From assembly GCA_027531565.1 (NCBI GenBank), contig JAPZSB010000007.1, positions 744,001 to 808,000 of the forward strand: a DNA stretch of 64,000 bases, read 5' to 3'. Positions 1 through 64,000 of this stretch are shown piece after piece; positions within the stretch are counted from its first letter, which is position 1; the number at the start of each line of letters is the position of its first letter. The notes beneath the pieces are model-generated. The model had not been told where the DNA came from and did not search any database. It saw only the letters and a program-made list of their open reading frames with translations. The position numbers and the translations under genes are program-made. This DNA comes from Beijerinckiaceae bacterium. GTDB taxonomy: Bacteria; Pseudomonadota; Alphaproteobacteria; Rhizobiales; Beijerinckiaceae.

Positions 1-1
1 T

Positions 2-1423
2 TTCCCGGCGCAGATCCTCAGCCCGCTGACGCAATTCGCGACGGCAATCATCCTGACGCATTACCTCGCGGCAGCCGATTACGGGCTGACCATGCTGATC
101 TTCGCCAGCCAGGAACTGATCTTCCAGATCTGCCTGTCCTGGTGGACAACGTATTTCCTGCGCTATGCCGGCCAGTTCGGCGCCGGCGGCGACCGGCGGG
201 ACCTTGCCGGGACGGAATCGGCGATCATCCTCGCGACGGCCGGGCTGCAGGTCGCCGCCACGCTCATCCTCGTGGCCGTGAGCGCGACGAAGCCCTCGCC
301 GGCCTTCATTGCCGGGGCCTGTCTCTATGTCGTCACGCGGAGCTACCTGACCTTCCTCAGCGAGAAGGCGCGGCGCGATGCGCGCATCCTCGACTATTCC
401 TTCCTGCAGATCGGCGCACCCCTGGCCAGCCTGCTGCTGACGCTGGCGCTGATGACGTGGCTGGGCGCCGATCCGGCCCGGGTGCTGCTCGATTTCGCGC
501 TGATGCATGGCGTGATCGCGCTGCTTGTCGCGCTGCGGATGGGCGTGATCGCGCGGCCGGGGCGGATCGATCACGGCATCCTGAAGGCGGCTCTCGCGTT
601 CGGCGTGCCGGTGGTCGTGTCGAACCTGTTCGGCTGGTTCGCCGCGCACGGGATCCGGTTCGTCGTGCAATACGGCGCCGGACCGACCGCGCTCGGGCTG
701 CTCTCGGTGGGTTGGGGGCTGGCCATCCGGCTGGCGGCCATGGCGGCGATGGTTGTCACGGCTGCGGCCTATCCGCTGGCGGTCCGCGAGATGGATCGCG
801 GCGACCCCGATGCGGCGCGCCGCCAGCTCTCCACGAATTCGGCGCTGCTGCTCGGGCTGATCGCCCCCTCGACCGCCGGGGTGATCGCGATTGCCGATCC
901 CTTCGTGACCCTGCTGGTCGCGCCGGATTACCGGGCGGCGACGATCGACCTCCTGCCCTGGGCGCTGATCTGCGCGGCCATCCGCAACCTGCGCATGCAT
1001 GGCTGGGACCAGATGTACCTGCTGTTCGAAGCGCCGCGCCCGATGGTGGTGCTCGAGGGAATCGAGGCGGTGCTGACGATCCTGGGATCCGCCATCGGGC
1101 TGTATCTTGGCGGGATTACCGGCGCGGTCTTCGGGGCAGCTTCTGCCGCCCTCGTGATCGCGCTGGCCGATTATGCCTATCTCAACCGCCGCTTCGGGCT
1201 GCACGCGCCGCTGGTCTTCTACGCGAAAATCGCCGTCGCTACGCTGACCATGTGGCTCGCGCTCAAGGCGCTGCCGGGCCTTGGCCTGCCGATGGCCGCA
1301 GACTGGTGGCATATCCTCGCCGCAGTGGCATTCGGCATGGCGGTCTATGGAACCGCCATCCTCATCCTGTTCGGCGGTGCCCTCATCCGGGCTGTCCGCG
1401 CGTGGCGAGCGAGCCGCGCCTGA
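2..1423 (+). CDS. Polysaccharide flippase, Wzx/MATE-like (5' truncated)
   Basis: The reading frame is open from base 2, so the gene begins before the window; 473 residues are visible. The visible N-terminus (FPAQILSPLTQFATAIILTH) has the look of the first helix of Wzx/RfbX-type lipid-linked oligosaccharide flippases. The rest is a series of hydrophobic segments with short basic loops, as expected for a 12-14 helix inner-membrane transporter. By family it would flip undecaprenyl-linked repeat units to the periplasm. The next genes, on the opposite strand and converging on it, are of the exosortase-A-associated exopolysaccharide type, which supports an EPS role. Substrate cannot be read from the sequence. 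An internal ATG at 92 is not the true start, because the homologous reading continues upstream of it. Confidence 0.8.
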   Translation, partial: FPAQILSPLTQFATAIILTHYLAAADYGLTMLIFASQELIFQICLSWWTTYFLRYAGQFGAGGDRRDLAGTESAIILATAGLQVAATLILVAVSATKPSPAFIAGACLYVVTRSYLTFLSEKARRDARILDYSFLQIGAPLASLLLTLALMTWLGADPARVLLDFALMHGVIALLVALRMGVIARPGRIDHGILKAALAFGVPVVVSNLFGWFAAHGIRFVVQYGAGPTALGLLSVGWGLAIRLAAMAAMVVTAAAYPLAVREMDRGDPDAARRQLSTNSALLLGLIAPSTAGVIAIADPFVTLLVAPDYRAATIDLLPWALICAAIRNLRMHGWDQMYLLFEAPRPMVVLEGIEAVLTILGSAIGLYLGGITGAVFGAASAALVIALADYAYLNRRFGLHAPLVFYAKIAVATLTMWLALKALPGLGLPMAADWWHILAAVAFGMAVYGTAILILFGGALIRAVRAWRASRA

Positions 1424-1444
1424 ACCCCGCGCGCGGAGCGGGTT

Positions 1445-2806
1445 TCACTCGGCGGCGGCGGCCCAGAGCGGCCCTTCGCTCCGCGCATTGACCAGCGGGG
1501 CCTCGAATGTCCCGGCCGGGCGGATCACCTGCGCAACGCCATTCTCGACCAGCACCTCGGCCGGCATCGGATGCGAGAGAAACCCGACCGGGCTGGCCGA
1601 GAGGCCATAGGCGCCCGACTGGAGAATTGCCACGAGGTCGCCGGCTGCAAGTTCCGGCAGGGCGGTCTGGCGTCCCAGCGTGTCCAATGGCGTGCAGAGC
1701 GGACCGACCAGATGCGTGTCGGCCATCAGCGGTGCCGTCAGCCTTTCCGGCGCGACAACCGGATAGTCCCGCTTGATCACCTGCCCGAGATTGCCCGAGG
1801 CCGCGAGGTGATGGTGCATGCCACCATCCCCGATCAGGAACCGTTGCCCGCGGGATTGTTTCACGGCCCGGAGCGCACTGACATAGAGCCCGGCCGGCCC
1901 GGCCAGCCACCGCCCGGGTTCGACCAGCAGCCGGGCCTCCCGGAGATGCGGATCGGCGTCGAGAACGGCGCGCAAGGCCGGCAGGCCGGCCCGGATTGCG
2001 GCGAGGTCAAGCGTCGCATCGCCCGTGTGGTAGGGGATCCCGAGGCCGCCGCCGAGGTCGATCGATGTCAGGGCATGGCCCGCCAGCGCGGCGAGGCGCG
2101 CCGCCAGATCGAGCCCGTATCGCCATTGGTCGAGCAGGACTCCGGCATCGAGGATCTGCGTGCCGGCGAAGAGATGGATGCCGGTGAGTTTCAGCGCCGG
2201 CTGTTGCTTCAGCGCGGCGACGGCTTCCGCCATCTGCTCCTCGTCGATCCCGAAGGCCGAGGGCTTGCCGCCCATGCGCATCGCCCCGCCCTGCGCCTGC
2301 GCGCCGGGATTGATGCGGAGTGACACGGGCTGGACGCGGCCGAGTGCGGCAGCACGCGCGCCGACAAGGGCAATATCGTCGAAACCTTCGAGATGCACTT
2401 CGCCGATGCCGGCCCCGAGGACGAGATCGATCTCCTCGCGGCCCTTGCCCGGCCCTGCGAAGAGGATGTGTCCCGGTGCGCAGCCGGCCTGCCGCGCCAG
2501 AAGGAACTCGGCACCGGAGGCGATCTCGAGGCCGGCCCCTTCCTCGACGAGGACGCGGGCAATGCCGGGATTCGGGTTGGCCTTGATCGAGAAATAGACC
2601 GAGGCGAAGCCGTCGAGCGTGGCGGCGAGCGCGTGGTAGCGGCGGCGCAGGATTGCCGCGTCATAGAGATAGAGGGGCGAACCAAACCGCGCCACGAGCG
2701 TGCGGACAGGAAGGCCGCCGATCTCGAGTCCGTTGGCACCGGCCCTGAAGTTTTCGGCGATCAGCGCAGCCGCAAGCGGCGGAACCGTGAGTTGGGAACC
2801 GCTCAT
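1445..2806 (-). CDS. PLP-dependent decarboxylase, exosortase A-associated type
   Basis: 453-residue fold-III PLP enzyme of the diaminopimelate/ornithine decarboxylase group. The Schiff-base lysine is in YFSIKANPN (K75), followed by the TIM barrel with the glycine-rich phosphate-binding stretch IDLGGGLGIPY and EPGRWLAGPAG. The overall match is to the 'exosortase A system-associated' decarboxylase family that sits beside an AMP ligase in EPS loci. The ATG at 2806 overlaps the stop of the upstream ligase gene by 4 bases, which fixes the start and indicates translational coupling. An extended frame further upstream has no coding support. The substrate is unknown; an amino acid activated by the neighbouring ligase and carrier protein is an inference from family context. 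Confidence 0.82.
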   Translation of the reverse strand: MSGSQLTVPPLAAALIAENFRAGANGLEIGGLPVRTLVARFGSPLYLYDAAILRRRYHALAATLDGFASVYFSIKANPNPGIARVLVEEGAGLEIASGAEFLLARQAGCAPGHILFAGPGKGREEIDLVLGAGIGEVHLEGFDDIALVGARAAALGRVQPVSLRINPGAQAQGGAMRMGGKPSAFGIDEEQMAEAVAALKQQPALKLTGIHLFAGTQILDAGVLLDQWRYGLDLAARLAALAGHALTSIDLGGGLGIPYHTGDATLDLAAIRAGLPALRAVLDADPHLREARLLVEPGRWLAGPAGLYVSALRAVKQSRGQRFLIGDGGMHHHLAASGNLGQVIKRDYPVVAPERLTAPLMADTHLVGPLCTPLDTLGRQTALPELAAGDLVAILQSGAYGLSASPVGFLSHPMPAEVLVENGVAQVIRPAGTFEAPLVNARSEGPLWAAAAE

Positions 2807-4317
2807 GCCGCGCGCTCCGCCACCAGCCGCTTGTAATCGACCTTGCCGTTCGGCGTGACGGGCAGCTCGGGAACAAGCTCGATCCGCGCCGGCACCATGT
2901 GCGGCGGAAGCCGCTCGGCCAGCTGCTTCAGCACCGCATCGGTATCGAGCCCGTCCTGCTGCCCGACAGCGACGGCGTGCAGGCGCTGGCCGAGCCATTC
3001 ATCCGGCACGCCGATTGCCGCCACCTGCCGGAAAGCACCCGAGAGCATCAGGGCATCCTCGACCTCGGTCGGGCTGATCCGGTAGCCGGCAGACTTGATC
3101 ATCGCATCCTGCCGGCCCACGAAATAGAGAAAGCCGTCCTCGTCCTCATAGACGAGGTCGCCGGACCAGCAGACGATTTCCCCGCCTTCGACCGTTTCGC
3201 GAAGAGGATTGGGCCGGAGGACACGCGCGGTTTCCTCCGGGCGGCGCCAATAGCCGAGCGACACGGTGGGGCCGCGATGGACGAGGATTCCGGGTTCGCC
3301 GGGGCGGGCGCGACGCCCGTCGGCCGTGAGCGGGAACACTTCGCATTCAGGGATGGCGCGGCCGATCGAGGTCGGCCGGCGGTCCACCTCGGAAGGCGGA
3401 AGGTAGGTGGAACGGAAGGCTTCCGTCAGCCCGTACATCAGGAAGATGCGCGTCTCCGGAAGGATCTCGCGCAGCCGGCGCACGGTCGCTTCCGGAACGG
3501 CGCCGCCGGAATTCGTGATGTAGCGCAGGTGCGGCAGGCTCGTCCGGGCGAGGCTCGGCGCGGCCTTGGTGAGGATGGCCCAGATCGTCGGCACGCCGGC
3601 AAGCCCGGTAATCTCGTGCCGGGCCAATTCACGCACAATCTGGTCGCCCATCTGGAAAGTGAAGAGCACGATCGTCGCGCCCTGCTCCACCACGGTGAGC
3701 AGCTGGTTCAGGCCATAATCGAAGCTGAAGGGCAGGATCGAGAGGATCCGGTCCTCGGCGGTGATCGACAGGTAGGTCCGGACGATCCGTGTGCCGGCGA
3801 TCAGATTGGAATGGCTCAGCATGACGCCCTTGGGGGCACCGGTGGAACCCGACGTGTAGAGAATGGCCGCGAGATCCTGGCCGATATTGCGGGCCGCCGG
3901 CAGCGGGGGCTGGGCGGGTGCCCCGGCATCGGGATCCAGCACGGCGAGATCCGCGATGCCCTCGAAGGCTTCGGCCAGCGTCTCACGCTGCTTCGGCCCG
4001 GTGATCAGCACACGAGCCCCGCTATCGACGAGAATATGGCGGATCTGCTGCGGTTTCAGCACCGGATTGATCGGCACGAAAACCGCATCGGCACGGCTGG
4101 CGGCGAAAATGGCCGCGCATTCCTCCAGACCTTTCGGCAGCAGGATCGCGACGCGATCCCCGCGTCCGGCACCTGCCGCACGGATCGCGGCGGCAAGCCG
4201 CTCGACCTCGGCGGCGAATTGCCGGAATGACCAGTGCCGGCCGCCATCGATGATCGCCGGGCGGTCGGCATCGGGCTTCGGCAGGTCGAGAAGCTGATGG
4301 AGGAGAACAGCGCTCAT
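2803..4317 (-). CDS. AMP-dependent acyl/amino-acid ligase, exosortase A-associated type
   Basis: 504-residue ANL-superfamily adenylating enzyme. The core P-loop-like motif LYTSGSTGAPKG lies at about residues 154-164, the A5-type LMYGLTEAF follows, then WSGDLVYEDEDGF, and the C-terminal catalytic lysine is in PNGKVDYK (K492). It should activate a carboxylate as an adenylate and load it onto CoA or a carrier protein. A free-standing acyl carrier protein is encoded just upstream in the same operon (7 bases away), so loading of that carrier is the likely reaction. With the decarboxylase it matches the paired ligase/decarboxylase gene set described for exosortase-A exopolysaccharide loci. No exosortase is visible in the window. 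Confidence 0.82.
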   Translation of the reverse strand: MSAVLLHQLLDLPKPDADRPAIIDGGRHWSFRQFAAEVERLAAAIRAAGAGRGDRVAILLPKGLEECAAIFAASRADAVFVPINPVLKPQQIRHILVDSGARVLITGPKQRETLAEAFEGIADLAVLDPDAGAPAQPPLPAARNIGQDLAAILYTSGSTGAPKGVMLSHSNLIAGTRIVRTYLSITAEDRILSILPFSFDYGLNQLLTVVEQGATIVLFTFQMGDQIVRELARHEITGLAGVPTIWAILTKAAPSLARTSLPHLRYITNSGGAVPEATVRRLREILPETRIFLMYGLTEAFRSTYLPPSEVDRRPTSIGRAIPECEVFPLTADGRRARPGEPGILVHRGPTVSLGYWRRPEETARVLRPNPLRETVEGGEIVCWSGDLVYEDEDGFLYFVGRQDAMIKSAGYRISPTEVEDALMLSGAFRQVAAIGVPDEWLGQRLHAVAVGQQDGLDTDAVLKQLAERLPPHMVPARIELVPELPVTPNGKVDYKRLVAERAA

Positions 4318-4323
4318 GATCGA

Positions 4324-4617
4324 TCAACCCTTGCGGCGGCGGATGAAGGCCAGCAGCGCGCCGACCGTCTCGAAATTGTCGAGCGTGAAATCATCATCCG
4401 CGATCTCGATGCCCAGTTCCTCGCCGAGGAAGGACATGAGCTGCAGGATGCCGAGGGAATCGAGGATCCCGGAGGAGAGGAGGGGCGTGTCGTCCTTCAG
4501 ATCCAGCGCCTTCGCAGCCGGAGACAATTGCCGGAGGAAGCCGCCCAGCAGGGCAAGATCGGCATCGATGGACTCGGCCGGCAAGGCCGGTGTGTCAATC
4601 TGGGAAGCTGCAAGCAT
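4324..4617 (-). CDS. Acyl carrier protein
   Basis: 97-residue acidic protein with the phosphopantetheine attachment motif in GILDSLG (S54) and the usual four-helix carrier pattern. It is distinct from housekeeping AcpP, which would sit in a fab cluster. It lies 12 bases downstream of an acyltransferase-like gene and 6 bases upstream of an AMP-ligase gene, so it probably carries the acyl or aminoacyl group those enzymes handle during exopolysaccharide-linked modification. The role is inferred from this order; the motif itself is clear. Confidence 0.85.
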   Translation of the reverse strand: MLAASQIDTPALPAESIDADLALLGGFLRQLSPAAKALDLKDDTPLLSSGILDSLGILQLMSFLGEELGIEIADDDFTLDNFETVGALLAFIRRRKG

Positions 4618-4629
4618 CGGAATGTCTCC

Positions 4630-5469
4630 CTAGAGATCAAGAAGGCACAATTCGGACCCGAAGTGATCGGTCCTGTCGTCGAAGGTCTCTCCCTTGGCAA
4701 ACCAGAGGCCACGCCGACGGAATGCGAGAGGATGAGGTTTGCCGGCCCGGACATCGCACTGGACGACGAGGCAGCCCCGGGCGAGGAGATGACGGGCAAG
4801 GGCCGGCCAGGCTGCCGGCAGGACCGCATGGCTGCCGATGAAGACCGCGAAGGCAGCCGGCAGGGACCGGTAGCGGAACGGGCGGAAGACGCAGAGATGG
4901 CGGGCCTGCCCCTGTTCGATCACGAGAGTCGGGAATCCGCGATCCCGGTGATGGGCGATGAGTTCCGGCGGGGGCGTGATCCCGTCCAGCCCGTCCTCCG
5001 GCTCCCAGGCGCGGACCCGCACATCGCCACCGGGCCGCAGGGCGAGAAGGGGCGTCAGCTGCAGGCCGATCCCCGGGTTGACGGGGTGGAACCCGAAAGC
5101 CGGAAGCATGGCCTGGACATCCGGAGTCGGGGTCAGGTCGGTGAAGATCGGCCCGGGATCGCGGAAGACGGCGCGCAGCATCAGCGGCGCCTTCCAGCGG
5201 ACATCCGGGCGGAGATACCAGCTCGACACATTGACGACGACCCGGTCGCCGGATCCCCGGCGCGGAGAAGCGGGAGTCAGGAGGATGCCGACAGGCTGCT
5301 CCTTCTCGAGCCAGAAGAAGCCCGGCGGATAGCCGGCGAGCGCATTGCCCGGCCAGTCGAAGAGCCGCTGCAGGCTTCGCTGCCAGAAATCGGAGCCCCG
5401 TTCCGGAAAGCCTTCATCAAGCAGGGCAATGGCTTCGGAGGCACGCGCGGGCGTGATCGGCGTCAGCAT
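4630..5469 (-). CDS. GNAT-like acyltransferase family protein (hypothetical)
   Basis: 279-residue soluble protein. The N-terminal ~130 residues have a GNAT-like alternation (PITPARASEAIALLDEGF at the start, then the VVVNVSSWYLRP strand), and the C-terminal half repeats a similar layout, ending in CLLDL. I do not recognise a named family with certainty; similar proteins occur next to acyl carrier proteins and AMP ligases in EPS loci. It is the first gene of the minus-strand run (acyltransferase-like, ACP, ligase, decarboxylase), 12 bases from the ACP start. A role in transferring an ACP-bound acyl group to a sugar or lipid is an inference from context. Confidence 0.55.
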   Translation of the reverse strand: MLTPITPARASEAIALLDEGFPERGSDFWQRSLQRLFDWPGNALAGYPPGFFWLEKEQPVGILLTPASPRRGSGDRVVVNVSSWYLRPDVRWKAPLMLRAVFRDPGPIFTDLTPTPDVQAMLPAFGFHPVNPGIGLQLTPLLALRPGGDVRVRAWEPEDGLDGITPPPELIAHHRDRGFPTLVIEQGQARHLCVFRPFRYRSLPAAFAVFIGSHAVLPAAWPALARHLLARGCLVVQCDVRAGKPHPLAFRRRGLWFAKGETFDDRTDHFGSELCLLDL

Positions 5470-5627
5470 GACGCTTTTCCCCTGGCCGGCCGGCTGCCGA
5501 TGGGGCTGCTCCCACCAGACCGTCGATCGGTCATCCGTACCATCCCCCGCCTCTCCTGCCAGCGAACATTCCGCGTTGGGGACGATCTAGGACAGGCAAG
5601 GAAAAGAAATCGTGGACGAGACCGTTT

Positions 5628-5647
5628 ATGCGGAAAATTGTCCGCAT
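5628..5647. repeat. 7-bp inverted repeat between hemN and the EPS genes
   Basis: Arms ATGCGGA and TCCGCAT with a 6-base spacer. It lies downstream of hemN and 159 bases upstream of the acyltransferase-like gene, both on the minus strand. No T-run follows on the minus strand, so an intrinsic terminator is not well supported; an operator or an RNA hairpin are both possible. Nothing else coding is seen in 5470-5692. Confidence 0.4.
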
Positions 5648-5692
5648 CAGCGTTGAGAATCCGTTGCCGGGAAAGCCGAGAATTCCGGTCGT

Positions 5693-7051
5693 CTACACCG
5701 CGAGCGAGTGCCCGCCCGGCCTCCGGGCCAGATAGGCGTCGAATTCCGCCGCAAGGAGCCGGGCGAAGGGGCGCCCGTCTTCCGTGATCGCGAAACCATC
5801 CGCCGTGGCCTCGACGAAGCCGTCGCGGTCCTCGCGGACAATCCTCTCGGCCACGGCGATGAGCGCCTCGGCATCCGGACCCTCATCGGCACGGCAATGT
5901 TCGACCGAGAAGCGCAGGTCGCACATCAGCCGCTCGATGATGCGGGCGCGGCGGCGATCTTCTTCCGTCAGGGCCCGGCCGCGGATGGCGGCGAGATGGC
6001 CGGTCTCGATCTCGCGCTGGTAGCGCGCCATGGCGGGCTCGTTCTGCACATAGCCCTGCGGTAGCGCCGAGATGGACGAGGCTCCCAGCCCGATCAGGAC
6101 ATCGGCCGGGTCATCCGTGTAGCCCTGGAAGTTCCGGCGAAGGCGTCCGGCGCGCTGTGCGATGGCGAGGGAATCACCTGGCAGCGCGAAATGGTCGATG
6201 CCGATCGCCTGATACCCGGCAGACTGGATGCGCTGCCCGGCCGCAAGGGCGTGGCTGTGCCGGTCGACGGCGCCCGGCAGGTCGGATTCGAGGATCATCG
6301 CCTGATGGCGCTTCACCCAGGGCACATGGGCATAGCCGAACAGGGCCAGCCGGTCCGGGCGGAAATCCATCACCGAATCGAGCGTCGATTCCAGTTCCGC
6401 AAGGCCCTGTTTCGGCAGGCCGTAGACCGCATCGATGTTCAGCGAGCGGATCCCGCCGGCGCGGAACCGGTCGATCACCGTGCGGGTCTCCTCGACGGAC
6501 TGGAAGCGGTTGATCGCGGCCTGGACGGCGGGGTCGAAATCCTGCACGCCGATGCTGACCCGGCTGAGGCCGCGCTCCAGCAGGGCCTCGATGCGCCTGT
6601 CATCCATGCCGCGCGGATCGACTTCGACCGCGAAATCGCAGTCGGCAGCCAGCGAGAACCGATCCGCGATGTGATCGGCCAGCCGTCGGATATCGTCCGG
6701 GGCGAGGATGGTGGGCGAGCCGCCGCCCCAATGGATATGGGTGACCCGCGTGCTGGCCGGAATGATCTGCGTCACGAGGTCGATCTCGCGGCGGAGCGCG
6801 CCGAGATAGGTCTCGATCGGGGCATATTGCCGGGTGATCTTGGTATGGCAGCCGCAGAACCAGCAGAGCGTGTCGCAATAGGGGATGTGCAGATAAAGCG
6901 AGAGCGTCGCGTTCTCCGGCACGTCCAGCAACCAGCGCTGGTAAGTCCGGGCATTGACCTCCGGCGTGAAATGCGGCGCGGTGGGGTAGCTCGTGTAGCG
7001 CGGCACCGCCCGCGAGGCATGGCGCAGCACGATTTCCGGCGAGAGGGTCAT
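5693..7051 (-). CDS. hemN: Oxygen-independent coproporphyrinogen III oxidase
   Basis: 452-residue radical-SAM enzyme that decarboxylates coproporphyrinogen III to protoporphyrinogen IX without oxygen. The [4Fe-4S] motif HIPYCDTLCWFCGC is at residues 55-68 (C59, C63, C66), followed by the SAM-binding GGGSPT and the HemN-type NIDAVYGLPKQ. The N-terminus RYTSYPTAPHF is typical of true HemN rather than HemW. The ATG overlaps the ccoS stop by 4 bases, so it belongs to the cbb3 operon and would share its low-oxygen control. This fits a supply of heme for the oxidase when oxygen-dependent HemF is limited. Confidence 0.92.
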   Translation of the reverse strand: MTLSPEIVLRHASRAVPRYTSYPTAPHFTPEVNARTYQRWLLDVPENATLSLYLHIPYCDTLCWFCGCHTKITRQYAPIETYLGALRREIDLVTQIIPASTRVTHIHWGGGSPTILAPDDIRRLADHIADRFSLAADCDFAVEVDPRGMDDRRIEALLERGLSRVSIGVQDFDPAVQAAINRFQSVEETRTVIDRFRAGGIRSLNIDAVYGLPKQGLAELESTLDSVMDFRPDRLALFGYAHVPWVKRHQAMILESDLPGAVDRHSHALAAGQRIQSAGYQAIGIDHFALPGDSLAIAQRAGRLRRNFQGYTDDPADVLIGLGASSISALPQGYVQNEPAMARYQREIETGHLAAIRGRALTEEDRRRARIIERLMCDLRFSVEHCRADEGPDAEALIAVAERIVREDRDGFVEATADGFAITEDGRPFARLLAAEFDAYLARRPGGHSLAV

Positions 7052-7221
7052 CGGCTGTCCTCCGGCCGGGGCGTGACCGGCGCATCCTCGTCCATCAGCG
7101 CGCGCCAGGCAGCACCGTCGAGATCCTCGTATTGCCGGTTCGAGAGCGACCAGAGGAAGGCCGCCAGCCCGAGGCCACCAAGAGCCAGGGCAAGGGGAAT
7201 CAGAATCAGCAGGATGTTCAT
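7048..7221 (-). CDS. ccoS: Cytochrome cbb3 oxidase maturation protein CcoS
   Basis: 57-residue protein starting MNILLILIPLALALGGLGLA: one N-terminal transmembrane helix followed by the CcoS signature WSLSNRQYEDLDGAAWRALM and an acidic tail. CcoS (FixS) is needed for cofactor insertion into the cbb3 oxidase. The ATG overlaps the ccoI stop by 4 bases and its own stop overlaps the hemN start by 4 bases. It was found by translating between the two flanking genes. Confidence 0.93.
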   Translation of the reverse strand: MNILLILIPLALALGGLGLAAFLWSLSNRQYEDLDGAAWRALMDEDAPVTPRPEDSR

Positions 7222-9428
7222 GCTCGTTCTCCCGCGCCGCGCCCTGCCCGGAGCGCATTGAGCGTGACGATGATCGACGAGCCGGACATGGCGAGCGCCG
7301 CCACCAGCGGCGTGGCATGGCCGAGGATGGCGACCGGCACCGCGATCAGGTTGTACAGGACCGAAATCCAGAGATTCTCGAGCATCAGCCAGCGGGCCTT
7401 GCGGGCAATGCGGATCGCCGGAACAATCGCTCCGAGGCGCTGGCCGACCAGCAGGAAATCGGCCTGGGTCTGCGCCAGCTGGCTTGCGGAAGCAGGGGCA
7501 ATCGAGGCATGCCCGGCGGCGAGGGCGGGCGCATCGTTGAGGCCGTCACCGACCATCAGCGGCCGCGCGCCGAAACGCTTCATCTGCTCGAGCCAGGTCA
7601 CCTTGTCGCCCGGCAGGGCACCGCCGCGCCAGTTGGCGATGCCAAGGTCATGCGCGGCCTCGGCAACGGCCCGCGGGCGGTCGCCCGAGATGATCTCCGC
7701 CGGCAGCTTCATGGCGCCGAGGGCTTCGACCGTCGCTGCCGCATCCTCTCGGTAGGGCTGGCGGATGGCGAAAAGCGCGAGGCGTGTCCCGTGGCGGAAG
7801 GCGACGATGGACGCGCCGGGAAAGCGGGTGGCCAGTGCCTCGGCTTCCGGCAGGGCCTCGCAGAAGGCCGCGCTGCCGAGGCGAACGACCTGCCCGGCAT
7901 GGCAGGCCTTGACGCCCTCGCCCGGAACCTCGCGCGCGGTGGAGAGCGGCTTCGCATTCCTGTCCTGCGCGGCAATGGCGGCCGCCAGCGGATGCCGGCT
8001 CGTCAGGGCAAGCCGGGCGGCCAGGGCGAGATCGTCGGCCGGGATCTCCTCCCGGTTGGCGATATCGGCCGCGGGAAGGGTGAGCGTGCCGGTCTTGTCG
8101 AAAACGACGCGGTCGATCTCGGCGAGGCGCTCGATCGCGTCACCGGACTGGATGAGGATGCCGTTGCGGAACATCGCGCCCGCCGCGACGACCTGAACCG
8201 CCGGCACGGCCAGGCCGAGCGCGCAGGGGCAGGTGATGATCAGCACGGTGATCGCGATCATCAGCGCGTCATGCCAGCCGATCCCCATCATCATCCAGCC
8301 GAGGAAGGTCAGCAGAGCAACCGTATGGACGAAGGGCGGATAGAGCCGGGCGGCCCGGTCGGCCAGCCGGATATAGGCGCCCTTGGTCTGGGCGGCCTGT
8401 GCGAGCAGGCGCTCGACCCCGGCCAGCAGGGTGCCTTCCTGCGATTTCAGCACGCGCACGACGAGAGCCCCGCCGAGATTCTGCGTGCCGGCATAGATCT
8501 CGTCGCCAGGGCGGACGGCACGATGGGCCGTCTCGCCGGTGACGAGGCTCTGGTCGATATCGGACCGGCCTTCCTCGATACGGCCATCGGCGGCCACGCG
8601 ATCCCCGATCCGGACGAGGATCACATCGCCGGGCTCGACCATGTCGATCGGCACGTCACGCCATGTGCCGTCGGGCAGGCGCTTGGTTGCGAATTCCGAG
8701 CGCAATGCCGCGAGATTGGCCGCCACCAGTTGCGTCCGGCGCTGCATGACCTGGTCGAGCGTGCGGCCGATCAGCAGGAAGAAGAGCAGCATGACCACGC
8801 CGTCGAAATAGGCGTGCTCGCCATGGCGCAGCACTTCGAAGACGGACATGACCAGCGCAAGGCAGATGCCGAGCGTGATCGGCACGTCCATGTTGACGCG
8901 GCGGCGCTTCAGCGCGCCGATGGCGCTCTCGTAGAAGGGACGGCCGGAATAGGCCGCCGTCGGCAGGGCGATGAGTGCGGAGAGCCAGTGGAACAGGTCG
9001 CGCGTGGTCGGATCGAGCCCGGTCTCGTGGCCGGACCAGACCGCCACCGAGAGCAGCATGACATTCATGGAGGCGAAGGCCGCCACGCCGAGGCAGCGCA
9101 GCAGGCGGCGCATTTCCCGCGCCTTGCTGTCCTCCGCCTGCCGGGGCGAGAAGGGATAGGCCTTGAAGCCCAGCTCGTCGAGCCGGCGGAGGATCCGGGC
9201 CGGATCGGCCTCGCGGCGCTCGAAAGTGACATGAAGCCGCTTCGCACCGAGATTGACCCGGGCCCCGACCACGCCCGGCTCGCGCGACAGGGCACGCTCG
9301 ATCGTGGCCATGCAGGCCGCGCATTTGATGCCGTCGACAGCGAGATCAAGGCTGACGAAGGCCTCGTCCGGCGAGACCCGCAGGAACTGGCTCAGGTCAG
9401 CGGGCGGGATTGCGAGATCGGCGGCCAT
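7218..9428 (-). CDS. ccoI: Copper-translocating P-type ATPase CcoI/FixI
   Basis: 736-residue P1B-type ATPase that supplies copper to the cbb3 oxidase during assembly. Seen in order: an N-terminal heavy-metal domain with IKCAACM (C36, C39), transmembrane helices, the ion-path motif TCPCAL near residue 400, the phosphorylation site DKTGTLT near 443, and GDGLNDAPAL near 627. The gene lies between ccoH and ccoS and overlaps ccoS by 4 bases, the canonical ccoGHIS order. FixI-type ATPases export Cu(I) slowly to the assembly machinery rather than for detoxification; that assignment rests on the operon context. Confidence 0.95.
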   Translation of the reverse strand: MAADLAIPPADLSQFLRVSPDEAFVSLDLAVDGIKCAACMATIERALSREPGVVGARVNLGAKRLHVTFERREADPARILRRLDELGFKAYPFSPRQAEDSKAREMRRLLRCLGVAAFASMNVMLLSVAVWSGHETGLDPTTRDLFHWLSALIALPTAAYSGRPFYESAIGALKRRRVNMDVPITLGICLALVMSVFEVLRHGEHAYFDGVVMLLFFLLIGRTLDQVMQRRTQLVAANLAALRSEFATKRLPDGTWRDVPIDMVEPGDVILVRIGDRVAADGRIEEGRSDIDQSLVTGETAHRAVRPGDEIYAGTQNLGGALVVRVLKSQEGTLLAGVERLLAQAAQTKGAYIRLADRAARLYPPFVHTVALLTFLGWMMMGIGWHDALMIAITVLIITCPCALGLAVPAVQVVAAGAMFRNGILIQSGDAIERLAEIDRVVFDKTGTLTLPAADIANREEIPADDLALAARLALTSRHPLAAAIAAQDRNAKPLSTAREVPGEGVKACHAGQVVRLGSAAFCEALPEAEALATRFPGASIVAFRHGTRLALFAIRQPYREDAAATVEALGAMKLPAEIISGDRPRAVAEAAHDLGIANWRGGALPGDKVTWLEQMKRFGARPLMVGDGLNDAPALAAGHASIAPASASQLAQTQADFLLVGQRLGAIVPAIRIARKARWLMLENLWISVLYNLIAVPVAILGHATPLVAALAMSGSSIIVTLNALRAGRGAGERA

Positions 9429-9429
9429 G

Positions 9430-9984
9430 TCAGGAGCCCAGCTCGATGCGGTTGCGCGAGGTGTAGAGGGGCTGGTTGTCGACGGGATTCTCGATCGTCA
9501 GGATCAGCGACCAGTGGCCGGCCGCGATCCCCGGCACCGCGCCGGAATACCGGCCGCGCCCGGTCTCGCTCAGCGTGACCTCGCGGTCGAGCTGGCGGCT
9601 GGCCGGATGGGCAAAGCGCAGCTTGACGCGCTGGCCGGAAACCGGACGGAGGTCACGGTCGGACAGGGACAGCGCCAGTTCGAGGGCATTGCCCTTGCGG
9701 TCAAGCCGGATCTCGGTCTTCCAGCCGCGGCTTTCCTGTTCGGCGGCAGCAGCCAGCTCGGCATTGTAGCGCTGGCTGACATCATAACCGTTGCGGGCAT
9801 CGAGCCCCGGCATGGTCTGCAGCGCCTGCCGCATCATGTAGCCATTGACACTGGCCACGATTCCGAAAAACGCGATGAAGATCACGAGGACATGCCGGCC
9901 GGTCAGCCGGAAGGGCTCGCGGGGCTGAACGGCAGCAGGATCGGGCATCTCAACGGGCATCGCCATACAACCGCAGCAGCACAT
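9430..9984 (-). CDS. ccoH: Cytochrome cbb3 maturation protein CcoH/FixH
   Basis: 184 residues: a short cytoplasmic N-terminus, one transmembrane helix (VLVIFIAFFGIVASVNGYMM) and a periplasmic FixH domain ending in LYTSRNRIELGS. The start at 9984 is preceded by a strong GGGAGG six bases upstream, which supports it over the later ATGs, although it gives an unusual cysteine-rich opening (MCCCGC). FixH is an assembly factor that associates with CcoP/CcoI. It lies one base upstream of ccoI and 12 bases after ccoG. Confidence 0.88.
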   Translation of the reverse strand: MCCCGCMAMPVEMPDPAAVQPREPFRLTGRHVLVIFIAFFGIVASVNGYMMRQALQTMPGLDARNGYDVSQRYNAELAAAAEQESRGWKTEIRLDRKGNALELALSLSDRDLRPVSGQRVKLRFAHPASRQLDREVTLSETGRGRYSGAVPGIAAGHWSLILTIENPVDNQPLYTSRNRIELGS

Positions 9985-9996
9985 GCGGCCTCCCTG

Positions 9997-11445
9997 TCAT
10001 GGAGCGAAGAAGTTGTCCTTCACGGTTGCATTCTCCCCGAAGGAGAGATCCGCCGCCTTGATCTGGATCATCTGCGAGGGGCCCCTGGCCTGCGGCTGCG
10101 GCATGGTGACGAACAGCCGGACATCCAGCGTTGAATCCGGCGGCACGATGACGATCGGACGCCAGTCGGCCGTCTGCTGTGCGCCGGCAACCTCCCAGGT
10201 CGTGCCCATCGGCGCATCCAGCGTGATGGCGATGGGCCGTTCCTCCGAGCGCTTGTTGGCGATGCGGAGCGTATAGGCGTTGCGGATGGAGCCATCCTTC
10301 AGCGTGGTGAAGAGAGGGGTCCGCTCGTGCACCACGGCGAGGTTGAGGAAGGCGCGGGTGGCGAGCTGGTACAGCATGGCGCCGCCGACAAACGCGATGA
10401 TCGCCGCATAGAGCACCGTGCGCGGACGGACGAGCCGGAGCGCAGGCGGCGAGGTCCCGCAGGCGCGGGCCTCCACGGCCTTCACCGTGTCGTAGCCGAT
10501 CAGGCCGGTCGGCCGGCCGAGCTTGCCCATCACATCGTCGCAGGCGTCGATACAGAGCCCGCACTGGATGCATCCGAGCTGGGTGCCCTCGCGGATGTCG
10601 ATCCCCGTCGGACAGACGGCGATGCATTGCTTGCACTCGACGCAATCCCCCGCCGGCTGCCCTGCGGCCTTGAGCTGGGCGGCCTGTTTCACCGAGGCCC
10701 GCGGTTCGCCGCGATCGAACTTGTAGGTGACGTTCAGCGCGTCGGAATCGGTCAGCGCCGCCTGGATGCGCGGCCACGGGCACATGTAGAGGCAGACCTG
10801 CTCGCGCATGTGGCCGGCAAAGACATAGGTGGTCGCCGTGAGGATGCCGATCCAGAGATAGGCCGAGAAGGGCGCCTGGAAGGTCGCGAGATCCTTCACC
10901 AGCGTGGGCGCATCGGAAAAATAGAGCACCCAGGCGCCGCCGGTCCACCAGGCGATCATCAGCCAGACGAAATGCTTGGCGGCCTTGAGCCCGATCTTCG
11001 AGGCGCTCCAGCCCTCGGCATCCAGCTTGATCCGGTCACGGCGATCGCCCTCGATCAGACGCTCGACCGCAAAGAACAGGTCGGTCCAGACCGTCTGCGG
11101 GCAGAGATAGCCACACCAGATCCGGCCGGCGATCGCGTTCATCAGGAACAGCACGATCGCCGCGAGGATCAGCAGGCCGGTGAGGTAATAGACCTCCTGC
11201 GGCCAGAGCTCGATGAAGAAGAAATAGAAGCGGCGCCGCTCGAAATCGACCAGGACGGCCTGATCCGGCAGCGCCGGGCCGCGATCCCAGCGCACGAAGG
11301 GCAGGAAGTAGTAGATGCCCAGGCAGAAGGCGAGGAGGGCCCATTTGATCCGGCGGAACCGGCCCTTCACGCGTTGGGGATAGACCTTCTTCGCCGAAAC
11401 GTAGAGCGGTCCATCCTCATCCGGGATCGCAGCATTCGAGCTCAT
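9997..11445 (-). CDS. ccoG: Cytochrome c oxidase accessory protein CcoG/FixG
   Basis: 482-residue membrane iron-sulfur protein. Transmembrane segments include LTGLLILAAIVLFLMNAIAG. The two ferredoxin-type clusters are CVECKQCIAVCPTG and CIQCGLCIDACDDV in the middle of the protein. A C-terminal immunoglobulin-like FixG domain follows. Known CcoG acts as a cupric reductase delivering Cu(I) for cbb3 assembly. The ATG overlaps the ccoP stop by 4 bases, continuing the operon. Confidence 0.94.
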   Translation of the reverse strand: MSSNAAIPDEDGPLYVSAKKVYPQRVKGRFRRIKWALLAFCLGIYYFLPFVRWDRGPALPDQAVLVDFERRRFYFFFIELWPQEVYYLTGLLILAAIVLFLMNAIAGRIWCGYLCPQTVWTDLFFAVERLIEGDRRDRIKLDAEGWSASKIGLKAAKHFVWLMIAWWTGGAWVLYFSDAPTLVKDLATFQAPFSAYLWIGILTATTYVFAGHMREQVCLYMCPWPRIQAALTDSDALNVTYKFDRGEPRASVKQAAQLKAAGQPAGDCVECKQCIAVCPTGIDIREGTQLGCIQCGLCIDACDDVMGKLGRPTGLIGYDTVKAVEARACGTSPPALRLVRPRTVLYAAIIAFVGGAMLYQLATRAFLNLAVVHERTPLFTTLKDGSIRNAYTLRIANKRSEERPIAITLDAPMGTTWEVAGAQQTADWRPIVIVPPDSTLDVRLFVTMPQPQARGPSQMIQIKAADLSFGENATVKDNFFAP

Positions 11446-12335
11446 TGCCCACCGCCGAGCGAGTGCACATAGACCGTGAGCGCCTTGATCGTGACGGGAT
11501 CCAGGCGGCTGGCCCAGGCCGGCATGATGCCTGCGCGGCCGTTATGCACTGATTCGATCATCGCCTCGCGGCTGGAGCCGTAAAGCCAGATCGCGTCCGT
11601 AAGGTCAGGCGCGCCGACCTCGCGATTGCCCTTGCCGGCCTCGCCATGGCACGAGGCGCAGTTGGTCTCGTAGAGGGCCTTGCCCGCAGCGAGATTGGCA
11701 CCCTTGGCCGGCTCGAGCTTGGCCAGCGAGCGGACAAAATCCACCACCTGCTCGATCTCGTCCTTCTTCAGCATGCCCTGACGGCCGAAGGCGAGCATCT
11801 CGCCCATCCGGGTATCGGCATTCTGCGTCCAGCGGATCCCGTTCTGGATCGTGGCCTGGATGTCCTTGAGACCGCCGCCCCAGACCCAGTCATCATCGGT
11901 CAGGTTCGGATAGCTCGGCGCGCCGGTGCCGCCCTGGCCATGGCACCCGACACAATTCTCGGCGAAGGAAGCCTTGCCGCGGGCGAGCGCCACACGCAGG
12001 AGTTCCGGGCTGGCCTTGATCTCCTCGAGGCTGGCGGTTTTCAGGCCGGCGGCCTGCTGGTCACGCCGCTGCTCGAGCGCCTGGACCTCCAGAGCCACGG
12101 CCGCGCGGCTGGAATAGCCGAACAGACCGGTGGTGTGGCTCGAGATCAGCGGCCAGGCCGGATAGACCAGCCAGTAGCCGATCGACCAGAGGATCGTGAT
12201 GTAGAACGTCCAGAGCCACCAGCGCGGCAGGGGGGTGTTGAGCTCGCGGATCCCATCCCAGCTGTGGCCGGTCGTCGACTGGCCGGTCACGGCATCGAAA
12301 TCGGGCTCATGGGCAGTGTGGTTCGGGTTGGTCAT
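11442..12335 (-). CDS. ccoP: cbb3-type cytochrome c oxidase diheme subunit III
   Basis: 297-residue membrane-anchored diheme cytochrome c. One transmembrane helix near residues 40-60 is followed by two class-I cytochrome domains with CVGCH (C128-H132) and CASCH (C226-H230), each followed by NLTD/DLTD. CcoP feeds electrons from soluble cytochromes to CcoO and CcoN. It lies 3 bases after ccoQ and overlaps ccoG by 4 bases. Length and domain order are normal for the family. Confidence 0.95.
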   Translation of the reverse strand: MTNPNHTAHEPDFDAVTGQSTTGHSWDGIRELNTPLPRWWLWTFYITILWSIGYWLVYPAWPLISSHTTGLFGYSSRAAVALEVQALEQRRDQQAAGLKTASLEEIKASPELLRVALARGKASFAENCVGCHGQGGTGAPSYPNLTDDDWVWGGGLKDIQATIQNGIRWTQNADTRMGEMLAFGRQGMLKKDEIEQVVDFVRSLAKLEPAKGANLAAGKALYETNCASCHGEAGKGNREVGAPDLTDAIWLYGSSREAMIESVHNGRAGIMPAWASRLDPVTIKALTVYVHSLGGGQ

Positions 12336-12338
12336 GGC

Positions 12339-12494
12339 TCACTCGTCTTTCAGAGGAATGGAGGCCGCGCGATCGAAGGTCTCGCGGTTGCGGGGCCACA
12401 GGGCGTAGGCGACAACCGCCAGGAACATCCCCATGAAATACAGGACCCCCACGGATTGGGCGATCGAGGCGAGGAGGTGATACATCTGGGCCAT
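12339..12494 (-). CDS. ccoQ: cbb3-type cytochrome c oxidase subunit CcoQ
   Basis: 51-residue small protein starting MAQMYHLLASIAQSVGVLYF: one hydrophobic helix followed by the CcoQ tail YALWPRNRETFDRAA. CcoQ stabilises the CcoP association with the CcoNO core. It fills the gap between ccoO (10 bases upstream) and ccoP (3 bases downstream), exactly where ccoQ is expected. It was found by translating this gap. Confidence 0.93.
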   Translation of the reverse strand: MAQMYHLLASIAQSVGVLYFMGMFLAVVAYALWPRNRETFDRAASIPLKDE

Positions 12495-12504
12495 ATCATG
12501 CTCC

Positions 12505-13272
12505 TCAGCGCAGGTTGGCTTTGTTGTCGTACTGCTTGAAATCGACCAGCGTGCCGAGCATCTGCAGGTAGGCGATCATCGCGTCCGCTTCGGTGATGCG
12601 CTGCGGGTTGCCGTCAAAGTCGCGGCTGGCCGCCTTCGGATAGCGCTTCTGGAAGGCATCGGCCTGCGGGTGGTCCGGATCGACCTGCGCGCGGAGATCG
12701 GTCACCGCATTGGCGATCATCTCGTCGGTATAGGGCACGCCGCTCATCCGGTTGACCCGCATCTCCTGTGCGATCCGGTTCACGTCGAGTTCCGTGGTCG
12801 CGAGGAACGGATAGCCCGGCATGATCGATTGCGGCACGAGGCTGCGGGGCGCGTTCAGATGCTGGAGCTGCCAGGCATCGGAATACTTGCCGCCGACGCG
12901 GGCCAGGTCCGGCCCGGTGCGCTTCGAGCCCCACTGGAACGGCTTGTCATACATGCTCTCGGCCGCGAGGGAGAAATGGCCGTAGCGCTCGATCTCGTCC
13001 CGCAGCGGGCGGATCATCTGGCTGTGGCAATTGTAGCAGCCCTCGCGGACATAGATGGCACGACCGGCGAGTTCGAGCGGGGTGTAGGGCCGCATGCCCT
13101 CCACCTTCTCGATCGTCGAGCGCAGGTAGAAGAGCGGGGCGATCTCGACGAGCCCGCCGATCGACACCACGATCAGGATGCCCAGGATGAGCAGGATCGA
13201 ATTGGTCTCGAAGATCTTGTGGCGCGCCCAGAGGGAAGGCTTGCCGGCTTGAGCTTGGGGAGAAGTCGTCAT
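12505..13272 (-). CDS. ccoO: cbb3-type cytochrome c oxidase subunit II
   Basis: 255-residue monoheme cytochrome c subunit. An N-terminal signal-anchor helix ([24 protein letters not shown]) precedes the single heme site [11 protein letters not shown] (C79, C82, H83), followed by [21 protein letters not shown]. CcoO passes electrons from CcoP to the catalytic subunit. It is 3 bases downstream of ccoN. Length and motifs are standard for the family. Confidence 0.96.
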
Positions 13273-13275
13273 GAT

Positions 13276-14931
13276 TCACTCCGCAGGAACGTGCTGGAGG
13301 TTGGCGGGAACGGCTTCCGCCCGGGGGGCGACTGCGCGGACCGTCATCCAGAGATTGTAGGCCATGAGCAGGGCGCCCAGCAGGAACAGCCCGCCGCCGA
13401 AGGCCCGGATCACATAGTAGGGATGCATCGCGGCGACGGTCTCGACGAAGGAATATTCAAGGAAACCGAGGCTCGTATAGGCGCGCCACATCAGGCCCTG
13501 CATGATGCCGGAGACCCACATCGCGCTGATGTAGAAGACGATGCCGATGGTGGAGATCCAGAAATGCCATTCGACCAGCCGGTTCGAATAGAGCCGCTCG
13601 CGCTTCCAGAGCCACGGCACGAGGCAGTAGATGGCGCCGAAGGACACATAACCCACCCAGCCGAGGGCGCCGGAATGCACATGGCCGATCGTCCAGTCCG
13701 TATAGTGGCTGAGCGAGTTGACCGCCTTGATCGACATGAGCGGGCCTTCGAAGGTGCTCATCCCGTAGAAGGCCACCGAGACGACCATCATGCGCAGGAC
13801 AGGGTCGGTGCGGAGCTTGTCCCAGGCGCCCGACAGGGTCATCAGGCCGTTGATCATGCCGCCCCAGGAGGGCATCCAGAGCATGATCGAGAAGGTCATG
13901 CCGAGGGTCTGGGCCCAATCCGGCAGGGCGGTGTAGTGCAGGTGGTGCGGACCGGCCCAGATATAGAGGAAGATCAGCGCCCAGAAATGGATGATGGAGA
14001 GCCGGTAGGAATAGACCGGCCGCTCGGCCCGCTTCGGGATGAAGTAGTACATGATGGCGAGGAAGCCGGCGGTCAGGAAGAAACCGACCGCGTTATGGCC
14101 ATACCACCACTGGAACATGGCATCCTGGATGCCGGACCAGAGAATGTAGCTCTTCGGGCTGGTCAGCGAGACCGGGATCGTCGCGTTGTTGCCGAGATGA
14201 AGCACGGCGATCGTGACGATGAAGCCGAGATAGAACCAGTTCGCCACATAGATATGCGGTTCCTTCCGGCGCCAGATCGTGGCGAGGAAGACCAGCAGGT
14301 AGACGACCCACACCACCGTGAGGAAAAGGTCCGCGTACCATTCCGGCTCGGCATATTCCTTGCCCTGGGTGATTCCCAGCAGGTAGCCGGTGCCGGCCAC
14401 CACGATGAAGAGATTGTAGCCGAGCACGACAAACCAGGGCGAGAGCACGCCGGCAAGCCGGGCCTGGCAGGTGCGCTGGACGACATAGAAGGACGTGCCA
14501 AGCAGGACATTGCCGCCGAAGGCAAAGATCACCGCGGAGGTATGGAGCGGACGCAGGCGCCCGAAATTCGTCCAGGGGAGATCGAAATTGAGCGCCGGGA
14601 AAGCCAGCTGCAGGGCGATGACAAGCCCGACCGTGAAGCCGGCAATCCCCCAGAACATGGCCGCGATCGTCGCGAACCGCACGGGACCGTCATTGTAGTT
14701 CGGCCGGCCGTTGATCTCGAGCGGCGCATGCCGGGTCTCCCCTCGCGCGGCCCAGTTGACGATGGCGTAGAAGCCCAGCCCGCAGGCCAGGGCCATCACC
14801 ACCATATGAAAGGCATAGCCAGAATGGTCGGTCAGACCGGCGATGATGAGGAACAGGACCCCGAAGGCGGCGCAAAGGCCGGCCCCGATCGTTTCGTTCC
14901 CCCGCATCGAGAAATGCTGTGCGGCTGCCAT
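13276..14931 (-). CDS. ccoN: cbb3-type cytochrome c oxidase subunit I
   Basis: 551-residue catalytic heme-copper oxidase subunit with about 12 transmembrane helices. Histidine-rich helix segments are present, such as [19 protein letters not shown] (the CuB region) and [17 protein letters not shown] (heme ligands). It reduces O2 with high affinity and pumps protons. It is the first gene of the ccoNOQP-GHIS-hemN operon. An FNR-type box lies 62-75 bases upstream of the start, so induction at low oxygen is expected. Confidence 0.96.
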
Positions 14932-14992
14932 GACGGATTACCCCCAGTAACGACAATAAGGGTCCGGATGCCATGGCCGCCCGGCACCCGCA

Positions 14993-15006
14993 TTGATCTT
15001 GGTCAA
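14993..15006. promoter_or_regulatory. FNR/FixK box upstream of ccoN
   Basis: TTGAT-CTTG-GTCAA matches the FNR/FixK consensus TTGAT-N4-ATCAA at 9 of 10 arm positions. It is centred about 69 bases upstream of the ccoN ATG, compatible with activation from a class II position. The gene for a likely FnrL protein is divergent nearby. The box also overlaps the stop codon of the small minus-strand gene at 15003-15338. Confidence 0.75.
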
Positions 15007-15338
15007 GCCGGGGCGGCGAGCGATGTGCGGTTCCTGCGGGCGGGTTCGAAGAAATCCCGGACCGCCTCGAGAATCCGGGCCGGGTCAGCCAGCAGGGCCG
15101 GTGGCCGGAGCACGAAGGCCATGCCCGCGGCGGAATGCCGCACGACGGCAATGGCGCAGTTGGCGCGGTTGTAGACGGCGACCAGCCGGGCGCCGGCTTC
15201 GTTGTCAGGAAAGGTCCGCACCGACTTTCGCCAATCCGCGAGGGAAAGGCCGGGATTATGCATAAGCGCAAGCGAATATGTATCGCGCAGTTCACGGGTG
15301 CCGAGACGGCGGCAGGAATAGGCGGGGAGGTGAGTCAC
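15003..15338 (-). CDS. Hypothetical protein between ccoN and fnrL
   Basis: 111 residues, not assigned to a family. It begins MTHLPAYSCRRLGTRELRDT from a GTG at 15338 that has an excellent Shine-Dalgarno (GGGGGAGGG about 4-5 bases upstream), which is the main reason to believe it. It has mixed helix/strand character (ARLVAVYNRANCAIAVVRHS) and no signal peptide or membrane helix. It is divergent from fnrL and lies upstream of ccoN on the same strand. Its last codon overlaps the FNR box of ccoN. A role with the oxidase is only suggested by position. Confidence 0.5.
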   Translation of the reverse strand: MTHLPAYSCRRLGTRELRDTYSLALMHNPGLSLADWRKSVRTFPDNEAGARLVAVYNRANCAIAVVRHSAAGMAFVLRPPALLADPARILEAVRDFFEPARRNRTSLAAPA

Positions 15339-15460
15339 GGTGCCCTCCCCCCGATGGTGGTTTCATGCGCAACGAATGGCTGAGCACCTGCACATTGACG
15401 ATGCAGGGCCCAGTGAATAGACAGGATGTGGTGCTGAAACTGACCGGTTCGAGGAGCGTG

Positions 15461-16210
15461 ATGGAAGCCCATCTGCCCACCAATCCCGGGCCCATTGCCA
15501 GCCTGACGCCTTGTGGCGGCGGTCAATGTGCCTCGGTCTGCGCGGAATGCCGGGTCAGGCTCTATGCGGTCTGCGCGGCCCTTGACCGCGACGAGATCAA
15601 CGAACTCGAACGCATCACCCAGCATATCTCGTTGCCGGCCAAGACGGCCCTGTTCCATGCCGGAGATGCCGCAGCCTCGGTCTATACCGTGACCTCGGGT
15701 ACGCTGCGCCTGCAGCGGGACCTCGCCGATGGCCGGCGCCAGGTGATCGGATTCGCCATTCCGGGCGATTTCATCGGCCTCGCGATGGACGATCATTTCG
15801 GATTCTCGGCCGACAGCCTCACGCCGGTCAACCTGTGCCGGTTCGACAGGCAGGCCTTCGCGCGGCTGGCGCATGAGAAGCACGGCCTGATGGGGCGCCT
15901 GCATGATTTCGCCTCGCATGAGCTCGGCCTCGCGCAGGAACACATGGTGGTGCTCGGCCGGCGGCGCGCCGAGGAACGCGTCGCGGCCTTCCTTCTGCGC
16001 TGGCGCGAGCGGATGGCGCGGCTGACCGGCGCTTCGGCCACGCTGGCGCTGCCGATGGGACGGCAGGACATCGCCGATCATCTCGGCCTCACAATCGAGA
16101 CCGTCAGCCGGACGCTCGCCCGCTGGATGCGCGAGAAGGTCATTCTCGACGTGCCGGACGGGATCCGCATTCTCGATCAGGCGCGGCTTGAGGAGACGGT
16201 GGCAGGCTGA
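15461..16210 (+). CDS. fnrL: Crp/Fnr-family oxygen-sensing regulator, FnrL type
   Basis: 249 residues. The N-terminus carries a cysteine cluster (C18, C23, then C27-x2-C30-x7-C38), with a further cysteine in VNLCRFD (C126); this is the layout of [4Fe-4S]-sensing FNR/FnrL proteins rather than cluster-free FixK. A cyclic-nucleotide-binding-like barrel follows (GDFIGL), then the HTH GRQDIADHLGLTIETVSRTL with the E-xx-SR recognition residues that read TTGAT. ATG 15461 was chosen because GAGGAG lies 4 bases upstream; the frame is open further upstream without support. It probably activates the adjacent ccoN operon through the box at 14993. Confidence 0.88.
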   Translation: MEAHLPTNPGPIASLTPCGGGQCASVCAECRVRLYAVCAALDRDEINELERITQHISLPAKTALFHAGDAAASVYTVTSGTLRLQRDLADGRRQVIGFAIPGDFIGLAMDDHFGFSADSLTPVNLCRFDRQAFARLAHEKHGLMGRLHDFASHELGLAQEHMVVLGRRRAEERVAAFLLRWRERMARLTGASATLALPMGRQDIADHLGLTIETVSRTLARWMREKVILDVPDGIRILDQARLEETVAG

Positions 16211-16335
16211 TCCCGTCACGCCGGCTCCGGACGCGGCCGCAGGCGGCATCATTGGTCTGAACCGTTTCATCCCAGCGCCTCCCTGCTTCGGGTCCACAAG
16301 CCCTGACACCCTGCTTGGCGAGGCCGGATCTCTCC

Positions 16336-16349
16336 ATGATCTGGATCAA
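16336..16349. promoter_or_regulatory. Candidate FNR box upstream of the aldose epimerase gene
   Basis: ATGAT-CTGG-ATCAA differs from TTGAT-N4-ATCAA at one arm position. It lies in the 271-base gap between fnrL and the epimerase gene, 133 bases upstream of the latter's ATG. No other gene is seen in 16211-16481, so it would act on the epimerase gene or be a chance match. Confidence 0.4.
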
Positions 16350-16481
16350 AATCCCCGGGCCGGGAGATGCCGGAAAGACTTCCGCTGAAAACGCCCCACC
16401 CTGCGGAATGGCGCGTTGCCGGCCGCCCCTCCGGCGTGACATTCTCCGGGGGCATGCGAACAGGGCCCCGGGGGAGACAGG

Positions 16482-17519
16482 ATGAGCCAGGATGTTTCAT
16501 CGTTCGGGGAGGCCCATGGCCGGGCGGTCCAGCAGATCACGCTGAGGAACGGCGCCGGCGCCGAGGCGAAAATCCTGAGCTGGGGCGCTGTCGTGCGCGA
16601 TCTCCTCGTGCCGCATGCCGGCAGCCGGCAGCGCGTGGTGCTGGGGCTGAACACGCTCGAGGAGTACATCGCCCATTCCCCGCATTTCGGCGCGATTGCC
16701 GGGCGCTATGCCAACCGAATCGCGCGCGGGCAGTTCACGCTGGACGGCACGCCCTACCAGTTGCCGCTCAACCAGGAGGGGAAGCATTCGCTCCATGGCG
16801 GCGGGCAGGGTTTCGGCAAGCAGCCCTGGACCCTGCTCCATGCCGATGGGGCAAGCTGCACGCTCGGCCTTGTCTCGCCCGATGGCGATGCCGGCTATCC
16901 CGGCACCTTGCAGGTCACCTGCCGCTACACGCTCACCGAGGGCAATGCCCTGCGGGTGGAACTCTCGGCCTTCACCGACCGGCCGACCATCCTCAACCTG
17001 TGCCATCACAGCTATTTCAACCTCGATGGCGGGCCGGACATCCTCGATCACAGCCTCGCCGTGCGGGCCAATGTGATGACGCCGGTCGATGCCGACCTGA
17101 TCCCGGATGGTTCGCTGGCCCCGGTCTCCGGCACGCCCTTCGATTTCCGCAAACCGCGGCCAATCCGGATGGCCGGGCCCGACGGCAAGCGCTTCTGGTA
17201 TGACCACAATTTCGTACTGCGGCGCGAGCGGCGGGCGCCGGATGCCTCCGGCCTCGAGATCGCCCATGCCGCCACGCTGGCCAGCGCGAGATCCGGCCTT
17301 GCCATGGAGGTCTGGACCTCGGAGCCCTGCCTGCAGGTCTATGACGGGTTCAAAGTGAATGTGCCGGTCGCCGGGCTGGACGGGGCACGATACGGCGCCA
17401 GTGCCGGGATCTGCCTCGAGCCGCAGCACGCGCCGGACAGCCCCAACCTGCCGCATCTGCCCGGCACCGTGCTGCGGCCGGGCGAGCTGTACCGGCAGGT
17501 GACGGAGTATCGGTTCTAA
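16482..17519 (+). CDS. galM: Aldose 1-epimerase (mutarotase)
   Basis: 345-residue GalM-type beta-sandwich enzyme that interconverts sugar anomers. Family motifs seen: GRYANRIARGQF, HSLHGGGQGFG (substrate histidine), NLCHHSYFNLDGG (catalytic histidine) and the C-terminal acid in CLEPQHAPDSPN. Its end overlaps the end of a sugar ABC permease gene on the other strand by 4 bases. The neighbourhood suggests an accessory sugar pathway, comparable to the position of mutarotase YihR in sulfoquinovose operons; that link is inference. Confidence 0.88.
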   Translation: MSQDVSSFGEAHGRAVQQITLRNGAGAEAKILSWGAVVRDLLVPHAGSRQRVVLGLNTLEEYIAHSPHFGAIAGRYANRIARGQFTLDGTPYQLPLNQEGKHSLHGGGQGFGKQPWTLLHADGASCTLGLVSPDGDAGYPGTLQVTCRYTLTEGNALRVELSAFTDRPTILNLCHHSYFNLDGGPDILDHSLAVRANVMTPVDADLIPDGSLAPVSGTPFDFRKPRPIRMAGPDGKRFWYDHNFVLRRERRAPDASGLEIAHAATLASARSGLAMEVWTSEPCLQVYDGFKVNVPVAGLDGARYGASAGICLEPQHAPDSPNLPHLPGTVLRPGELYRQVTEYRF

Positions 17520-18346
17520 CCCTTCACGCCGCCGCTCGTCAGCCCGCTGACCACGCGTTCCTGGAAGATCGCGATGACGATGCAGATCGGCACGATGGCG
17601 ACGATGAGCGCCGCCGAGATGATCGGCCAGGGGAACGAGAATTCGCCCTGATAGAGCGTGATGCCGACCGGCAGGGTGCGGCTGGCGACGCGGGGCGAGA
17701 GCGTCAGCGCCAGCAGGAACTCGTCCCAGGAATTGACGAAGGCGAGGATGCCGGCGGTGAAGACCCCCGGCGCGGTGAGCGGGATCACCACGTGCCAGAG
17801 CGCACCGAGCCGCGTGCAGCCATCGATCATCGCCGCGTTTTCAAGGTCGCGCGGGATGTCCTGGAAGAACGAGATCAACACGAGCGTGCAGACGGGCATC
17901 GAGAGCACGGCATGCGGGAAGATCAGCGCCCACCAGGTGTTGAGCAGGCCGAGATCACGCATGACCTGGAAGAGCGGCACCATCATCGAGATGAGCGGAA
18001 ACATCGCGATGGCCAGCAGGACCGAGAGGATGATGCCCGCGCCGGGCAGCCGCAGCCGGACCAGCGCATAGGCGGCCAGAGCCGAGCAGGTGACGCAGAG
18101 CAGGGTCGAGAGCACCGCCACGACCACCGAGTTGAACAGGAAGCGCAGGATGGGCTGGTCAACGAAAACGCGGATATAGTTCTCGATCGTCGGTGCCTGC
18201 GGGATGATGGTGATTGGCACACGCATCAGCTCCACCTCGGTCTTGAACGAGGTGAAGAGGATCCAAAGCGCCGGGAAGAACCCGTTCGCGGCCACGATGA
18301 GGCCGGCAAGGATGATCAGGGCGCGGCGGTTCCTGAGGAGTTTCAT
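17516..18346 (-). CDS. Sugar ABC transporter permease, MalG/UgpE type
   Basis: 276-residue inner-membrane permease with six predicted helices. The EAA loop (DIPRDLENAAMIDGCTRLGALWHVVIPLTAPG) contacts the ATPase. It is the last gene of a minus-strand operon: ATPase, binding protein, MalF-type permease, MalG-type permease (CUT1 family). It starts 1 base after the upstream permease gene. Such systems import mono- or oligosaccharides or their derivatives. The substrate is unknown, with a sulfonated or acidic sugar considered from context. Confidence 0.9.
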   Translation of the reverse strand: MKLLRNRRALIILAGLIVAANGFFPALWILFTSFKTEVELMRVPITIIPQAPTIENYIRVFVDQPILRFLFNSVVVAVLSTLLCVTCSALAAYALVRLRLPGAGIILSVLLAIAMFPLISMMVPLFQVMRDLGLLNTWWALIFPHAVLSMPVCTLVLISFFQDIPRDLENAAMIDGCTRLGALWHVVIPLTAPGVFTAGILAFVNSWDEFLLALTLSPRVASRTLPVGITLYQGEFSFPWPIISAALIVAIVPICIVIAIFQERVVSGLTSGGVKG

Positions 18347-18347
18347 G

Positions 18348-19259
18348 TTAGTGCCTCCCCGGATCGCGGCGCGTATGGCGGAGATAGAGGCTGGTGATCA
18401 CGGCCGAAACGATGAACATCAGCACGGCGAGAGCCGAGCCATAGCCGAGATCGAGGAAATCCACCGTGGTCTTGTGGATGTACATGGCCAGCGTCTCGGT
18501 CGAATTGCCGGGCCCGCCATTGGTCATCGCATAGGGGATGTCGAAGGTCTGGATCGCGGTGATGGTGCGGAAGATCAAGGCCACGAAAATCGCCGGGCGC
18601 AGCATGGGCAGGGTGATCTCGCGGAATTGCTGCCATTTCGTCGCGCCATCGACCTCCGCCGCCTCGTAAAAGCTTTTCGGGATGGTCTGCAGCCCGGCCA
18701 GCAGCACGAGCGCCACGAAGCTCGACGATTTCCAGATGATCGCGAGGCAGATCGCGAAAAAGGCGAGGCCGGGCGAGGTCAGCCAGTTCAGCGGCTCGAG
18801 ACCGAGGCCGCGGAGCATGGCGTTGGCGATGCCCTGATTAAATTCGAAGAACCAGCGGAAGATCAGGCCGGCAAAGACCAGCGGCAGCGCCCAGGGCAGG
18901 AGCAGGCCGAGCCGCACCGGCCATTTCACCCGGAAGGGCTGGTTGGCCAGCAAAGCGAGGCCAAGTCCGATCACGACAGCCCCGGGCACGGTGACGAGAA
19001 TGTAGAGCAGCGTATGGAGGACCGCCTCGTGGAAGCGGTCATCGCCGAGGGCCTTCACGTAATTCTCGAAGCCCACGAAGGGCGTGCCCATCCAGGGCTG
19101 GGCGAGATGGTTGAAATGGAACGAGTTCCGGATCAGCTCCGCGATCGGATAGAGCACCACCGCCGCCAGCAGCAGGAAGGCCGGGGCCAGCATGGCAAAG
19201 CCAAGCCGGCGTTCCGATCGTTCCAGCGGCGTCAGGCGGTGGCGGATCGCGTCGCTCAT
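18348..19259 (-). CDS. Sugar ABC transporter permease, MalF/UgpA type
   Basis: 303-residue permease with six helices and the EAA loop IPKSFYEAAEVDGATKWQQF. It pairs with the downstream MalG-type permease to form the channel of a CUT1 sugar importer. It lies 7 bases downstream of the binding-protein gene. The start at 19259 gives a normal cytoplasmic N-terminus (LTPLERSERRLGFAMLAPAF). Confidence 0.9.
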   Translation of the reverse strand: MSDAIRHRLTPLERSERRLGFAMLAPAFLLLAAVVLYPIAELIRNSFHFNHLAQPWMGTPFVGFENYVKALGDDRFHEAVLHTLLYILVTVPGAVVIGLGLALLANQPFRVKWPVRLGLLLPWALPLVFAGLIFRWFFEFNQGIANAMLRGLGLEPLNWLTSPGLAFFAICLAIIWKSSSFVALVLLAGLQTIPKSFYEAAEVDGATKWQQFREITLPMLRPAIFVALIFRTITAIQTFDIPYAMTNGGPGNSTETLAMYIHKTTVDFLDLGYGSALAVLMFIVSAVITSLYLRHTRRDPGRH

Positions 19260-19266
19260 CCGCGCC

Positions 19267-20541
19267 TCACCGGAAGATCGCGCCGAGGCGGTTCGTCATG
19301 TCGCCGAGGGCCTGATCAGCGGTTTTCGTGCCGGCCAGGAAGGCATTCATGTTGGTCCGCATGATTTCGGAAACTTCCGTGTAGCGCGGCGTCACCGGGC
19401 GGGAACGGGCCGACTGGACAACCGGCAGGGCCTGTTCGAACCACGGATTGGCCTTCAGAACCTCGGCATCGGTATAGACGCCCGGGAAGACCGGAAGATG
19501 CGAGGCGAGGATGGCCTGCTGCTTCGCCACTTCCGGCGAGGAGAGATAGCGCGCAAGCTTCGCTGCCTCGGCCTTGTTCTTCGAGAAGGCCGACACCGCG
19601 ACCTGCCAGCCGCCGATGCAGGTGGCCTGCTTGTCGGCGGTGAAGCCGGGCAGCGGCACGACGCCGATCTTGCCCTTCACGGTCGAATCCGCGTCATTCT
19701 GCAGGCGGTTCCAGACATACCCCCAGGTCATGCCGAAGATCAGGTTGCCGGCCTGCATGTTCTGGCGGATGCGGTCGGTCGGGATTTCCGCGAGGTTGGG
19801 CGGGGTGACATTCGCCGCCTTGAGGTCCGCCCAGAGCTGGAACGGCTTTTTCGCGGCGGCGCTGGCAAGGTTGAGCTTGCCGTCCTTCAGCATGTCCTCG
19901 CCCGAGCCCCAGAGCGGGACGAGATAGGTGCAGACCGTGCCCTCGATCGGGGCGCCGGCCGTCTCGAAGCCGCGGAGATTGGCATTGCCCTCGGCCGCCA
20001 TGACCTTCTGGGCTGCGGCCTTCAGCTCATCCCAGGTCTTCGGCGGCTGGAGCCCGTGCTTTTCGAGCAGGTCCTTGCGGTAATAAAGGAACTGCGCATC
20101 GGCGAAATAGGGCAGCGCGATGACCTTGCCGTTGACGATATTCGCCGCCCGGTAGGCCGGCAGGTAGCGCGCCATGATCGCGTCCTTCTCGGCCCCGAGA
20201 TAGGAATCGAGCGGCTCGGCCCATTGCGCCGCCGCCCACTGCGCGGGGCGGATGACGTCAATCAGGATCAGGTCGAGCGCGGAATCCTTCGAGGCCAGCA
20301 CGGTATTGAGATATTGCTGCTGCTGTTCGGAGGTGGCACCGCCGACCTCGACCTCGACCTTCACATTCGGGTTGGCCTTCATGTAGCCATCGACGATCTG
20401 GCGCATCACATCGGGGCGCTGCTGGCCTCCGGTGAAGATGCGCAACGTGGTCTGGGCCTGGGCATAGGCCGCGCCGGCGAGAGCGAGGCCTGCGGCGAGG
20501 CCCAGCCGGGTCGCCATGCGGCGGGTGAAGCGTGATGTCAT
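19267..20541 (-). CDS. Sugar ABC transporter periplasmic binding protein (CUT1)
   Basis: 424 residues. A signal peptide (basic MTSRFTRRMATR, hydrophobic LGLAAGLALAGAAY, cleavage near AQA) precedes a family-1 solute-binding protein with TLRIFTGG at the start of the mature part and the typical WDELKAAAQKV segment. ATG 20541 was chosen because GGGAGGA lies 5 bases upstream and the signal peptide starts there; an earlier ATG lacks support. It delivers the substrate to the two permeases encoded downstream. Specificity is not readable without a ligand-site comparison. Confidence 0.9.
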   Translation of the reverse strand: MTSRFTRRMATRLGLAAGLALAGAAYAQAQTTLRIFTGGQQRPDVMRQIVDGYMKANPNVKVEVEVGGATSEQQQQYLNTVLASKDSALDLILIDVIRPAQWAAAQWAEPLDSYLGAEKDAIMARYLPAYRAANIVNGKVIALPYFADAQFLYYRKDLLEKHGLQPPKTWDELKAAAQKVMAAEGNANLRGFETAGAPIEGTVCTYLVPLWGSGEDMLKDGKLNLASAAAKKPFQLWADLKAANVTPPNLAEIPTDRIRQNMQAGNLIFGMTWGYVWNRLQNDADSTVKGKIGVVPLPGFTADKQATCIGGWQVAVSAFSKNKAEAAKLARYLSSPEVAKQQAILASHLPVFPGVYTDAEVLKANPWFEQALPVVQSARSRPVTPRYTEVSEIMRTNMNAFLAGTKTADQALGDMTNRLGAIFR

Positions 20542-20563
20542 GGTGTCCTCCCGTTTGGTGTTG

Positions 20564-21628
20564 TCAGGCAATCGCCAGTCCGGTTTCCGGATCGAAGAGA
20601 TGCGCCTTGTCGAGATCCAGCCGGAGCGTCACCTCGCCGCCGGCCCGCAAGGGCGCCGAAGGCGGGAAGCGCCCGGTCATTTCCACAGTCCCGATCTGCA
20701 TTAGCGCGAGGGTATCGGAGCCGAGCGGCTCGACGATGACCGTCCGCGCCGGAACGCCTTCCGCCCCGGCGAGATGCAGATGCTCGGCGCGGAGACCCAG
20801 CAGGACGTCACGGCCGCCTGCCCGGGCAAAGGCGGCCGGCGCCGCGATGGCAGTACCGCCTGCCAGCGTGACCGTCGCGGCATCGGACGCGATCCGGGCC
20901 GGAACGATATTCATGGACGGTGAGCCGATGAACCGGGCGACAAAGGTCGAACGGGGCTGGCGATAGACCTCGTCCGGCGTGGCGAATTGCTCGACATGGC
21001 CGGCCTTGAGAATGGCGATCCGGTCCGCCAGTGTCATCGCCTCGACCTGATCGTGGGTGACGTAGATGATCGTCGTGCCGAAGCGCTGGTGGAGCTTCTT
21101 GATCTCGACGCGCATCTCGGCGCGGAGCTGGGCATCGAGATTCGAGAGCGGTTCGTCGAACAGGAAGACCTTGGGATCGCGCACGATCGCGCGCCCCATC
21201 GCCACGCGCTGGCGCTGCCCGCCGGAAAGCTGGCCGGGCTTGCGGTCAAGCAGGTGGGTGATCTGCAGGATCTCCGCCGCCTCGTTGACCTTCCTCGCAA
21301 TGGTGGCGGCATCGACGCCACGCATCCGAAGTCCGAAGCCCACATTCTCCGCCACGGTACGATGTGGGTAGAGCGCGTAATCCTGGAAGACCATGGCGAT
21401 GTCGCGGTCACGCGGGGGGAGATCATTGACGACCCTGTCCCCGATGCGGATCGTACCGTCCGTCACGCTTTCGAGGCCGGCGATCATCCGCAGGAGCGTC
21501 GATTTCCCGCAGCCCGACGGACCGACCAGCACGACAAACTCACCATCCCGGACGGAGAGGTCGATGCCATGGATCACCGGCACGGATCCGTAGGCCTTCA
21601 CCACGCTGGCGATCTCGATCCCGGCCAC
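20564..21628 (-). CDS. Sugar ABC transporter ATP-binding protein, UgpC/MalK type
   Basis: 354-residue ATPase with a C-terminal regulatory (TOBE/MalK) domain. Walker [10 protein letters not shown] at residues 37-45, signature [14 protein letters not shown], Walker [13 protein letters not shown] and the switch histidine in [10 protein letters not shown] are all present. The start is read as GTG 21628, because GGGAGGG lies 8 bases upstream and homologous sequence begins there; the open frame extends about 66 bases further without support. First gene of the transporter operon, divergent from the aldolase operon across a 202-base control region. Confidence 0.9.
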
Positions 21629-21717
21629 GTCGTGTTCCCTCCCGCTTCCTTGAGCGTGTGGGTGAACCCGGAGGCCAATCGCGGGCTGTCCCAACTGCCT
21701 GGTGGAAGCTCTCTCTT

Positions 21718-21738
21718 GTCTTATAACTTATATAAGAC
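21718..21738. promoter_or_regulatory. 8-bp inverted repeat in the divergent ABC/aldolase promoter
   Basis: Perfect arms GTCTTATA and TATAAGAC around a 5-base AT-rich spacer, midway between the divergent starts at 21628 and 21831. It is the only long dyad in this region and is AT-rich against a GC-rich background, as expected for an operator over a promoter. It does not resemble the TGAAA-N4-TTTCA boxes near the LacI gene. The regulator is unknown. Confidence 0.55.
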
Positions 21739-21830
21739 TAATCGTTCTTGGCAATCCAGCTTTCGCGTCACCAGCCCGAAAGGCGGGCCTGAAGGCGCGA
21801 AACCCCGATCTGTCCGGAGGAATCGGCCTG

Positions 21831-22844
21831 ATGAAAGCCCTCAGCGCAGGAAAATTGCGGGGTCTTCGCCGCATGGCGGATGAAGCCGGCCGCTTCAAGA
21901 TGACCGCCGTCGACCAGCGCCCGCCGATCATCAATCCCATTGCCGCGGCGCATGGCGGCACGGCGCCCTGGGAGGCTGTTGCCCGGTTCAAGACGCTGCT
22001 GGTCGAGCAGTTGCAGGACCACTCGACCGCGATGCTGCTGGATCCGAACTATGCCTATCCGAAGGCCGAGCCGGTGCTCGACCCGCGGAAGGGCCTCATC
22101 ATGACGCTGGAGGATTCCGCCTTCCGCGAGACGGCAGACGGTCGGCTCTCCTCGGAGATCGATGGCTGGTCCGTCGCCAAGATCCGCCGCATGGGCGCAG
22201 ATGCGGTCAAGGTGCTGGCCTGGTACCGGCCGGATGCTCCGGCAGCGGTCAACGCCAATCAGAAGGCCTTCACCCGCCGGATCGGCGAGGCCTGCCGCCG
22301 TCATGACATCCCCTTCCTCTTCGAGCTTCTCGTCTATCCGCTTCCCGGCGAGAAGAACCAGACGACGCAGTATATCGAGATGGCCGACAAGAAGAGCGAA
22401 CTGGTGCTCGAGAGCGTGGCGGAATTCGCCAAGCCCGAATACGAAGTCGATGTCTTCAAGCTCGAGAGCCCGGTCCCCGCGCGCGATTGCGACGGCTCCG
22501 CGCGGGTCCAGGCCCTGTTCGACGAGATGGGCCGGCTCTGCGGCCGCCCCTGGGTGATGCTGTCCGCCGGAGCGGGCATGTCCGAGTTCAAGGCTGTGCT
22601 GGACCATGCCTATCGTGCCGGCGCTTCAGGCTATCTCGCCGGCCGGGCGATCTGGTCCGAGGCGTTCAAGGCCTATCCGGACTGGGCGTCCATCGAGGCT
22701 GGCCTTGCCGGGCGGGCGGTTGACTATATGCGCGAGATCAATGCCTTGACCGATGCCCAGGCGGTGCCGTGGTGGCAAGGCTGGGGCGGAGCCAGCCTGG
22801 CCGGTGCCGACGAGAATTTCCGCCACGCCTACCCGGAATCCTGA
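21831..22844 (+). CDS. Class I aldolase, LacD/YihT-like
   Basis: 337-residue TIM-barrel aldolase of the tagatose-1,6-bisphosphate aldolase (LacD) group, which includes the sulfofructose-phosphate aldolase YihT. The probable Schiff-base lysine is in DVFKLESPVP, with the LacD-type MTAVDQRPPI near the N-terminus and SAGAGMSEFK near the C-terminus. ATG 21831 has GGAGG 10 bases upstream; the upstream open extension has no support. It is first in a three-gene plus-strand operon with an isomerase and a dehydrogenase. The natural substrate cannot be told apart from sequence alone: a ketohexose phosphate or a sulfonated analogue. Confidence 0.72.
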   Translation: MKALSAGKLRGLRRMADEAGRFKMTAVDQRPPIINPIAAAHGGTAPWEAVARFKTLLVEQLQDHSTAMLLDPNYAYPKAEPVLDPRKGLIMTLEDSAFRETADGRLSSEIDGWSVAKIRRMGADAVKVLAWYRPDAPAAVNANQKAFTRRIGEACRRHDIPFLFELLVYPLPGEKNQTTQYIEMADKKSELVLESVAEFAKPEYEVDVFKLESPVPARDCDGSARVQALFDEMGRLCGRPWVMLSAGAGMSEFKAVLDHAYRAGASGYLAGRAIWSEAFKAYPDWASIEAGLAGRAVDYMREINALTDAQAVPWWQGWGGASLAGADENFRHAYPES

Positions 22845-22848
22845 TCCG

Positions 22849-24270
22849 ATGAAGCCCGTTCTGGTTCTTGCCCTCGCGCGCCCGACCTTCGACGTTCCCT
22901 TCGCGGAAACCTATGCTGCTGCTGCCTTCGCGCGGCTCGATGCCGAGGGCATCCCGACCTGCGGACCACGCACGCTGCTGTTCGATGCGGATGCCGCGCG
23001 CGCGGCGATGGCCGGCTTCGACCCCGCCTCGCTGGGCGGCATCCTGCTGCTGCAGATCACCTTCACCGATGCCTCGATGACGGTGGAGATCGCGCGGGCC
23101 TTCCCGGGCCTGCCGCTTGCGCTCTGGGCCTTCCCGGAACCGCGTGCCGGCGGGCGGTTGCGGCTCAATTCCTATTGCGGCCTGAACCTTGCCGCCCATG
23201 CGCTGGGCCGGGCCGGGGTGCCGCATGGCTGGCTGTTCTCCGCGCCGGAGGCGCCCGGTCTCGCCGGTTCGATCCGCGCGGCGCTCCGTGTGACCACCCT
23301 CCCCGCCCCTTCGCTGCGACCGGCGCGTGCCGATGCCGCCTCGGCGGACGCGGTCGCGGCGATCGATGCCGCGCTCCGCGACCGTCGGATCGGGCTGCTC
23401 GGAGAGCATCCTGCGGGGTTCGATACCTGCCGCTACGACCCGGCGCGCGTGGCCGGTCTGCTGGGCGGCGGCGGGGTGACCCCGTTGCCGCTTGGCAAGC
23501 TTTTCGAACGGGCCCGGGCCGCGGATGCCGACACGACCGCGCGGAATCTCGCCGAGGCGCGTCAGACCTATGCCGGCACCGAGGCGGTCGATCAGGGCCA
23601 GCTGGAGAAATCGCTCCGTCTGCTTGAGGGCCTGCGCGGCCTCAAGGCGGAGCATGGGCTCGATGCCTTCGCCGTCCGCTGCTGGCCCGAGACCTTCACC
23701 GAATATGGCTGCGCCATCTGCGGGCCGATGGGCATCCTCACCGAGGCGGGCACGCCCTGCGCCTGCGAGGCCGATGTGATGGGCGCGGTGACGACGCTGC
23801 TGGTCAATGCCGCGTCGGGCCAGACCGGCTGGCTGGTTGACATCGTGGATATGGACGAGGCCAGTGACACGGGCGTGTTCTGGCATTGCGGCTCGGCGCC
23901 GCTCTCGATGTGCGATCCCGAATTCCCCGCCCGGGCGCAGATCCATTCCAACCGGAAGATGCCCCTTCTGGCGGAATTCACCCTGAAACCGGGCCGGATC
24001 ACGATGGCGCGGCTCAGTCAGGCCCGGAACGGGCTGGCGCTGGCGCTCGGCACCGGCGAAGTGATCCGGGCGCCGATGAGCTTCACCGGTACGAGCGCAG
24101 TGGTGCGTTTCGATGGTGGGGCGAAACAGGCCGGGGCCCGGCTGATCGGCTCCATGCTGGAGCATCATGTGGCGTTCGCCTATGGCGATTTCCGTGGCGC
24201 GCTCGAAGCCTGGGCGGCGGCAAGGGGCCTGCCGGTGATCGACCTCACCCCCGAGGGAGCCACTGCATGA
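22849..24270 (+). CDS. L-fucose/arabinose isomerase-like protein (COG2407 type)
   Basis: 473 residues starting MKPVLVLALARPTFDVPFAE, 4 bases after the aldolase gene. The layout matches fucose-isomerase-like sugar isomerases: an N-terminal Rossmann-like part, the central EYGCAICGPMGILTEAGTPCACEADVMGA, in which the acid-bearing segment resembles the metal-binding site, and a C-terminal beta domain with IHSNRKMPLLAEF. By family it would interconvert an aldose and a ketose, giving the aldolase a ketose substrate. The exact sugar is unknown. Its stop overlaps the next start by 4 bases. Confidence 0.62.
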   Translation: MKPVLVLALARPTFDVPFAETYAAAAFARLDAEGIPTCGPRTLLFDADAARAAMAGFDPASLGGILLLQITFTDASMTVEIARAFPGLPLALWAFPEPRAGGRLRLNSYCGLNLAAHALGRAGVPHGWLFSAPEAPGLAGSIRAALRVTTLPAPSLRPARADAASADAVAAIDAALRDRRIGLLGEHPAGFDTCRYDPARVAGLLGGGGVTPLPLGKLFERARAADADTTARNLAEARQTYAGTEAVDQGQLEKSLRLLEGLRGLKAEHGLDAFAVRCWPETFTEYGCAICGPMGILTEAGTPCACEADVMGAVTTLLVNAASGQTGWLVDIVDMDEASDTGVFWHCGSAPLSMCDPEFPARAQIHSNRKMPLLAEFTLKPGRITMARLSQARNGLALALGTGEVIRAPMSFTGTSAVVRFDGGAKQAGARLIGSMLEHHVAFAYGDFRGALEAWAAARGLPVIDLTPEGATA

Positions 24271-25388
24271 GCGCGCAACCCCTGCGCTATGGCCTGATCG
24301 GCGCGGGCATGATGGGCCGGGAGCATATCCGCAATCTCGGCCTGATCCCCGGTTCCGTTCTGGCAGCAATCGCCGATCCGAGCGCCGAGCAGCGGGCGCT
24401 CTCGGCCGCCGAGGCGGAGCGACATCTCGGCCAGGCGCCGGCCGCCTTTGCCGATTACCGGGAGATGCTGGCGGCGGGCGGGCTCGATGCCGTGGTGATC
24501 GCCAGCCCGAACGATACCCATATCGCGGTGCTCGAGACCCTGCTGACGGCCGGGACGCCGCTTGGCATCCTTGTCGAGAAGCCGGTCGTGACGCGGCTCG
24601 CGGATTGCGGCCGGTTGGAGGCGATGGCGAAAAACCATCCGCGCCCGATCTGGGTGGCGATGGAATATCGCTACATGCCGCCGGTGGCCGAGTTGCGCCG
24701 AGCCGTTTCGGCCGGCGAGATGGGGAAACTGCGGATGTTCGCCATCCGCGAGCATCGTTTTCCGTTCCTCGAGAAGGTCGGTGACTGGAACCGCTTTTCC
24801 GAGCGGACCGGCGGAACGCTCGTCGAGAAATGCTGTCATTTCTTCGACCTGATGCGGCTGGTGGTCGGCGCGGAACCGGTGCGGGTCTATGCCTCCGGCG
24901 CGGCCGATGTGAACCATCGCGACGAACGCTATGACGGGCGGGTACCGGATATTCTCGACAATGCCTTCGTCATCGTCGATTTCGCCAATGGCTGCCGGGC
25001 CAGTCTCGATCTCTGCATGTTCGCCGAGGGCAGCTGGTTCCAGGAGGAGATCGCCGCGACCGGCGACATCGCGAAGATCGAGGTGTTCATTCCCGGGCCG
25101 GCGCGGTTCTGGCCCGGCGGGGCCGAACGGGAGAGCGAGGTGGTGGTCTCGCCGCGTGCGCCCAAGGGCCCGGTCCGGCGCAAGATCCATGTCGACGAGG
25201 CGATCCTCAAGGCCGGCGACCATCACGGCTCGACCTATTTCCAGCATCTCGGCTTCCGGGCCGCGATGCTGGAAGGGGCCCCGGTCGACGTGACGCTCGC
25301 CGACGGGCTCCGGGCGGTGCGGATCGGGCTCGCCGCCGAGGAAAGCGCCCGGACGGGCGAGGCGGTCCGGCTCGACAGGTTCCGCTGA
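24267..25388 (+). CDS. Gfo/Idh/MocA-family NAD(P)-dependent dehydrogenase
   Basis: 373 residues. The N-terminal Rossmann motif GLIGAGMMGREH, the family motif EKPVV (active-site lysine) and a C-terminal alpha/beta substrate domain with HGSTYFQHLGFRAAML are visible. Members oxidise sugars, inositols or related polyols. ATG 24267 overlaps the isomerase stop (ATGA), so it is translationally coupled and probably acts on the same sugar. It ends 4 bases from a convergent dehydrogenase gene. Confidence 0.82.
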   Translation: MSAQPLRYGLIGAGMMGREHIRNLGLIPGSVLAAIADPSAEQRALSAAEAERHLGQAPAAFADYREMLAAGGLDAVVIASPNDTHIAVLETLLTAGTPLGILVEKPVVTRLADCGRLEAMAKNHPRPIWVAMEYRYMPPVAELRRAVSAGEMGKLRMFAIREHRFPFLEKVGDWNRFSERTGGTLVEKCCHFFDLMRLVVGAEPVRVYASGAADVNHRDERYDGRVPDILDNAFVIVDFANGCRASLDLCMFAEGSWFQEEIAATGDIAKIEVFIPGPARFWPGGAERESEVVVSPRAPKGPVRRKIHVDEAILKAGDHHGSTYFQHLGFRAAMLEGAPVDVTLADGLRAVRIGLAAEESARTGEAVRLDRFR

Positions 25389-25392
25389 GTGA

Positions 25393-26397
25393 TCAGCTCA
25401 TCCGGCAGTCGAGCACAACCTTCGGCGCCCGGACTATGCCCTCGTCGATGCCGCGGAAGGCGACGGCGCCCTCCGCGAGCGGGCGCTGCTCGAACCAGCG
25501 CAGCGCGCCGAGCTGTCCGGAGGCAAGTGCCGCAACCGTGTGGATGAAATCGACCGGCGTGTAGCAATAGGTGCCGGTCAGGGTGATTTCCTGCAGGGTG
25601 ATCTTGCGGATGTCGAGGCCTTCGGTGCCGGGCAGCAGGCCGGCATGGACGATGACCCCGCCCGGGCGGATCATCGCGCAGGCGGCCTGGCGCGTCGCCA
25701 CCGCGCCCACCGCATCGATGACAAGATCGACCGAATCCGCAGCGGGGGCCCCGGCGCCGCCGGGGGCATGGACCGCAAAGCCCTCCTCGTCGCGGATGAG
25801 GCCGGCACGCAACGGGTTCGATTCGATGATCCGGATGTCCTTCGCGCCGAAATGCCGCGCGACGATCGCCGAAGCGAGCCCGATCGCCCCGCCGCCCAGC
25901 ACGGCGACGCGGCAGGCGGCGAGTGGCGGGTGGAGCTTCTCCATCCCCAGCCGCACGGCATGCCAGGCGACCGCGACCGGCTCGGCCAGGGCGGCATGGG
26001 CAATCGGCATGGAATCCGGGATCGGGACGACATTGCGTTCGGGGATACGGACGAGTTCCGCAAAGGCGCCGGGGCGTGGCGGCATCGAGATGATCTGCCG
26101 CGTCGGCGAGAGATGCCAGCGCCCTTCAATGGCGTAGGGGCAGGCGGGATCAACGACGAGCGGGTTGATCGTCACGCGCTCGCCATCGCGCGGCCCGCCG
26201 GTAATTCGCCCTGCCGCTTCGTGGCCGAGGATGAGCGGCGCCGGGCGGCGGCTGTCATGGCCGTGATAGGCGTGCATGTCCGAGCCGCAGATGCCGACCG
26301 CTTCGACCCGGACCAGCACCTCTCCGGGCCCGGGCAGAGGATCGGGCTCGTCGCGGTAAACGAGGCTGTTCGGGCCGAGATAGACGAGCGCTTTCAT
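25393..26397 (-). CDS. Zinc-type alcohol dehydrogenase, candidate HpsP
   Basis: 334-residue medium-chain dehydrogenase. The catalytic zinc motif GICGSDMHAYHG and GHEAAGRI, and the nucleotide-binding VAVLGGGAIGLASAI, are all visible. The four-cysteine structural zinc lobe is largely missing (only one cysteine near NPLVVDPACPYAIEGRWH), as in several sorbitol/threonine-type MDRs. It is the last gene of an operon that also holds an SDR and a HisD-like enzyme resembling HpsN. In DHPS catabolism HpsP (Zn-ADH) and HpsO (SDR) interconvert DHPS enantiomers before HpsN acts. The HpsP assignment rests on this gene company. Confidence 0.65.
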   Translation of the reverse strand: MKALVYLGPNSLVYRDEPDPLPGPGEVLVRVEAVGICGSDMHAYHGHDSRRPAPLILGHEAAGRITGGPRDGERVTINPLVVDPACPYAIEGRWHLSPTRQIISMPPRPGAFAELVRIPERNVVPIPDSMPIAHAALAEPVAVAWHAVRLGMEKLHPPLAACRVAVLGGGAIGLASAIVARHFGAKDIRIIESNPLRAGLIRDEEGFAVHAPGGAGAPAADSVDLVIDAVGAVATRQAACAMIRPGGVIVHAGLLPGTEGLDIRKITLQEITLTGTYCYTPVDFIHTVAALASGQLGALRWFEQRPLAEGAVAFRGIDEGIVRAPKVVLDCRMS

Positions 26398-26406
26398 GGC
26401 CCTGTC

Positions 26407-27180
26407 CTATTTTGCGGTGAAGCCGCCATCCACGGCCAGGGTTTGCCCTGTGACATAGGCGGAAGCGTCCGAGGCGAGGAATACCGTCGCACCGTAGAGA
26501 TCCTCGAGCTGGCCATTGCGGCCGATCGCGGTCTGCGCTGCGTTGCGGGCGGAGCGCTCGGGATCGGCGAAGACCGGGGCGGTGAGCGGGGTCGGAAAAA
26601 AGCCGGGAGCGACGGCATTGCAGGTCACGCCATGACGGGACCATTCCTCGGCGATGGCGCGGGTGAGCTGGACGACACCCCCCTTGCCGGCACCGTAGGG
26701 CGCGGAATTCGGAAAGGCGCGGTAGCTCTGCAGCGAGGCGATGTTGATGATCCGCCCCCAGCTCCGCGCTGCCATGGCCGGAGCGAGCGCCTGGGCGAGC
26801 AGGAAGGGCGCGCGCAGATGCAGCGCCATATGCAGGTCGAAGGCCTCGGCCGTGACATCGCCGAAGGGCTGCCGGAGATTCACCCCGGCCGCGTTGACGA
26901 GGATGTCGGGCGAAAGGTCGAAGCGCGCCAGCTCCCCCGTGACAGTGGTGGCGCAACCGGCATCCGCGAGATCGACGCGCAGGCCGCGGGCAATGATGCC
27001 CTCCCGGGTCAGGTCCGCAATCGCGGCAGCCATTTCCTCCTGCCGGCGAGCGGCAAGGACGACAACAGCTCCGGCCAGCCCGAGGGCGCGCGCCATGGCG
27101 AGGCCGATGCCGCTGTTGCCCCCCGTGACGAGCGCGGTCCGGCCCGTCAGGTCGAACAGGGCGCCGAGGCGGAAGGCCAT
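26407..27180 (-). CDS. Short-chain dehydrogenase, candidate HpsO
   Basis: 257-residue SDR. Seen: the cofactor motif TGGNSGIG, NAAG, the catalytic serine in NIASLQSYRAFPNS, and the YGAGKGG pair (Tyr and Lys of YxxxK), plus the C-terminal VTGQTLAVDGGFT. It converts a secondary alcohol and ketone with NAD(P). It starts exactly where the upstream HpsN-like gene stops, and a Zn-ADH gene follows 9 bases later. In hps clusters an SDR of this kind (HpsO) works with HpsP on DHPS enantiomers; the specific substrate here is inferred. Confidence 0.7.
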   Translation of the reverse strand: MAFRLGALFDLTGRTALVTGGNSGIGLAMARALGLAGAVVVLAARRQEEMAAAIADLTREGIIARGLRVDLADAGCATTVTGELARFDLSPDILVNAAGVNLRQPFGDVTAEAFDLHMALHLRAPFLLAQALAPAMAARSWGRIINIASLQSYRAFPNSAPYGAGKGGVVQLTRAIAEEWSRHGVTCNAVAPGFFPTPLTAPVFADPERSARNAAQTAIGRNGQLEDLYGATVFLASDASAYVTGQTLAVDGGFTAK

Positions 27181-29609
<2,429 letters not shown>

Positions 29610-29636
29610 GTCGTTTCTCCCTTTGTTGTCTTGGTG

Positions 29637-30884
29637 TCAGGCCGGCTGGCGAGGCTTCGCGCCAGACGTGGGTGGAGCCGATTCGTGTGCGACCGCTTCG
29701 ATCGATTCCCGGACGATGGCGGCAATCAGGTCACATTCCTCATCGGACAGGCTCAATGGCGTGCGGATATCGCAGAGCCCGGCGAGGACATCATGGGTCC
29801 GCGAGAGAGCCCCCTGCTCGCCGGCATAAAGCCAATGGCGCGGCGCGCTGGTGAAGCCGACCTGGCTGGCGGCCCCGAACCATTTGACGGGCACGCCCCG
29901 GGCTTTCGCGAGGGCCAGGAAAGCCTCGACGCGTTCCGACGGCAGGCCGAGGACGGAGAACTGAACCGAGGTTGCCGAGAAGTCCTGCGGGCCGCCCCGT
30001 TCCGGCACCTTGAGATGCTGGCTGCGGCGCAGGCCGGCAGCGATGCGGTCATGGATGGCGTTCCAGCGGGCGGCCCGGGCGGGGAGTTCCGCCAGTTGCG
30101 GGCGCAGCATCGCAGCCGCGAGCGCGCTCATCCGCAGGCTGAAATTCGGGACATGCCCGGCCACGGAATCCAGCACAGCCGGGCCGGGCGAACTCAGATG
30201 CTGGCCATGCAGCATGTAGCTGCCGGAATGGAGGATCGCCCTGGCTGCCATTTCCTCGTCATCAAGGACAAGGAAACCGCCCTCGCCGGCATTGAGATGC
30301 TTGTAGGTCTGGGCGCTGAAGGCCGCGGCCGCGCCGAACGTGCCAATGGTCCGCCCGTTCCAGCGCGCGCAGAGCGAATGGGCGCAATCCTCGACAACCT
30401 GGAGCCCGCATTCGGAGGCCACTGTCATGACGGCGTCCATGTCGGCGAGATGGCCGCGCATATGCGAGAGCAGCAGCACCCGGGCACCGGATTCCCGCGC
30501 CTTGCGCCGCAGGTCATCCGGATCGATGACGTAATCCGGTCCGATCTCAACGATCACCGGCCGCGCCGCCGCATGGAGGATCGCGCCCGGCACCGGAGCC
30601 AGCGTAAAGCCGTTGACCAGCACCGCATCGCCCGGCTGGAGGCCGAGCACCTTGAGCGCCAGGAAGAGTGCGCCGCCCCCGGAATTCACTGCGATGCAGA
30701 AGCGCCGGCCGATAAAGGCCGCGAATTCCTGCTCGAGCAACGAAACATCGAGCTGATCAACGCCCATCTCGCCATAGCGGAACAGCCGGCCGGACCGCAT
30801 GAGTTCCACCGCGCGGGCAATGCCGGCCTCGGGGATCGGCGTCGGCTCGGTCAGGTCTCGCGTCAGGCGGGCGGGTTCAGACAT
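29637..30884 (-). CDS. DegT/DnrJ/EryC1/StrS-family aminotransferase
   Basis: 415-residue fold-I PLP enzyme. Cofactor features: NSGGGALFLALKVL, VEDCAHSLCA (the aspartate that contacts the PLP nitrogen) and the internal aldimine lysine in SAQTYKHLNAGEGG. Usual members transaminate keto-sugars in polysaccharide or antibiotic pathways; a few act on small keto acids. Here it is embedded inside an ABC transporter operon, overlapping the ATPase gene by 8 bases and 27 bases before the binding-protein gene. Action on a keto-sulfonate, or release of an amino group from an imported aminosulfonate, is an inference. Confidence 0.8.
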   Translation of the reverse strand: MSEPARLTRDLTEPTPIPEAGIARAVELMRSGRLFRYGEMGVDQLDVSLLEQEFAAFIGRRFCIAVNSGGGALFLALKVLGLQPGDAVLVNGFTLAPVPGAILHAAARPVIVEIGPDYVIDPDDLRRKARESGARVLLLSHMRGHLADMDAVMTVASECGLQVVEDCAHSLCARWNGRTIGTFGAAAAFSAQTYKHLNAGEGGFLVLDDEEMAARAILHSGSYMLHGQHLSSPGPAVLDSVAGHVPNFSLRMSALAAAMLRPQLAELPARAARWNAIHDRIAAGLRRSQHLKVPERGGPQDFSATSVQFSVLGLPSERVEAFLALAKARGVPVKWFGAASQVGFTSAPRHWLYAGEQGALSRTHDVLAGLCDIRTPLSLSDEECDLIAAIVRESIEAVAHESAPPTSGAKPRQPA

Positions 30885-31674
30885 CCTTGAACCCTTTCTC
30901 CTCGCGCAGCGACTTCCAGATATGCGTGCGCAGATGAACGAAGGATTCGAGGTCCATCACATCCTCGATCCGGGCATGGCTGTCCCAGTTCTCGCGCTCG
31001 CGGACGGCCTTGATATCGAGCACTTCCTTGATGCGGCCGGGGCGTCGCGTCATGATCGCCACCCGGTCGGCGAGATAGACCGCCTCCTCGACGGCATGGG
31101 TGATGAAGAGCACGGTACGCGGGTTGTGCCGGGCCAGCCGGACCAACTCTTCCTGCATCACCACGCGGGTCTGCGCATCGAGCGCGCCGAAAGGCTCGTC
31201 CATCAGCAGCACTTCCGGATCGAGCACATAGGCGCGGGCAATGGCCACGCGCTGCTGCATGCCGCCGGAAAGCTGGTGCGGGAAGGCATCGACATGCGTC
31301 TCGAGATTCATCAGCTTCAGCGCGCCGGCCACGAGATCGTTCCGCTCGCCGATCGGCAGGTTCTTGTTGCGCAGGCCAAGCTCGATATTCTCGCGCACGG
31401 TCTTCCACGGAAAGAGCGCGAATTGCTGGAACACGACCGCGCGGTCCGGGCCCGGCGCGGTGACCGGCCGCCCATTGACCAGCACCGAGCCGGCGCTGGC
31501 GGCCTCGAAGCCCGCGACCATGCGCAGGCAGGTGGTCTTGCCACAGCCCGACGGGCCGACAATGGCGACGAATTCCTTGTCGGCAATCTCCAGATTGATG
31601 TCATCCAGCGCCTTCACGCCGCCCGCGCCGTGGCCGAAGACCTTGTCGACATTCCGGAAGCTGATCGACCCCAT
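30877..31674 (-). CDS. ABC transporter ATP-binding protein, TauB/SsuB type
   Basis: 265 residues. Walker A GPSGCGKTT, signature LSGGMQQRVAIARA, Walker B VLLMDEPFGALD and the switch histidine FITHAVEEAVYLADR are present, with the short C-terminus typical of nitrate/sulfonate/taurine importers. It energises the two permeases encoded upstream (9 bases away). Its 3' end overlaps the aminotransferase start. Confidence 0.9.
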   Translation of the reverse strand: MGSISFRNVDKVFGHGAGGVKALDDINLEIADKEFVAIVGPSGCGKTTCLRMVAGFEAASAGSVLVNGRPVTAPGPDRAVVFQQFALFPWKTVRENIELGLRNKNLPIGERNDLVAGALKLMNLETHVDAFPHQLSGGMQQRVAIARAYVLDPEVLLMDEPFGALDAQTRVVMQEELVRLARHNPRTVLFITHAVEEAVYLADRVAIMTRRPGRIKEVLDIKAVRERENWDSHARIEDVMDLESFVHLRTHIWKSLREEKGFKDV

Positions 31675-31683
31675 GGCTGCCCC

Positions 31684-32472
31684 TTACGATTCCAATCCGC
31701 GCCGGCGGCGAAGCCAGCCCTCGCCCTGACGCAGCAGGATGTCGATCAGCATGCCGACGATCCCGATGGCGATCATGCCGGCCATGACGGTCGGCGTCTG
31801 GACCGAACCCTGCGCCTGCACCATCATGAAGCCCACGCCGGCTGCGGCGACGATCAGTTCGGCACCGACAAGGCTCTGCCACCCAAGGCCAGCCGAGACG
31901 CGCAGGCCGGCGATGATCGAGGGAACTGCCGCCGGCAGCAGCACTTCGAGGATCATCCGCGAGGAGGGCGTGCCCAGCATGCGCGCGGCCTCGATGAGGC
32001 GTGGCTCGACGAACCGCGCGCCGCGATAGGCATTGATCAGGCAGGGCGGGAAGGCGCCGGCGAAGATGATCATGATCGGCCCGCCGATCCCGGTGCCGAA
32101 CCAGAGCGCCGCGAAGGGCACCCAGGCGATCGGCGCGATGAAGCGCAGCCCGTCGAAGATCGGCGTGACAATATCATCCAGCAGGCGGAAGAAGCCCATC
32201 AGCAGGCCGAGCGGCACGCCGATCGCGGCGGCCAGCAGCACGCCATAGGCATAGCGCTGGAAGCTGGATGCGAGATGGGCCGGCAGGGTCGCCCCGGCGA
32301 AGGGGGATGTCAGCAGATGGATGAAGCGTGAGGCCACATCGAGCGGACCGGGCAGGAACTGGGCAGGGACGATCCCCGAGCCCGACAGGAAGCTCCAGAG
32401 GCCGATGAAGCTTGCGAGGCCGGCAAGGCCCAGCAACATGGTTTCGCGGAAGCCGAGGGGGGGCGATGTCAT
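31684..32472 (-). CDS. ABC transporter permease, TauC/SsuC type (second)
   Basis: 262-residue inner-membrane permease. ATG 32472 (MTSPPLGFRETMLLGLAGLA) follows the stop of the first permease gene by 2 bases; the longer open frame upstream runs out of frame through that gene. The permease signature EAARMLGTPSSRMILEVLLPAAVPSIIAGLR is clear. Having two different TauC-like permeases rather than one suggests a heterodimeric channel. Confidence 0.88.
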   Translation of the reverse strand: MTSPPLGFRETMLLGLAGLASFIGLWSFLSGSGIVPAQFLPGPLDVASRFIHLLTSPFAGATLPAHLASSFQRYAYGVLLAAAIGVPLGLLMGFFRLLDDIVTPIFDGLRFIAPIAWVPFAALWFGTGIGGPIMIIFAGAFPPCLINAYRGARFVEPRLIEAARMLGTPSSRMILEVLLPAAVPSIIAGLRVSAGLGWQSLVGAELIVAAAGVGFMMVQAQGSVQTPTVMAGMIAIGIVGMLIDILLRQGEGWLRRRRGLES

Positions 32473-32474
32473 GG

Positions 32475-33260
32475 TCAGTCCCTCGCCGCCACGTTCCAGG
32501 CAAGGGCCCGGCGCTCGATCCTCGCCAGCAGCACGGTCGTGGCCCAGCCCAGGATGCCCACCGTGACCATCCCGACGAGAATCATGCCGGGATAGATGTC
32601 CTGCTGCGCCATGTTCAGCACGAAGCCGACGCCGACCAGCGCACCGACCAGTTCCGCCGCCACCAGCGTGGTCCAGCTCGCCTGCAGCGACAGGCGCAAG
32701 CCGGTGAAGATCATCGGGAGGGAGGCCGGCAGGATGACCTCGCGCACCATCCGCCAGCGCGGCGTGCCGAGCATGCGGGCGGCCTCGAGGACCGGCTTGT
32801 CGATATTCCGGACGCCGGTAAAGGCGTTGATGGCCGAGGGGACGAAGGCGGAGAACCAGATCACCAGGATTTTCGCCGCATCGCCGAGGCCGAGCCAGAG
32901 AATGGCGAGCGGGATCCAGGCCAGCGGCGGGATCGGCCGGATGATCAGGAAGACCGGATTGATGAAGGCCTCGACGCGGCGGCTCCAGCCCATCCAGAGG
33001 CCGAGCGGCACGCCCGTCATCACCGCGACGGTGAAGCCCATCAGCACGAGCTTCAGGCTGTGGACGGCGTGGCTGGCGAGCGTGGAACCGGCATAGCCGC
33101 GCCCGTTGATCTGCTTCAGCGAGAACCAGAATTCGGCCGGAGAGGGGAAGCGCGCGCCGGTGACAAGCCCGGTCAGCGTGGTCAGCCCGAACCACAGGGC
33201 GACCAGACCGATCACGGTCATCCCGCCGATAAGTGTCTTCCGACTGACCAAGGGCGCCAT
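32475..33260 (-). CDS. ABC transporter permease, TauC/SsuC type (first)
   Basis: 261-residue permease with the same signature (EAARMLGTPRWRMVREVILPASLPMIFTGLR) and about six helices. It is the promoter-proximal gene of the eight-gene minus-strand operon (permease, permease, ATPase, aminotransferase, binding protein, HpsN-, HpsO- and HpsP-like). Its 175-base upstream region carries three LacI-type operator candidates. By family the transporter imports sulfonates or similar anions. Confidence 0.9.
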   Translation of the reverse strand: MAPLVSRKTLIGGMTVIGLVALWFGLTTLTGLVTGARFPSPAEFWFSLKQINGRGYAGSTLASHAVHSLKLVLMGFTVAVMTGVPLGLWMGWSRRVEAFINPVFLIIRPIPPLAWIPLAILWLGLGDAAKILVIWFSAFVPSAINAFTGVRNIDKPVLEAARMLGTPRWRMVREVILPASLPMIFTGLRLSLQASWTTLVAAELVGALVGVGFVLNMAQQDIYPGMILVGMVTVGILGWATTVLLARIERRALAWNVAARD

Positions 33261-33297
33261 GCAGCGCGACCTCCCGGATATTCCTGCACTCTTCTTC

Positions 33298-33311
33298 TGA
33301 AAGCGCTTTCA
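33298..33311. promoter_or_regulatory. LacI-type operator 1 (perfect palindrome)
   Basis: TGAAAGCGCTTTCA is a perfect 14-base palindrome with the central CG typical of LacI/PurR-family operators. It lies 38-51 bases upstream of the first sulfonate permease gene, where a repressor would block transcription. The likely ligand is the divergent LacI-family protein encoded at 33436. Confidence 0.75.
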
Positions 33312-33356
33312 TACAGAGTGATGCGGAGAGGAGGGTGAGTCAACCGCCCGGGCTGA

Positions 33357-33370
33357 TGAAAGTTTTTTCA
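33357..33370. promoter_or_regulatory. LacI-type operator 2
   Basis: TGAAAGTTTTTTCA has the same TGAAA-N4-TTTCA frame as operator 1 but a degenerate centre. It lies between operators 1 and 3, centre-to-centre 59 and 56 bases from them. Confidence 0.55.
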
Positions 33371-33410
33371 ATTTCATTGCCTCGCGGCGGGCAATGCGAT
33401 ATCCGCGCCG

Positions 33411-33428
33411 GCTGAAACTTCTTTCAGC
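33411..33428. promoter_or_regulatory. LacI-type operator 3, at the LacI gene start
   Basis: GCTGAAACTTCTTTCAGC has perfect 7-base arms and contains the same TGAAA-N4-TTTCA frame. It ends 7 bases before the regulator's ATG, so binding here would also repress the regulator's own expression. Confidence 0.65.
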
Positions 33429-33435
33429 AGGTGGC

Positions 33436-34452
33436 ATGGCCCGGAACCGGATCCGACTCAGCGAGGTTGCCCGCGAGGCCGGCGTGTCGCCTGCCACGGT
33501 CTCGCGCGCCATCAGCCAGCCGGAGCTGCTTTCAGCCGAAACCCTGGCCCGTGTCCGGCGGGCGGCCGACCATCTCGGCTATCGCCCCGATGCCGCCGCG
33601 CGGGCCCTTGCCTCCGGACGTTCGATGACAATCGGCGCGGTGATGCCGACGCTCGACAACGCCATCTTCTCCAAGGCCCTCCAGGCGATGCAGGCCCAGC
33701 TGTCCGGCGACGGCTACCAGCTGCTCGTCGCCTCGCATGATTACAGCAAGGCGGCCGAAGCCGAATGCATCCGCACCCTGCTGGCGCGCGGCGTCGACGG
33801 GCTGATCCTTGTCGGGGCAGAGCGGATCGCCGAGGCGGCACAGCTGCTCTCCCAGTCCGGCATTCCCGTGGTGATGACCTGGTGCGCGCCCGAGGGGTCG
33901 CCCTCGGTGCTGGTCGACAACGAGCATGCCGGCCTGCTGGCGACCCGCCACCTGATCGCGCTCGGTCATCGCCGGATCGGCGTGATCACCGGCGCGACGC
34001 GCTTCAATGACCGCCAGCGCGGGCGCTATCGCGGCGTGCGCCGCGCGCTCGAGGAAGCCGGCCTGACCCTGCCGCCCGCCCTCGCCTGCGAGCAGGCGAC
34101 AACCCTCGCCGGCGGGCGGATGGGCTGCGCTCAGCTGCTCGACCTCGCCGAGCCACCGACGGCGATTGTCGGCGGGATCGATCTCATCGCCATCGGCTGC
34201 ATGGTCGAGGCGCAGGCCCGCGGTCTCGCCATTCCGGCGGATCTCTCGGTGGCGGGCATCGACGATCTCGACATGTCCGCCCATGTCTCGCCCTCGCTGA
34301 CGACGGTGCATGTCCCGACAGCCCGGATCGGCGCCGAGGCGGCGCGGATGATGGTCGCCATCCTGCGGGAAGAGCCCGGGCCGACCGCGCTGACGCTGCC
34401 GGTCGACCTGATCGTCCGCCGCTCCACGGGGCCCGCGCCGGGCAGGGCGTGA
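33436..34452 (+). CDS. LacI-family transcriptional regulator
   Basis: 338 residues. N-terminal HTH IRLSEVAREAGVSPATVSRA and hinge-region VRRAADHLGYRPDAAARAL, then a periplasmic-binding-protein-like effector domain (GAVMPTLDNAIFSKAL, VDNEHAGLLATRHLIALGHRRIG, SVAGIDDLDMSAHVSPSLTTV). ATG 33436 is chosen because the HTH begins there. It is divergent from the sulfonate transporter/hpsN-like operon and separated from it by three TGAAA-N4-TTTCA palindromes, so it is the likely repressor of that operon and of itself. The effector is unknown. Confidence 0.88.
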   Translation: MARNRIRLSEVAREAGVSPATVSRAISQPELLSAETLARVRRAADHLGYRPDAAARALASGRSMTIGAVMPTLDNAIFSKALQAMQAQLSGDGYQLLVASHDYSKAAEAECIRTLLARGVDGLILVGAERIAEAAQLLSQSGIPVVMTWCAPEGSPSVLVDNEHAGLLATRHLIALGHRRIGVITGATRFNDRQRGRYRGVRRALEEAGLTLPPALACEQATTLAGGRMGCAQLLDLAEPPTAIVGGIDLIAIGCMVEAQARGLAIPADLSVAGIDDLDMSAHVSPSLTTVHVPTARIGAEAARMMVAILREEPGPTALTLPVDLIVRRSTGPAPGRA

Positions 34453-34507
34453 GCGCGTAGGTCAGTGCGCTGCGTGCGGTTCGTTCGGGTGGCTCCAGGT
34501 ACCGGCT

Positions 34508-34550
34508 GAAGGGCAGGATGCCCTCGCGCAACGAAATCGCCCTGCCCTTC
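34508..34550. terminator. 10-bp inverted repeat downstream of the LacI gene
   Basis: Perfect arms GAAGGGCAGG and CCTGCCCTTC, 23-base loop, 56 bases after the regulator's stop. There is no T-run, so this is a candidate rho-independent-like or structural element only. From about 34551 to 34693 the DNA becomes strongly AT-rich, with no gene. Confidence 0.4.
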
Positions 34551-34693
34551 TTGCGAAATTGTACAATTCGACTAGTCTATGCGTCTCACAGCATGAATAT
34601 TCGTCTGTACTAATAATCTTTCTATTATACCAGATAGACTAAAAATTTTTGTGACTCATATATTTATCTAAATTGATTGCTCCCATTTTTTAA

Positions 34694-35821
34694 GTGAACG
34701 TATTGATGACAGCCGGAAAAATTGGCTTCAAAGACCTTGATGCCTACGTGGCGGAATGTGACCGGCTTGGCGGCGTTCAAACTCCTGGGGCCGCCGAATT
34801 TCTCAGTGATTTCGTGCTTGATCTCGGCGATCTTCAGGTCGAAGGCCTTGATCCATTCTCGGAAGAATACTTTCAGGTCCAGATGCGCGTTTACGAGAGC
34901 ATCTCGGGCCGCACGCTCGATCAGAACACGGGAGAGCTTTTCGATTTTGAGGTCGATGCGCATGTCAAGGCGCAGAACCCCTACAAAAACCTGAATGCCA
35001 GCTATGTTGCGATGCATGTCCGCGCGGTCGCCGGCGCCATCGCCCTGGCAAACCTGCCCGCCGCGCCCCGTATTCTTGACATGGGCAGCGGCTGGGGGAT
35101 GACCGCAGAGCTGGCGGCCTTTCTTGGCGCGAGCGTCAAGGCCGTCGATATCAATCCCGCTTTCGTCGATCTTATCAACCGGCGCGCCCGGCGGAGTGGC
35201 CTGCCGATCTTCGCCGAGCTTTCAACCTTCGATACGCTCACGGAAGATCCGAAATACGACGCGATCCTGTTTTACGAATCGCTGCATCATGCAGTGAAAG
35301 TCTGGGAGACGCTCGCGCGTGCGAAGACCATGCTCACCCCCGGCGGGAAAATCATCATCGCAGGCGAGCCCATCACGGATTATCACTGGAAGCATTGGGG
35401 CGTTCGGACGGATTCGCTTTCCGTCTATTGCATCCGCAAATTCGGGTGGTTCGAAACCGGCTGGAGCGCCGCGTTTCTCAAGCAGGCCTTTGACCGCGCC
35501 GGGCTCGATCTCTGCCTCTACCCCTATGCAGGCCTGCAGAACACGGAAGTAGGCATCGCCACGCGGCACGACGAGAAGCCCAGGCCCGATACGCCGGACC
35601 ACGTGTTTCCCTACACCCACCTCGCACATCTGGCGGAGGCCGAGGAAATCCGGAAAACACTCGAACTCACCCAGAGGATGCACCATGATCTCTCGCAGGC
35701 GCATCACCAGCTTTCACTGGCGCATAGCAAGCTCCTTGCGGAGCTTTCACGACATCCTGGACGGCTCCTCGCGCGCAATGCGGTTCGATTCCTGAGGACA
35801 ATGAGGATTTCCAGAACATGA
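34694..35821 (+). CDS. SAM-dependent methyltransferase (class I)
   Basis: 375 residues from GTG 34694; an in-frame ATG at 34706 is equally possible, and neither has a clear Shine-Dalgarno. The SAM-binding motif ILDMGSGWGMTAEL is at about residues 127-140, followed by KAVDINPAF (motif II acid) and AILFYESLHH. The C-terminal ~40 residues (TLELTQRMHHDLSQAHHQLS) look like a coiled coil. Such fusions are common among glycan- or lipid-modifying methyltransferases, but the substrate cannot be read. It stands alone between an AT-rich 240-base region and the left boundary of the tRNA-Arg island, so it may be recently acquired. Confidence 0.75.
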   Translation: MNVLMTAGKIGFKDLDAYVAECDRLGGVQTPGAAEFLSDFVLDLGDLQVEGLDPFSEEYFQVQMRVYESISGRTLDQNTGELFDFEVDAHVKAQNPYKNLNASYVAMHVRAVAGAIALANLPAAPRILDMGSGWGMTAELAAFLGASVKAVDINPAFVDLINRRARRSGLPIFAELSTFDTLTEDPKYDAILFYESLHHAVKVWETLARAKTMLTPGGKIIIAGEPITDYHWKHWGVRTDSLSVYCIRKFGWFETGWSAAFLKQAFDRAGLDLCLYPYAGLQNTEVGIATRHDEKPRPDTPDHVFPYTHLAHLAEAEEIRKTLELTQRMHHDLSQAHHQLSLAHSKLLAELSRHPGRLLARNAVRFLRTMRISRT

Positions 35822-35904
35822 ACGGCTGCCCGGTCCAACGCCTTGCAAGTCGAGCACCCCTTGGCATGTGAAGGACATGTCCGGGCATTTCCGGCCAGAC
35901 ATGC

Positions 35905-36005
35905 TTGCCTCCGGCGTTTGCACCTTTGGGGCTGCCTAAGGCTCTGCATTCAGGCGTTTTCTAGCGCTTGTCGAGCCTTAGGGAAGGCTGGCGCACCCGG
36001 CAGGA
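35905..36005. repeat. Left attachment repeat (attL) of the tRNA-Arg island
   Basis: 101 bases that match 44250-44350 at 94 positions; the last 38 bases (35968-36005) are identical. The segment contains 17 bases of the tRNA-Arg 3' end (including CCA) and the downstream flank with a 10-base stem (CCTAAGGCTC and GAGCCTTAGG). It marks the left end of the integrated element. Confidence 0.85.
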
Positions 36006-36302
36006 AACCGCCGAAACAAGCTAGAAATCCTTGCGTTGTCAGTGTCTTGTGACGCAGCCCACGAATTCGATTTCGGCCCGATTGCACCATTGAAGCTACC
36101 TCAAAGTCAAGGGCCGGCGATATGGGTCTGATGGCTTGAAGCAGCGACCTTTCGCGAGGGGTCACGCATGCGAGAGGCCACCCACGTGCCAACGGCGGCG
36201 GACTTTCCCCCACCCATGCCTTCTACAACAACCCAAAACAAGCAAAAAAGCTACAATTCAACCTCGAATCATGCGTACTTAGTCCCTATCATGTTTCGGT
36301 AG
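36006..36302. other. Non-coding left end of the island
   Basis: About 300 bases between the left attachment repeat and the first cargo gene. No convincing open frame with a ribosome-binding site on either strand, no strong hairpin and no tandem repeats were seen. It probably holds the promoter of the first cargo pair and integrase/excision binding sites. Confidence 0.5.
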
Positions 36303-36359
36303 ATGAGCTGCGAAGTACATCTTGTTTTAAGACAGTTAACGGCTAGAGCGGAGGTCGAC

Positions 36360-36830
36360 TTGACTAATCGGGTCCATATCGACGCACCGGCAGGTGTGAT
36401 TGAAATCGAAGGTGAGAAAGAGTTTGTCGAGGGCCTGCTTGCGAGGCTGTTCCCTTTGATAGAGGCATCTGGCTTTGGCAATCACCCAAAGGTCGGGCAA
36501 CCGTTTTTAGCTAGCCCCGATATCGCTGCTCCACAGGCCGAGCCACAGGCAGAAGAGACCCTTGCTTTGAGCAAAAGGCCGGCGCGAAAAGCTCAGAAGC
36601 AGCCGCCCGCAGGACAATCTTGCGCCGCACGTATTCTTACTTTGAAGGGAGAGGGCTACTTTAAGGAACACAGGACTAGCACCGAGATTGTGGCCGCGCT
36701 CAAGACAAAGGGCTGGACCCATACAAGTAGCCAAGTTTCGGCTGCAACGATAAACCTTTTTGGTAGACAGGACTTGCAGCGAACCACGGGCGCAGGAGGC
36801 AAGTGGGTCTACTATTGGGATCGGGACTAA
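36360..36830 (+). CDS. Hypothetical protein with C-terminal winged-helix-like domain
   Basis: 156 residues if started at TTG 36360, which has GGAGG 5 bases upstream; an in-frame ATG at 36303 gives 175 residues with an unlikely N-terminus. The N-terminal ~50 residues (VHIDAPAGVIEIEGEKEFVE) look like a small beta-rich domain. A charged linker rich in Ala/Gln/Pro follows, then a winged-helix-like end (TLKGEGYFKEHRTSTEIVAA and a basic wing before GGKWVYYWDRD). No named family is recognised. It precedes a HEPN-like gene by 3 bases. GC is clearly lower than in the surrounding chromosome. A regulator or antitoxin partner is possible. Confidence 0.65.
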   Translation: MTNRVHIDAPAGVIEIEGEKEFVEGLLARLFPLIEASGFGNHPKVGQPFLASPDIAAPQAEPQAEETLALSKRPARKAQKQPPAGQSCAARILTLKGEGYFKEHRTSTEIVAALKTKGWTHTSSQVSAATINLFGRQDLQRTTGAGGKWVYYWDRD

Positions 36831-36833
36831 ACA

Positions 36834-37607
36834 ATGGGATTGCCCTCACTGCAAGACGCGCTCGCAGCTATCCCTGCTGGACTTCGGGACCCTCTAATCG
36901 AAGAGTTCAACCAAGCCCTTGATGAAGACCGCGCGGCCGATTGGGAGAAAATTGGCCTAAAGGCGGGCAAGTTTTGTGAAATTGCCTACTGCATCTGCGC
37001 TGGCCACGTTTCGGGGGCGTTTCCATCGAGCGCCTCAAAACCAAGCAACTTTCTTCAGGCTTGCCGTGACTTGGAGCAACATAATGGAACTAAAGGGCGC
37101 TCGCTGTGCATACAGGTGCCGAGGTTGCTGGCGGCGCTCTATGAATTGAGAAACAACCGCGCCATTGGGCATGTGTCAGACGAAATCAGCCCGAACCATA
37201 TGGATGCAGAGCTATTCTTGCGCGGCATGAAGTGGGTCATGGGAGAACTGGTCCGGAATTTCTCGCATCTGCAACTTAACGAGTCGCATGCAGTTGTTGA
37301 AGCTGTGACTGCCCGCAGCTTTCGAATGGTTTGGACAAGCGGCGACATTCGGCGGGTTCTAGAGCCAGCCAAGACCGCCAGCGACAAGGTAATGATATTG
37401 CTCTATGCTGAAGGCAAGCCAATTAGCGTGGCAAGTCTCCAAAAGTGGGTAGAGTACAAGAACGTAACCGACTTCAAGAGGCGCGTGATTGAAACATTAC
37501 ATTCGAAGGCGTGGGTCCATTACGATAATGAGGCGGGAGTGGTCGAAATGCTGCCGCCGGGACAGCACTACGTCGAACAATCTGGGCTCTTGATACGGAA
37601 AAAGTGA
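36834..37607 (+). CDS. HEPN-like hypothetical protein, candidate toxin/abortive-infection effector
   Basis: 257 residues, mostly helical in the first 160. The stretch ALYELRNNRAIGHVSDEISP contains an R-x6-H motif in the position of HEPN ribonuclease active sites, and the following NHMDAELFLRGMKWVMGELV gives the last helix. The C-terminal ~80 residues (SVASLQKWVEYKNVTDFKRR and on) resemble a winged helix. It starts 3 bases after the winged-helix partner gene, so the two form an operon on a lower-GC segment of the island. RNA cleavage and a toxin-antitoxin or anti-phage role are inferred from motif and context. Confidence 0.6.
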   Translation: MGLPSLQDALAAIPAGLRDPLIEEFNQALDEDRAADWEKIGLKAGKFCEIAYCICAGHVSGAFPSSASKPSNFLQACRDLEQHNGTKGRSLCIQVPRLLAALYELRNNRAIGHVSDEISPNHMDAELFLRGMKWVMGELVRNFSHLQLNESHAVVEAVTARSFRMVWTSGDIRRVLEPAKTASDKVMILLYAEGKPISVASLQKWVEYKNVTDFKRRVIETLHSKAWVHYDNEAGVVEMLPPGQHYVEQSGLLIRKK

Positions 37608-37757
37608 GGTCAGCTGGAAAGCGATCTTTTCGGGTATGCCCCAAGCAGACCGCCTGAGGCCTGCCGAATGCCGGTCTGAAAATACCGCCTTGACCACCCA
37701 TGGCATATCGAATTAGAAGACCTACCCATTGCAGACTTGCTGCTTTGGAGCCCCGCC

Positions 37758-38396
37758 ATGTCCATCATGCTCGCCCGCGCCTACCTCAGAGCCTCCACCG
37801 ATGAACAGGATGCCCTGAGAGCCCGTGAGGACCTTGAAGCCTTCGCAGGGGAGCGGGGCCTACCCATCGCCGGCTTCTACGTCGAGAACGAGAGCGGGGC
37901 CTCCTTGCAGCGCCCTGAGCTATTCCGGCTCCTCTCCGATAGCCGCTCCGGTGACGTGCTTCTCGTGGAACAGGTAGACCGCCTCTCGCGCCTCAACGCG
38001 GCGGACTGGGAGCGGCTCAAGGCGGAGATCACGAAGCGCCGGCTACGAGTGGTCGCGCTAGACCTGCCCACCTCACATGCGCTTGCCAAGGCAGACCCCG
38101 ACGACTTCACCGCCCGGATGCTCGATGCCCTCAACGCGATGATGCTCGATGTTCTCGCGGCGGTGGCCCGGAAGGACTACGAGGACAGGCGGCGGCGGCA
38201 GGCGCAAGGCATTGCCCGCGTGAAGGCCCAGCAGCCGGAGAAGTACCGGGGCCGGCCTGAGGACAAGGCGCTTCAGGACAAGGTTCGGCAGGGCTTGGCG
38301 GCGGGCCTATCGTGGGCCGGCGTGATGAGCCTTACCGGGGCCTCGCGGGCTACCGTCGCGAAGGTGGCGGGGCGGATGAAGGGAACATCGCGCTAA
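37758..38396 (+). CDS. Serine recombinase (resolvase/invertase family)
   Basis: 212 residues. The N-terminal catalytic domain ARAYLRASTDEQDA includes the nucleophile serine, with the arginines in QVDRLSRLNAADWERLK, and a C-terminal helix-turn-helix (GLSWAGVMSLTGASRATVAK) ends the protein. It is the small resolvase type, not a large serine integrase. ATG 37758 has GGAG 8 bases upstream; an earlier ATG has none. It is GC-rich like the chromosome, whereas its neighbours on both sides are not. It could resolve dimers or have inserted the adjacent cargo. Confidence 0.9.
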   Translation: MSIMLARAYLRASTDEQDALRAREDLEAFAGERGLPIAGFYVENESGASLQRPELFRLLSDSRSGDVLLVEQVDRLSRLNAADWERLKAEITKRRLRVVALDLPTSHALAKADPDDFTARMLDALNAMMLDVLAAVARKDYEDRRRRQAQGIARVKAQQPEKYRGRPEDKALQDKVRQGLAAGLSWAGVMSLTGASRATVAKVAGRMKGTSR

Positions 38397-38448
38397 CTTG
38401 AGAAGGTATCGGCTTCTGCTTACATTAGCTTAAGCAGGAGCACTTGGA

Positions 38449-39084
38449 ATGATCTGGCGAAAGATAGTCGAGTCTGCACTGGTCAGCATCGGTGGGCAGG
38501 GATCTTTAGGTGAGATATACAAGGCGGTTGAAGCCATTCAGACAGGACGGTCATCAGCACTCCCTCGATCTTGGCAAGCGATAGTGAGACGAGAGCTAGA
38601 GCACAACTCATCGGACTCTCAGAGCTACCAAGGGCGGTTCGACCTATTCTACAGTGTTGAGGGAATCGGCAGCGGAGTATGGGGCCTGCGATCCGCTGAA
38701 ACGGGGACGCCTGTTGCACTGGATATTGGAGAGCCAGAGCCTCAATTTGCTCGGATTGAGACCTATCGCATCCTTCGTGATACCGAGATGGCTAGGCGGG
38801 TCAAGAAACTGCACAATAACACATGCCAGATTTGCGGGAACAGCCTCAAGCTGCAAGGCAGCAAGACATACGCCGAGGCGCACCACGTAAAGCCGCTTGG
38901 CAGCCCGCATTATGGGCCTGATGTTGCCAGCAACATTATTACTCTCTGCCCCACGCATCATGTTCTATGCGATTATGGGGCCATTGCGCTCGATTCGGCG
39001 GCGCTTCGCTCAGTTAATGGACACGCCGTTAGCCAGCACTACATCGACTATCACAATACCGTAATCGTAAACTCGTGCCGCTGA
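38449..39084 (+). CDS. HNH endonuclease with N-terminal winged helix
   Basis: 211 residues. The N-terminal ~80 (ESALVSIGGQGSLGEIYKAV, then YSVEGIGSGVWGLR) look like the winged helix found in some restriction endonucleases. The C-terminal half is an HNH nuclease: CQICG, AEAHHVKPLG, the N of SNIITLC and PTHH form the ββα-metal site, with two CxxC-type zinc ligands. It probably cuts DNA, as a restriction-type or anti-phage nuclease; no cognate methyltransferase is present in the island. It overlaps the following gene by 10 bases, and GC is low compared with the chromosome. Confidence 0.85.
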   Translation: MIWRKIVESALVSIGGQGSLGEIYKAVEAIQTGRSSALPRSWQAIVRRELEHNSSDSQSYQGRFDLFYSVEGIGSGVWGLRSAETGTPVALDIGEPEPQFARIETYRILRDTEMARRVKKLHNNTCQICGNSLKLQGSKTYAEAHHVKPLGSPHYGPDVASNIITLCPTHHVLCDYGAIALDSAALRSVNGHAVSQHYIDYHNTVIVNSCR

Positions 39085-39761
39085 TAAGCGCCGAATCCTC
39101 AATGCCACTGCTCTACGATGGGAGTGATTCATATGAAACAAAAGCCCGGAAGCCGCACATGATATTCATTACTCGTTTGGAAGAATGGCCCGACGGGTTT
39201 GACATCATATCGAGATCTGATGATTGGGCTCCTTGGCTGCATGCCAGCCTTCCACAAACATTAGACCGAGGTGTGAGGCGAATACTGATTTCAAACCTCA
39301 AGCACATCTTGGTTGGGATGGATCTGAAGGCTGCGCTCATACTTACTCACATTAATCGTCAGAAAGAGCAGAGGCCCGTTCTGTATGAACCGTACCTGCA
39401 GGGATTGGTTCGCGAATTCTGTAACGATGCCGTGTCGGTTCTAGAGGGAGTCGGCTCTGCGTTATTGATCGCAACTGAAGCCGACGGCGGCAGTTCGGGC
39501 AGGAGGGTGCACCGAAATGAATGGCTGGCATCCTTATGTGCCGCATACGACCGAACAGGTGAACATGGTCTAGAGGCGAACATCATCAGAACAATCGCAG
39601 TTCGAGACAGGATTCATCAAGACCGCATCGGGCTTCGCGATCAGATCGATTGGCACTCCTTTGGATATGACGAGGCCTTTCTGCCGGCAGCCGCTGCTAT
39701 CAAGATAACCTTCGGGACCAATGCCGGGGTTCTTCCCGAGAAGACCTACCTATACCGATGA
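39075..39761 (+). CDS. Hypothetical protein coupled to the HNH nuclease
   Basis: 228 residues from GTG 39075, which overlaps the nuclease gene; an in-frame ATG at 39102 is an alternative. The protein is mostly helical. The C-terminal IAVRDRIHQDRIGLRDQIDW recalls the R-x-x-x-H type helices of HEPN-like proteins but is not a clean match. There is no signal peptide, membrane helix or recognisable catalytic motif. The gene overlap makes it a likely partner of the nuclease, perhaps an immunity or sensing protein. No homologue name is assigned. Confidence 0.6.
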   Translation: MPLISAESSMPLLYDGSDSYETKARKPHMIFITRLEEWPDGFDIISRSDDWAPWLHASLPQTLDRGVRRILISNLKHILVGMDLKAALILTHINRQKEQRPVLYEPYLQGLVREFCNDAVSVLEGVGSALLIATEADGGSSGRRVHRNEWLASLCAAYDRTGEHGLEANIIRTIAVRDRIHQDRIGLRDQIDWHSFGYDEAFLPAAAAIKITFGTNAGVLPEKTYLYR

Positions 39762-39777
39762 TCAAGAGCCATTATGC

Positions 39778-40494
39778 ATGAAAGCTTGCACCATCCCCGG
39801 CTGTGGACGCCCGACGGCAAAAGCAGCCGGGACCGGCTTTGCGGAGCACCATTGCCGCTACCATGTGCAGTTCAAGGCGCGGCACGGCTCGCACTGGTGC
39901 CCGACCTATCGCGCGGCAGAGCTGAAGCCTTATGTCACCGTTGCGAGGGACTGGGTGCGGAACCACCGCCAGCATCCCACCGTTGCGATGGCTCTAGCGT
40001 GGCTTGATGGCCTCCTCGCGAATGCAGGCCGGGCGGAGATGGCCCAGAACATCAAGCGCAAGCCGGCAGCGGAACGAGCCAAGGTTGCCTTTGCGAGGCT
40101 TCGCGAGGCTGGCATTGAGGCGGAGCGGGTCTTGGCGATCTATCTCGGGGTCTCCGCCCTGATTGAAGATGATCGCGGGAGCCACCGGGTCCGCGAGTTC
40201 CGCATTGTACAGGTCGCGAAGGCGCTCCATCGGCTGGCCTCGGGGACTCACAAAAGCTGGGAGTTTGATACCGGCAGAGGCGTGGTGCCGGTCCGGATGG
40301 ACGTCTATCCGAAATCCTCGGGCCTCGTGCTTCGCGTCATGGGAGAGGCCATCGAGGAATGCGCGGGGAATGTGAGCGGCATCGCCTTGGAGCCGATCCT
40401 CGCGGCCAAGCAAGAGCGCTATGGCCTTCATGCCTCGCATCTGCCGGGCTGGGAGCCGCTCTGGAAGCGCCAGACGAAAGGGCTTGAAGCGTGA
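39778..40494 (+). CDS. Hypothetical protein with cysteine/histidine N-terminus, partner of the polymerase-like gene
   Basis: 238 residues starting MKACTIPGCGRPTAKAAGTG; the first 35 residues carry Cys/His pairs (CTIPGC, HHCRYH) that could bind zinc. The rest is largely helical (VTVARDWVRNHRQHPTVAMA and on). It overlaps the polymerase-like gene by 4 bases, so the two are co-expressed. A function in replication or mobility of the island is suggested only by that pairing. GC is close to that of the chromosome. Confidence 0.65.
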   Translation: MKACTIPGCGRPTAKAAGTGFAEHHCRYHVQFKARHGSHWCPTYRAAELKPYVTVARDWVRNHRQHPTVAMALAWLDGLLANAGRAEMAQNIKRKPAAERAKVAFARLREAGIEAERVLAIYLGVSALIEDDRGSHRVREFRIVQVAKALHRLASGTHKSWEFDTGRGVVPVRMDVYPKSSGLVLRVMGEAIEECAGNVSGIALEPILAAKQERYGLHASHLPGWEPLWKRQTKGLEA

Positions 40495-41903
40495 CGAGGC
40501 GGGTCACTCAAGCGGCTGATCAGACAGCAGGGGGAACGTCAGCACAGGTCGAGGCCCTTGCGCCCATACCGCGAGGCCGGAGGCTTCAGGCCACCCCGCG
40601 AGACATCCTCTTTGATCCGCAGAAGCGGGCGGCATCGCTAGCGCTCAAGGCCAGCATCAAGGCCCTTGCAAGCCATCTGGAGGCCCAGGAACGGCAATGC
40701 GGCCTCAGGGTGAGGCGACGGAGCCCGGCACAGAGAACGGCCTTCCTGTTGGCTGTGGAGGCGCTTACCTGCAACCTCGCGTGGCTCCTCATGGCTGCTC
40801 CGGGCCGACCCATGGCTGTACCCCGCGACAACAACCTGATGCGGGCGAAGAGCCGCTATAAGCCGGAGGTCTATGGCTCTGCGTTTGTCGAGGCGCTCAC
40901 GATCATGGCCCATCCTCAGGTCGGGCTGATTGACGATGTTCAGCGCGGCTACCGCGTTGGACAAAATCGCCAAGCTTCGCTTGTCCTTCCCCTCCCCGCT
41001 TTTGAAGATCACGTCCCCGTTGCTTCGCTCACATGGGAGAGCTTCACCCGCCTGCCGCCGCGCGAGGTGCTGATCCTCAAGAGCGCCAAGGATGCTGAGG
41101 GCGATGCCAGCCCCATCGAGTATCGGGATTCGGATACAACCCGCACCATGCGGAACGCGATCATCCGCCTCAACAAGCGGCTGGAGGCCCTACCGATCAT
41201 CCTTGAGCGGCCTTCCGGCGAACCGCTGCTGGATCACGAGAGCCTGCCGATTGATCCGACCAAGCGAGCCCTGCGGCGCATCTTCAACAATGGGAGCTGG
41301 TACGATGGCGGGCGGCTCTTCGATGGCTTCTGGGAGACGATGCCTCGCGAGATGCGCTTTAGGCATCTGCGTCTTCCCTCCAAGGATCACCCGGAAGGTG
41401 AGCCCATAGCGAACGTCGATTTCGAGCAACTCTTCCCGCACCTCGCCTATCACAAGGTCCGCATCGCTCCGCCTGAAGGTGACCTTTATGACATTGAAGG
41501 CGATGGCCGGAACCGGAAGGGCTGGAAGCGGCTGCTGAATGCCCAGCTCTTCGCCAAGGGCCGCCTGAAGGCATGGCCGCGCGATTGCCGCGAAGCGTTC
41601 GACAAGCCGCCGGCCTTCAAGGAGGCTTGTGCCCTGCTGGAGGAGCGGCATCGCCCCATTGCGCATCTCTTCGGAACGGGCATCGGGTTCCACCTAATGT
41701 TCCAAGAGAGTTCCGCCCTGATTGTGGCGCTAGGGTACCTTCACGACGAAGGCATTCCCGCCCTGCCGCTCCATGACAGTGTTCTCGTCCCCCGATCCCA
41801 AGCCGAAAGGGCGAAGGTGCTGCTTCAAGCCGCCCTAGAGCGCTGCATCGAGAAACCTCGCGCGGCAGTCTCCATCGACTACGGCCTTGATATACAAGGG
41901 TAA
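40491..41903 (+). CDS. Diverged family-A DNA polymerase-like protein
   Basis: 470 residues from GTG 40491 (GTGA overlap with the previous stop). No exonuclease domain is seen. The C-terminal half holds three stretches that line up in order with family-A polymerase motifs: A, VDFEQLFPHLAYH (D310); B, R342-x3-K346-x7-F354-A355, like R-x3-K-x7-Y-G of the O helix; and C, LPLHDSVLVP (H428-D429). This supports a template-directed polymerase that could replicate or repair the element. The N-terminal 200 residues are not recognised. Activity is inferred from the motifs, and the similarity is distant. Confidence 0.6.
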   Translation: MTRRVTQAADQTAGGTSAQVEALAPIPRGRRLQATPRDILFDPQKRAASLALKASIKALASHLEAQERQCGLRVRRRSPAQRTAFLLAVEALTCNLAWLLMAAPGRPMAVPRDNNLMRAKSRYKPEVYGSAFVEALTIMAHPQVGLIDDVQRGYRVGQNRQASLVLPLPAFEDHVPVASLTWESFTRLPPREVLILKSAKDAEGDASPIEYRDSDTTRTMRNAIIRLNKRLEALPIILERPSGEPLLDHESLPIDPTKRALRRIFNNGSWYDGGRLFDGFWETMPREMRFRHLRLPSKDHPEGEPIANVDFEQLFPHLAYHKVRIAPPEGDLYDIEGDGRNRKGWKRLLNAQLFAKGRLKAWPRDCREAFDKPPAFKEACALLEERHRPIAHLFGTGIGFHLMFQESSALIVALGYLHDEGIPALPLHDSVLVPRSQAERAKVLLQAALERCIEKPRAAVSIDYGLDIQG

Positions 41904-42365
41904 TAGTCGATTAGCTGTCTGCTAAAGGCCTCCGGTGTCTTCCTCTAGGCTGGGTGGCTCTAGGCCTTCGACGCTTTAAGGACCAGCTTCGGGCGGGAGG
42001 CGGTGGAGCGGATCAATCCTCGCCCTGTCTGCTCTAAGCCCCGGCCTAGAGGGAACCCTTGAAGCTCCCAGAGCCGCCTAGAGCCATCTCAAAGCCCGCT
42101 CCCCTTCCAGTCCCCTCCTCCACCCCGGTCACCTTGAGCACCAGCCTCAAGCCTCCCTTCAAGGCCCACCTCGCGCCCCTGCCCCGGCATGAAGGCGGCA
42201 TAAGGGGGAGCAGCGATAGTGCTCAGGGGGACCGACTTGGGGAGACCTCAGATAGCGCAATGCCCCCCCAAGCTTTACCCGAGGCAAGACAGGGGGAGAG
42301 GGAGGGATTGGAACCATTGCACCAAGGGCACCATTGAGCCCCACCCAAGCACTCTACCCACCGCG
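41904..42365. other. Non-coding region with CTCTAGGC repeats, candidate replication or integrase site
   Basis: 462 bases with no credible gene, between the polymerase-like gene and the 3' end of the integrase gene. CTCTAGGC occurs directly at 41943-41950 and 41958-41965 and inverted (GCCTAGAG) at 42044-42051 and 42076-42083; a one-mismatch copy (CTCTAAGC) starts near 42032. The strand composition is skewed, with many short C-runs. Iteron-like replication sites or arm-type integrase sites are possible. Confidence 0.45.
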
Positions 42366-44243
42366 TTACGAGGAGCGCCTCTTGGCCCTACCGGCTCCCG
42401 CATTAGGCACCCTAGGGACCAGCTTCCTCTTGGGTACCCGGCGCCGAACCGTGCCGGGGGCTGGAGGCTTCCATGCGGGGACTGCCTTGATCGGCGGGGG
42501 AGGAGGAATGGAATCAATGGCCTGCTTGAGGCGGTCAAGTCCAGCACCCAGCCCATAGCCCCGGCTTGCGGAACTATCGCTATGCCCGGTCAAGGCATCA
42601 TGCAGGTCCTCAGCGATGCCAGCATCCCGCGCGAGGTCCTTGAAGGTATGGCGGAAGGAATGGAAGACCTTGCGCTTGTCCTCAATGCCGGCCTTCACGC
42701 GAAGCCACCGCCCGAACCACTTGGTCCATGCAGCCGCCACCTGATCCTCAACCGAAGAGGTAATGCCGGGGAAGAGGGGGTCTGAGAGCGAAGCGCCGCT
42801 ATCCAAGCGCCATTGGCGATACTCAATGAGACCGAGCGCGATAAGGTGGAAGTGAACGGGCACCTTGCGGACAGACCCATCATTCTTTACTCGCCGCCCG
42901 CCACCGGTCCCAATGTCGAAGAACCATGTTTGGCTCTCCCGGTCCTGCGCAAGGTCCATCACCCGAAGCTGCGCGATCTCCGAGAGCCTTGCCCCGGAGA
43001 GCAAGCCAATCAGGGGGAACCAAAAGCTTGCCTCCTCGCCTCCCGCAATGGGCCTCGCGCCGGCCTTGAAGATATCCGCCCCGAAGATGGCAGCGAGGTC
43101 CTCCTGAGCGAAGGGCTGACGCCTTCCTTCCCGCCCGGTCTTCCCCACGGCAAGCTGCATTGAGGCGAAGGGATTGTCCGCACTTGGCAGGGCATCAAGG
43201 TGCCCATCCTTCTTAGCATGGGTGAAAATGGCCGACAGAAGATTGAGGTACTTGTTCACGGTTGTGGCGGCAGATGTCTCCACCCCGCTGCCCTTCACCA
43301 GTTCCGGCAGCGGCTTCCGCTTCTCCTCATTGCTGAGGCGCACAGGCAGAGCCTTGAGCATGTCCCTGAAACTCCGCACGAGCGGCTTTGCGATCGCACC
43401 TAGGGGCAAGTCACCATGCACCTCGCGGAAACGCCGCACGGCATAGCGAGCCTCATTGATGGTCTGAGGCCGAATCTCCTTGCCGCCCTTCGCCTCAGCG
43501 CCCTTTGCCCAGAGTTCCAGCGCTTCGGAGAGCTTGGGGCCTTTGCTAGGGGCAGGCGCGGGGGTCTCTACAATGTCCCCCTGATGCCGGCGGCGGAGGT
43601 CTGCATAGGCCCGCCTTTTCCCGCGAAGCATCGCGAGGCCGGCTTGATAGAACTCGGTGCCCTCCCGGTTCAACGAGATGCCCTTTTCCCGGAGGAGGAG
43701 GAGCAACTCCGCTTCGATGACTGAGATGTTTTGCGCCGCCAGAGCTTCCGCATAGTCCGCTTCGAGCATCTCCAGCTCTTCGCCGTAGGCATGCGCAAGG
43801 TCCTTTGCCATGCCCCTTGCATGGGGCCGGATCGGCGTAAGGCGGTCCCACTTGGTCCGCTCTTCCGGGTCTTGATAGGCGCGATGGTCTCCCTCTTGGC
43901 GGAAGGTGAGGTCGCTGGCCAGAACCCGCCGGTAGGTCTCCGCCTCGATATCAGCGGTTGAGAAAGAAAGCAGGCTGGTCGCTGCCTTTGCGGTGCCGGT
44001 TGTAGAGCCAGAAGGAGCCCCGGAAAGCCGCCTCCGCGCCTCCTCAAAGTCTGCTTCACATTGAGCTTGGACCTTGGCGAAAGTCTTCTTCGCGGTAGCG
44101 GGGTCTGCGGTGCCCAAAGCCCGCTTCCAGTTTGTCTTCCCGGTGAAGGGGGCCGGCATCACGGGTCGAAGCTCCGCCGGAATCACCCGCCGGTAGAAGT
44201 ATCGCCCGCCCTTGTCGCGGTAGAGATAGCTCATAAGCCCCAC
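42366..44243 (-). CDS. Tyrosine recombinase (phage-type integrase)
   Basis: 625 residues, long for the family because of an extended N-terminal region (YLYRDKGGRYFYRRVIPAEL, as in DUF6538-type integrases) and a SAM-like arm domain. Catalytic residues: R in LLSGARLSEIAQLR, H-x-x-R in HSFRHTFKDLARD, H in LTGHSDSSASRGYG, and the nucleophile Tyr in that last segment. The gene start lies just inside the right attachment repeat, about 90 bases from tRNA-Arg, the standard place for an integrase that uses the tRNA 3' end. It should integrate and excise this island. Confidence 0.93.
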   Translation of the reverse strand: MGLMSYLYRDKGGRYFYRRVIPAELRPVMPAPFTGKTNWKRALGTADPATAKKTFAKVQAQCEADFEEARRRLSGAPSGSTTGTAKAATSLLSFSTADIEAETYRRVLASDLTFRQEGDHRAYQDPEERTKWDRLTPIRPHARGMAKDLAHAYGEELEMLEADYAEALAAQNISVIEAELLLLLREKGISLNREGTEFYQAGLAMLRGKRRAYADLRRRHQGDIVETPAPAPSKGPKLSEALELWAKGAEAKGGKEIRPQTINEARYAVRRFREVHGDLPLGAIAKPLVRSFRDMLKALPVRLSNEEKRKPLPELVKGSGVETSAATTVNKYLNLLSAIFTHAKKDGHLDALPSADNPFASMQLAVGKTGREGRRQPFAQEDLAAIFGADIFKAGARPIAGGEEASFWFPLIGLLSGARLSEIAQLRVMDLAQDRESQTWFFDIGTGGGRRVKNDGSVRKVPVHFHLIALGLIEYRQWRLDSGASLSDPLFPGITSSVEDQVAAAWTKWFGRWLRVKAGIEDKRKVFHSFRHTFKDLARDAGIAEDLHDALTGHSDSSASRGYGLGAGLDRLKQAIDSIPPPPPIKAVPAWKPPAPGTVRRRVPKRKLVPRVPNAGAGRAKRRSS

Positions 44244-44249
44244 GCGAGT

Positions 44250-44350
44250 TTGCCCCCGGCGTTTGCACCTTTGGGGCTGTCTAAGGCTCTGAACTTAGGA
44301 GTTTTCTAGCGTTTGTCGAGCCTTAGGGAAGGCTGGCGCACCCGGCAGGA
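44250..44350. repeat. Right attachment repeat (attR) at the tRNA-Arg 3' end
   Basis: Matches 35905-36005 at 94 of 101 positions, with a 38-base identical core (44313-44350) that includes the tRNA 3' end and CCA. The flank between the tRNA and the integrase contains the stem CTAAGGCTC / GAGCCTTAG, also present in the left copy. Because this side belongs to the element, the element apparently carries a copy of the tRNA's downstream flank as well as its 3' end. Confidence 0.85.
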
Positions 44351-44410
44351 TTCGAACCTGCGACCTTTGGATTCGGAATCCAACACTCTATCCAGCTGAG
44401 CTACGGGTGC
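44334..44410 (-). tRNA. tRNA-Arg (anticodon CCG)
   Basis: 77 bases including an encoded CCA. Acceptor arms GCACCCG and CGGGTGC pair, the D-arm is AGCTCAGCTGGATAGAGT, the anticodon stem TTGGA/TCCAA carries loop TTCCGAA (anticodon CCG), and the T-arm contains GGTTCGAATCC. It is intact, because the integrated element restores its 3' end. It serves as the integration site of the island. Confidence 0.95.
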
Positions 44411-44495
44411 GTGCAGACCCCGTTTAGCGGATGATTCCGGGCTCCGCAACGGAGGTTTCCGCACCAAGGCGATTTTCCGCCATTCAGCCCGGGCG

Positions 44496-44520
44496 GCACC
44501 CGGCCGCGAGGGCCGGGTGC
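44496..44520 (-). terminator. GC-rich hairpin downstream of cysK
   Basis: Perfect 10-base arms GCACCCGGCC and GGCCGGGTGC with a 5-base loop, 28 bases past the cysK stop on the minus strand. There is no clear T-run, so termination may be hairpin-only. It separates cysK from tRNA-Arg. Confidence 0.5.
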
Positions 44521-44548
44521 AGGCTTGTGACGGCCAGCCGGCCGCGCC

Positions 44549-45535
44549 TCAGAGCCCTTCAAAGAGCAGGCTGGAAATGTAGCGCTCGGCGAAGGAGGGC
44601 ACGATGAACACGATGTTCTTGCCGGCATTCTCGGGCCGGCGGGCGAGTTCAAGCGCGGCCGCCGTGGCCGCACCGGAGGAAATGCCGCCGGGAATCGCCT
44701 CGACCCGCGCGAGCTGGCGGGCGGTCGCGATGGCGGTGGCGCTGTCGATGCGGACGACCTCGTCAATCACGGCCCGGTCGAGGATCTCCGGCATGAAGCC
44801 GGCGCCAATCCCCTGGATCTTGTGCGAGCCGGGCTCTCCGCCCGAGAGGACAGGGCTCTCGACCGGTTCGACCGCGACAACCTTGAGGCCGGGGCGGCGC
44901 GGCTTGAGCACCTGACCGACGCCGGTGATTGTGCCGCCGGTGCCGACGCCGGCGACGAAGAGGTCGATCTCGCCGCCCATGTCGTTCCAGATTTCCTCGG
45001 CCGTGGTGTTGCGGTGGACGAGCGGGTTGGCGGGGTTGCGGAATTGCTGCGGGATGACCGCGTTCGGCGTTTCCGCAACGATCTCCTCGGCCTTGGCGAT
45101 GGCGCCCTTCATGCCCTTGCCCGGCTCGGTCAGCACAAGTTCGGCCCCGAGATAGGCCAGCATCTTGCGGCGCTCGATCGACATGGATTCCGGCATGGTC
45201 AGGATCAGCCGGTAGCCCTTTGCGGCCGCGACGAAGGCGAGCGCGATGCCGGTATTGCCGGAGGTGGGCTCCACCAGAACGGTCTTGCCCGGGGTGATGC
45301 GGCCTTCCGCCTCGGCCACGTCGATCATCGAAAGGCCGATCCGGTCCTTCACCGAGGCAAGCGGATTGAAGAATTCGAGCTTGGCGAAGAGGTTGGCCTT
45401 CACGCCCTCGGCGCGGGCAAGCCGGTCGAGCCGGACGACGGGCGTATCGCCGATCGTCTCGGTGATCGAGGCGTAGATCCGCCCGCGGCCCGGCTTGCGC
45501 GCGTTGCCGGTCTCGGTTTTCGACTGGACACTCAT
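44549..45535 (-). CDS. cysK: Cysteine synthase A
   Basis: 328-residue O-acetylserine sulfhydrylase, a fold-II PLP enzyme that makes cysteine from O-acetylserine and sulfide. The PLP lysine is in [11 protein letters not shown] (K63), with the substrate loop [10 protein letters not shown] and the phosphate-binding [12 protein letters not shown]. The N-terminal ~20 residues ([18 protein letters not shown]) extend beyond the usual CysK start, so a later start cannot be excluded. It is monocistronic between tRNA-Arg and dut. Confidence 0.93.
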
Positions 45536-45658
45536 GGAGGAGCCTTCACGGTTGGGGTATTTGGCCTCAAGCTAGGCTCTGCCCTCCGGAGAAACAAGTT
45601 CTCCTGACTTGCCATTTTCGGTCGTCAGGCAGAAAATTCATCTTCAAAAAGGGGGAAT

Positions 45659-46117
45659 TCAGGAGGAAATTCCGGTCGAGCCAAAGCCGCCCTGGCCGCG
45701 CGCCGTCGCGTCCACTTCACCCGTCGTGGCGAGGCGGGCCTGCAGGACGGGGGCGACCACGCATTGGGCAACGCGCTCGCCCCGCGTGAAGGACCACGGC
45801 TCCTGCCCGAGATTGATCAGCAGGACCTTCACCTCGCCGCGATAATCGGAATCGATCGTGCCCGGTGCATTGGCCACGGTGACGCCGTGCTTGAAGGCAA
45901 GGCCGGAGCGCGGGCGGATCTGCGCCTCGAATCCGTCCGGCAGGGCGAAGACAAGCCCGGTCGGCACCAGCAGGCGCTGGCCGGGGGCAAGCCGCCAGAC
46001 CTCGTTCTCGGGGATGGCGGCGGCGAGGTCGAACCCGGCGGCGCCGGCTGTCTGGTAGGCGGGAAGCGGCAATCCCTCGGCATGCGGCAGACGCTGGATC
46101 GGCAGGGTAACGTTCAT
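45659..46117 (-). CDS. dut: dUTP diphosphatase
   Basis: 152-residue trimeric dUTPase that hydrolyses dUTP to dUMP and pyrophosphate. The motifs appear in order: AGFDLAAAI (motif 1), [12 protein letters not shown] (2), [20 protein letters not shown] (3), RVAQCVVAP (4) and the C-terminal glycine-rich [10 protein letters not shown] (5). It overlaps the coaBC stop by 4 bases and is the last gene of the run ubiE-ubiB-coaBC-dut. Confidence 0.96.
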
Positions 46118-47382
46118 GCACCGCTCCGGAGCCGACCGGCGAAACGCTGCATCAGCGCCGCCGCGACCTCGGCCTTCGCCATGTCCGGCAGGGTGGCGAC
46201 GCCGGCCGCGTCGATGACATGGACGATGTTGCGGTCACCGCCCATGACGCCGCTGGCGGGCGAGACGTCATTCGCCACGATGATGTCGCAGCCCTTGCGG
46301 AGGCGCTTGGCCGTGGCATGGGCGATCACCGTCTCGGTCTCCGCCGCAAAACCGACCACCAGCGGCGGACGCCGGGTCGGGTGCCGGGCAATCCGGGCGA
46401 GGATATCCGGATTTTCCGTCAGCCGGAGCGGCGGTATGGCGTTGCCGTCTTTCTTGAGCTTCTGCCCGGCCTCGTCCTCGACACGCCAGTCGGCCACGGC
46501 GGCGGCGAAGATGGCGAGATCCGCCGGGAGGGCCTGCTCCACCGCCTCGTCCATCTGCCGCGCGGTCTCGACCCGGATCACGGCGATGCCAGGCGGATCC
46601 GGCAGGGCGACAGGCCCGGAAACCAGCGTCACGCGCGCACCCAGCGCCCGCGCCGCATCGGCAAGGGCATAGCCCTGCTTGCCCGAGGAGCGGTTGGCAA
46701 TGTAGCGCACCGGGTCGATCGGCTCATGGGTCGGCCCGGCGGTGATCAACACGTGCCGCCCGGAAAGCGGGCCGGTGATGGCCGCAGCCGCCGGGGCCTG
46801 CCAGTCCGGCATGGGGATCACGGTGGGGCCCGCGAGCGCCTCGACGATCGCCTCGAGGATCGTGGCGGGTTCCGCCATACGGCCGGGCCCGAACTCGCCG
46901 CAGGCCATTTCGCCGGCATCCGGCCCGACAAACCGCACGCCATCGCGTTTCAGCGTTTCGAGATTGCGCTGCGTGGCGGGGTGAAGCCACATCCGCACAT
47001 TCATGGCCGGTGCCATCAGGATCCGCTTGTCGGTAGCCAGCAGGGCCGTCGAGGCGAGGTCATTGGCGAGGCCGTTGGCGGCCTTGGCCATGAGATCGGC
47101 GGTCGCCGGGGCGACAACGACGAGATCCGCCGCGCGGGAAAGCTCGATATGGCCCATCTCGACCTCGTCGGTGAGGGAGAAGAGATCCTCCTGGACCTTG
47201 TTGCCCGTCAGGCCGGCCAGCGTCAGCGGGGTCACGAACTGGCTGCCGGCGCGGGTGAGGATGACGCGGACATCGCCGCCGGCTTTCCGGATCAACCGGA
47301 CCAGCTCGGCGCTCTTGTAGGCGGCGATGCCTCCCCCGATCGCCAGCAGGATCGAACGTCCTTGAAGCACGGGTTGCGCCAT
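46114..47382 (-). CDS. coaBC: Bifunctional phosphopantothenoylcysteine decarboxylase / phosphopantothenate–cysteine ligase
   Basis: 422 residues catalysing two steps of coenzyme A synthesis. The N-terminal flavoprotein CoaC domain shows [24 protein letters not shown] and the active-site segment with [14 protein letters not shown]. The C-terminal CoaB domain begins [20 protein letters not shown] and has [14 protein letters not shown]. Length is normal for the family. It lies 10 bases downstream of ubiB and overlaps dut. Confidence 0.95.
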
Positions 47383-47392
47383 GGTTCGCCCC

Positions 47393-48937
47393 TCAGCTCT
47401 TCAGTGCCAGAATCGCCAGCGCGAGGGCAATCGCCCAGAGCGCCAGCGCAATGCCGGAATGGCCACCGTCCCGATGCCCGGCCGGCGCGGTCTCCGGTCG
47501 ATGACCCTTCTCGAAAGCGGCGAGCGCCGCATCCGTCCGGGTCACGAGATCGGGCAGGCGCCCGGCCGCCCGGACCAGATCGAGCGCATCGCGGCCGATA
47601 TCCTCGATCCGGCCGATCGGCCCGAGATTGCGCTCGATCCATTCGCGGATCACCGGCTCGGCAACCTTCCACATATCGAATTGCGGGTCGAGATTGCGGG
47701 CAACTCCCTCGACCACGACCATGGTCTTCTGCAGCAGGACCAGTTCCGTCCGGGTGGCCATGTCGAACAGGGCCGTGATCTCGAACAGGAGGCCCAGCAA
47801 CTGGGCCATCGAGATTTCGGCGGCGTTGCGGCCATGGATCTTCTCGCCGACGGCGCGCAGGGCCTGGGCGAAATCCTCCACCGAATGCCGCTTGGGCACG
47901 TAGCCCGCCTCGAAATGCACCTCGGCGATCCGGCGGTAGTCCCGGGTGATGAAACCGAACAGGATTTCCGCAAGGAAGCGCCGTTCCGGGGGGCCGAGGC
48001 GGCTCATGATGCCGAGATCGACCGCGATCAATTGCCCGGAAGGCATGACGAAGAGATTGCCGGGATGCATGTCGGCATGAAAGAAGCCGTCGCGGAGGGC
48101 ATGCCGGAGGAAGCTCTGCAGCGCGGTGCGGGCAAGTGCCACCCGGTCGATCCCGGCCGCGTCGATGGCGGCAAGGTCGTTGAGCTTGATGCCGTCGATC
48201 CATTCCATCGTCAGGCATTCGCGGGCCGTGCGCTCCCAATCGACGGCGGGGACCCGGAAATCAGGATCCCTGGCGACATTCTCGCCCATTTCCGACAGGG
48301 CCGCGGCCTCGAAGCGCAGGTCCATCTCCAGCAGGACGGTCCGTTCAAGGGTTTCAACGACCTCGACCGGCTTGAGGCGGCGGGCCGAAACCACGAAATA
48401 CTCGATCAGCCCGGCCACGAATTTCTGGGCGGCGATATCGCGGGTGAAAACCCGGTCGATGCCCGGCCGGCGCACCTTGACCGCGACATTCCGACGGGCG
48501 CCGTCGATCTCGACCGTCGCCTTGTGCACCTGGGCGATCGACGCAGCCGCGACAACCGGTCCGAAGTCCACGAACAGGGCATCGAGCGGCTTGCCGAGGG
48601 CGGCCGCCACGCGGCGCTCGGCCTCGGCCTGCGCGAAGGCCGGCATCCGGTCCTGCAGGGCCTCGAGATCCCGCGCCAGCGAGAAGCCTACAAGATCCGG
48701 CCGGGTGGCGAGGAACTGGCCGAGCTTGACATAGGACGGGCCGAGCCGCGTCAGCGCGGCGACAATCCGGGTGCCGCGATCGCCGGCATCCCGCCGCGCC
48801 ATCGCCGAGAGCAGCCAGAGCAGCGGATGGAGGATAGCCGGGACCTGACGCTTCGGCACGAGCGCGAATACGCCTTCGCGCATCAGCACATAGCCGACAT
48901 GGATCAAGTGCAGGGAATGGCGCAATGCGGCGAACAA
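47393..48937 (-). CDS. ubiB: Ubiquinone biosynthesis regulatory protein kinase UbiB
   Basis: 514 residues, an atypical ABC1/ADCK-family kinase-like protein needed for ubiquinone synthesis. Seen: the ExD-containing region RVAAALGKPLDALFVDFGPV, the alanine-rich VAAASIAQVHKA in place of the P-loop, KVRRPGID, and HADMHPGNLFVM with DLGIMSRLG; a C-terminal membrane anchor (IALALWAIALALAILALKS). The start is read as TTG 48937 with GAGG 5 bases upstream, just after the ubiE stop; an ATG at 48982 would overlap ubiE by 38 bases. It is coupled to ubiE upstream. Confidence 0.9.
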   Translation of the reverse strand: MFAALRHSLHLIHVGYVLMREGVFALVPKRQVPAILHPLLWLLSAMARRDAGDRGTRIVAALTRLGPSYVKLGQFLATRPDLVGFSLARDLEALQDRMPAFAQAEAERRVAAALGKPLDALFVDFGPVVAAASIAQVHKATVEIDGARRNVAVKVRRPGIDRVFTRDIAAQKFVAGLIEYFVVSARRLKPVEVVETLERTVLLEMDLRFEAAALSEMGENVARDPDFRVPAVDWERTARECLTMEWIDGIKLNDLAAIDAAGIDRVALARTALQSFLRHALRDGFFHADMHPGNLFVMPSGQLIAVDLGIMSRLGPPERRFLAEILFGFITRDYRRIAEVHFEAGYVPKRHSVEDFAQALRAVGEKIHGRNAAEISMAQLLGLLFEITALFDMATRTELVLLQKTMVVVEGVARNLDPQFDMWKVAEPVIREWIERNLGPIGRIEDIGRDALDLVRAAGRLPDLVTRTDAALAAFEKGHRPETAPAGHRDGGHSGIALALWAIALALAILALKS

Positions 48938-48944
48938 GGGCGCC

Positions 48945-49697
48945 TCAGATCTTCCAGCCGGAATGGATATTGGCAATGCCACCGGTCAACGGCCGGCAGG
49001 TCACCCGGGAGAAGCCCGCGTCGCGGATCATCTCGGAGAAGAGGTCGGGCGGCGGGAACTTGCGGATGGATTCCACGAGATAGCGGTAGGGTTCGCCATC
49101 GCCCGTCACCATCTTGCCGAGCGGCGGGATGACATTGAAGGAATAGGCGTCGTAGATGCGGTCGAGCACAGGCGTCTCCACCGGGGCGAATTCCAGCACG
49201 AGAAAACGCCCGCCCCGCTTGAGCACGCGGAAGGCCTCGGCAAGGGCCAGCGGAATGCGCGGCACGTTCCGGATGCCGAAGGCGATCGTGTAGCCGTCAT
49301 AGGTCCGGTCCTCGAAGGCGAGGGCCTCGGCATTGCATTCGATGAAGCGCACCTGCCCGTCGAGTCCCCGGGCGCAGGCCCGATCCTCGCCGACGCCGAG
49401 CATCGAGGCGTTGATATCCACCACGTCGACGCGGGTCTGCGGGCTGCCGGCCTCGACGATGCGGAAGGCGACATCGCCCGTCCCGCCGGCGACATCGATA
49501 TGGCGGAAGGGCCCCTGCCGCGGTGGCCGGAGCATGGTGACAAGGATGTCCTTCCAGAGCCGGTGGAGGCCCATGCTCATCAGGTCGTTCATCAGGTCAT
49601 AGCGCGAGGCGACCTTGTGGAAGACATCGTCCACCCGGGCCTGCTTTTCCGCGAGCGGAACATCCTCGAACCCGAAATGCGTTGTCTCGACCATCAC
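48945..49697 (-). CDS. ubiE: Ubiquinone/menaquinone C-methyltransferase UbiE
   Basis: 250-residue class I SAM methyltransferase that C-methylates 2-polyprenyl-6-methoxybenzoquinol. Family signatures: [20 protein letters not shown], the SAM motif [33 protein letters not shown] and [20 protein letters not shown] with SFNVIPPLG. It is the first gene of the minus-strand run ubiE-ubiB-coaBC-dut, divergent from mutM with a 116-base gap. Confidence 0.96.
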
Positions 49698-49813
49698 AAC
49701 CCTACCCCGAACAGGACGGGCCGGGATGCCCGCGTCATTTCCATAGCGAAGCTTTCCGCGTCGCGCTATGGCGAGACGGTCGCATAACGTCGTGGCCAGC
49801 GTCGAGGTCTGCC

Positions 49814-50677
49814 GTGCCCGAACTTCCCGAGGTCGAAACCGTCCGGCGCGGCCTGGCCCCGCATCTCGACGGTGCGTTGATCGAGGCGCTGGTGCTGAAC
49901 CGCGCCGATCTGCGCTTCCCCTTCCCGCCGGATCTCGCGCGACGGGTCAGCGGGCGCCGCGTTCTGACGCTGGGGCGGCGCGCCAAATACCTGCTGATCC
50001 CGCTCGATTCCGGCGAGACCCTGATCCTCCATCTCGGCATGAGCGGGCGGATGATCGTGGAGCGCCGCGGCGAGGCCGGGGCGCTGGCGGAATTCCATCA
50101 TGACGTCACCCGCCTGCCCCAGCATGACCACGTGATCTTCCATCTGGAGGGCGGCACGCGGGTCGTCTTCAATGATCCACGTCGTTTCGGCAGCCTCGAT
50201 CTCCGGCCCAGCGAAAATCTGGACCAGGCACCCGCACTCTCCAGCCTCGGCCTCGAGCCGCTCGGCAATGCCCTCCATCCCGAGGCGCTGACAGCCCTGC
50301 TCGCCGGCCGGCGCATGCCGATGAAGGCCGCTTTGCTCGACCAGCGGCTTATCGCAGGGCTCGGCAACATCTATGTCTGCGAGGCGCTGCATCGTTCCCG
50401 GATCGCGCCGGACCGCCCGGCCGGCAGCCTGAAGGGCCGTGAGATCGAGGCACTGGTGGTCGCCATCCGGGACGTGCTGGCCGAGGCGATCGAGGCCGGT
50501 GGCTCGACCCTGCGGGATTTCCGCCACGAGGATGGCTCGCTCGGCTATTTCCAGCATGCCTTCCGGGTCTATGACCGCGAGGGCGAGCCCTGCCCGGCGC
50601 CGGGCTGCCGCGGCATCGTGCGGCGGACGGTCCAGTCGGGCCGCTCGACCTTCCATTGCCGGGAATGCCAGCGATAG
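49814..50677 (+). CDS. mutM: Formamidopyrimidine-DNA glycosylase
   Basis: 287-residue base-excision repair enzyme that removes 8-oxoguanine and Fapy lesions. The GTG at 49814 is fixed by the mandatory [13 protein letters not shown] start (Pro is the nucleophile after Met removal) and has GAGG 6 bases upstream; an upstream ATG is in frame but unsupported. K in [17 protein letters not shown], the helix-two-turn-helix, [19 protein letters not shown], and a C-terminal zinc finger with CPAPGC and FHCRECQ are present. Confidence 0.95.
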
Positions 50678-50793
50678 CGGAACGGGCGCCAGAAATTCGC
50701 GGCCCGGGGCTGGACCCCAGCGTCGCCCATGTGACAGACAGGGCCAAGACGGACCATCACCCTGCCGGCCTTCATGATACGAGGGGAAAACCC

Positions 50794-51576
50794 ATGACCG
50801 ACCTTCCGACCTATGAAACCCTTCTCGTCGAACGCCATGGCCGGGTCGGCCTCATCCGGTTCAACCGGCCGCAGGCGCTGAACGCGCTGAACCGGCAGGT
50901 CATGACGGACCTGCTCGACGTGCTGGCACGCTTCGATGCCGATGCCGGAATCGGCTGCATGGTCCTGACCGGCTCCGAGAAGGCCTTCGCCGCCGGCGCG
51001 GACATCAAGGAAATGGCGGACCTGACCTATCCCGACAGCTACCTGCAGGATTTCGGCAGCGGCTGGGATGCGATCACCCGGATCCGCAAGCCGATCATCG
51101 CGGCCGTGTCGGGGTTCGCTCTCGGCGGCGGCTGCGAGATCGCAATGCTCTGCGACATGATCATCGCCGCCGAGAACGCGAAGTTCGGCCAACCGGAGAT
51201 CAAGCTCGGCGTGATGCCGGGCTGGGGCGGGACGCAGCGCCTGACGCGGGCTGTCGGGAAGGCCAAGGCGATGGATCTCTGCCTGACCGGCCGCATGATG
51301 GATGTGCACGAGGCGGAACGTTCCGGCATGATCGCGCGGATCGTGCCGGTCGATAAACTCGTCGAGGAGGCCCTCGCCGCCGCGACGACGATTGCCGATT
51401 TCGCGACCGAGGTGACGATGATCACCAAGGAATCGATCAACCGCGCCTACGAAACCACATTGAGCGAGGGCGTGCGGTTCGAGCGGCGCACGTTCCAGGC
51501 ACTGTTTGCCACGAAGGCACAGAAGGAAGGCATGGCGGCCTTCATCGAGAAGCGGAAGCCGGATTTCCGCGGCTGA
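50794..51576 (+). CDS. Enoyl-CoA hydratase
   Basis: 260-residue crotonase-fold enzyme that hydrates trans-2-enoyl-CoA in beta-oxidation. The oxyanion-hole segments [11 protein letters not shown] and [20 protein letters not shown] and the catalytic glutamates (CEIA region and [15 protein letters not shown]) are present. ATG 50794 with GAGGGGAA upstream is clear. The position after mutM and before rpsT is typical of Hyphomicrobiales chromosomes. Substrate chain length is unknown. Confidence 0.92.
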
Positions 51577-51592
51577 GGCAGGCACAACGGGG

Positions 51593-52411
51593 ATGCTGGG
51601 ACCTTTCTCTGGCCTTGAGCTCGGCGTCTCGGCTTTCGCGGCGGCCGGCCTTGTCCTGGCGGCCTTCGTGGCCGGCTTCGTCGACGCGATTGCCGGCGGC
51701 GGCGGCCTCATCACGGTGCCCGCGCTCCTTCTGGCGGGCGTGTCCCCCGTCGGCGCCATTGCCACCAACAAGCTGCAGGGGACATTCGGCGTCGCCTCCT
51801 CTGCCCTTTCCTTCTACCGGGCCGGCCGGATCGACCGGGCGCTCGTGCTGCCGCTGTTCGGCGCGGCGTTCGGCGGCGGCATCATCGGTGCACTCATCGC
51901 CCATCTCGCCCCTACCGGCTTCCTGCGGCTGGTCATTCCGTTCCTGCTTGTCGCCATCGCGCTCTATGTGGCGATGTCGCCCCGGCTGGGGGATACCGAG
52001 GCGCGGCCGCGTCTCAGCCTCGCCACCTTCACCGGTACGGTCGGCGTCGGAATCGGCATCTATGACGGCGTGTTCGGCCCCGGCGCGGGAACTTTCTACC
52101 TGATCGGGCTGATCCTGCTCTGCGGCTTCGGCATGATGCGTGCCGTTGCGCATACCAAGATGATGAATCTCGCTTCCAATCTCGGCGCGCTGATCTTCTT
52201 CCTGCTGGCCGGCCATATCCTGATTGCGGTCGGGTTGATGATGGGCGCGGCCTCGGCGACAGGGGCCTGGCTCGGCGTCCGGGCCAGCCTGCGCTTCGGC
52301 CCGCGCCTCGTCCGCCCGCTGGTGGTGATCGTGGCGCTGGCCATGGCGCTGCGCCTGATGCTGGATGCCAGCCACCCGATCGGCGCCTGGCTGCGCGGGC
52401 TCGGCGGTTAG
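51593..52411 (+). CDS. TSUP-family (TauE/SafE, YfcA-like) membrane permease
   Basis: 272-residue protein with about eight transmembrane helices. The TSUP hallmark FVAGFVDAIAGGGGLITVPA lies near the N-terminus, and the repeated half-site FGPGAGTFYLIGLILLCGFGM is in the second half. Family members export sulfite, sulfoacetate or related anions; many are of unknown specificity. It follows the enoyl-CoA hydratase gene by 16 bases. It is about 17 kb from the organosulfonate genes, so a link to sulfite export is only a speculation. Confidence 0.82.
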   Translation: MLGPFSGLELGVSAFAAAGLVLAAFVAGFVDAIAGGGGLITVPALLLAGVSPVGAIATNKLQGTFGVASSALSFYRAGRIDRALVLPLFGAAFGGGIIGALIAHLAPTGFLRLVIPFLLVAIALYVAMSPRLGDTEARPRLSLATFTGTVGVGIGIYDGVFGPGAGTFYLIGLILLCGFGMMRAVAHTKMMNLASNLGALIFFLLAGHILIAVGLMMGAASATGAWLGVRASLRFGPRLVRPLVVIVALAMALRLMLDASHPIGAWLRGLGG

Positions 52412-52641
52412 GATGCAGGCAAGGACGCAGGGAAGAATCGTTTTTTCGTTGACCCCGTGCGCGGAAGATGGCATGGAGCCGCTCTCGCGCCGAGTTTCCG
52501 GCGCGCTTTCATTTCAGCATGCCTGTCGGGTGACGGTGTCTCGTCGCGCCTCGGGCATGAAGCAGGATCGGGTGGCAAGGCACGCGGAAGCGTGATTTCG
52601 CCAGCCGGGAACGGGTCAACGGGTCGGAGTCCCTTAAGTCG

Positions 52642-52908
52642 ATGGCGAATACCAAATCAGCCAAGAAGGCCGCGCGGCAAACCCTGCGCCGGACGGAAGT
52701 CAACAAGGCGCGCCGCAGCCGTATGCGGACCTCGATCCGCTATGTCGAGGAAGCGATTGCGAAGGGCGACGTGAATGCCGCGCTCGCTGCCATGAAGAAG
52801 GCCGAGCCCGAGCTCGCCAAGGCTGCCCAGAACGGGATCGTTCACAAGAACATGGCGGCCCGCAAGGTATCCCGCCTGATCCGTCAGATCCGGTCGCTTC
52901 CGGCCTGA
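52642..52908 (+). CDS. rpsT: 30S ribosomal protein S20
   Basis: 88-residue basic helical protein starting [20 protein letters not shown], the universal S20 N-terminus, with the C-terminal [19 protein letters not shown]. It binds 16S rRNA in the 30S body. It is monocistronic and followed by a strong intrinsic terminator. Position upstream of dnaA is typical for the order. The 230 bases upstream hold no gene. Confidence 0.98.
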
Positions 52909-52935
52909 CGCCATTCCCCCTTGAGGGCTTGAGGA

Positions 52936-52961
52936 CGCGCCGGATTCCGGCGCGTTTTTTT
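52936..52961 (+). terminator. Rho-independent terminator of rpsT
   Basis: Perfect 8-base stem CGCGCCGG / CCGGCGCG with a 3-base loop followed by seven T residues, 28 bases after the rpsT stop. This is the clearest intrinsic terminator in the window. Confidence 0.93.
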
Positions 52962-53620
52962 GTGCCCGGACCGGGCCAGGTGCCCTGAGAAATGTTTCCC
53001 GAATGCCACAAAGGGGCTTGACTCCTGATTTATCAAGGAAGCGCTGAGAGTCCTTCCCGGCATCCGGAGCCGCGCAAAATTTCTTCATATTTTCCATATG
53101 TTTGCGTCATAAGGCTTCGACTCGGTGGTTTTTGTCACGCTGGCTGTGAGCCGCGGAAAACACCGGCCGTGAAACATTTCATAGGCGTAACGTTTTTATC
53201 CGGAAATCATCCACAGGTCGATTCAAACGCGCGAATCAACGACTTACTTTTGACCACCGGAGAGTGCCCTTCGCCGATGCGAATCGACCGGCCGCCATCC
53301 TGCCGGCGCCTGCCCGAATTGCGCTATTGCACGCGGCCCGGAAGGCGGATTAAGACTTTGTTTACCGACTGACGGGGCGGGCAATAAGGGGGCTGCCTTT
53401 TCGGGGCGATCACGGCGCAAAGGGGGGCAATGTGATTTCCAATAATGATGTAATCGAAACCGTTACTCGCCATGCGTGTTTAGTGGGTTCCACCTGACCC
53501 ATCCGGATTTCTTCTGAATCCGTCAGACATACGACATTCAAACGCTACGAATGACTTTGCTGAAACGTTCCGTTTCGGCAGGGCATCTTCGTATTCCAAG
53601 TGCAGACTTTGAGAGCGATC
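52962..53620. promoter_or_regulatory. Long intergenic region upstream of dnaA
   Basis: About 660 bases without a credible gene. It contains AT-rich patches (53079-53103) and two DnaA-box-like sites near 53192-53215: TTATCCGGA (two mismatches to TTATCCACA) and TCATCCACA (one mismatch). These could serve dnaA autoregulation or replication initiation. Too few boxes are seen to call an origin; in many relatives the origin lies elsewhere, near hemE. Confidence 0.4.
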
Positions 53621-55144
53621 ATGCTGAAGACACCAGAAACCCAGGCCACCGAGAACCGACTCGAGATCGACGTCCGGGGCCTGCCTTCGGCGGACATGGC
53701 CGGGGCTGCCCTTGTCTGGGACCGCGTGCAGCGCAGGCTGCGGGCCGAGCTCGGCGAGGATGTCTATACGAGCTGGTTCAAATGCCTGGAGCTTGTCCAG
53801 GTCCAGAACGACACGGTCATCCTCTCGGTGCCGACGAAGTTCCTCCGGAACTGGATCCAGCAGCATTTCATCGAGAAGATCATGGCGCATTTCCAGAAGG
53901 AGGATGCGCGGCTGGTCCGGGTCTCGATCGTGATGAGGTCGGCGAGCCTGCGCACGGCGCCGAGGCCGGAAGCGCCCAAAGCCGCGGAGCAGGCCCGCAA
54001 GTTTCCGCCTCAGGAAACGCCGGCTGCCATGCGCCCGATGGGCGATGCGGGCATCAAGCCGATCGAGGCCCGGATGCCGGAAGGCCATGACGGCGATCTC
54101 CAGGTCGGATCGCCGCTCGACAAGCGGCTTGTGCTCGGCGCATTCCAGGTCGGACGCTCGAACGTGATGGCCCATGCCGCCGCGATGCAGATCGTGCAGG
54201 CCAAGATCGGCGAGATGCCGGTCTTCAATCCGCTCTACGTGCATGCCAGCGTGGGCCTCGGCAAGACACATCTGCTCCAGGGCGCGGCCCAGGCGATCGA
54301 GAGCTCGGGCCGGCGCGTGCTGTACCTGACGGCGGAGCGTTTCATGTACGGCTTCGTCGCCTCGCTGAAGGCCCAGACGGCCATCGCCTTCAAGGACACG
54401 TTGCGCGGGATCGACGTGCTCATCATCGATGACGCGCAATTCCTGCAGGGGCCGAAGAGCCAGCAGGAATTCTGCCACACCTTGAATGCGCTGATCGATG
54501 CCGGGAAGCAGGTCGTCGTGGCGGCGGACCGTGCGCCGTCCGACCTCGAGGGAATCGAGGAGCGCGTGCAGTCCCGTCTGGCCGGCGGGCTCGTCGTCGA
54601 GATCGGCGCGCTGGATGACGCCCTGCGGGTGAAGATCCTCGAAAGCCGGATCCAGATCGCCAAGGCGCATCTGCCGGGCTTCGATGTGCCGCCGGATGTC
54701 ATCCAGCATGTGGCGCGGGTGATCACCACGAATGGCCGCGATCTTGAAGGCGCGGTGAACCGGCTTCTCGCCCATTCCACGCTCACCGGCGGCTCGCTCG
54801 ACATCGCGGCGGCAGACGAGGCGATCCGGGATCTTGTCCGGCATCGCGAGCCCCGGCGGGTCAAGATCGAGGATATCCAGCGGCTGGTGGCGAACCATTA
54901 CAACGTCAGCCGCGCCGATATTCTCTCGTCGCGCCGGACCGCCACGGTGGTCCGGCCGCGGCAGATCGCGATGTATCTCGCCAAGTCCCTCACCCTGCGT
55001 TCGCTGCCGGAGATCGGCCGGCGCTTCGGCGGGCGGGATCATACGACCGTGCTCCACGCGGTCCGGAAAATCGAGGGCATGGTGACCACCGATCAGGAGC
55101 TGGCGGGCGAGATCGATCATCTGAAGCGCATGCTGCAGGAATGA
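53621..55144 (+). CDS. dnaA: Chromosomal replication initiator protein DnaA
   Basis: 507 residues from ATG 53621 (GAGAG 7 bases upstream); an in-frame GTG at 53600 would add 7 residues. Domain I ([20 protein letters not shown]), a linker, the AAA+ domain III with Walker [14 protein letters not shown] and Walker [10 protein letters not shown], and domain IV with the DnaA signature [20 protein letters not shown] and [15 protein letters not shown]. It binds DnaA boxes and opens the origin. Followed by a terminator and dnaN. Confidence 0.97.
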
Positions 55145-55279
55145 CGGACGGCCGTCCACGGCCCTGAAAATCCTGTCGATCACGCTCCCGGCGGCGCGCA
55201 AAATCGCGCGGGCACCCTTGCGCTTTGGCGGGTGACGCGCCATCGTTTCCGGAACCTGTTTTGGAGGGATGCGCGTCAA

Positions 55280-55303
55280 CCGTCTCGTTCCGAGGCGGTT
55301 TTT
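55280..55303 (+). terminator. Intrinsic terminator between dnaA and dnaN
   Basis: Stem CCGTCTC / GAGGCGG (one G·U pair) with a 5-base loop followed by five T residues, 135 bases after the dnaA stop and 27 bases before the dnaN start. It may attenuate read-through into dnaN. Confidence 0.65.
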
Positions 55304-55330
55304 AGTCGGGAACGGGACGGAAGCGATACG

Positions 55331-56449
55331 ATGAAGGTCACGGTGGAACAGGCCGCGCTGCTCAAGGCCCTCGGTCATGTGCATCGCGTTGTCGAGCGGC
55401 GGAATACCATTCCGATCCTCGCCAACGTCCTCTTGCGGGCCGAGCAGCGGGAACTGCACCTCAAGGCGACCGATCTCGACATCGACATCGTCGAGACCAT
55501 CCCGGCCGATGTGGAGCGCGCGGGCACGACCAGCGTTCCCGCGCATGTGCTCTATGACATCGTCCGCAAGCTGTCGGATGGATCGCAGGTCTCGCTGGAG
55601 CAGGACGGCCAGTCCGGGCAGGTCGCGCTGCGCTCCGGTCGGTCGCGCTTCTCGTTGCAGACGCTGCCGGAAACCGATTTTCCGGATCTCGCCGCGGGCG
55701 AAATGAGCCACCGCTTCGAGATGGCCGCCGGCGAATTGCGCAAGCTGATCGAGAAGACGCAATTCGCGATCTCCACCGAGGAGACCCGCTATTATCTCAA
55801 CGGCATCTACCTGCATGCCACCGAAGTTGGCGGGCAGTCGATCCTCCGCGCCGTGGCGACGGATGGCCATCGCCTCGCCCTGTGCGACACGGCGGCGCCG
55901 GCCGGTTCGCAGGGCATGCCGGGCGTGATTGTCCCGCGCAAGACGGTCAGCGAGCTGCAGAAACTGCTCAGCGACGGCGAGGCACAGATCGGGTTCGAGC
56001 TGTCGAGCGTGAAGATGCGCGTCACGGTCGGGCCGATCGTGCTGACCTCGAAGCTGATCGACGGCACCTTCCCGGATTACGCGCGCGTCATCCCGCAGCG
56101 GAACGACAAGTTCCTGACGGTCGAACGCGACGAGTTCGCCCGTTCGGTCGACCGCGTCTCCACGATTTCCTCGGAGCGCGGGCGGGCCGTGAAATTCTCG
56201 CTGGGCGACAGCAAGCTGACCCTGTCGGTGCACAACCCCGATGCCGGCCAGGCGATCGAGGAACTGTCGGTCGATTACGAGGCCTCACCCCTCGAGATCG
56301 GGTTCAATGCCCGCTACCTGCTGGACATTGTCGGCCAGCTCGAAGGCGATACGGCCCTGCTCAAGCTGGCCGATCCGGGCTCGCCGACGCTGATCCAGGA
56401 TCGTGAGGGCGCGGCCAGCCTGTATGTGCTGATGCCGATGCGCGTCTGA
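55331..56449 (+). CDS. dnaN: DNA polymerase III beta subunit (sliding clamp)
   Basis: 372-residue clamp starting MKVTVEQAALLKALGHVHRV, with the typical ERRNTIPILANVLL and the C-terminal LYVLMPMRV. The three-domain repeat length is normal. It encircles DNA and tethers polymerase III. ATG 55331 has GGAAG 7 bases upstream; earlier in-frame starts are unsupported. It ends 2 bases before recF. Confidence 0.97.
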   Translation: MKVTVEQAALLKALGHVHRVVERRNTIPILANVLLRAEQRELHLKATDLDIDIVETIPADVERAGTTSVPAHVLYDIVRKLSDGSQVSLEQDGQSGQVALRSGRSRFSLQTLPETDFPDLAAGEMSHRFEMAAGELRKLIEKTQFAISTEETRYYLNGIYLHATEVGGQSILRAVATDGHRLALCDTAAPAGSQGMPGVIVPRKTVSELQKLLSDGEAQIGFELSSVKMRVTVGPIVLTSKLIDGTFPDYARVIPQRNDKFLTVERDEFARSVDRVSTISSERGRAVKFSLGDSKLTLSVHNPDAGQAIEELSVDYEASPLEIGFNARYLLDIVGQLEGDTALLKLADPGSPTLIQDREGAASLYVLMPMRV

Positions 56450-56451
56450 CC

Positions 56452-57585
56452 ATGGCGGCTTCCCTGCCGCGGCCGCGGATCCTGCGGCTGCGGCTGCAGG
56501 ATTTTCGGTCCTATCCCCGGCTCGATCTGCCGCTCGGCGCCTGCCTCACGGCCTTTTGCGGGCCGAACGGCGCCGGCAAGACCAACCTGCTGGAGGCCAT
56601 CTCGCTGCTCTCTCCCGGACGCGGCCTTCGCCGCGCGACGCTGACCGCGCTCGCCCGGCGTGAAGGCCCCGGTACCTTTTCCATCCTCGCCGATCTCGAC
56701 ACCGGAACCGGCCCGCTTGCGCTGGCAACCGGGCTGGTGCCGGACGAGGCCGGTCGCGAATGCCGGATCGACCGGGAACCGGTCAGTTCGGCCATGCGCT
56801 TTCTCGATCATCTCACGCTGCTCTGGCTCACGCCCGACCAGGACGGGCTGTTCCGCGGCCCTGCAGGCGACCGGCGGCGCTTCCTCGACCGGCTGGTCCT
56901 GGCGGTCGATTCCGCGCATGGCAGCCGCGTTTCGTCCTTCGAGACCGCGCTGCGGCATCGTAACCGCTTGCTCGAGGAGGGTGGAGGGCCCCGCTGGCTC
57001 GACGCGATCGAGCAGGAAATCGTCGAACTCGGCACGGCCGTCGCGGCGGCCCGCGCCGAAACGGTGGCGCGGCTCGATGCCCTGGCCGAGCGCGATGCGG
57101 CTCTGATGGCGCCCTTCCCCTTCGCGCGGCTGACGCTGGAGGGCGAACTCGAACAGCGGCTCGGATCAATGGCCGCCGGCAGCGTCGAGGACTGGTATCG
57201 CGCCGCCCTGCGCGACGGACGCGCGCGGGACAGAGCCGCCGGGCGGACGCTGATCGGCCCGCAGGCTTCCGATCTCGCCGTGCTGCACGGGCCCAAGGGC
57301 GAGCCGGCCGCAACCTGTTCGACTGGCGAGCAGAAGGCATTGCTGCTCGGCCTCATCCTTGCGCAGGCCCGGCTGATCGGGCAGATGCGGGGCCAGCCGC
57401 CCATGCTGCTTGTCGACGAGGTGGCCGCCCATCTCGATGCGGAGCGCCGCGCAGCGCTCTACCGCATTCTCCGGATGCTCGGCGGACAGGTTTTCCTCAG
57501 CGGCACCGACCCGCTGCTTTTCGAGGCATTGGGCGAGGGGGCGAGCCTGATGATGGTCCGGGACGGATCGGTGGTCGATGCCTGA
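56452..57585 (+). CDS. recF: DNA replication/repair ATPase RecF
   Basis: 377-residue SMC-like ATPase that loads RecA at gaps with RecOR. N-terminal LRLRLQDFRSYPRLDL, Walker A CGPNGAGKTNLLEAISLL, ABC signature region CSTGEQKALLLGLILAQARL and Walker B PMLLVDEVAAHLD are all present. It lies 2 bases after dnaN, in the canonical dnaA-dnaN-recF order, and overlaps the DUF817 gene by 8 bases. Confidence 0.96.
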   Translation: MAASLPRPRILRLRLQDFRSYPRLDLPLGACLTAFCGPNGAGKTNLLEAISLLSPGRGLRRATLTALARREGPGTFSILADLDTGTGPLALATGLVPDEAGRECRIDREPVSSAMRFLDHLTLLWLTPDQDGLFRGPAGDRRRFLDRLVLAVDSAHGSRVSSFETALRHRNRLLEEGGGPRWLDAIEQEIVELGTAVAAARAETVARLDALAERDAALMAPFPFARLTLEGELEQRLGSMAAGSVEDWYRAALRDGRARDRAAGRTLIGPQASDLAVLHGPKGEPAATCSTGEQKALLLGLILAQARLIGQMRGQPPMLLVDEVAAHLDAERRAALYRILRMLGGQVFLSGTDPLLFEALGEGASLMMVRDGSVVDA

Positions 57586-58432
57586 ACGCGACGCAGCGTC
57601 CCGGACGCGGGTCGAGCGGCGCCTTTCAACCTGGGCGCACGGGCATCTGCCGGCGCCGGCCTATGAATTCCTCGCCTTCGGGCTGAAAATGGCCTGGGCC
57701 AGCCTCTATGCGGCGATCATGCTGGCGCTGATCCTCGCCACGAAATGGCTCTGGCAGCCCGGCTGGAGCCTCGCCCGCTACGATTTCCTGACACTTGCCG
57801 CCGTGACAACCCAATTCCTGCTGCTGGCTTTCCGCCTGGAAACCCCGCGCGAGGCGCTGGTGATCCTGATCTATCACCTGGTCGGAACGGTCATGGAGAT
57901 CTTCAAGCTGAAGATGGGCTCCTGGGCCTATCCGGAGCCGGGCCTGCTGAAGCTGGGCGGGGTGCCACTCTTCACCGGCTTCATGTATGCCTGCGTCGGC
58001 AGCTTCATGGTCCGGGCCATCCGCCTGTTTGACATGCGGTTCGAGCCCTATCCGCCCTTCTGGATGACGGCGCTGCTGGCCGGTGCGATCTATGCGAACT
58101 TCTTCACGCATCATTTTATCGTGGATCTGCGCACTCCGCTCATGGTGGGGACCCTGCTGCTGTTCTGGCGGACCCGGATCCATTACCGCCCCGGGCACAT
58201 GGTCCTCTGGATGCCGCTGCCGCTCGCCGCCCTGCTGACCTCGGTATTTCTCTGGATCGCCGAGAATATCGGCACGCTGACAGGAACATGGCTCTATCCC
58301 GGGCAGAAGGGGTTCCAGCTTGTCAGCCTCGGCAAGCTGGGCTCATGGTATCTTTTGCTGTATCTCAGCTTTGTTCTCGTCACGCTGGTTCACCGTCCGC
58401 GCCCGCGTCATCCAGCCGACCACGCCAGGTGA
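57578..58432 (+). CDS. DUF817-family integral membrane protein
   Basis: 284 residues with about seven or eight hydrophobic helices (AWASLYAAIMLALILATKWL, then GVPLFTGFMYACVGSFMVRA, then YLLLYLSFVLVTLV). The conserved family features are FKLKMGSWAYPEPGLLKLGG, IYANFFTHHF and WIAENIGTLTGTWLYPGQ. The biochemical role of DUF817 is unknown; the pattern of conserved Tyr, Trp and His near the membrane face resembles carotenoid- or lipid-modifying membrane enzymes only loosely. It overlaps recF by 8 bases, so it is coupled to replication genes for transcription rather than for function. Confidence 0.85.
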   Translation: MPERDAASRTRVERRLSTWAHGHLPAPAYEFLAFGLKMAWASLYAAIMLALILATKWLWQPGWSLARYDFLTLAAVTTQFLLLAFRLETPREALVILIYHLVGTVMEIFKLKMGSWAYPEPGLLKLGGVPLFTGFMYACVGSFMVRAIRLFDMRFEPYPPFWMTALLAGAIYANFFTHHFIVDLRTPLMVGTLLLFWRTRIHYRPGHMVLWMPLPLAALLTSVFLWIAENIGTLTGTWLYPGQKGFQLVSLGKLGSWYLLLYLSFVLVTLVHRPRPRHPADHAR

Positions 58433-58527
58433 AGGGCTCCGGAGCCAGTTGGTTATGCACCTTATTCCGCCCGCATTTGCGGCCTATTCCGCCTTCTGCG
58501 CGTGTGCGCGCGCGTAGGACGCGCTAG

Positions 58528-61020
<2,493 letters not shown>

Positions 61021-61041
61021 TGCCGGGCCGGCAGGCCGGCG

Positions 61042-61491
61042 TCACTCCGGGTTGACGCGTCCGCGCCCGGCCTTGATCTGGCTGCGGCCGGTCTTGGCCG
61101 CCAGGCGCCGCTCCTTCGAGGCGCGGGTCGGCCGCGTCGCAATCCGCGCACGGGGGGCAAGAACCGTGCTCTCGACCAGTTCGGCGAGCCGCTTCAGCGC
61201 ATCGGTCCGGTTCATCTCCTGGGTGCGGAACCGTTCCGCCCGGAGAATCAGGATCCCCTCCTGCGTCAGCCGGTCGCCCGCTTTCTGGCTCAGCCTGGCC
61301 TTGTGGTTCTCATGCAATGCGCTGGCGGCGAGGTCGAAACGCAGCTCGACCGCGGTCGACACCTTGTTGACATTCTGGCCGCCCGGACCGCCCGCCCGGA
61401 TGAAGCGCAGCTCGACGAGGCGTTCGGGGATGCGCCAGCCCGTTCCGTGCAGCAGGAAAGGCCCGCCATCGGCTGCCATCCGCGCCTCCAT
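61042..61491 (-). CDS. arfB: Alternative ribosome-rescue peptidyl-tRNA hydrolase ArfB
   Basis: 149 residues with the catalytic GGQ motif in RAGGPGGQNVNKVST (GGQ at 37-39) and the lysine/arginine-rich C-terminal tail (TRPTRASKERRLAAKTGRSQ) that enters the empty mRNA channel of a stalled ribosome. It hydrolyses peptidyl-tRNA on non-stop complexes. Too short to be RF1/RF2. An in-frame ATG four codons later is an alternative start. Convergent with gyrB. Confidence 0.92.
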   Translation of the reverse strand: MEARMAADGGPFLLHGTGWRIPERLVELRFIRAGGPGGQNVNKVSTAVELRFDLAASALHENHKARLSQKAGDRLTQEGILILRAERFRTQEMNRTDALKRLAELVESTVLAPRARIATRPTRASKERRLAAKTGRSQIKAGRGRVNPE

Positions 61492-61590
61492 TAACCGAAT
61501 TGCGACGTCCTCCCGCTAGAGAGGATCGGGTGTGTATAGGCGAAGTCGTGGCCGGGGCGAAACCCCGCGTTCGTGACCGGGAGTTTGCGT

Positions 61591-62097
61591 ATGTCGATGG
61601 ACCTGTTGCTGCTGCTTTTTCCGGCCGTGATGGCCTTTGCAGCGTTCAGCGACCTCTTCACCATGACCATCCCCAACCGGGTATCGCTGCTGCTGATCGC
61701 CGCCTTTGTCGCCCTCGCCATCCTGACGGGCATGCCCCTCAAGACCTTTGGTCTTCATCTCGCGGCGGGGTTTGTCGTGCTGGCGATCACCTTCACGATG
61801 TTCGCCTTCGGCTGGATCGGCGGCGGCGACGCCAAGCTGGCCGCCGCAACCGGCATCTGGTGCGGGTTCGGGGTGCTGCTCGAATATCTGCTGATCGCCT
61901 CGGTCCTCGGTGGATTGCTGACGCTCGCCATCCTGTACTGGCGTGCCTATCACCTGCCGGCCTTCGCGCTCAGGGTGCACTGGATCTTCCGGTTGCATCA
62001 CCACAAGACCGGCATTCCCTATGGCATCGCCCTCGCGGTTGCCGGGCTGATCGTCTATCCGCAAATGGCGATCTGGCAACGGATTGCGGGCCTCTGA
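61591..62097 (+). CDS. cpaA: Prepilin peptidase CpaA/TadV
   Basis: 168-residue A24-family aspartic peptidase, a polytopic membrane protein. The first catalytic region is FSDLFTMTIPNRVS, and the second is GWIGGGDAKLAAA (GxGD). It cleaves and matures Flp/Tad pilins. ATG 61591 has GGGAG 8 bases upstream. Followed by cpaB, it opens a Tad pilus locus that continues beyond the window. Confidence 0.93.
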   Translation: MSMDLLLLLFPAVMAFAAFSDLFTMTIPNRVSLLLIAAFVALAILTGMPLKTFGLHLAAGFVVLAITFTMFAFGWIGGGDAKLAAATGIWCGFGVLLEYLLIASVLGGLLTLAILYWRAYHLPAFALRVHWIFRLHHHKTGIPYGIALAVAGLIVYPQMAIWQRIAGL

Positions 62098-62216
62098 GCC
62101 GCGTTAACGGTCCGGAAAGCACGATTTTCAAGGTGCAGTTAACCATACCTTGATGTTTCCCTGATGGAATGAGTCCCGAGGCGCGTGCTGCGCCGTGTGT
62201 GATGGGGACTCGAGTC

Positions 62217-63017
62217 ATGAAACCCGCCCGCCTGATCATCGCTGGGGTCGCCGGTGTCGCCGGCCTCCTGGCGCTGCTGCTGTCCGGCCGCCAGCCGGCC
62301 ACCGTCGACGTGACGGTGCCGACGGCGCCGCCCGAGGAAAAGGCCCTGACCGAGGTTCACGTGGCCAAGCAGGACCTGCCGATGGGCACGGCCCTCTCCG
62401 AAGAACAGCTGGCCTGGGTGAAATGGCCGCAGGATCTCGCGGCGTCGACCATGATCCAGCGCTCGGCCCGCCCGAAGGCGATGGAAGAGTTCAAGGGCGC
62501 GATCACCCGCGCCGCCTTCTTCTCGAACGAGCCGATCCGCGAGGAAAAGGTCATCAAGGGCAATGGGTCGGGCTTCCTCTCCGCCATCCTGCCCTCGGGC
62601 AAGCGCGCGGTGGCGATCTCGATCGACAGCCGGGGCGCCTCGAGCGCCGGTGGTTTCATCCTGCCCAATGACTTCGTCGATGTGATCGTCACCCGGCGCG
62701 ATCTCGACGCCTCGACCCGTGCAGGCACGGATATCTACCAGAGCGTGACCGTGCTGGGCGGGATCCGCGTCCTCGCGATCGGCCAGAACATCCAGGAAAA
62801 GAACGGCGAGCGCGTGGTGGTCGGCGAGACGGCGACGCTCGAGCTCGATCCGGCACAGGCCGAGCAGATCCAGCTGCACCAGCGCTCGGGCACGCTGGCG
62901 CTGGCCCTGCGCAGCCTTGCCGATGCCAACAAGGAAGAGGGGCCACGGGCCAAGGGACCGAGCAACTCGGTCACTGTGGTGCGGTTCGGCATTCCGCAGG
63001 AGGTTTCCAACCGATGA
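62217..63017 (+). CDS. cpaB: Flp pilus assembly protein CpaB/RcpC
   Basis: 266 residues. An N-terminal membrane helix (LIIAGVAGVAGLLALLLSG) precedes a SAF domain (TEVHVAKQDLPMGTALSEEQ) and the RcpC/CpaB periplasmic domain with GKRAVAISIDSRGASSAGGF and PNDFVDVIVTR. It works with the secretin CpaC in Tad pilus assembly. Its stop overlaps the cpaC start by 4 bases. ATG 62217 chosen because the membrane anchor begins there. Confidence 0.92.
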   Translation: MKPARLIIAGVAGVAGLLALLLSGRQPATVDVTVPTAPPEEKALTEVHVAKQDLPMGTALSEEQLAWVKWPQDLAASTMIQRSARPKAMEEFKGAITRAAFFSNEPIREEKVIKGNGSGFLSAILPSGKRAVAISIDSRGASSAGGFILPNDFVDVIVTRRDLDASTRAGTDIYQSVTVLGGIRVLAIGQNIQEKNGERVVVGETATLELDPAQAEQIQLHQRSGTLALALRSLADANKEEGPRAKGPSNSVTVVRFGIPQEVSNR

Positions 63018-64000
63018 CCCGCTCCGCTTCCGTTCTCAACCGTTCTCCTGCCGGTACCCTGCCCATGATCCCCCGTCTGCGTTCCCTGCTGCTTGGTGCC
63101 TGCGCCGCGATGGCCGCCGCCACGGCATTCGCCTCCCCGCCCCCAAGGCATTTCGGCGGCGTGCCGTTCGAATCGATCCCGGTGCCGCGGATCCAGCCGA
63201 ACGACAATGACCAGGTCATGGCGCGCCGGATCGATCTTTCGGTCGGCAAGTCGGTCATCATTGACCTGCCCCGCGATGCGGCGGAAGTTTTCGTGTCGGA
63301 TCCGAAAGTGGCCAATGCCGTTGTCCGGACCGCGCGGAAGGTCTTCATCATCGGGACCGGCCAGGGGACGACCAGCGTCTTCGTGACCGACAGGAACGGC
63401 GCGCAGATTGCCGCCCTCGATATCGGCGTGGCCAAGGAACTGGCCCGCGAATTGTCGATCCTGCGCGAGGTCATCAAGAAGGCGCTGCCGAAGGCCGATA
63501 TCAAGGTCACCAGTGTCGGCGACAATTTCGTCCTTTCGGGCACGGTCGACTCGGCGCTCGAGGTGCAGAGCGCGATCGACATCGCCAACAACCTTGTCGG
63601 CCAGTCGGGCGGCTTCCTCGGCATCGGCGCGACCAGCGGCAAGGTGGTCAATGCGCTTCAGGTCCGCGGCCGCGACCAGGTCATGCTGAAGGTGACGATC
63701 GCGGAAGTGCAGCGCTCGGTCCTCAAGCAGCTGGGGATCAACCTGAACGGCCAGTGGAATGTGGCGCAGTCGGGCTTCGGCCTCGTCACCGACCAGCCGT
63801 TCAGCGTGCAGCGCCAGCTGCTCTCGGAAACGGCCCTGACCGGAACGCTCAACGGCAACACCGCGACCATGCGCGCCCTCGAACGTCAGGGCGTGCTGCG
63901 CACCCTTGCGGAACCGACCCTGACCGCCATCTCCGGCGAGAGCGCGAAGTTCCTCGCCGGTGGTGAGGTGGCCATCCCGCAAGCGGAAACCTTCGATGTG
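63014..64000 (+). CDS. cpaC: Tad pilus secretin CpaC/RcpA (3' truncated by window end)
   Basis: 329 codons are visible; the frame remains open to the last base, so it was read manually. A signal-peptide-like N-terminus (MIPRLRSLLLGACAAMAAAT after a basic 17-residue opening) is followed by the pilus-assembly N-domain (IDLPRDAAEVFVSDPKVANA, then ATTS-like GQGTTSVFV), a BON-type segment, and the start of the secretin domain (VNALQVRGRDQVMLKVTIAE and TLAEPTLTAISGESAKFLAG). It forms the outer-membrane channel of the Tad system. ATGA overlap with cpaB fixes the start. Confidence 0.93.
   Translation, partial: MTRSASVLNRSPAGTLPMIPRLRSLLLGACAAMAAATAFASPPPRHFGGVPFESIPVPRIQPNDNDQVMARRIDLSVGKSVIIDLPRDAAEVFVSDPKVANAVVRTARKVFIIGTGQGTTSVFVTDRNGAQIAALDIGVAKELARELSILREVIKKALPKADIKVTSVGDNFVLSGTVDSALEVQSAIDIANNLVGQSGGFLGIGATSGKVVNALQVRGRDQVMLKVTIAEVQRSVLKQLGINLNGQWNVAQSGFGLVTDQPFSVQRQLLSETALTGTLNGNTATMRALERQGVLRTLAEPTLTAISGESAKFLAGGEVAIPQAETFDV

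Follow-up and report, generated by a model that had tools for sequence, protein, structure and literature searches.

A predicted sulfoquinovose catabolic pathway divided between two loci, with a neighbouring putative DHPS operon, in a Beijerinckiaceae bacterium

Two gene groups in the window

The window, by which we mean the whole stretch of 64,000 nucleotides analysed, had been proposed to hold a single joined locus for the breakdown of sulfosugars and C3-sulfonates. All the genes named in that original prediction, including the aldose epimerase, CUT1 importer, LacD-type aldolase and isomerase, were found where it had placed them, each a long open reading frame that clearly matches its family. 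The sulfosugar and hps genes are indeed adjacent; however, they form two groups, a sulfosugar group at 16.5-25.4 kb and an hps/tau operon at 25.4-33.3 kb, each with a candidate operator of its own. All functions assigned below are predictions from sequence.

16482..17519, + strand: aldose 1-epimerase, probable sulfoquinovose mutarotase (PF01263, 273 bits)
17516..18346, - strand: CUT1 ABC permease 2 (PF00528; 97-99% in L043, L046 and L047)
18348..19259, - strand: CUT1 ABC permease 1 (PF00528)
19267..20541, - strand: SmoF-like sulfoquinovosyl-glycerol binding protein
20564..21625 (start approximate), - strand: CUT1 ABC ATPase (ABC_tran, OB_MalK, TOBE_2)
21725..21738, no strand: candidate operator for GntR, AACTTATATAAGAC, in the promoter region between the divergent ATPase and aldolase genes
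21831..22844, + strand: class I aldolase, probable sulfofructose-1-phosphate aldolase (PF01791, DeoC/LacD type)
22849..24270, + strand: FucI/AraI-fold isomerase, probable sulfoquinovose isomerase
24267..25388, + strand: GH188-like NAD-dependent sulfoquinovosidase (SqgA-like), sulfonate loop kept
25393..26397, - strand: HpsP-like Zn alcohol dehydrogenase, S-DHPS dehydrogenase by homology (PF08240/PF00107)
26407..27180, - strand: HpsO-like SDR, R-DHPS dehydrogenase by homology (PF13561)
27181..28494, - strand: HpsN, R-DHPS 3-dehydrogenase by homology
28560..29609, - strand: Tau/Ssu-type binding protein (TIGR01728, 97 bits, cut-off 163.5)
29637..30884, - strand: DegT/DnrJ/EryC1 aminotransferase (PF01041, 184 bits)
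30877..31674, - strand: TauB-type ABC ATPase (PF00005)
31687..32478, - strand: TauC-type permease (PF00528)
32475..33260, - strand: second TauC-type permease (PF00528)
33298..33311, no strand: LacI-type operator TGAAAGCGCTTTCA, a perfect palindrome between tauC and lacI
33394..34452, + strand: LacI-family regulator, divergent from the hps/tau operon (PF00356, PF13377)

The proposal that the sulfosugar group serves import, isomerisation and aldol cleavage was borne out as a prediction. The best PDB sequence match of the CUT1 binding protein was SmoF (7nbz; 410 bits, next 212 bits), and we predict an importer of the SmoF type, for sulfoquinovosyl glycerol. The isomerase scored 234 bits against the NCBIfam model of the sulfoquinovose isomerase SftI, far under the cut-off of 700, and was therefore classed as a relative rather than a member of SftI/SqvD. 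Sequence searches of the PDB, whether with the isomerase itself or with a profile of five sequences, were uninformative, so the structure of the isomerase was predicted (AF2 model, pLDDT 90.5). All 41 Foldseek matches of the model in the PDB at E<=0.001 were isomerases of arabinose or fucose. Normalised by query length, their TM scores were modest (0.49-0.59); the best match (E 8.6e-20, TM 0.55, 13% identity) places the protein in the FucI/AraI fold. Sequence and model together suggest a probable sulfoquinovose isomerase distantly related to SftI. A weak relative (31%) in L035 lies in a context lacking aldolase and kinase homologues of the set. As a candidate for a YihS-type isomerase, the single PF07221 protein of the genome was rejected at 25 bits to YihS, the E. 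coli control genome being also PF07221-negative.

The aldolase scored 318 bits to 8tnf, 130 to LacD and 60 to YihT, and keeps the class I Schiff-base Lys column. Because its identity is 22% to YihT and 30% to LacD, the choice of substrate rests on context, from which it is probably a sulfofructose-1-phosphate aldolase. The match of the aldose epimerase to E. coli YihR is likewise partial and weak (31% over 97 aa), and its substrate was for this reason taken from context; it is the probable sulfoquinovose mutarotase. Of 44 isomerase loci with full flanks, 24 have a homologue of it next to the isomerase.

One gene had been read as an ordinary Gfo/Idh dehydrogenase. Its product instead matched the GH188 sulfoquinovosidase structure 8qc2 (467 bits), with 8qc3 (455) and 8zn9 (410) following and the next chain at 70, and the sulfonate loop EHRFPFLEK keeps R164, L168 and K170 (R166, L170 and K172 in the numbering of the GH188 paper). 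We predict a GH188-like NAD-dependent sulfoquinovosidase, which is a candidate for the enzyme thought to be missing from the window. The only GH31 gene of the genome, on contig C13, was rejected for this role: its product is 25% identical to YihQ over 387 aa and it lies in neither locus.

A predicted kinase and desulfonation half on a second contig

The original prediction had also listed a sugar kinase as missing from the window and advised a search for suyAB elsewhere in the genome. Candidates for both occur on another contig, C12, where a YihV-like kinase gene lies beside gntR, suyAB and slcC-, comC- and slaB-like genes, together with a yeiH-like gene. The kinase, of PfkB type and 37% identical to YihV, has its nearest match of known structure in the sulfofructose kinase 7ag6 (182 bits, against 138 for the one after it). 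SuyA matched PF04295 with 110 bits, next to the small subunit and the SlcC- and ComC-like proteins. None of the SuyB, SlcC-, ComC- and YeiH-like proteins reaches the cut-off of its top-scoring NCBIfam model (for the ComC-like protein NF040650, 193 bits, cut-off 500). The SlaB-like protein clears that of TIGR01780, a model for succinate-semialdehyde dehydrogenase (679 bits, cut-off 646), and scores 654 to such dehydrogenases versus 593 to 8c54, which we take to be a sulfolactaldehyde dehydrogenase structure. A close relative of SuyB (81%) adjoins hpsNOP in L183.

Three other candidates for steps of sulfonate breakdown were rejected. An Xsc route had nine weak ThDP-enzyme matches, the best of which reached 265 bits where the cut-off is 676; a second PF04295 gene, on contig C1, has neighbours that by eye look like hexuronate catabolism; and for a sulfo-SMO (SmoC/SquD) route the genome had no match to the PF00296 luciferase family, for which the control was positive in 10 of 14.

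In some relatives the genes of both halves lie together in a single uninterrupted cluster, as in L047, L048 and L052. The same split recurs in L043, L045 and L046, and also in L044 within the reach of its contig; in these last four the kinase gene has an SBP paralogue, gntR and suyA as neighbours. Among the 44 full-flank isomerase loci, a kinase homologue is present in 41 (the three exceptions being L043, L045 and L046), the aldolase in 38, slcC in 33 and suyB in 23. A sulfoquinovosidase accompanies 37, GH188 in 26 and GH31 in 11, never both. Isomerase, aldolase, kinase, sulfoquinovosidase and suyB occur all together in 20. In 14 other loci used as a control, 12 of them centred on HpsN, aldolase, kinase, GH188 and GH31 were found in none and suyB in one.

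These data bear on what sugar would be consumed. That the isomerase and aldolase are far from characterised sulfo-enzymes would suit an operon for an ordinary, non-sulfonated sugar lying beside a DHPS operon by chance. However, the SmoF, GH188 and YihV-like matches, and the presence of suyB in the same locus as the isomerase, aldolase, kinase and sulfoquinovosidase in those 20 loci, make that reading scarcely credible. The same distance from the characterised enzymes compared here could instead reflect another sulfosugar, such as sulfofucose, handled by the same isomerase-kinase-aldolase logic; FucI-type isomerases act on galacto-configured 6-deoxysugars, and an EMP-like sulfofucose route has been considered by others. 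Against this, GH188 and SmoF were characterised on sulfoquinovose and its glycerol derivative, and GH31 replaces GH188 in a quarter of the full-flank loci (11 of 44). We consider another sulfosugar very unlikely.

A common GntR operator also seems to keep the two halves together as one regulon. The window site AACTTATATAAGAC has 2 mismatches to GTCTTATATAAGAC, and at up to 2 mismatches the palindrome occurs in three places genome-wide, including the window and the gntR/suyA region of C12, although these two matches are partly circular, the motif having been derived from regions that include both. Taken by itself, the window would yield such a match by chance fairly often: 29 of 100 shuffles had one with up to 3 mismatches. 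The motif is found in 51 of 80 isomerase loci; it is absent from 15 of the 44 with full flanks, 14 of which also have no GntR homologue. The palindrome common to both halves is rare and tends to be found with a GntR of the C12 type.

We consider it highly probable that the window carries the upper half of a sulfo-EMP-type sulfoquinovose pathway, C12 the lower half under the common GntR regulon, and the hps/tau genes a separate DHPS operon. Sulfoquinovosyl glycerol would be taken up by the SmoF-type ABC importer, and the GH188-like enzyme would free sulfoquinovose, whose ring opening the epimerase may aid. The FucI-type isomerase would convert it to sulfofructose, the C12 kinase would yield sulfofructose-1-phosphate, and the class I aldolase would split this into DHAP and S-sulfolactaldehyde. 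The SlaB-like dehydrogenase, the SlcC/ComC-like enzymes and SuyAB would then lead through sulfolactate to pyruvate and sulfite. Export of sulfite or sulfate may fall to the YeiH-type protein. Next to a LacI gene of its own, the hps/tau operon would import DHPS and oxidise it, feeding the same sulfolactaldehyde/sulfolactate pool.

The HpsN operon as a probable separate entry

The identification of the HisD-like enzyme as HpsN-type held. Its score was 702 bits to HpsN of Cupriavidus pinatubonensis (8v35) and 240 bits to the closest-scoring HisD, and it is 38% identical to the genome's own HisD. Nine residues checked were all kept: His126 and Lys353, which bind the sulfonate; the catalytic Glu318, His319 and Asp352; and Gln248, His251, His411 and Ser226, the published roles also including Zn ligands (residue numbers in the window protein are those of the paper plus 1). 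The genome's own HisD has Tyr at both 126 and 353. Score and residues speak against a true HisD, the grouping that would have told against the original prediction, and by homology the protein is a predicted R-DHPS 3-dehydrogenase. A second HisD paralogue, on contig C5, has Leu at the His126 position and adjoins a ThDP enzyme. The HpsO-like SDR and HpsP-like Zn alcohol dehydrogenase, as proposed, share an operon with HpsN and the Tau-type importer, and are 51-57% and 48-55% identical to the second and third genes of the hpsN-O-P sets of L178-L184. The best PDB match of the importer's binding protein is a taurine-binding protein (41 bits).

It had been suggested that sulfolactaldehyde made by the aldolase is oxidised directly by the adjoining HpsN, so that the two operons are one pathway. 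The adjacency is kept in L043, L045 and L046, and sulfolactaldehyde is a substrate of HpsN, preferred about 12-fold over R-DHPS. However, HpsN is about a million-fold selective for R-DHPS and sulfoglycolysis yields S-sulfolactaldehyde, which makes such a hand-over unlikely. In addition, the hps/tau operon has a separate LacI-type operator, 41 of the 44 full-flank isomerase loci are without an HpsN homologue, and a slaB-like gene sits with suyAB. A single chain through HpsN is therefore distinctly unlikely, and the SlaB-like and SlcC/ComC-like proteins beside suyAB appear to fit the sulfolactaldehyde step better. The best reading of the sequences is that HpsNOP would be a second entry, for DHPS, apart from the sugar route. 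The operator TGAAAGCGCTTTCA is exact in L043, L045 and L046, and TGTAAGCGCTTACA occupies the equivalent tauC/lacI place in L179, L181 and L183; L182 has nothing within 2 mismatches. L175 and L179-L183 likewise have a lacI gene with hpsN.

The DegT gene, absent from the original prediction, sits between tauA and tauB. Cysteinolic acid is an abundant algal amino-sulfonate. The hps/tau operon might serve such a compound, with DegT as the deaminating enzyme, alone or besides DHPS, which would be compatible with a separate DHPS operon. DegT directly adjoins HpsN in L173-L175 and lies about 5 kb away in L176 and L177; CuyA occurs in L174, L176 and L177, and the CuyB racemase in L174 and L177. The importer is of Tau type, and L-cysteate occupies the active site of HpsN in the manner of the product. 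On the other side, HpsO and HpsP are present here but were not recognised in L173-L177, and DegT lies away from HpsN in 15 of the 21 DegT-positive genomes of the class sample. We judge a role in amino-sulfonate use unlikely. A fuller version, which we think slightly less likely still, is that DegT turns cysteinolic acid into a keto- or aldehyde-sulfonate that HpsO, HpsP and HpsN would convert to sulfolactate, so that sulfoquinovose, DHPS and cysteinolate would share one sulfolyase, the HpsN-DegT pairs with CuyA and CuyB of relatives being a cysteinolate-to-cysteate route.

Relation to known pathways

The enzyme families are already known; the newer parts are their combination, the split, the regulon and the DegT gene. 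The predicted pathway resembles the E. coli yih sulfo-EMP pathway in its isomerase, PfkB-type kinase, class I aldolase (PF01791), aldose epimerase and intermediates. It differs in having a FucI-type rather than a YihS-type isomerase, an aldolase only distantly related to YihT, a GH188-like enzyme in place of the GH31 sulfoquinovosidase, an ABC importer and two loci, and in that the sulfonate is apparently desulfonated, not exported. A FucI-like isomerase is shared with sulfo-EMP2, in which, however, the aldolase SqiA belongs to class II and the kinase SqiK is of PfkA type, against class I and PfkB type here. The nearest published gene content found is that of actinobacterial GH188 clusters of the IMCC26103 type (PMC11465081), which combine GH188, fucose isomerase, SF kinase, SFP aldolase, SLA dehydrogenase, a PGDH-like protein and SuyAB in one cluster. 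That account is bioinformatic and concerns Actinobacteria; the part of it compared here does not mention HpsNOP, a split or the operator, and gives Tyr at the GH188 loop position that is Leu here (Hyphomicrobiales). The sulfofucose pathway of Paracoccus wurundjeri (PMC12421959) likewise joins sulfosugar cleavage to SlcC/ComC/SuyAB in one organism, but by Entner-Doudoroff chemistry. HpsN, HpsO and HpsP are shared with hpsRNOUP-suyAB of C. pinatubonensis and with Roseobacter hps operons; unlike the former, suyAB here is on another contig, and the Tau-type ABC importer and DegT contrast with the MFS protein HpsU of C. pinatubonensis and the TRAP importer of L179-L183.

The predicted substrate is the sugar of plant and algal sulfolipids, and DHPS is a C3 sulfur compound related to it. 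That one bacterium should both cleave a sulfosugar and mineralise sulfolactate was described as unusual in 2025 (PMC12421959); here the gene set for both looks complete in one genome. Family names such as Gfo/Idh dehydrogenase, tagatose aldolase and histidinol dehydrogenase conceal the pathway, and the common operator would be a simple marker for such regulons even where the cluster is split. The HpsN-DegT pairing is a testable lead on amino-sulfonate catabolism. Given the loci with the full set, EMP-type mineralisation of sulfoquinovose within a single cell may be common in Alpha- and Gammaproteobacteria.

Predicted sulfosugar genes in the window and on a second contig

The window spans positions 744001–808000 of contig C13, in a genome of 3.67 Mb and 13 contigs. 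Its CUT1 binding protein is nearest to SmoF, which binds sulfoquinovosyl glycerol (410 bits, against 212 for the next match), and the aldose epimerase gives a weak match to YihR. The Gfo/Idh protein scores 467 bits against 8qc2, 455 against 8qc3 and 410 against 8zn9, after which scores drop to 70. The first of these, 8qc2, is the structure of a GH188 sulfoquinovosidase on which PMC11465081 draws; GH188 sulfoquinovosidase is also treated in PMC10755693. The Arg, Leu and Lys of the GH188 sulfonate-binding loop are present as R164, L168 and K170. With the residue offset that fits this loop, Tyr136 and His193, as numbered in PMC11465081, land on a Tyr and a His of 8qc2, but Glu163 lands one position ahead of the Glu. 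The original prediction that the window has no sulfoquinovosidase is therefore contradicted by a GH188-like candidate that scores highly and keeps the sulfonate loop.

The sole NCBIfam match of the isomerase is the SftI model, at 234 bits against a cut-off of 700, and a sequence search found no relevant PDB chain. An AlphaFold2 model built from 17 sequences had a pLDDT of 90.5. All 41 Foldseek hits to this model at E ≤ 0.001 were arabinose or fucose isomerases, at 12–16% identity; their TM-scores, normalised to query length, were 0.49–0.59 and the overall rmsd was large. The aldolase belongs to PF01791 and has the Schiff-base Lys. It shares 51% identity with 8tnf, whose only name is DUF2090 protein, 30% with LacD and 22% with YihT.

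As originally described, the window has neither a sugar kinase nor desulfonating genes, but a kinase candidate and suyAB lie on contig C12 of the same genome. The PfkB-type kinase there has its best match in a sulfofructose kinase of known structure (182 bits, against 138 for the next), and its neighbours are gntR, suyA, suyB, a YeiH-type exporter gene and slcC-like, comC-like and slaB-like genes. The search for suyAB elsewhere in the genome thus succeeded, whereas the parallel search for xsc found no Xsc above cut-off in the genome; nor was there a luciferase-family match in the genome. Adjoining the kinase is a second SmoF-like binding protein (11352–12572 of L015, the fetched C12 region), 46% identical to that of the window; nothing homologous to the permeases of the window was detected in the 19 kb retrieved. 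The aldehyde dehydrogenase on C12 is above the cut-off of the SSADH model and scores best against succinate-semialdehyde dehydrogenases (654 bits), with 593 bits to 8c54, which we take to be a sulfolactaldehyde dehydrogenase structure. Because its top scores are to SSADHs, we infer its substrate from its position. Residues of sulfolactaldehyde dehydrogenase are given in PMC10599462.

Other parts of the window were read by eye. A membrane protein at 51506–52411 carries a TauE/SafE-like motif and is possibly a further sulfite exporter; dnaA/dnaN/recF/gyrB-like genes lie near it, at 53.6–61 kb. Upstream of the sulfosugar genes, translations at 9430–16210 look like respiratory genes, with an accessory cluster of cbb3-oxidase type, a protein resembling NorB and a regulator of the Crp/Fnr type.

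Gene content and a shared candidate operator in relatives

We scanned named genomes for the isomerase (400 relatives, best 80 kept). The named loci with the closest isomerases, at 88–91% protein identity, come from Rhabdaerophilum sp. SD176 (L046), a Hyphomicrobiales MAG from a pond and two MAGs of Beijerinckiaceae, so the source organism probably belongs to Hyphomicrobiales and resembles Rhabdaerophilum. Two Hyphomicrobiales MAGs (L047, L052) and R. calidifontis (L048) have a contiguous cluster in the order epimerase, importer, kinase, aldolase, isomerase, GH188, gntR, suyA, suyB, yeiH, slcC, comC, followed in L047 and L048 by slaB-like and yitT genes; the binding protein is the sole importer component recognised in L048. 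By eye, a YitT-like membrane protein ends the suy half in L047, L048 and the window genome. The window genome divides these genes: the window carries the importer together with aldolase, isomerase and GH188; C12 carries the kinase, gntR and the suy genes. The sulfosugar half found in the window, joined to hps/tau, also occurs in three relatives (L043, L045, L046), and a fourth (L044) shows this half as far as its contig extends. In each of these four genomes, gntR, suyA and the second binding protein adjoin the kinase (~4 kb seen around each). The two binding-protein paralogues and complementary gene content look like the outcome of duplication or double acquisition, then reciprocal loss.

Among the 44 loci with full flanks in the best 80 of 400 relatives, using per-protein identity thresholds that we set, we found the kinase in 41, the aldolase in 38, slcC in 33 and suyB in 23; the loci are related, so these counts are not independent. 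GH188 (26/44) and GH31 (11/44) never occur together, and 20 of the 44 combine isomerase, aldolase, kinase, a sulfoquinovosidase and suyB. HpsN is present only in L043, L045 and L046. In 14 control loci (12 HpsN-centred, two from the window genome), aldolase, GH188, GH31 and kinase were never found, suyB once and YeiH twice.

A dyad search of divergent promoter regions in the window, C12 and relatives identified GTCTTATATAAGAC-like palindromes in the ATPase/aldolase region of the window and the gntR/suyA region of C12. At ≤2 mismatches, GTCTTATATAAGAC occurs genome-wide in three places, in the window, C12 and C10 (backward control, 0). The third near-match to this candidate GntR operator, GCCTTATATAACAC, is at C10:57039–57052. 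At ≤3 mismatches, a match within the window alone is not rare by chance (29/100 shuffles), and one in L015 is rare (7/200). The motif is present in 51 of the best 80 loci from 400 relatives, against one for the backward control and a median of one (maximum 13) for permuted palindromes (up to 50 of them). Homologues of GntR, at 35% or more, accompany 22 of the 29 full-flank loci with the motif versus one of the 15 without (Fisher p 1e-5, a value that ignores kinship).

HpsN and the hps/tau operon

The HisD-like protein is, as predicted, of HpsN type: its score is 702 bits against HpsN of C. pinatubonensis and 484 against a further R-DHPS dehydrogenase, compared with 240 for the best HisD. All nine residues taken from PMC11382572 are conserved once the numbering is offset by one for the window protein: sulfonate-binding His126 and Lys353, catalytic Glu318, His319 and Asp352, zinc-binding Gln248, His251 and His411, and Ser226. 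The His126 position is Tyr in the genome's own HisD and Leu in a third paralogue (C5:83417–84637; L002/L016), which has Lys at 353 and adjoins, by eye, a ThDP enzyme and LivH-type transporter genes. The key residue of this paralogue is neither HisD- nor HpsN-like.

Assignment of the SDR and Zn-ADH as HpsO/HpsP-like was also borne out: they match the O and P positions of seven fetched hpsN-O-P sets (L178–L184) at 51–57% and 48–55%, respectively. In L179–L183, hpsN-O-P is accompanied by a LacI gene and, judged from weak matches and by eye, an importer of TRAP type; in the window, an ABC importer of Tau type and the DegT aminotransferase occupy that place. Between tauC and lacI, at 33298–33311, is a perfect palindrome, TGAAAGCGCTTTCA, exact also in L043, L045, L046 and one further locus, L154, among 198 loci scanned. 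TGTAAGCGCTTACA is at the corresponding place in L179, L181 and L183, with a two-mismatch form in L180 and no match at ≤2 mismatches in L182.

The DegT gene (29637–30884) recurs beside or near HpsN in five loci (L173–L177). In a class sample of 385 genomes, DegT at E ≤ 1e-70 was found in 21; it is directly beside HpsN in G079, G148 and G226 and ~5 kb off in G327 and G028, making six of 21 with the window genome; for the remaining 15, either the genes are not close to each other or no HpsN was found. CuyA is encoded in three of the five loci, L174, L176 and L177 (546–552 bits against a cut-off of 450). Racemase candidates were tested in L174 and L177, and both are CuyB cysteate racemase (280 bits against a cut-off of 190). 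Near HpsN, HpsO/HpsP were not recognisable in any of the five; L177 has a 33% SDR match ~8 kb away. This gene content suggests amino-sulfonate chemistry around HpsN relatives. PMC8703288 describes cysteinolic acid as an abundant sulfonate of algae; no paper linking cysteinolate, aminotransferase and sulfonate was found in the literature searched.

Stereochemistry and relation to known pathways

In the original prediction, the aldolase could hand sulfolactaldehyde to HpsN. HpsN is ~10^6-fold selective for R-DHPS (PMC11382572). Sulfosugar cleavage, as described for KDSG-type aldolases in PMC12421959, yields S-sulfolactaldehyde because the stereocentre comes from C5; by analogy, the window aldolase would give the same product. 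Since HpsN is R-selective whereas the sugar yields the S form, HpsN is probably not the next step, which argues against the direct hand-over. According to PMC11131964, a GabD-2 enzyme accepts both sulfolactaldehyde enantiomers, and S- and R-sulfolactate are substrates of SlcC and ComC, so S could be converted to R for SuyAB: S-sulfolactate would become R-sulfolactate via SlcC/ComC, then enter SuyAB. The same text has HpsP making sulfolactaldehyde from S-DHPS, in which case the sulfosugar genes and the hps/tau operon would feed a common sulfolactaldehyde pool.

With the window genome excluded, HpsN occurs in four of the five class-sample genomes whose isomerase match is strong (at least 300 bits, a threshold chosen after the data were seen) versus 24 of 379; counting all isomerase matches, it occurs in four of 10. 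The one other same-genus genome in the sample has no isomerase match and no HpsN at E ≤ 1e-140, so the trait looks accessory.

Sulfosugar pathways are reviewed in PMC9594981, and hybrid sulfo-EMP1/2 sets are described in Proteobacteria and Actinobacteria (review PMC12890257) and hybrid sulfo-EMP in Vibrio (PMC13372026). Actinobacterial clusters in PMC11465081 have nearly the same enzyme content as the set here. A tandem sulfofucose pathway is described in PMC12421959, which treats the pairing of sulfosugar cleavage with sulfolactate mineralisation in a single organism as unusual. No description of this combination in Hyphomicrobiales was found in the literature searched. We therefore regard the system as a variant of known pathways.
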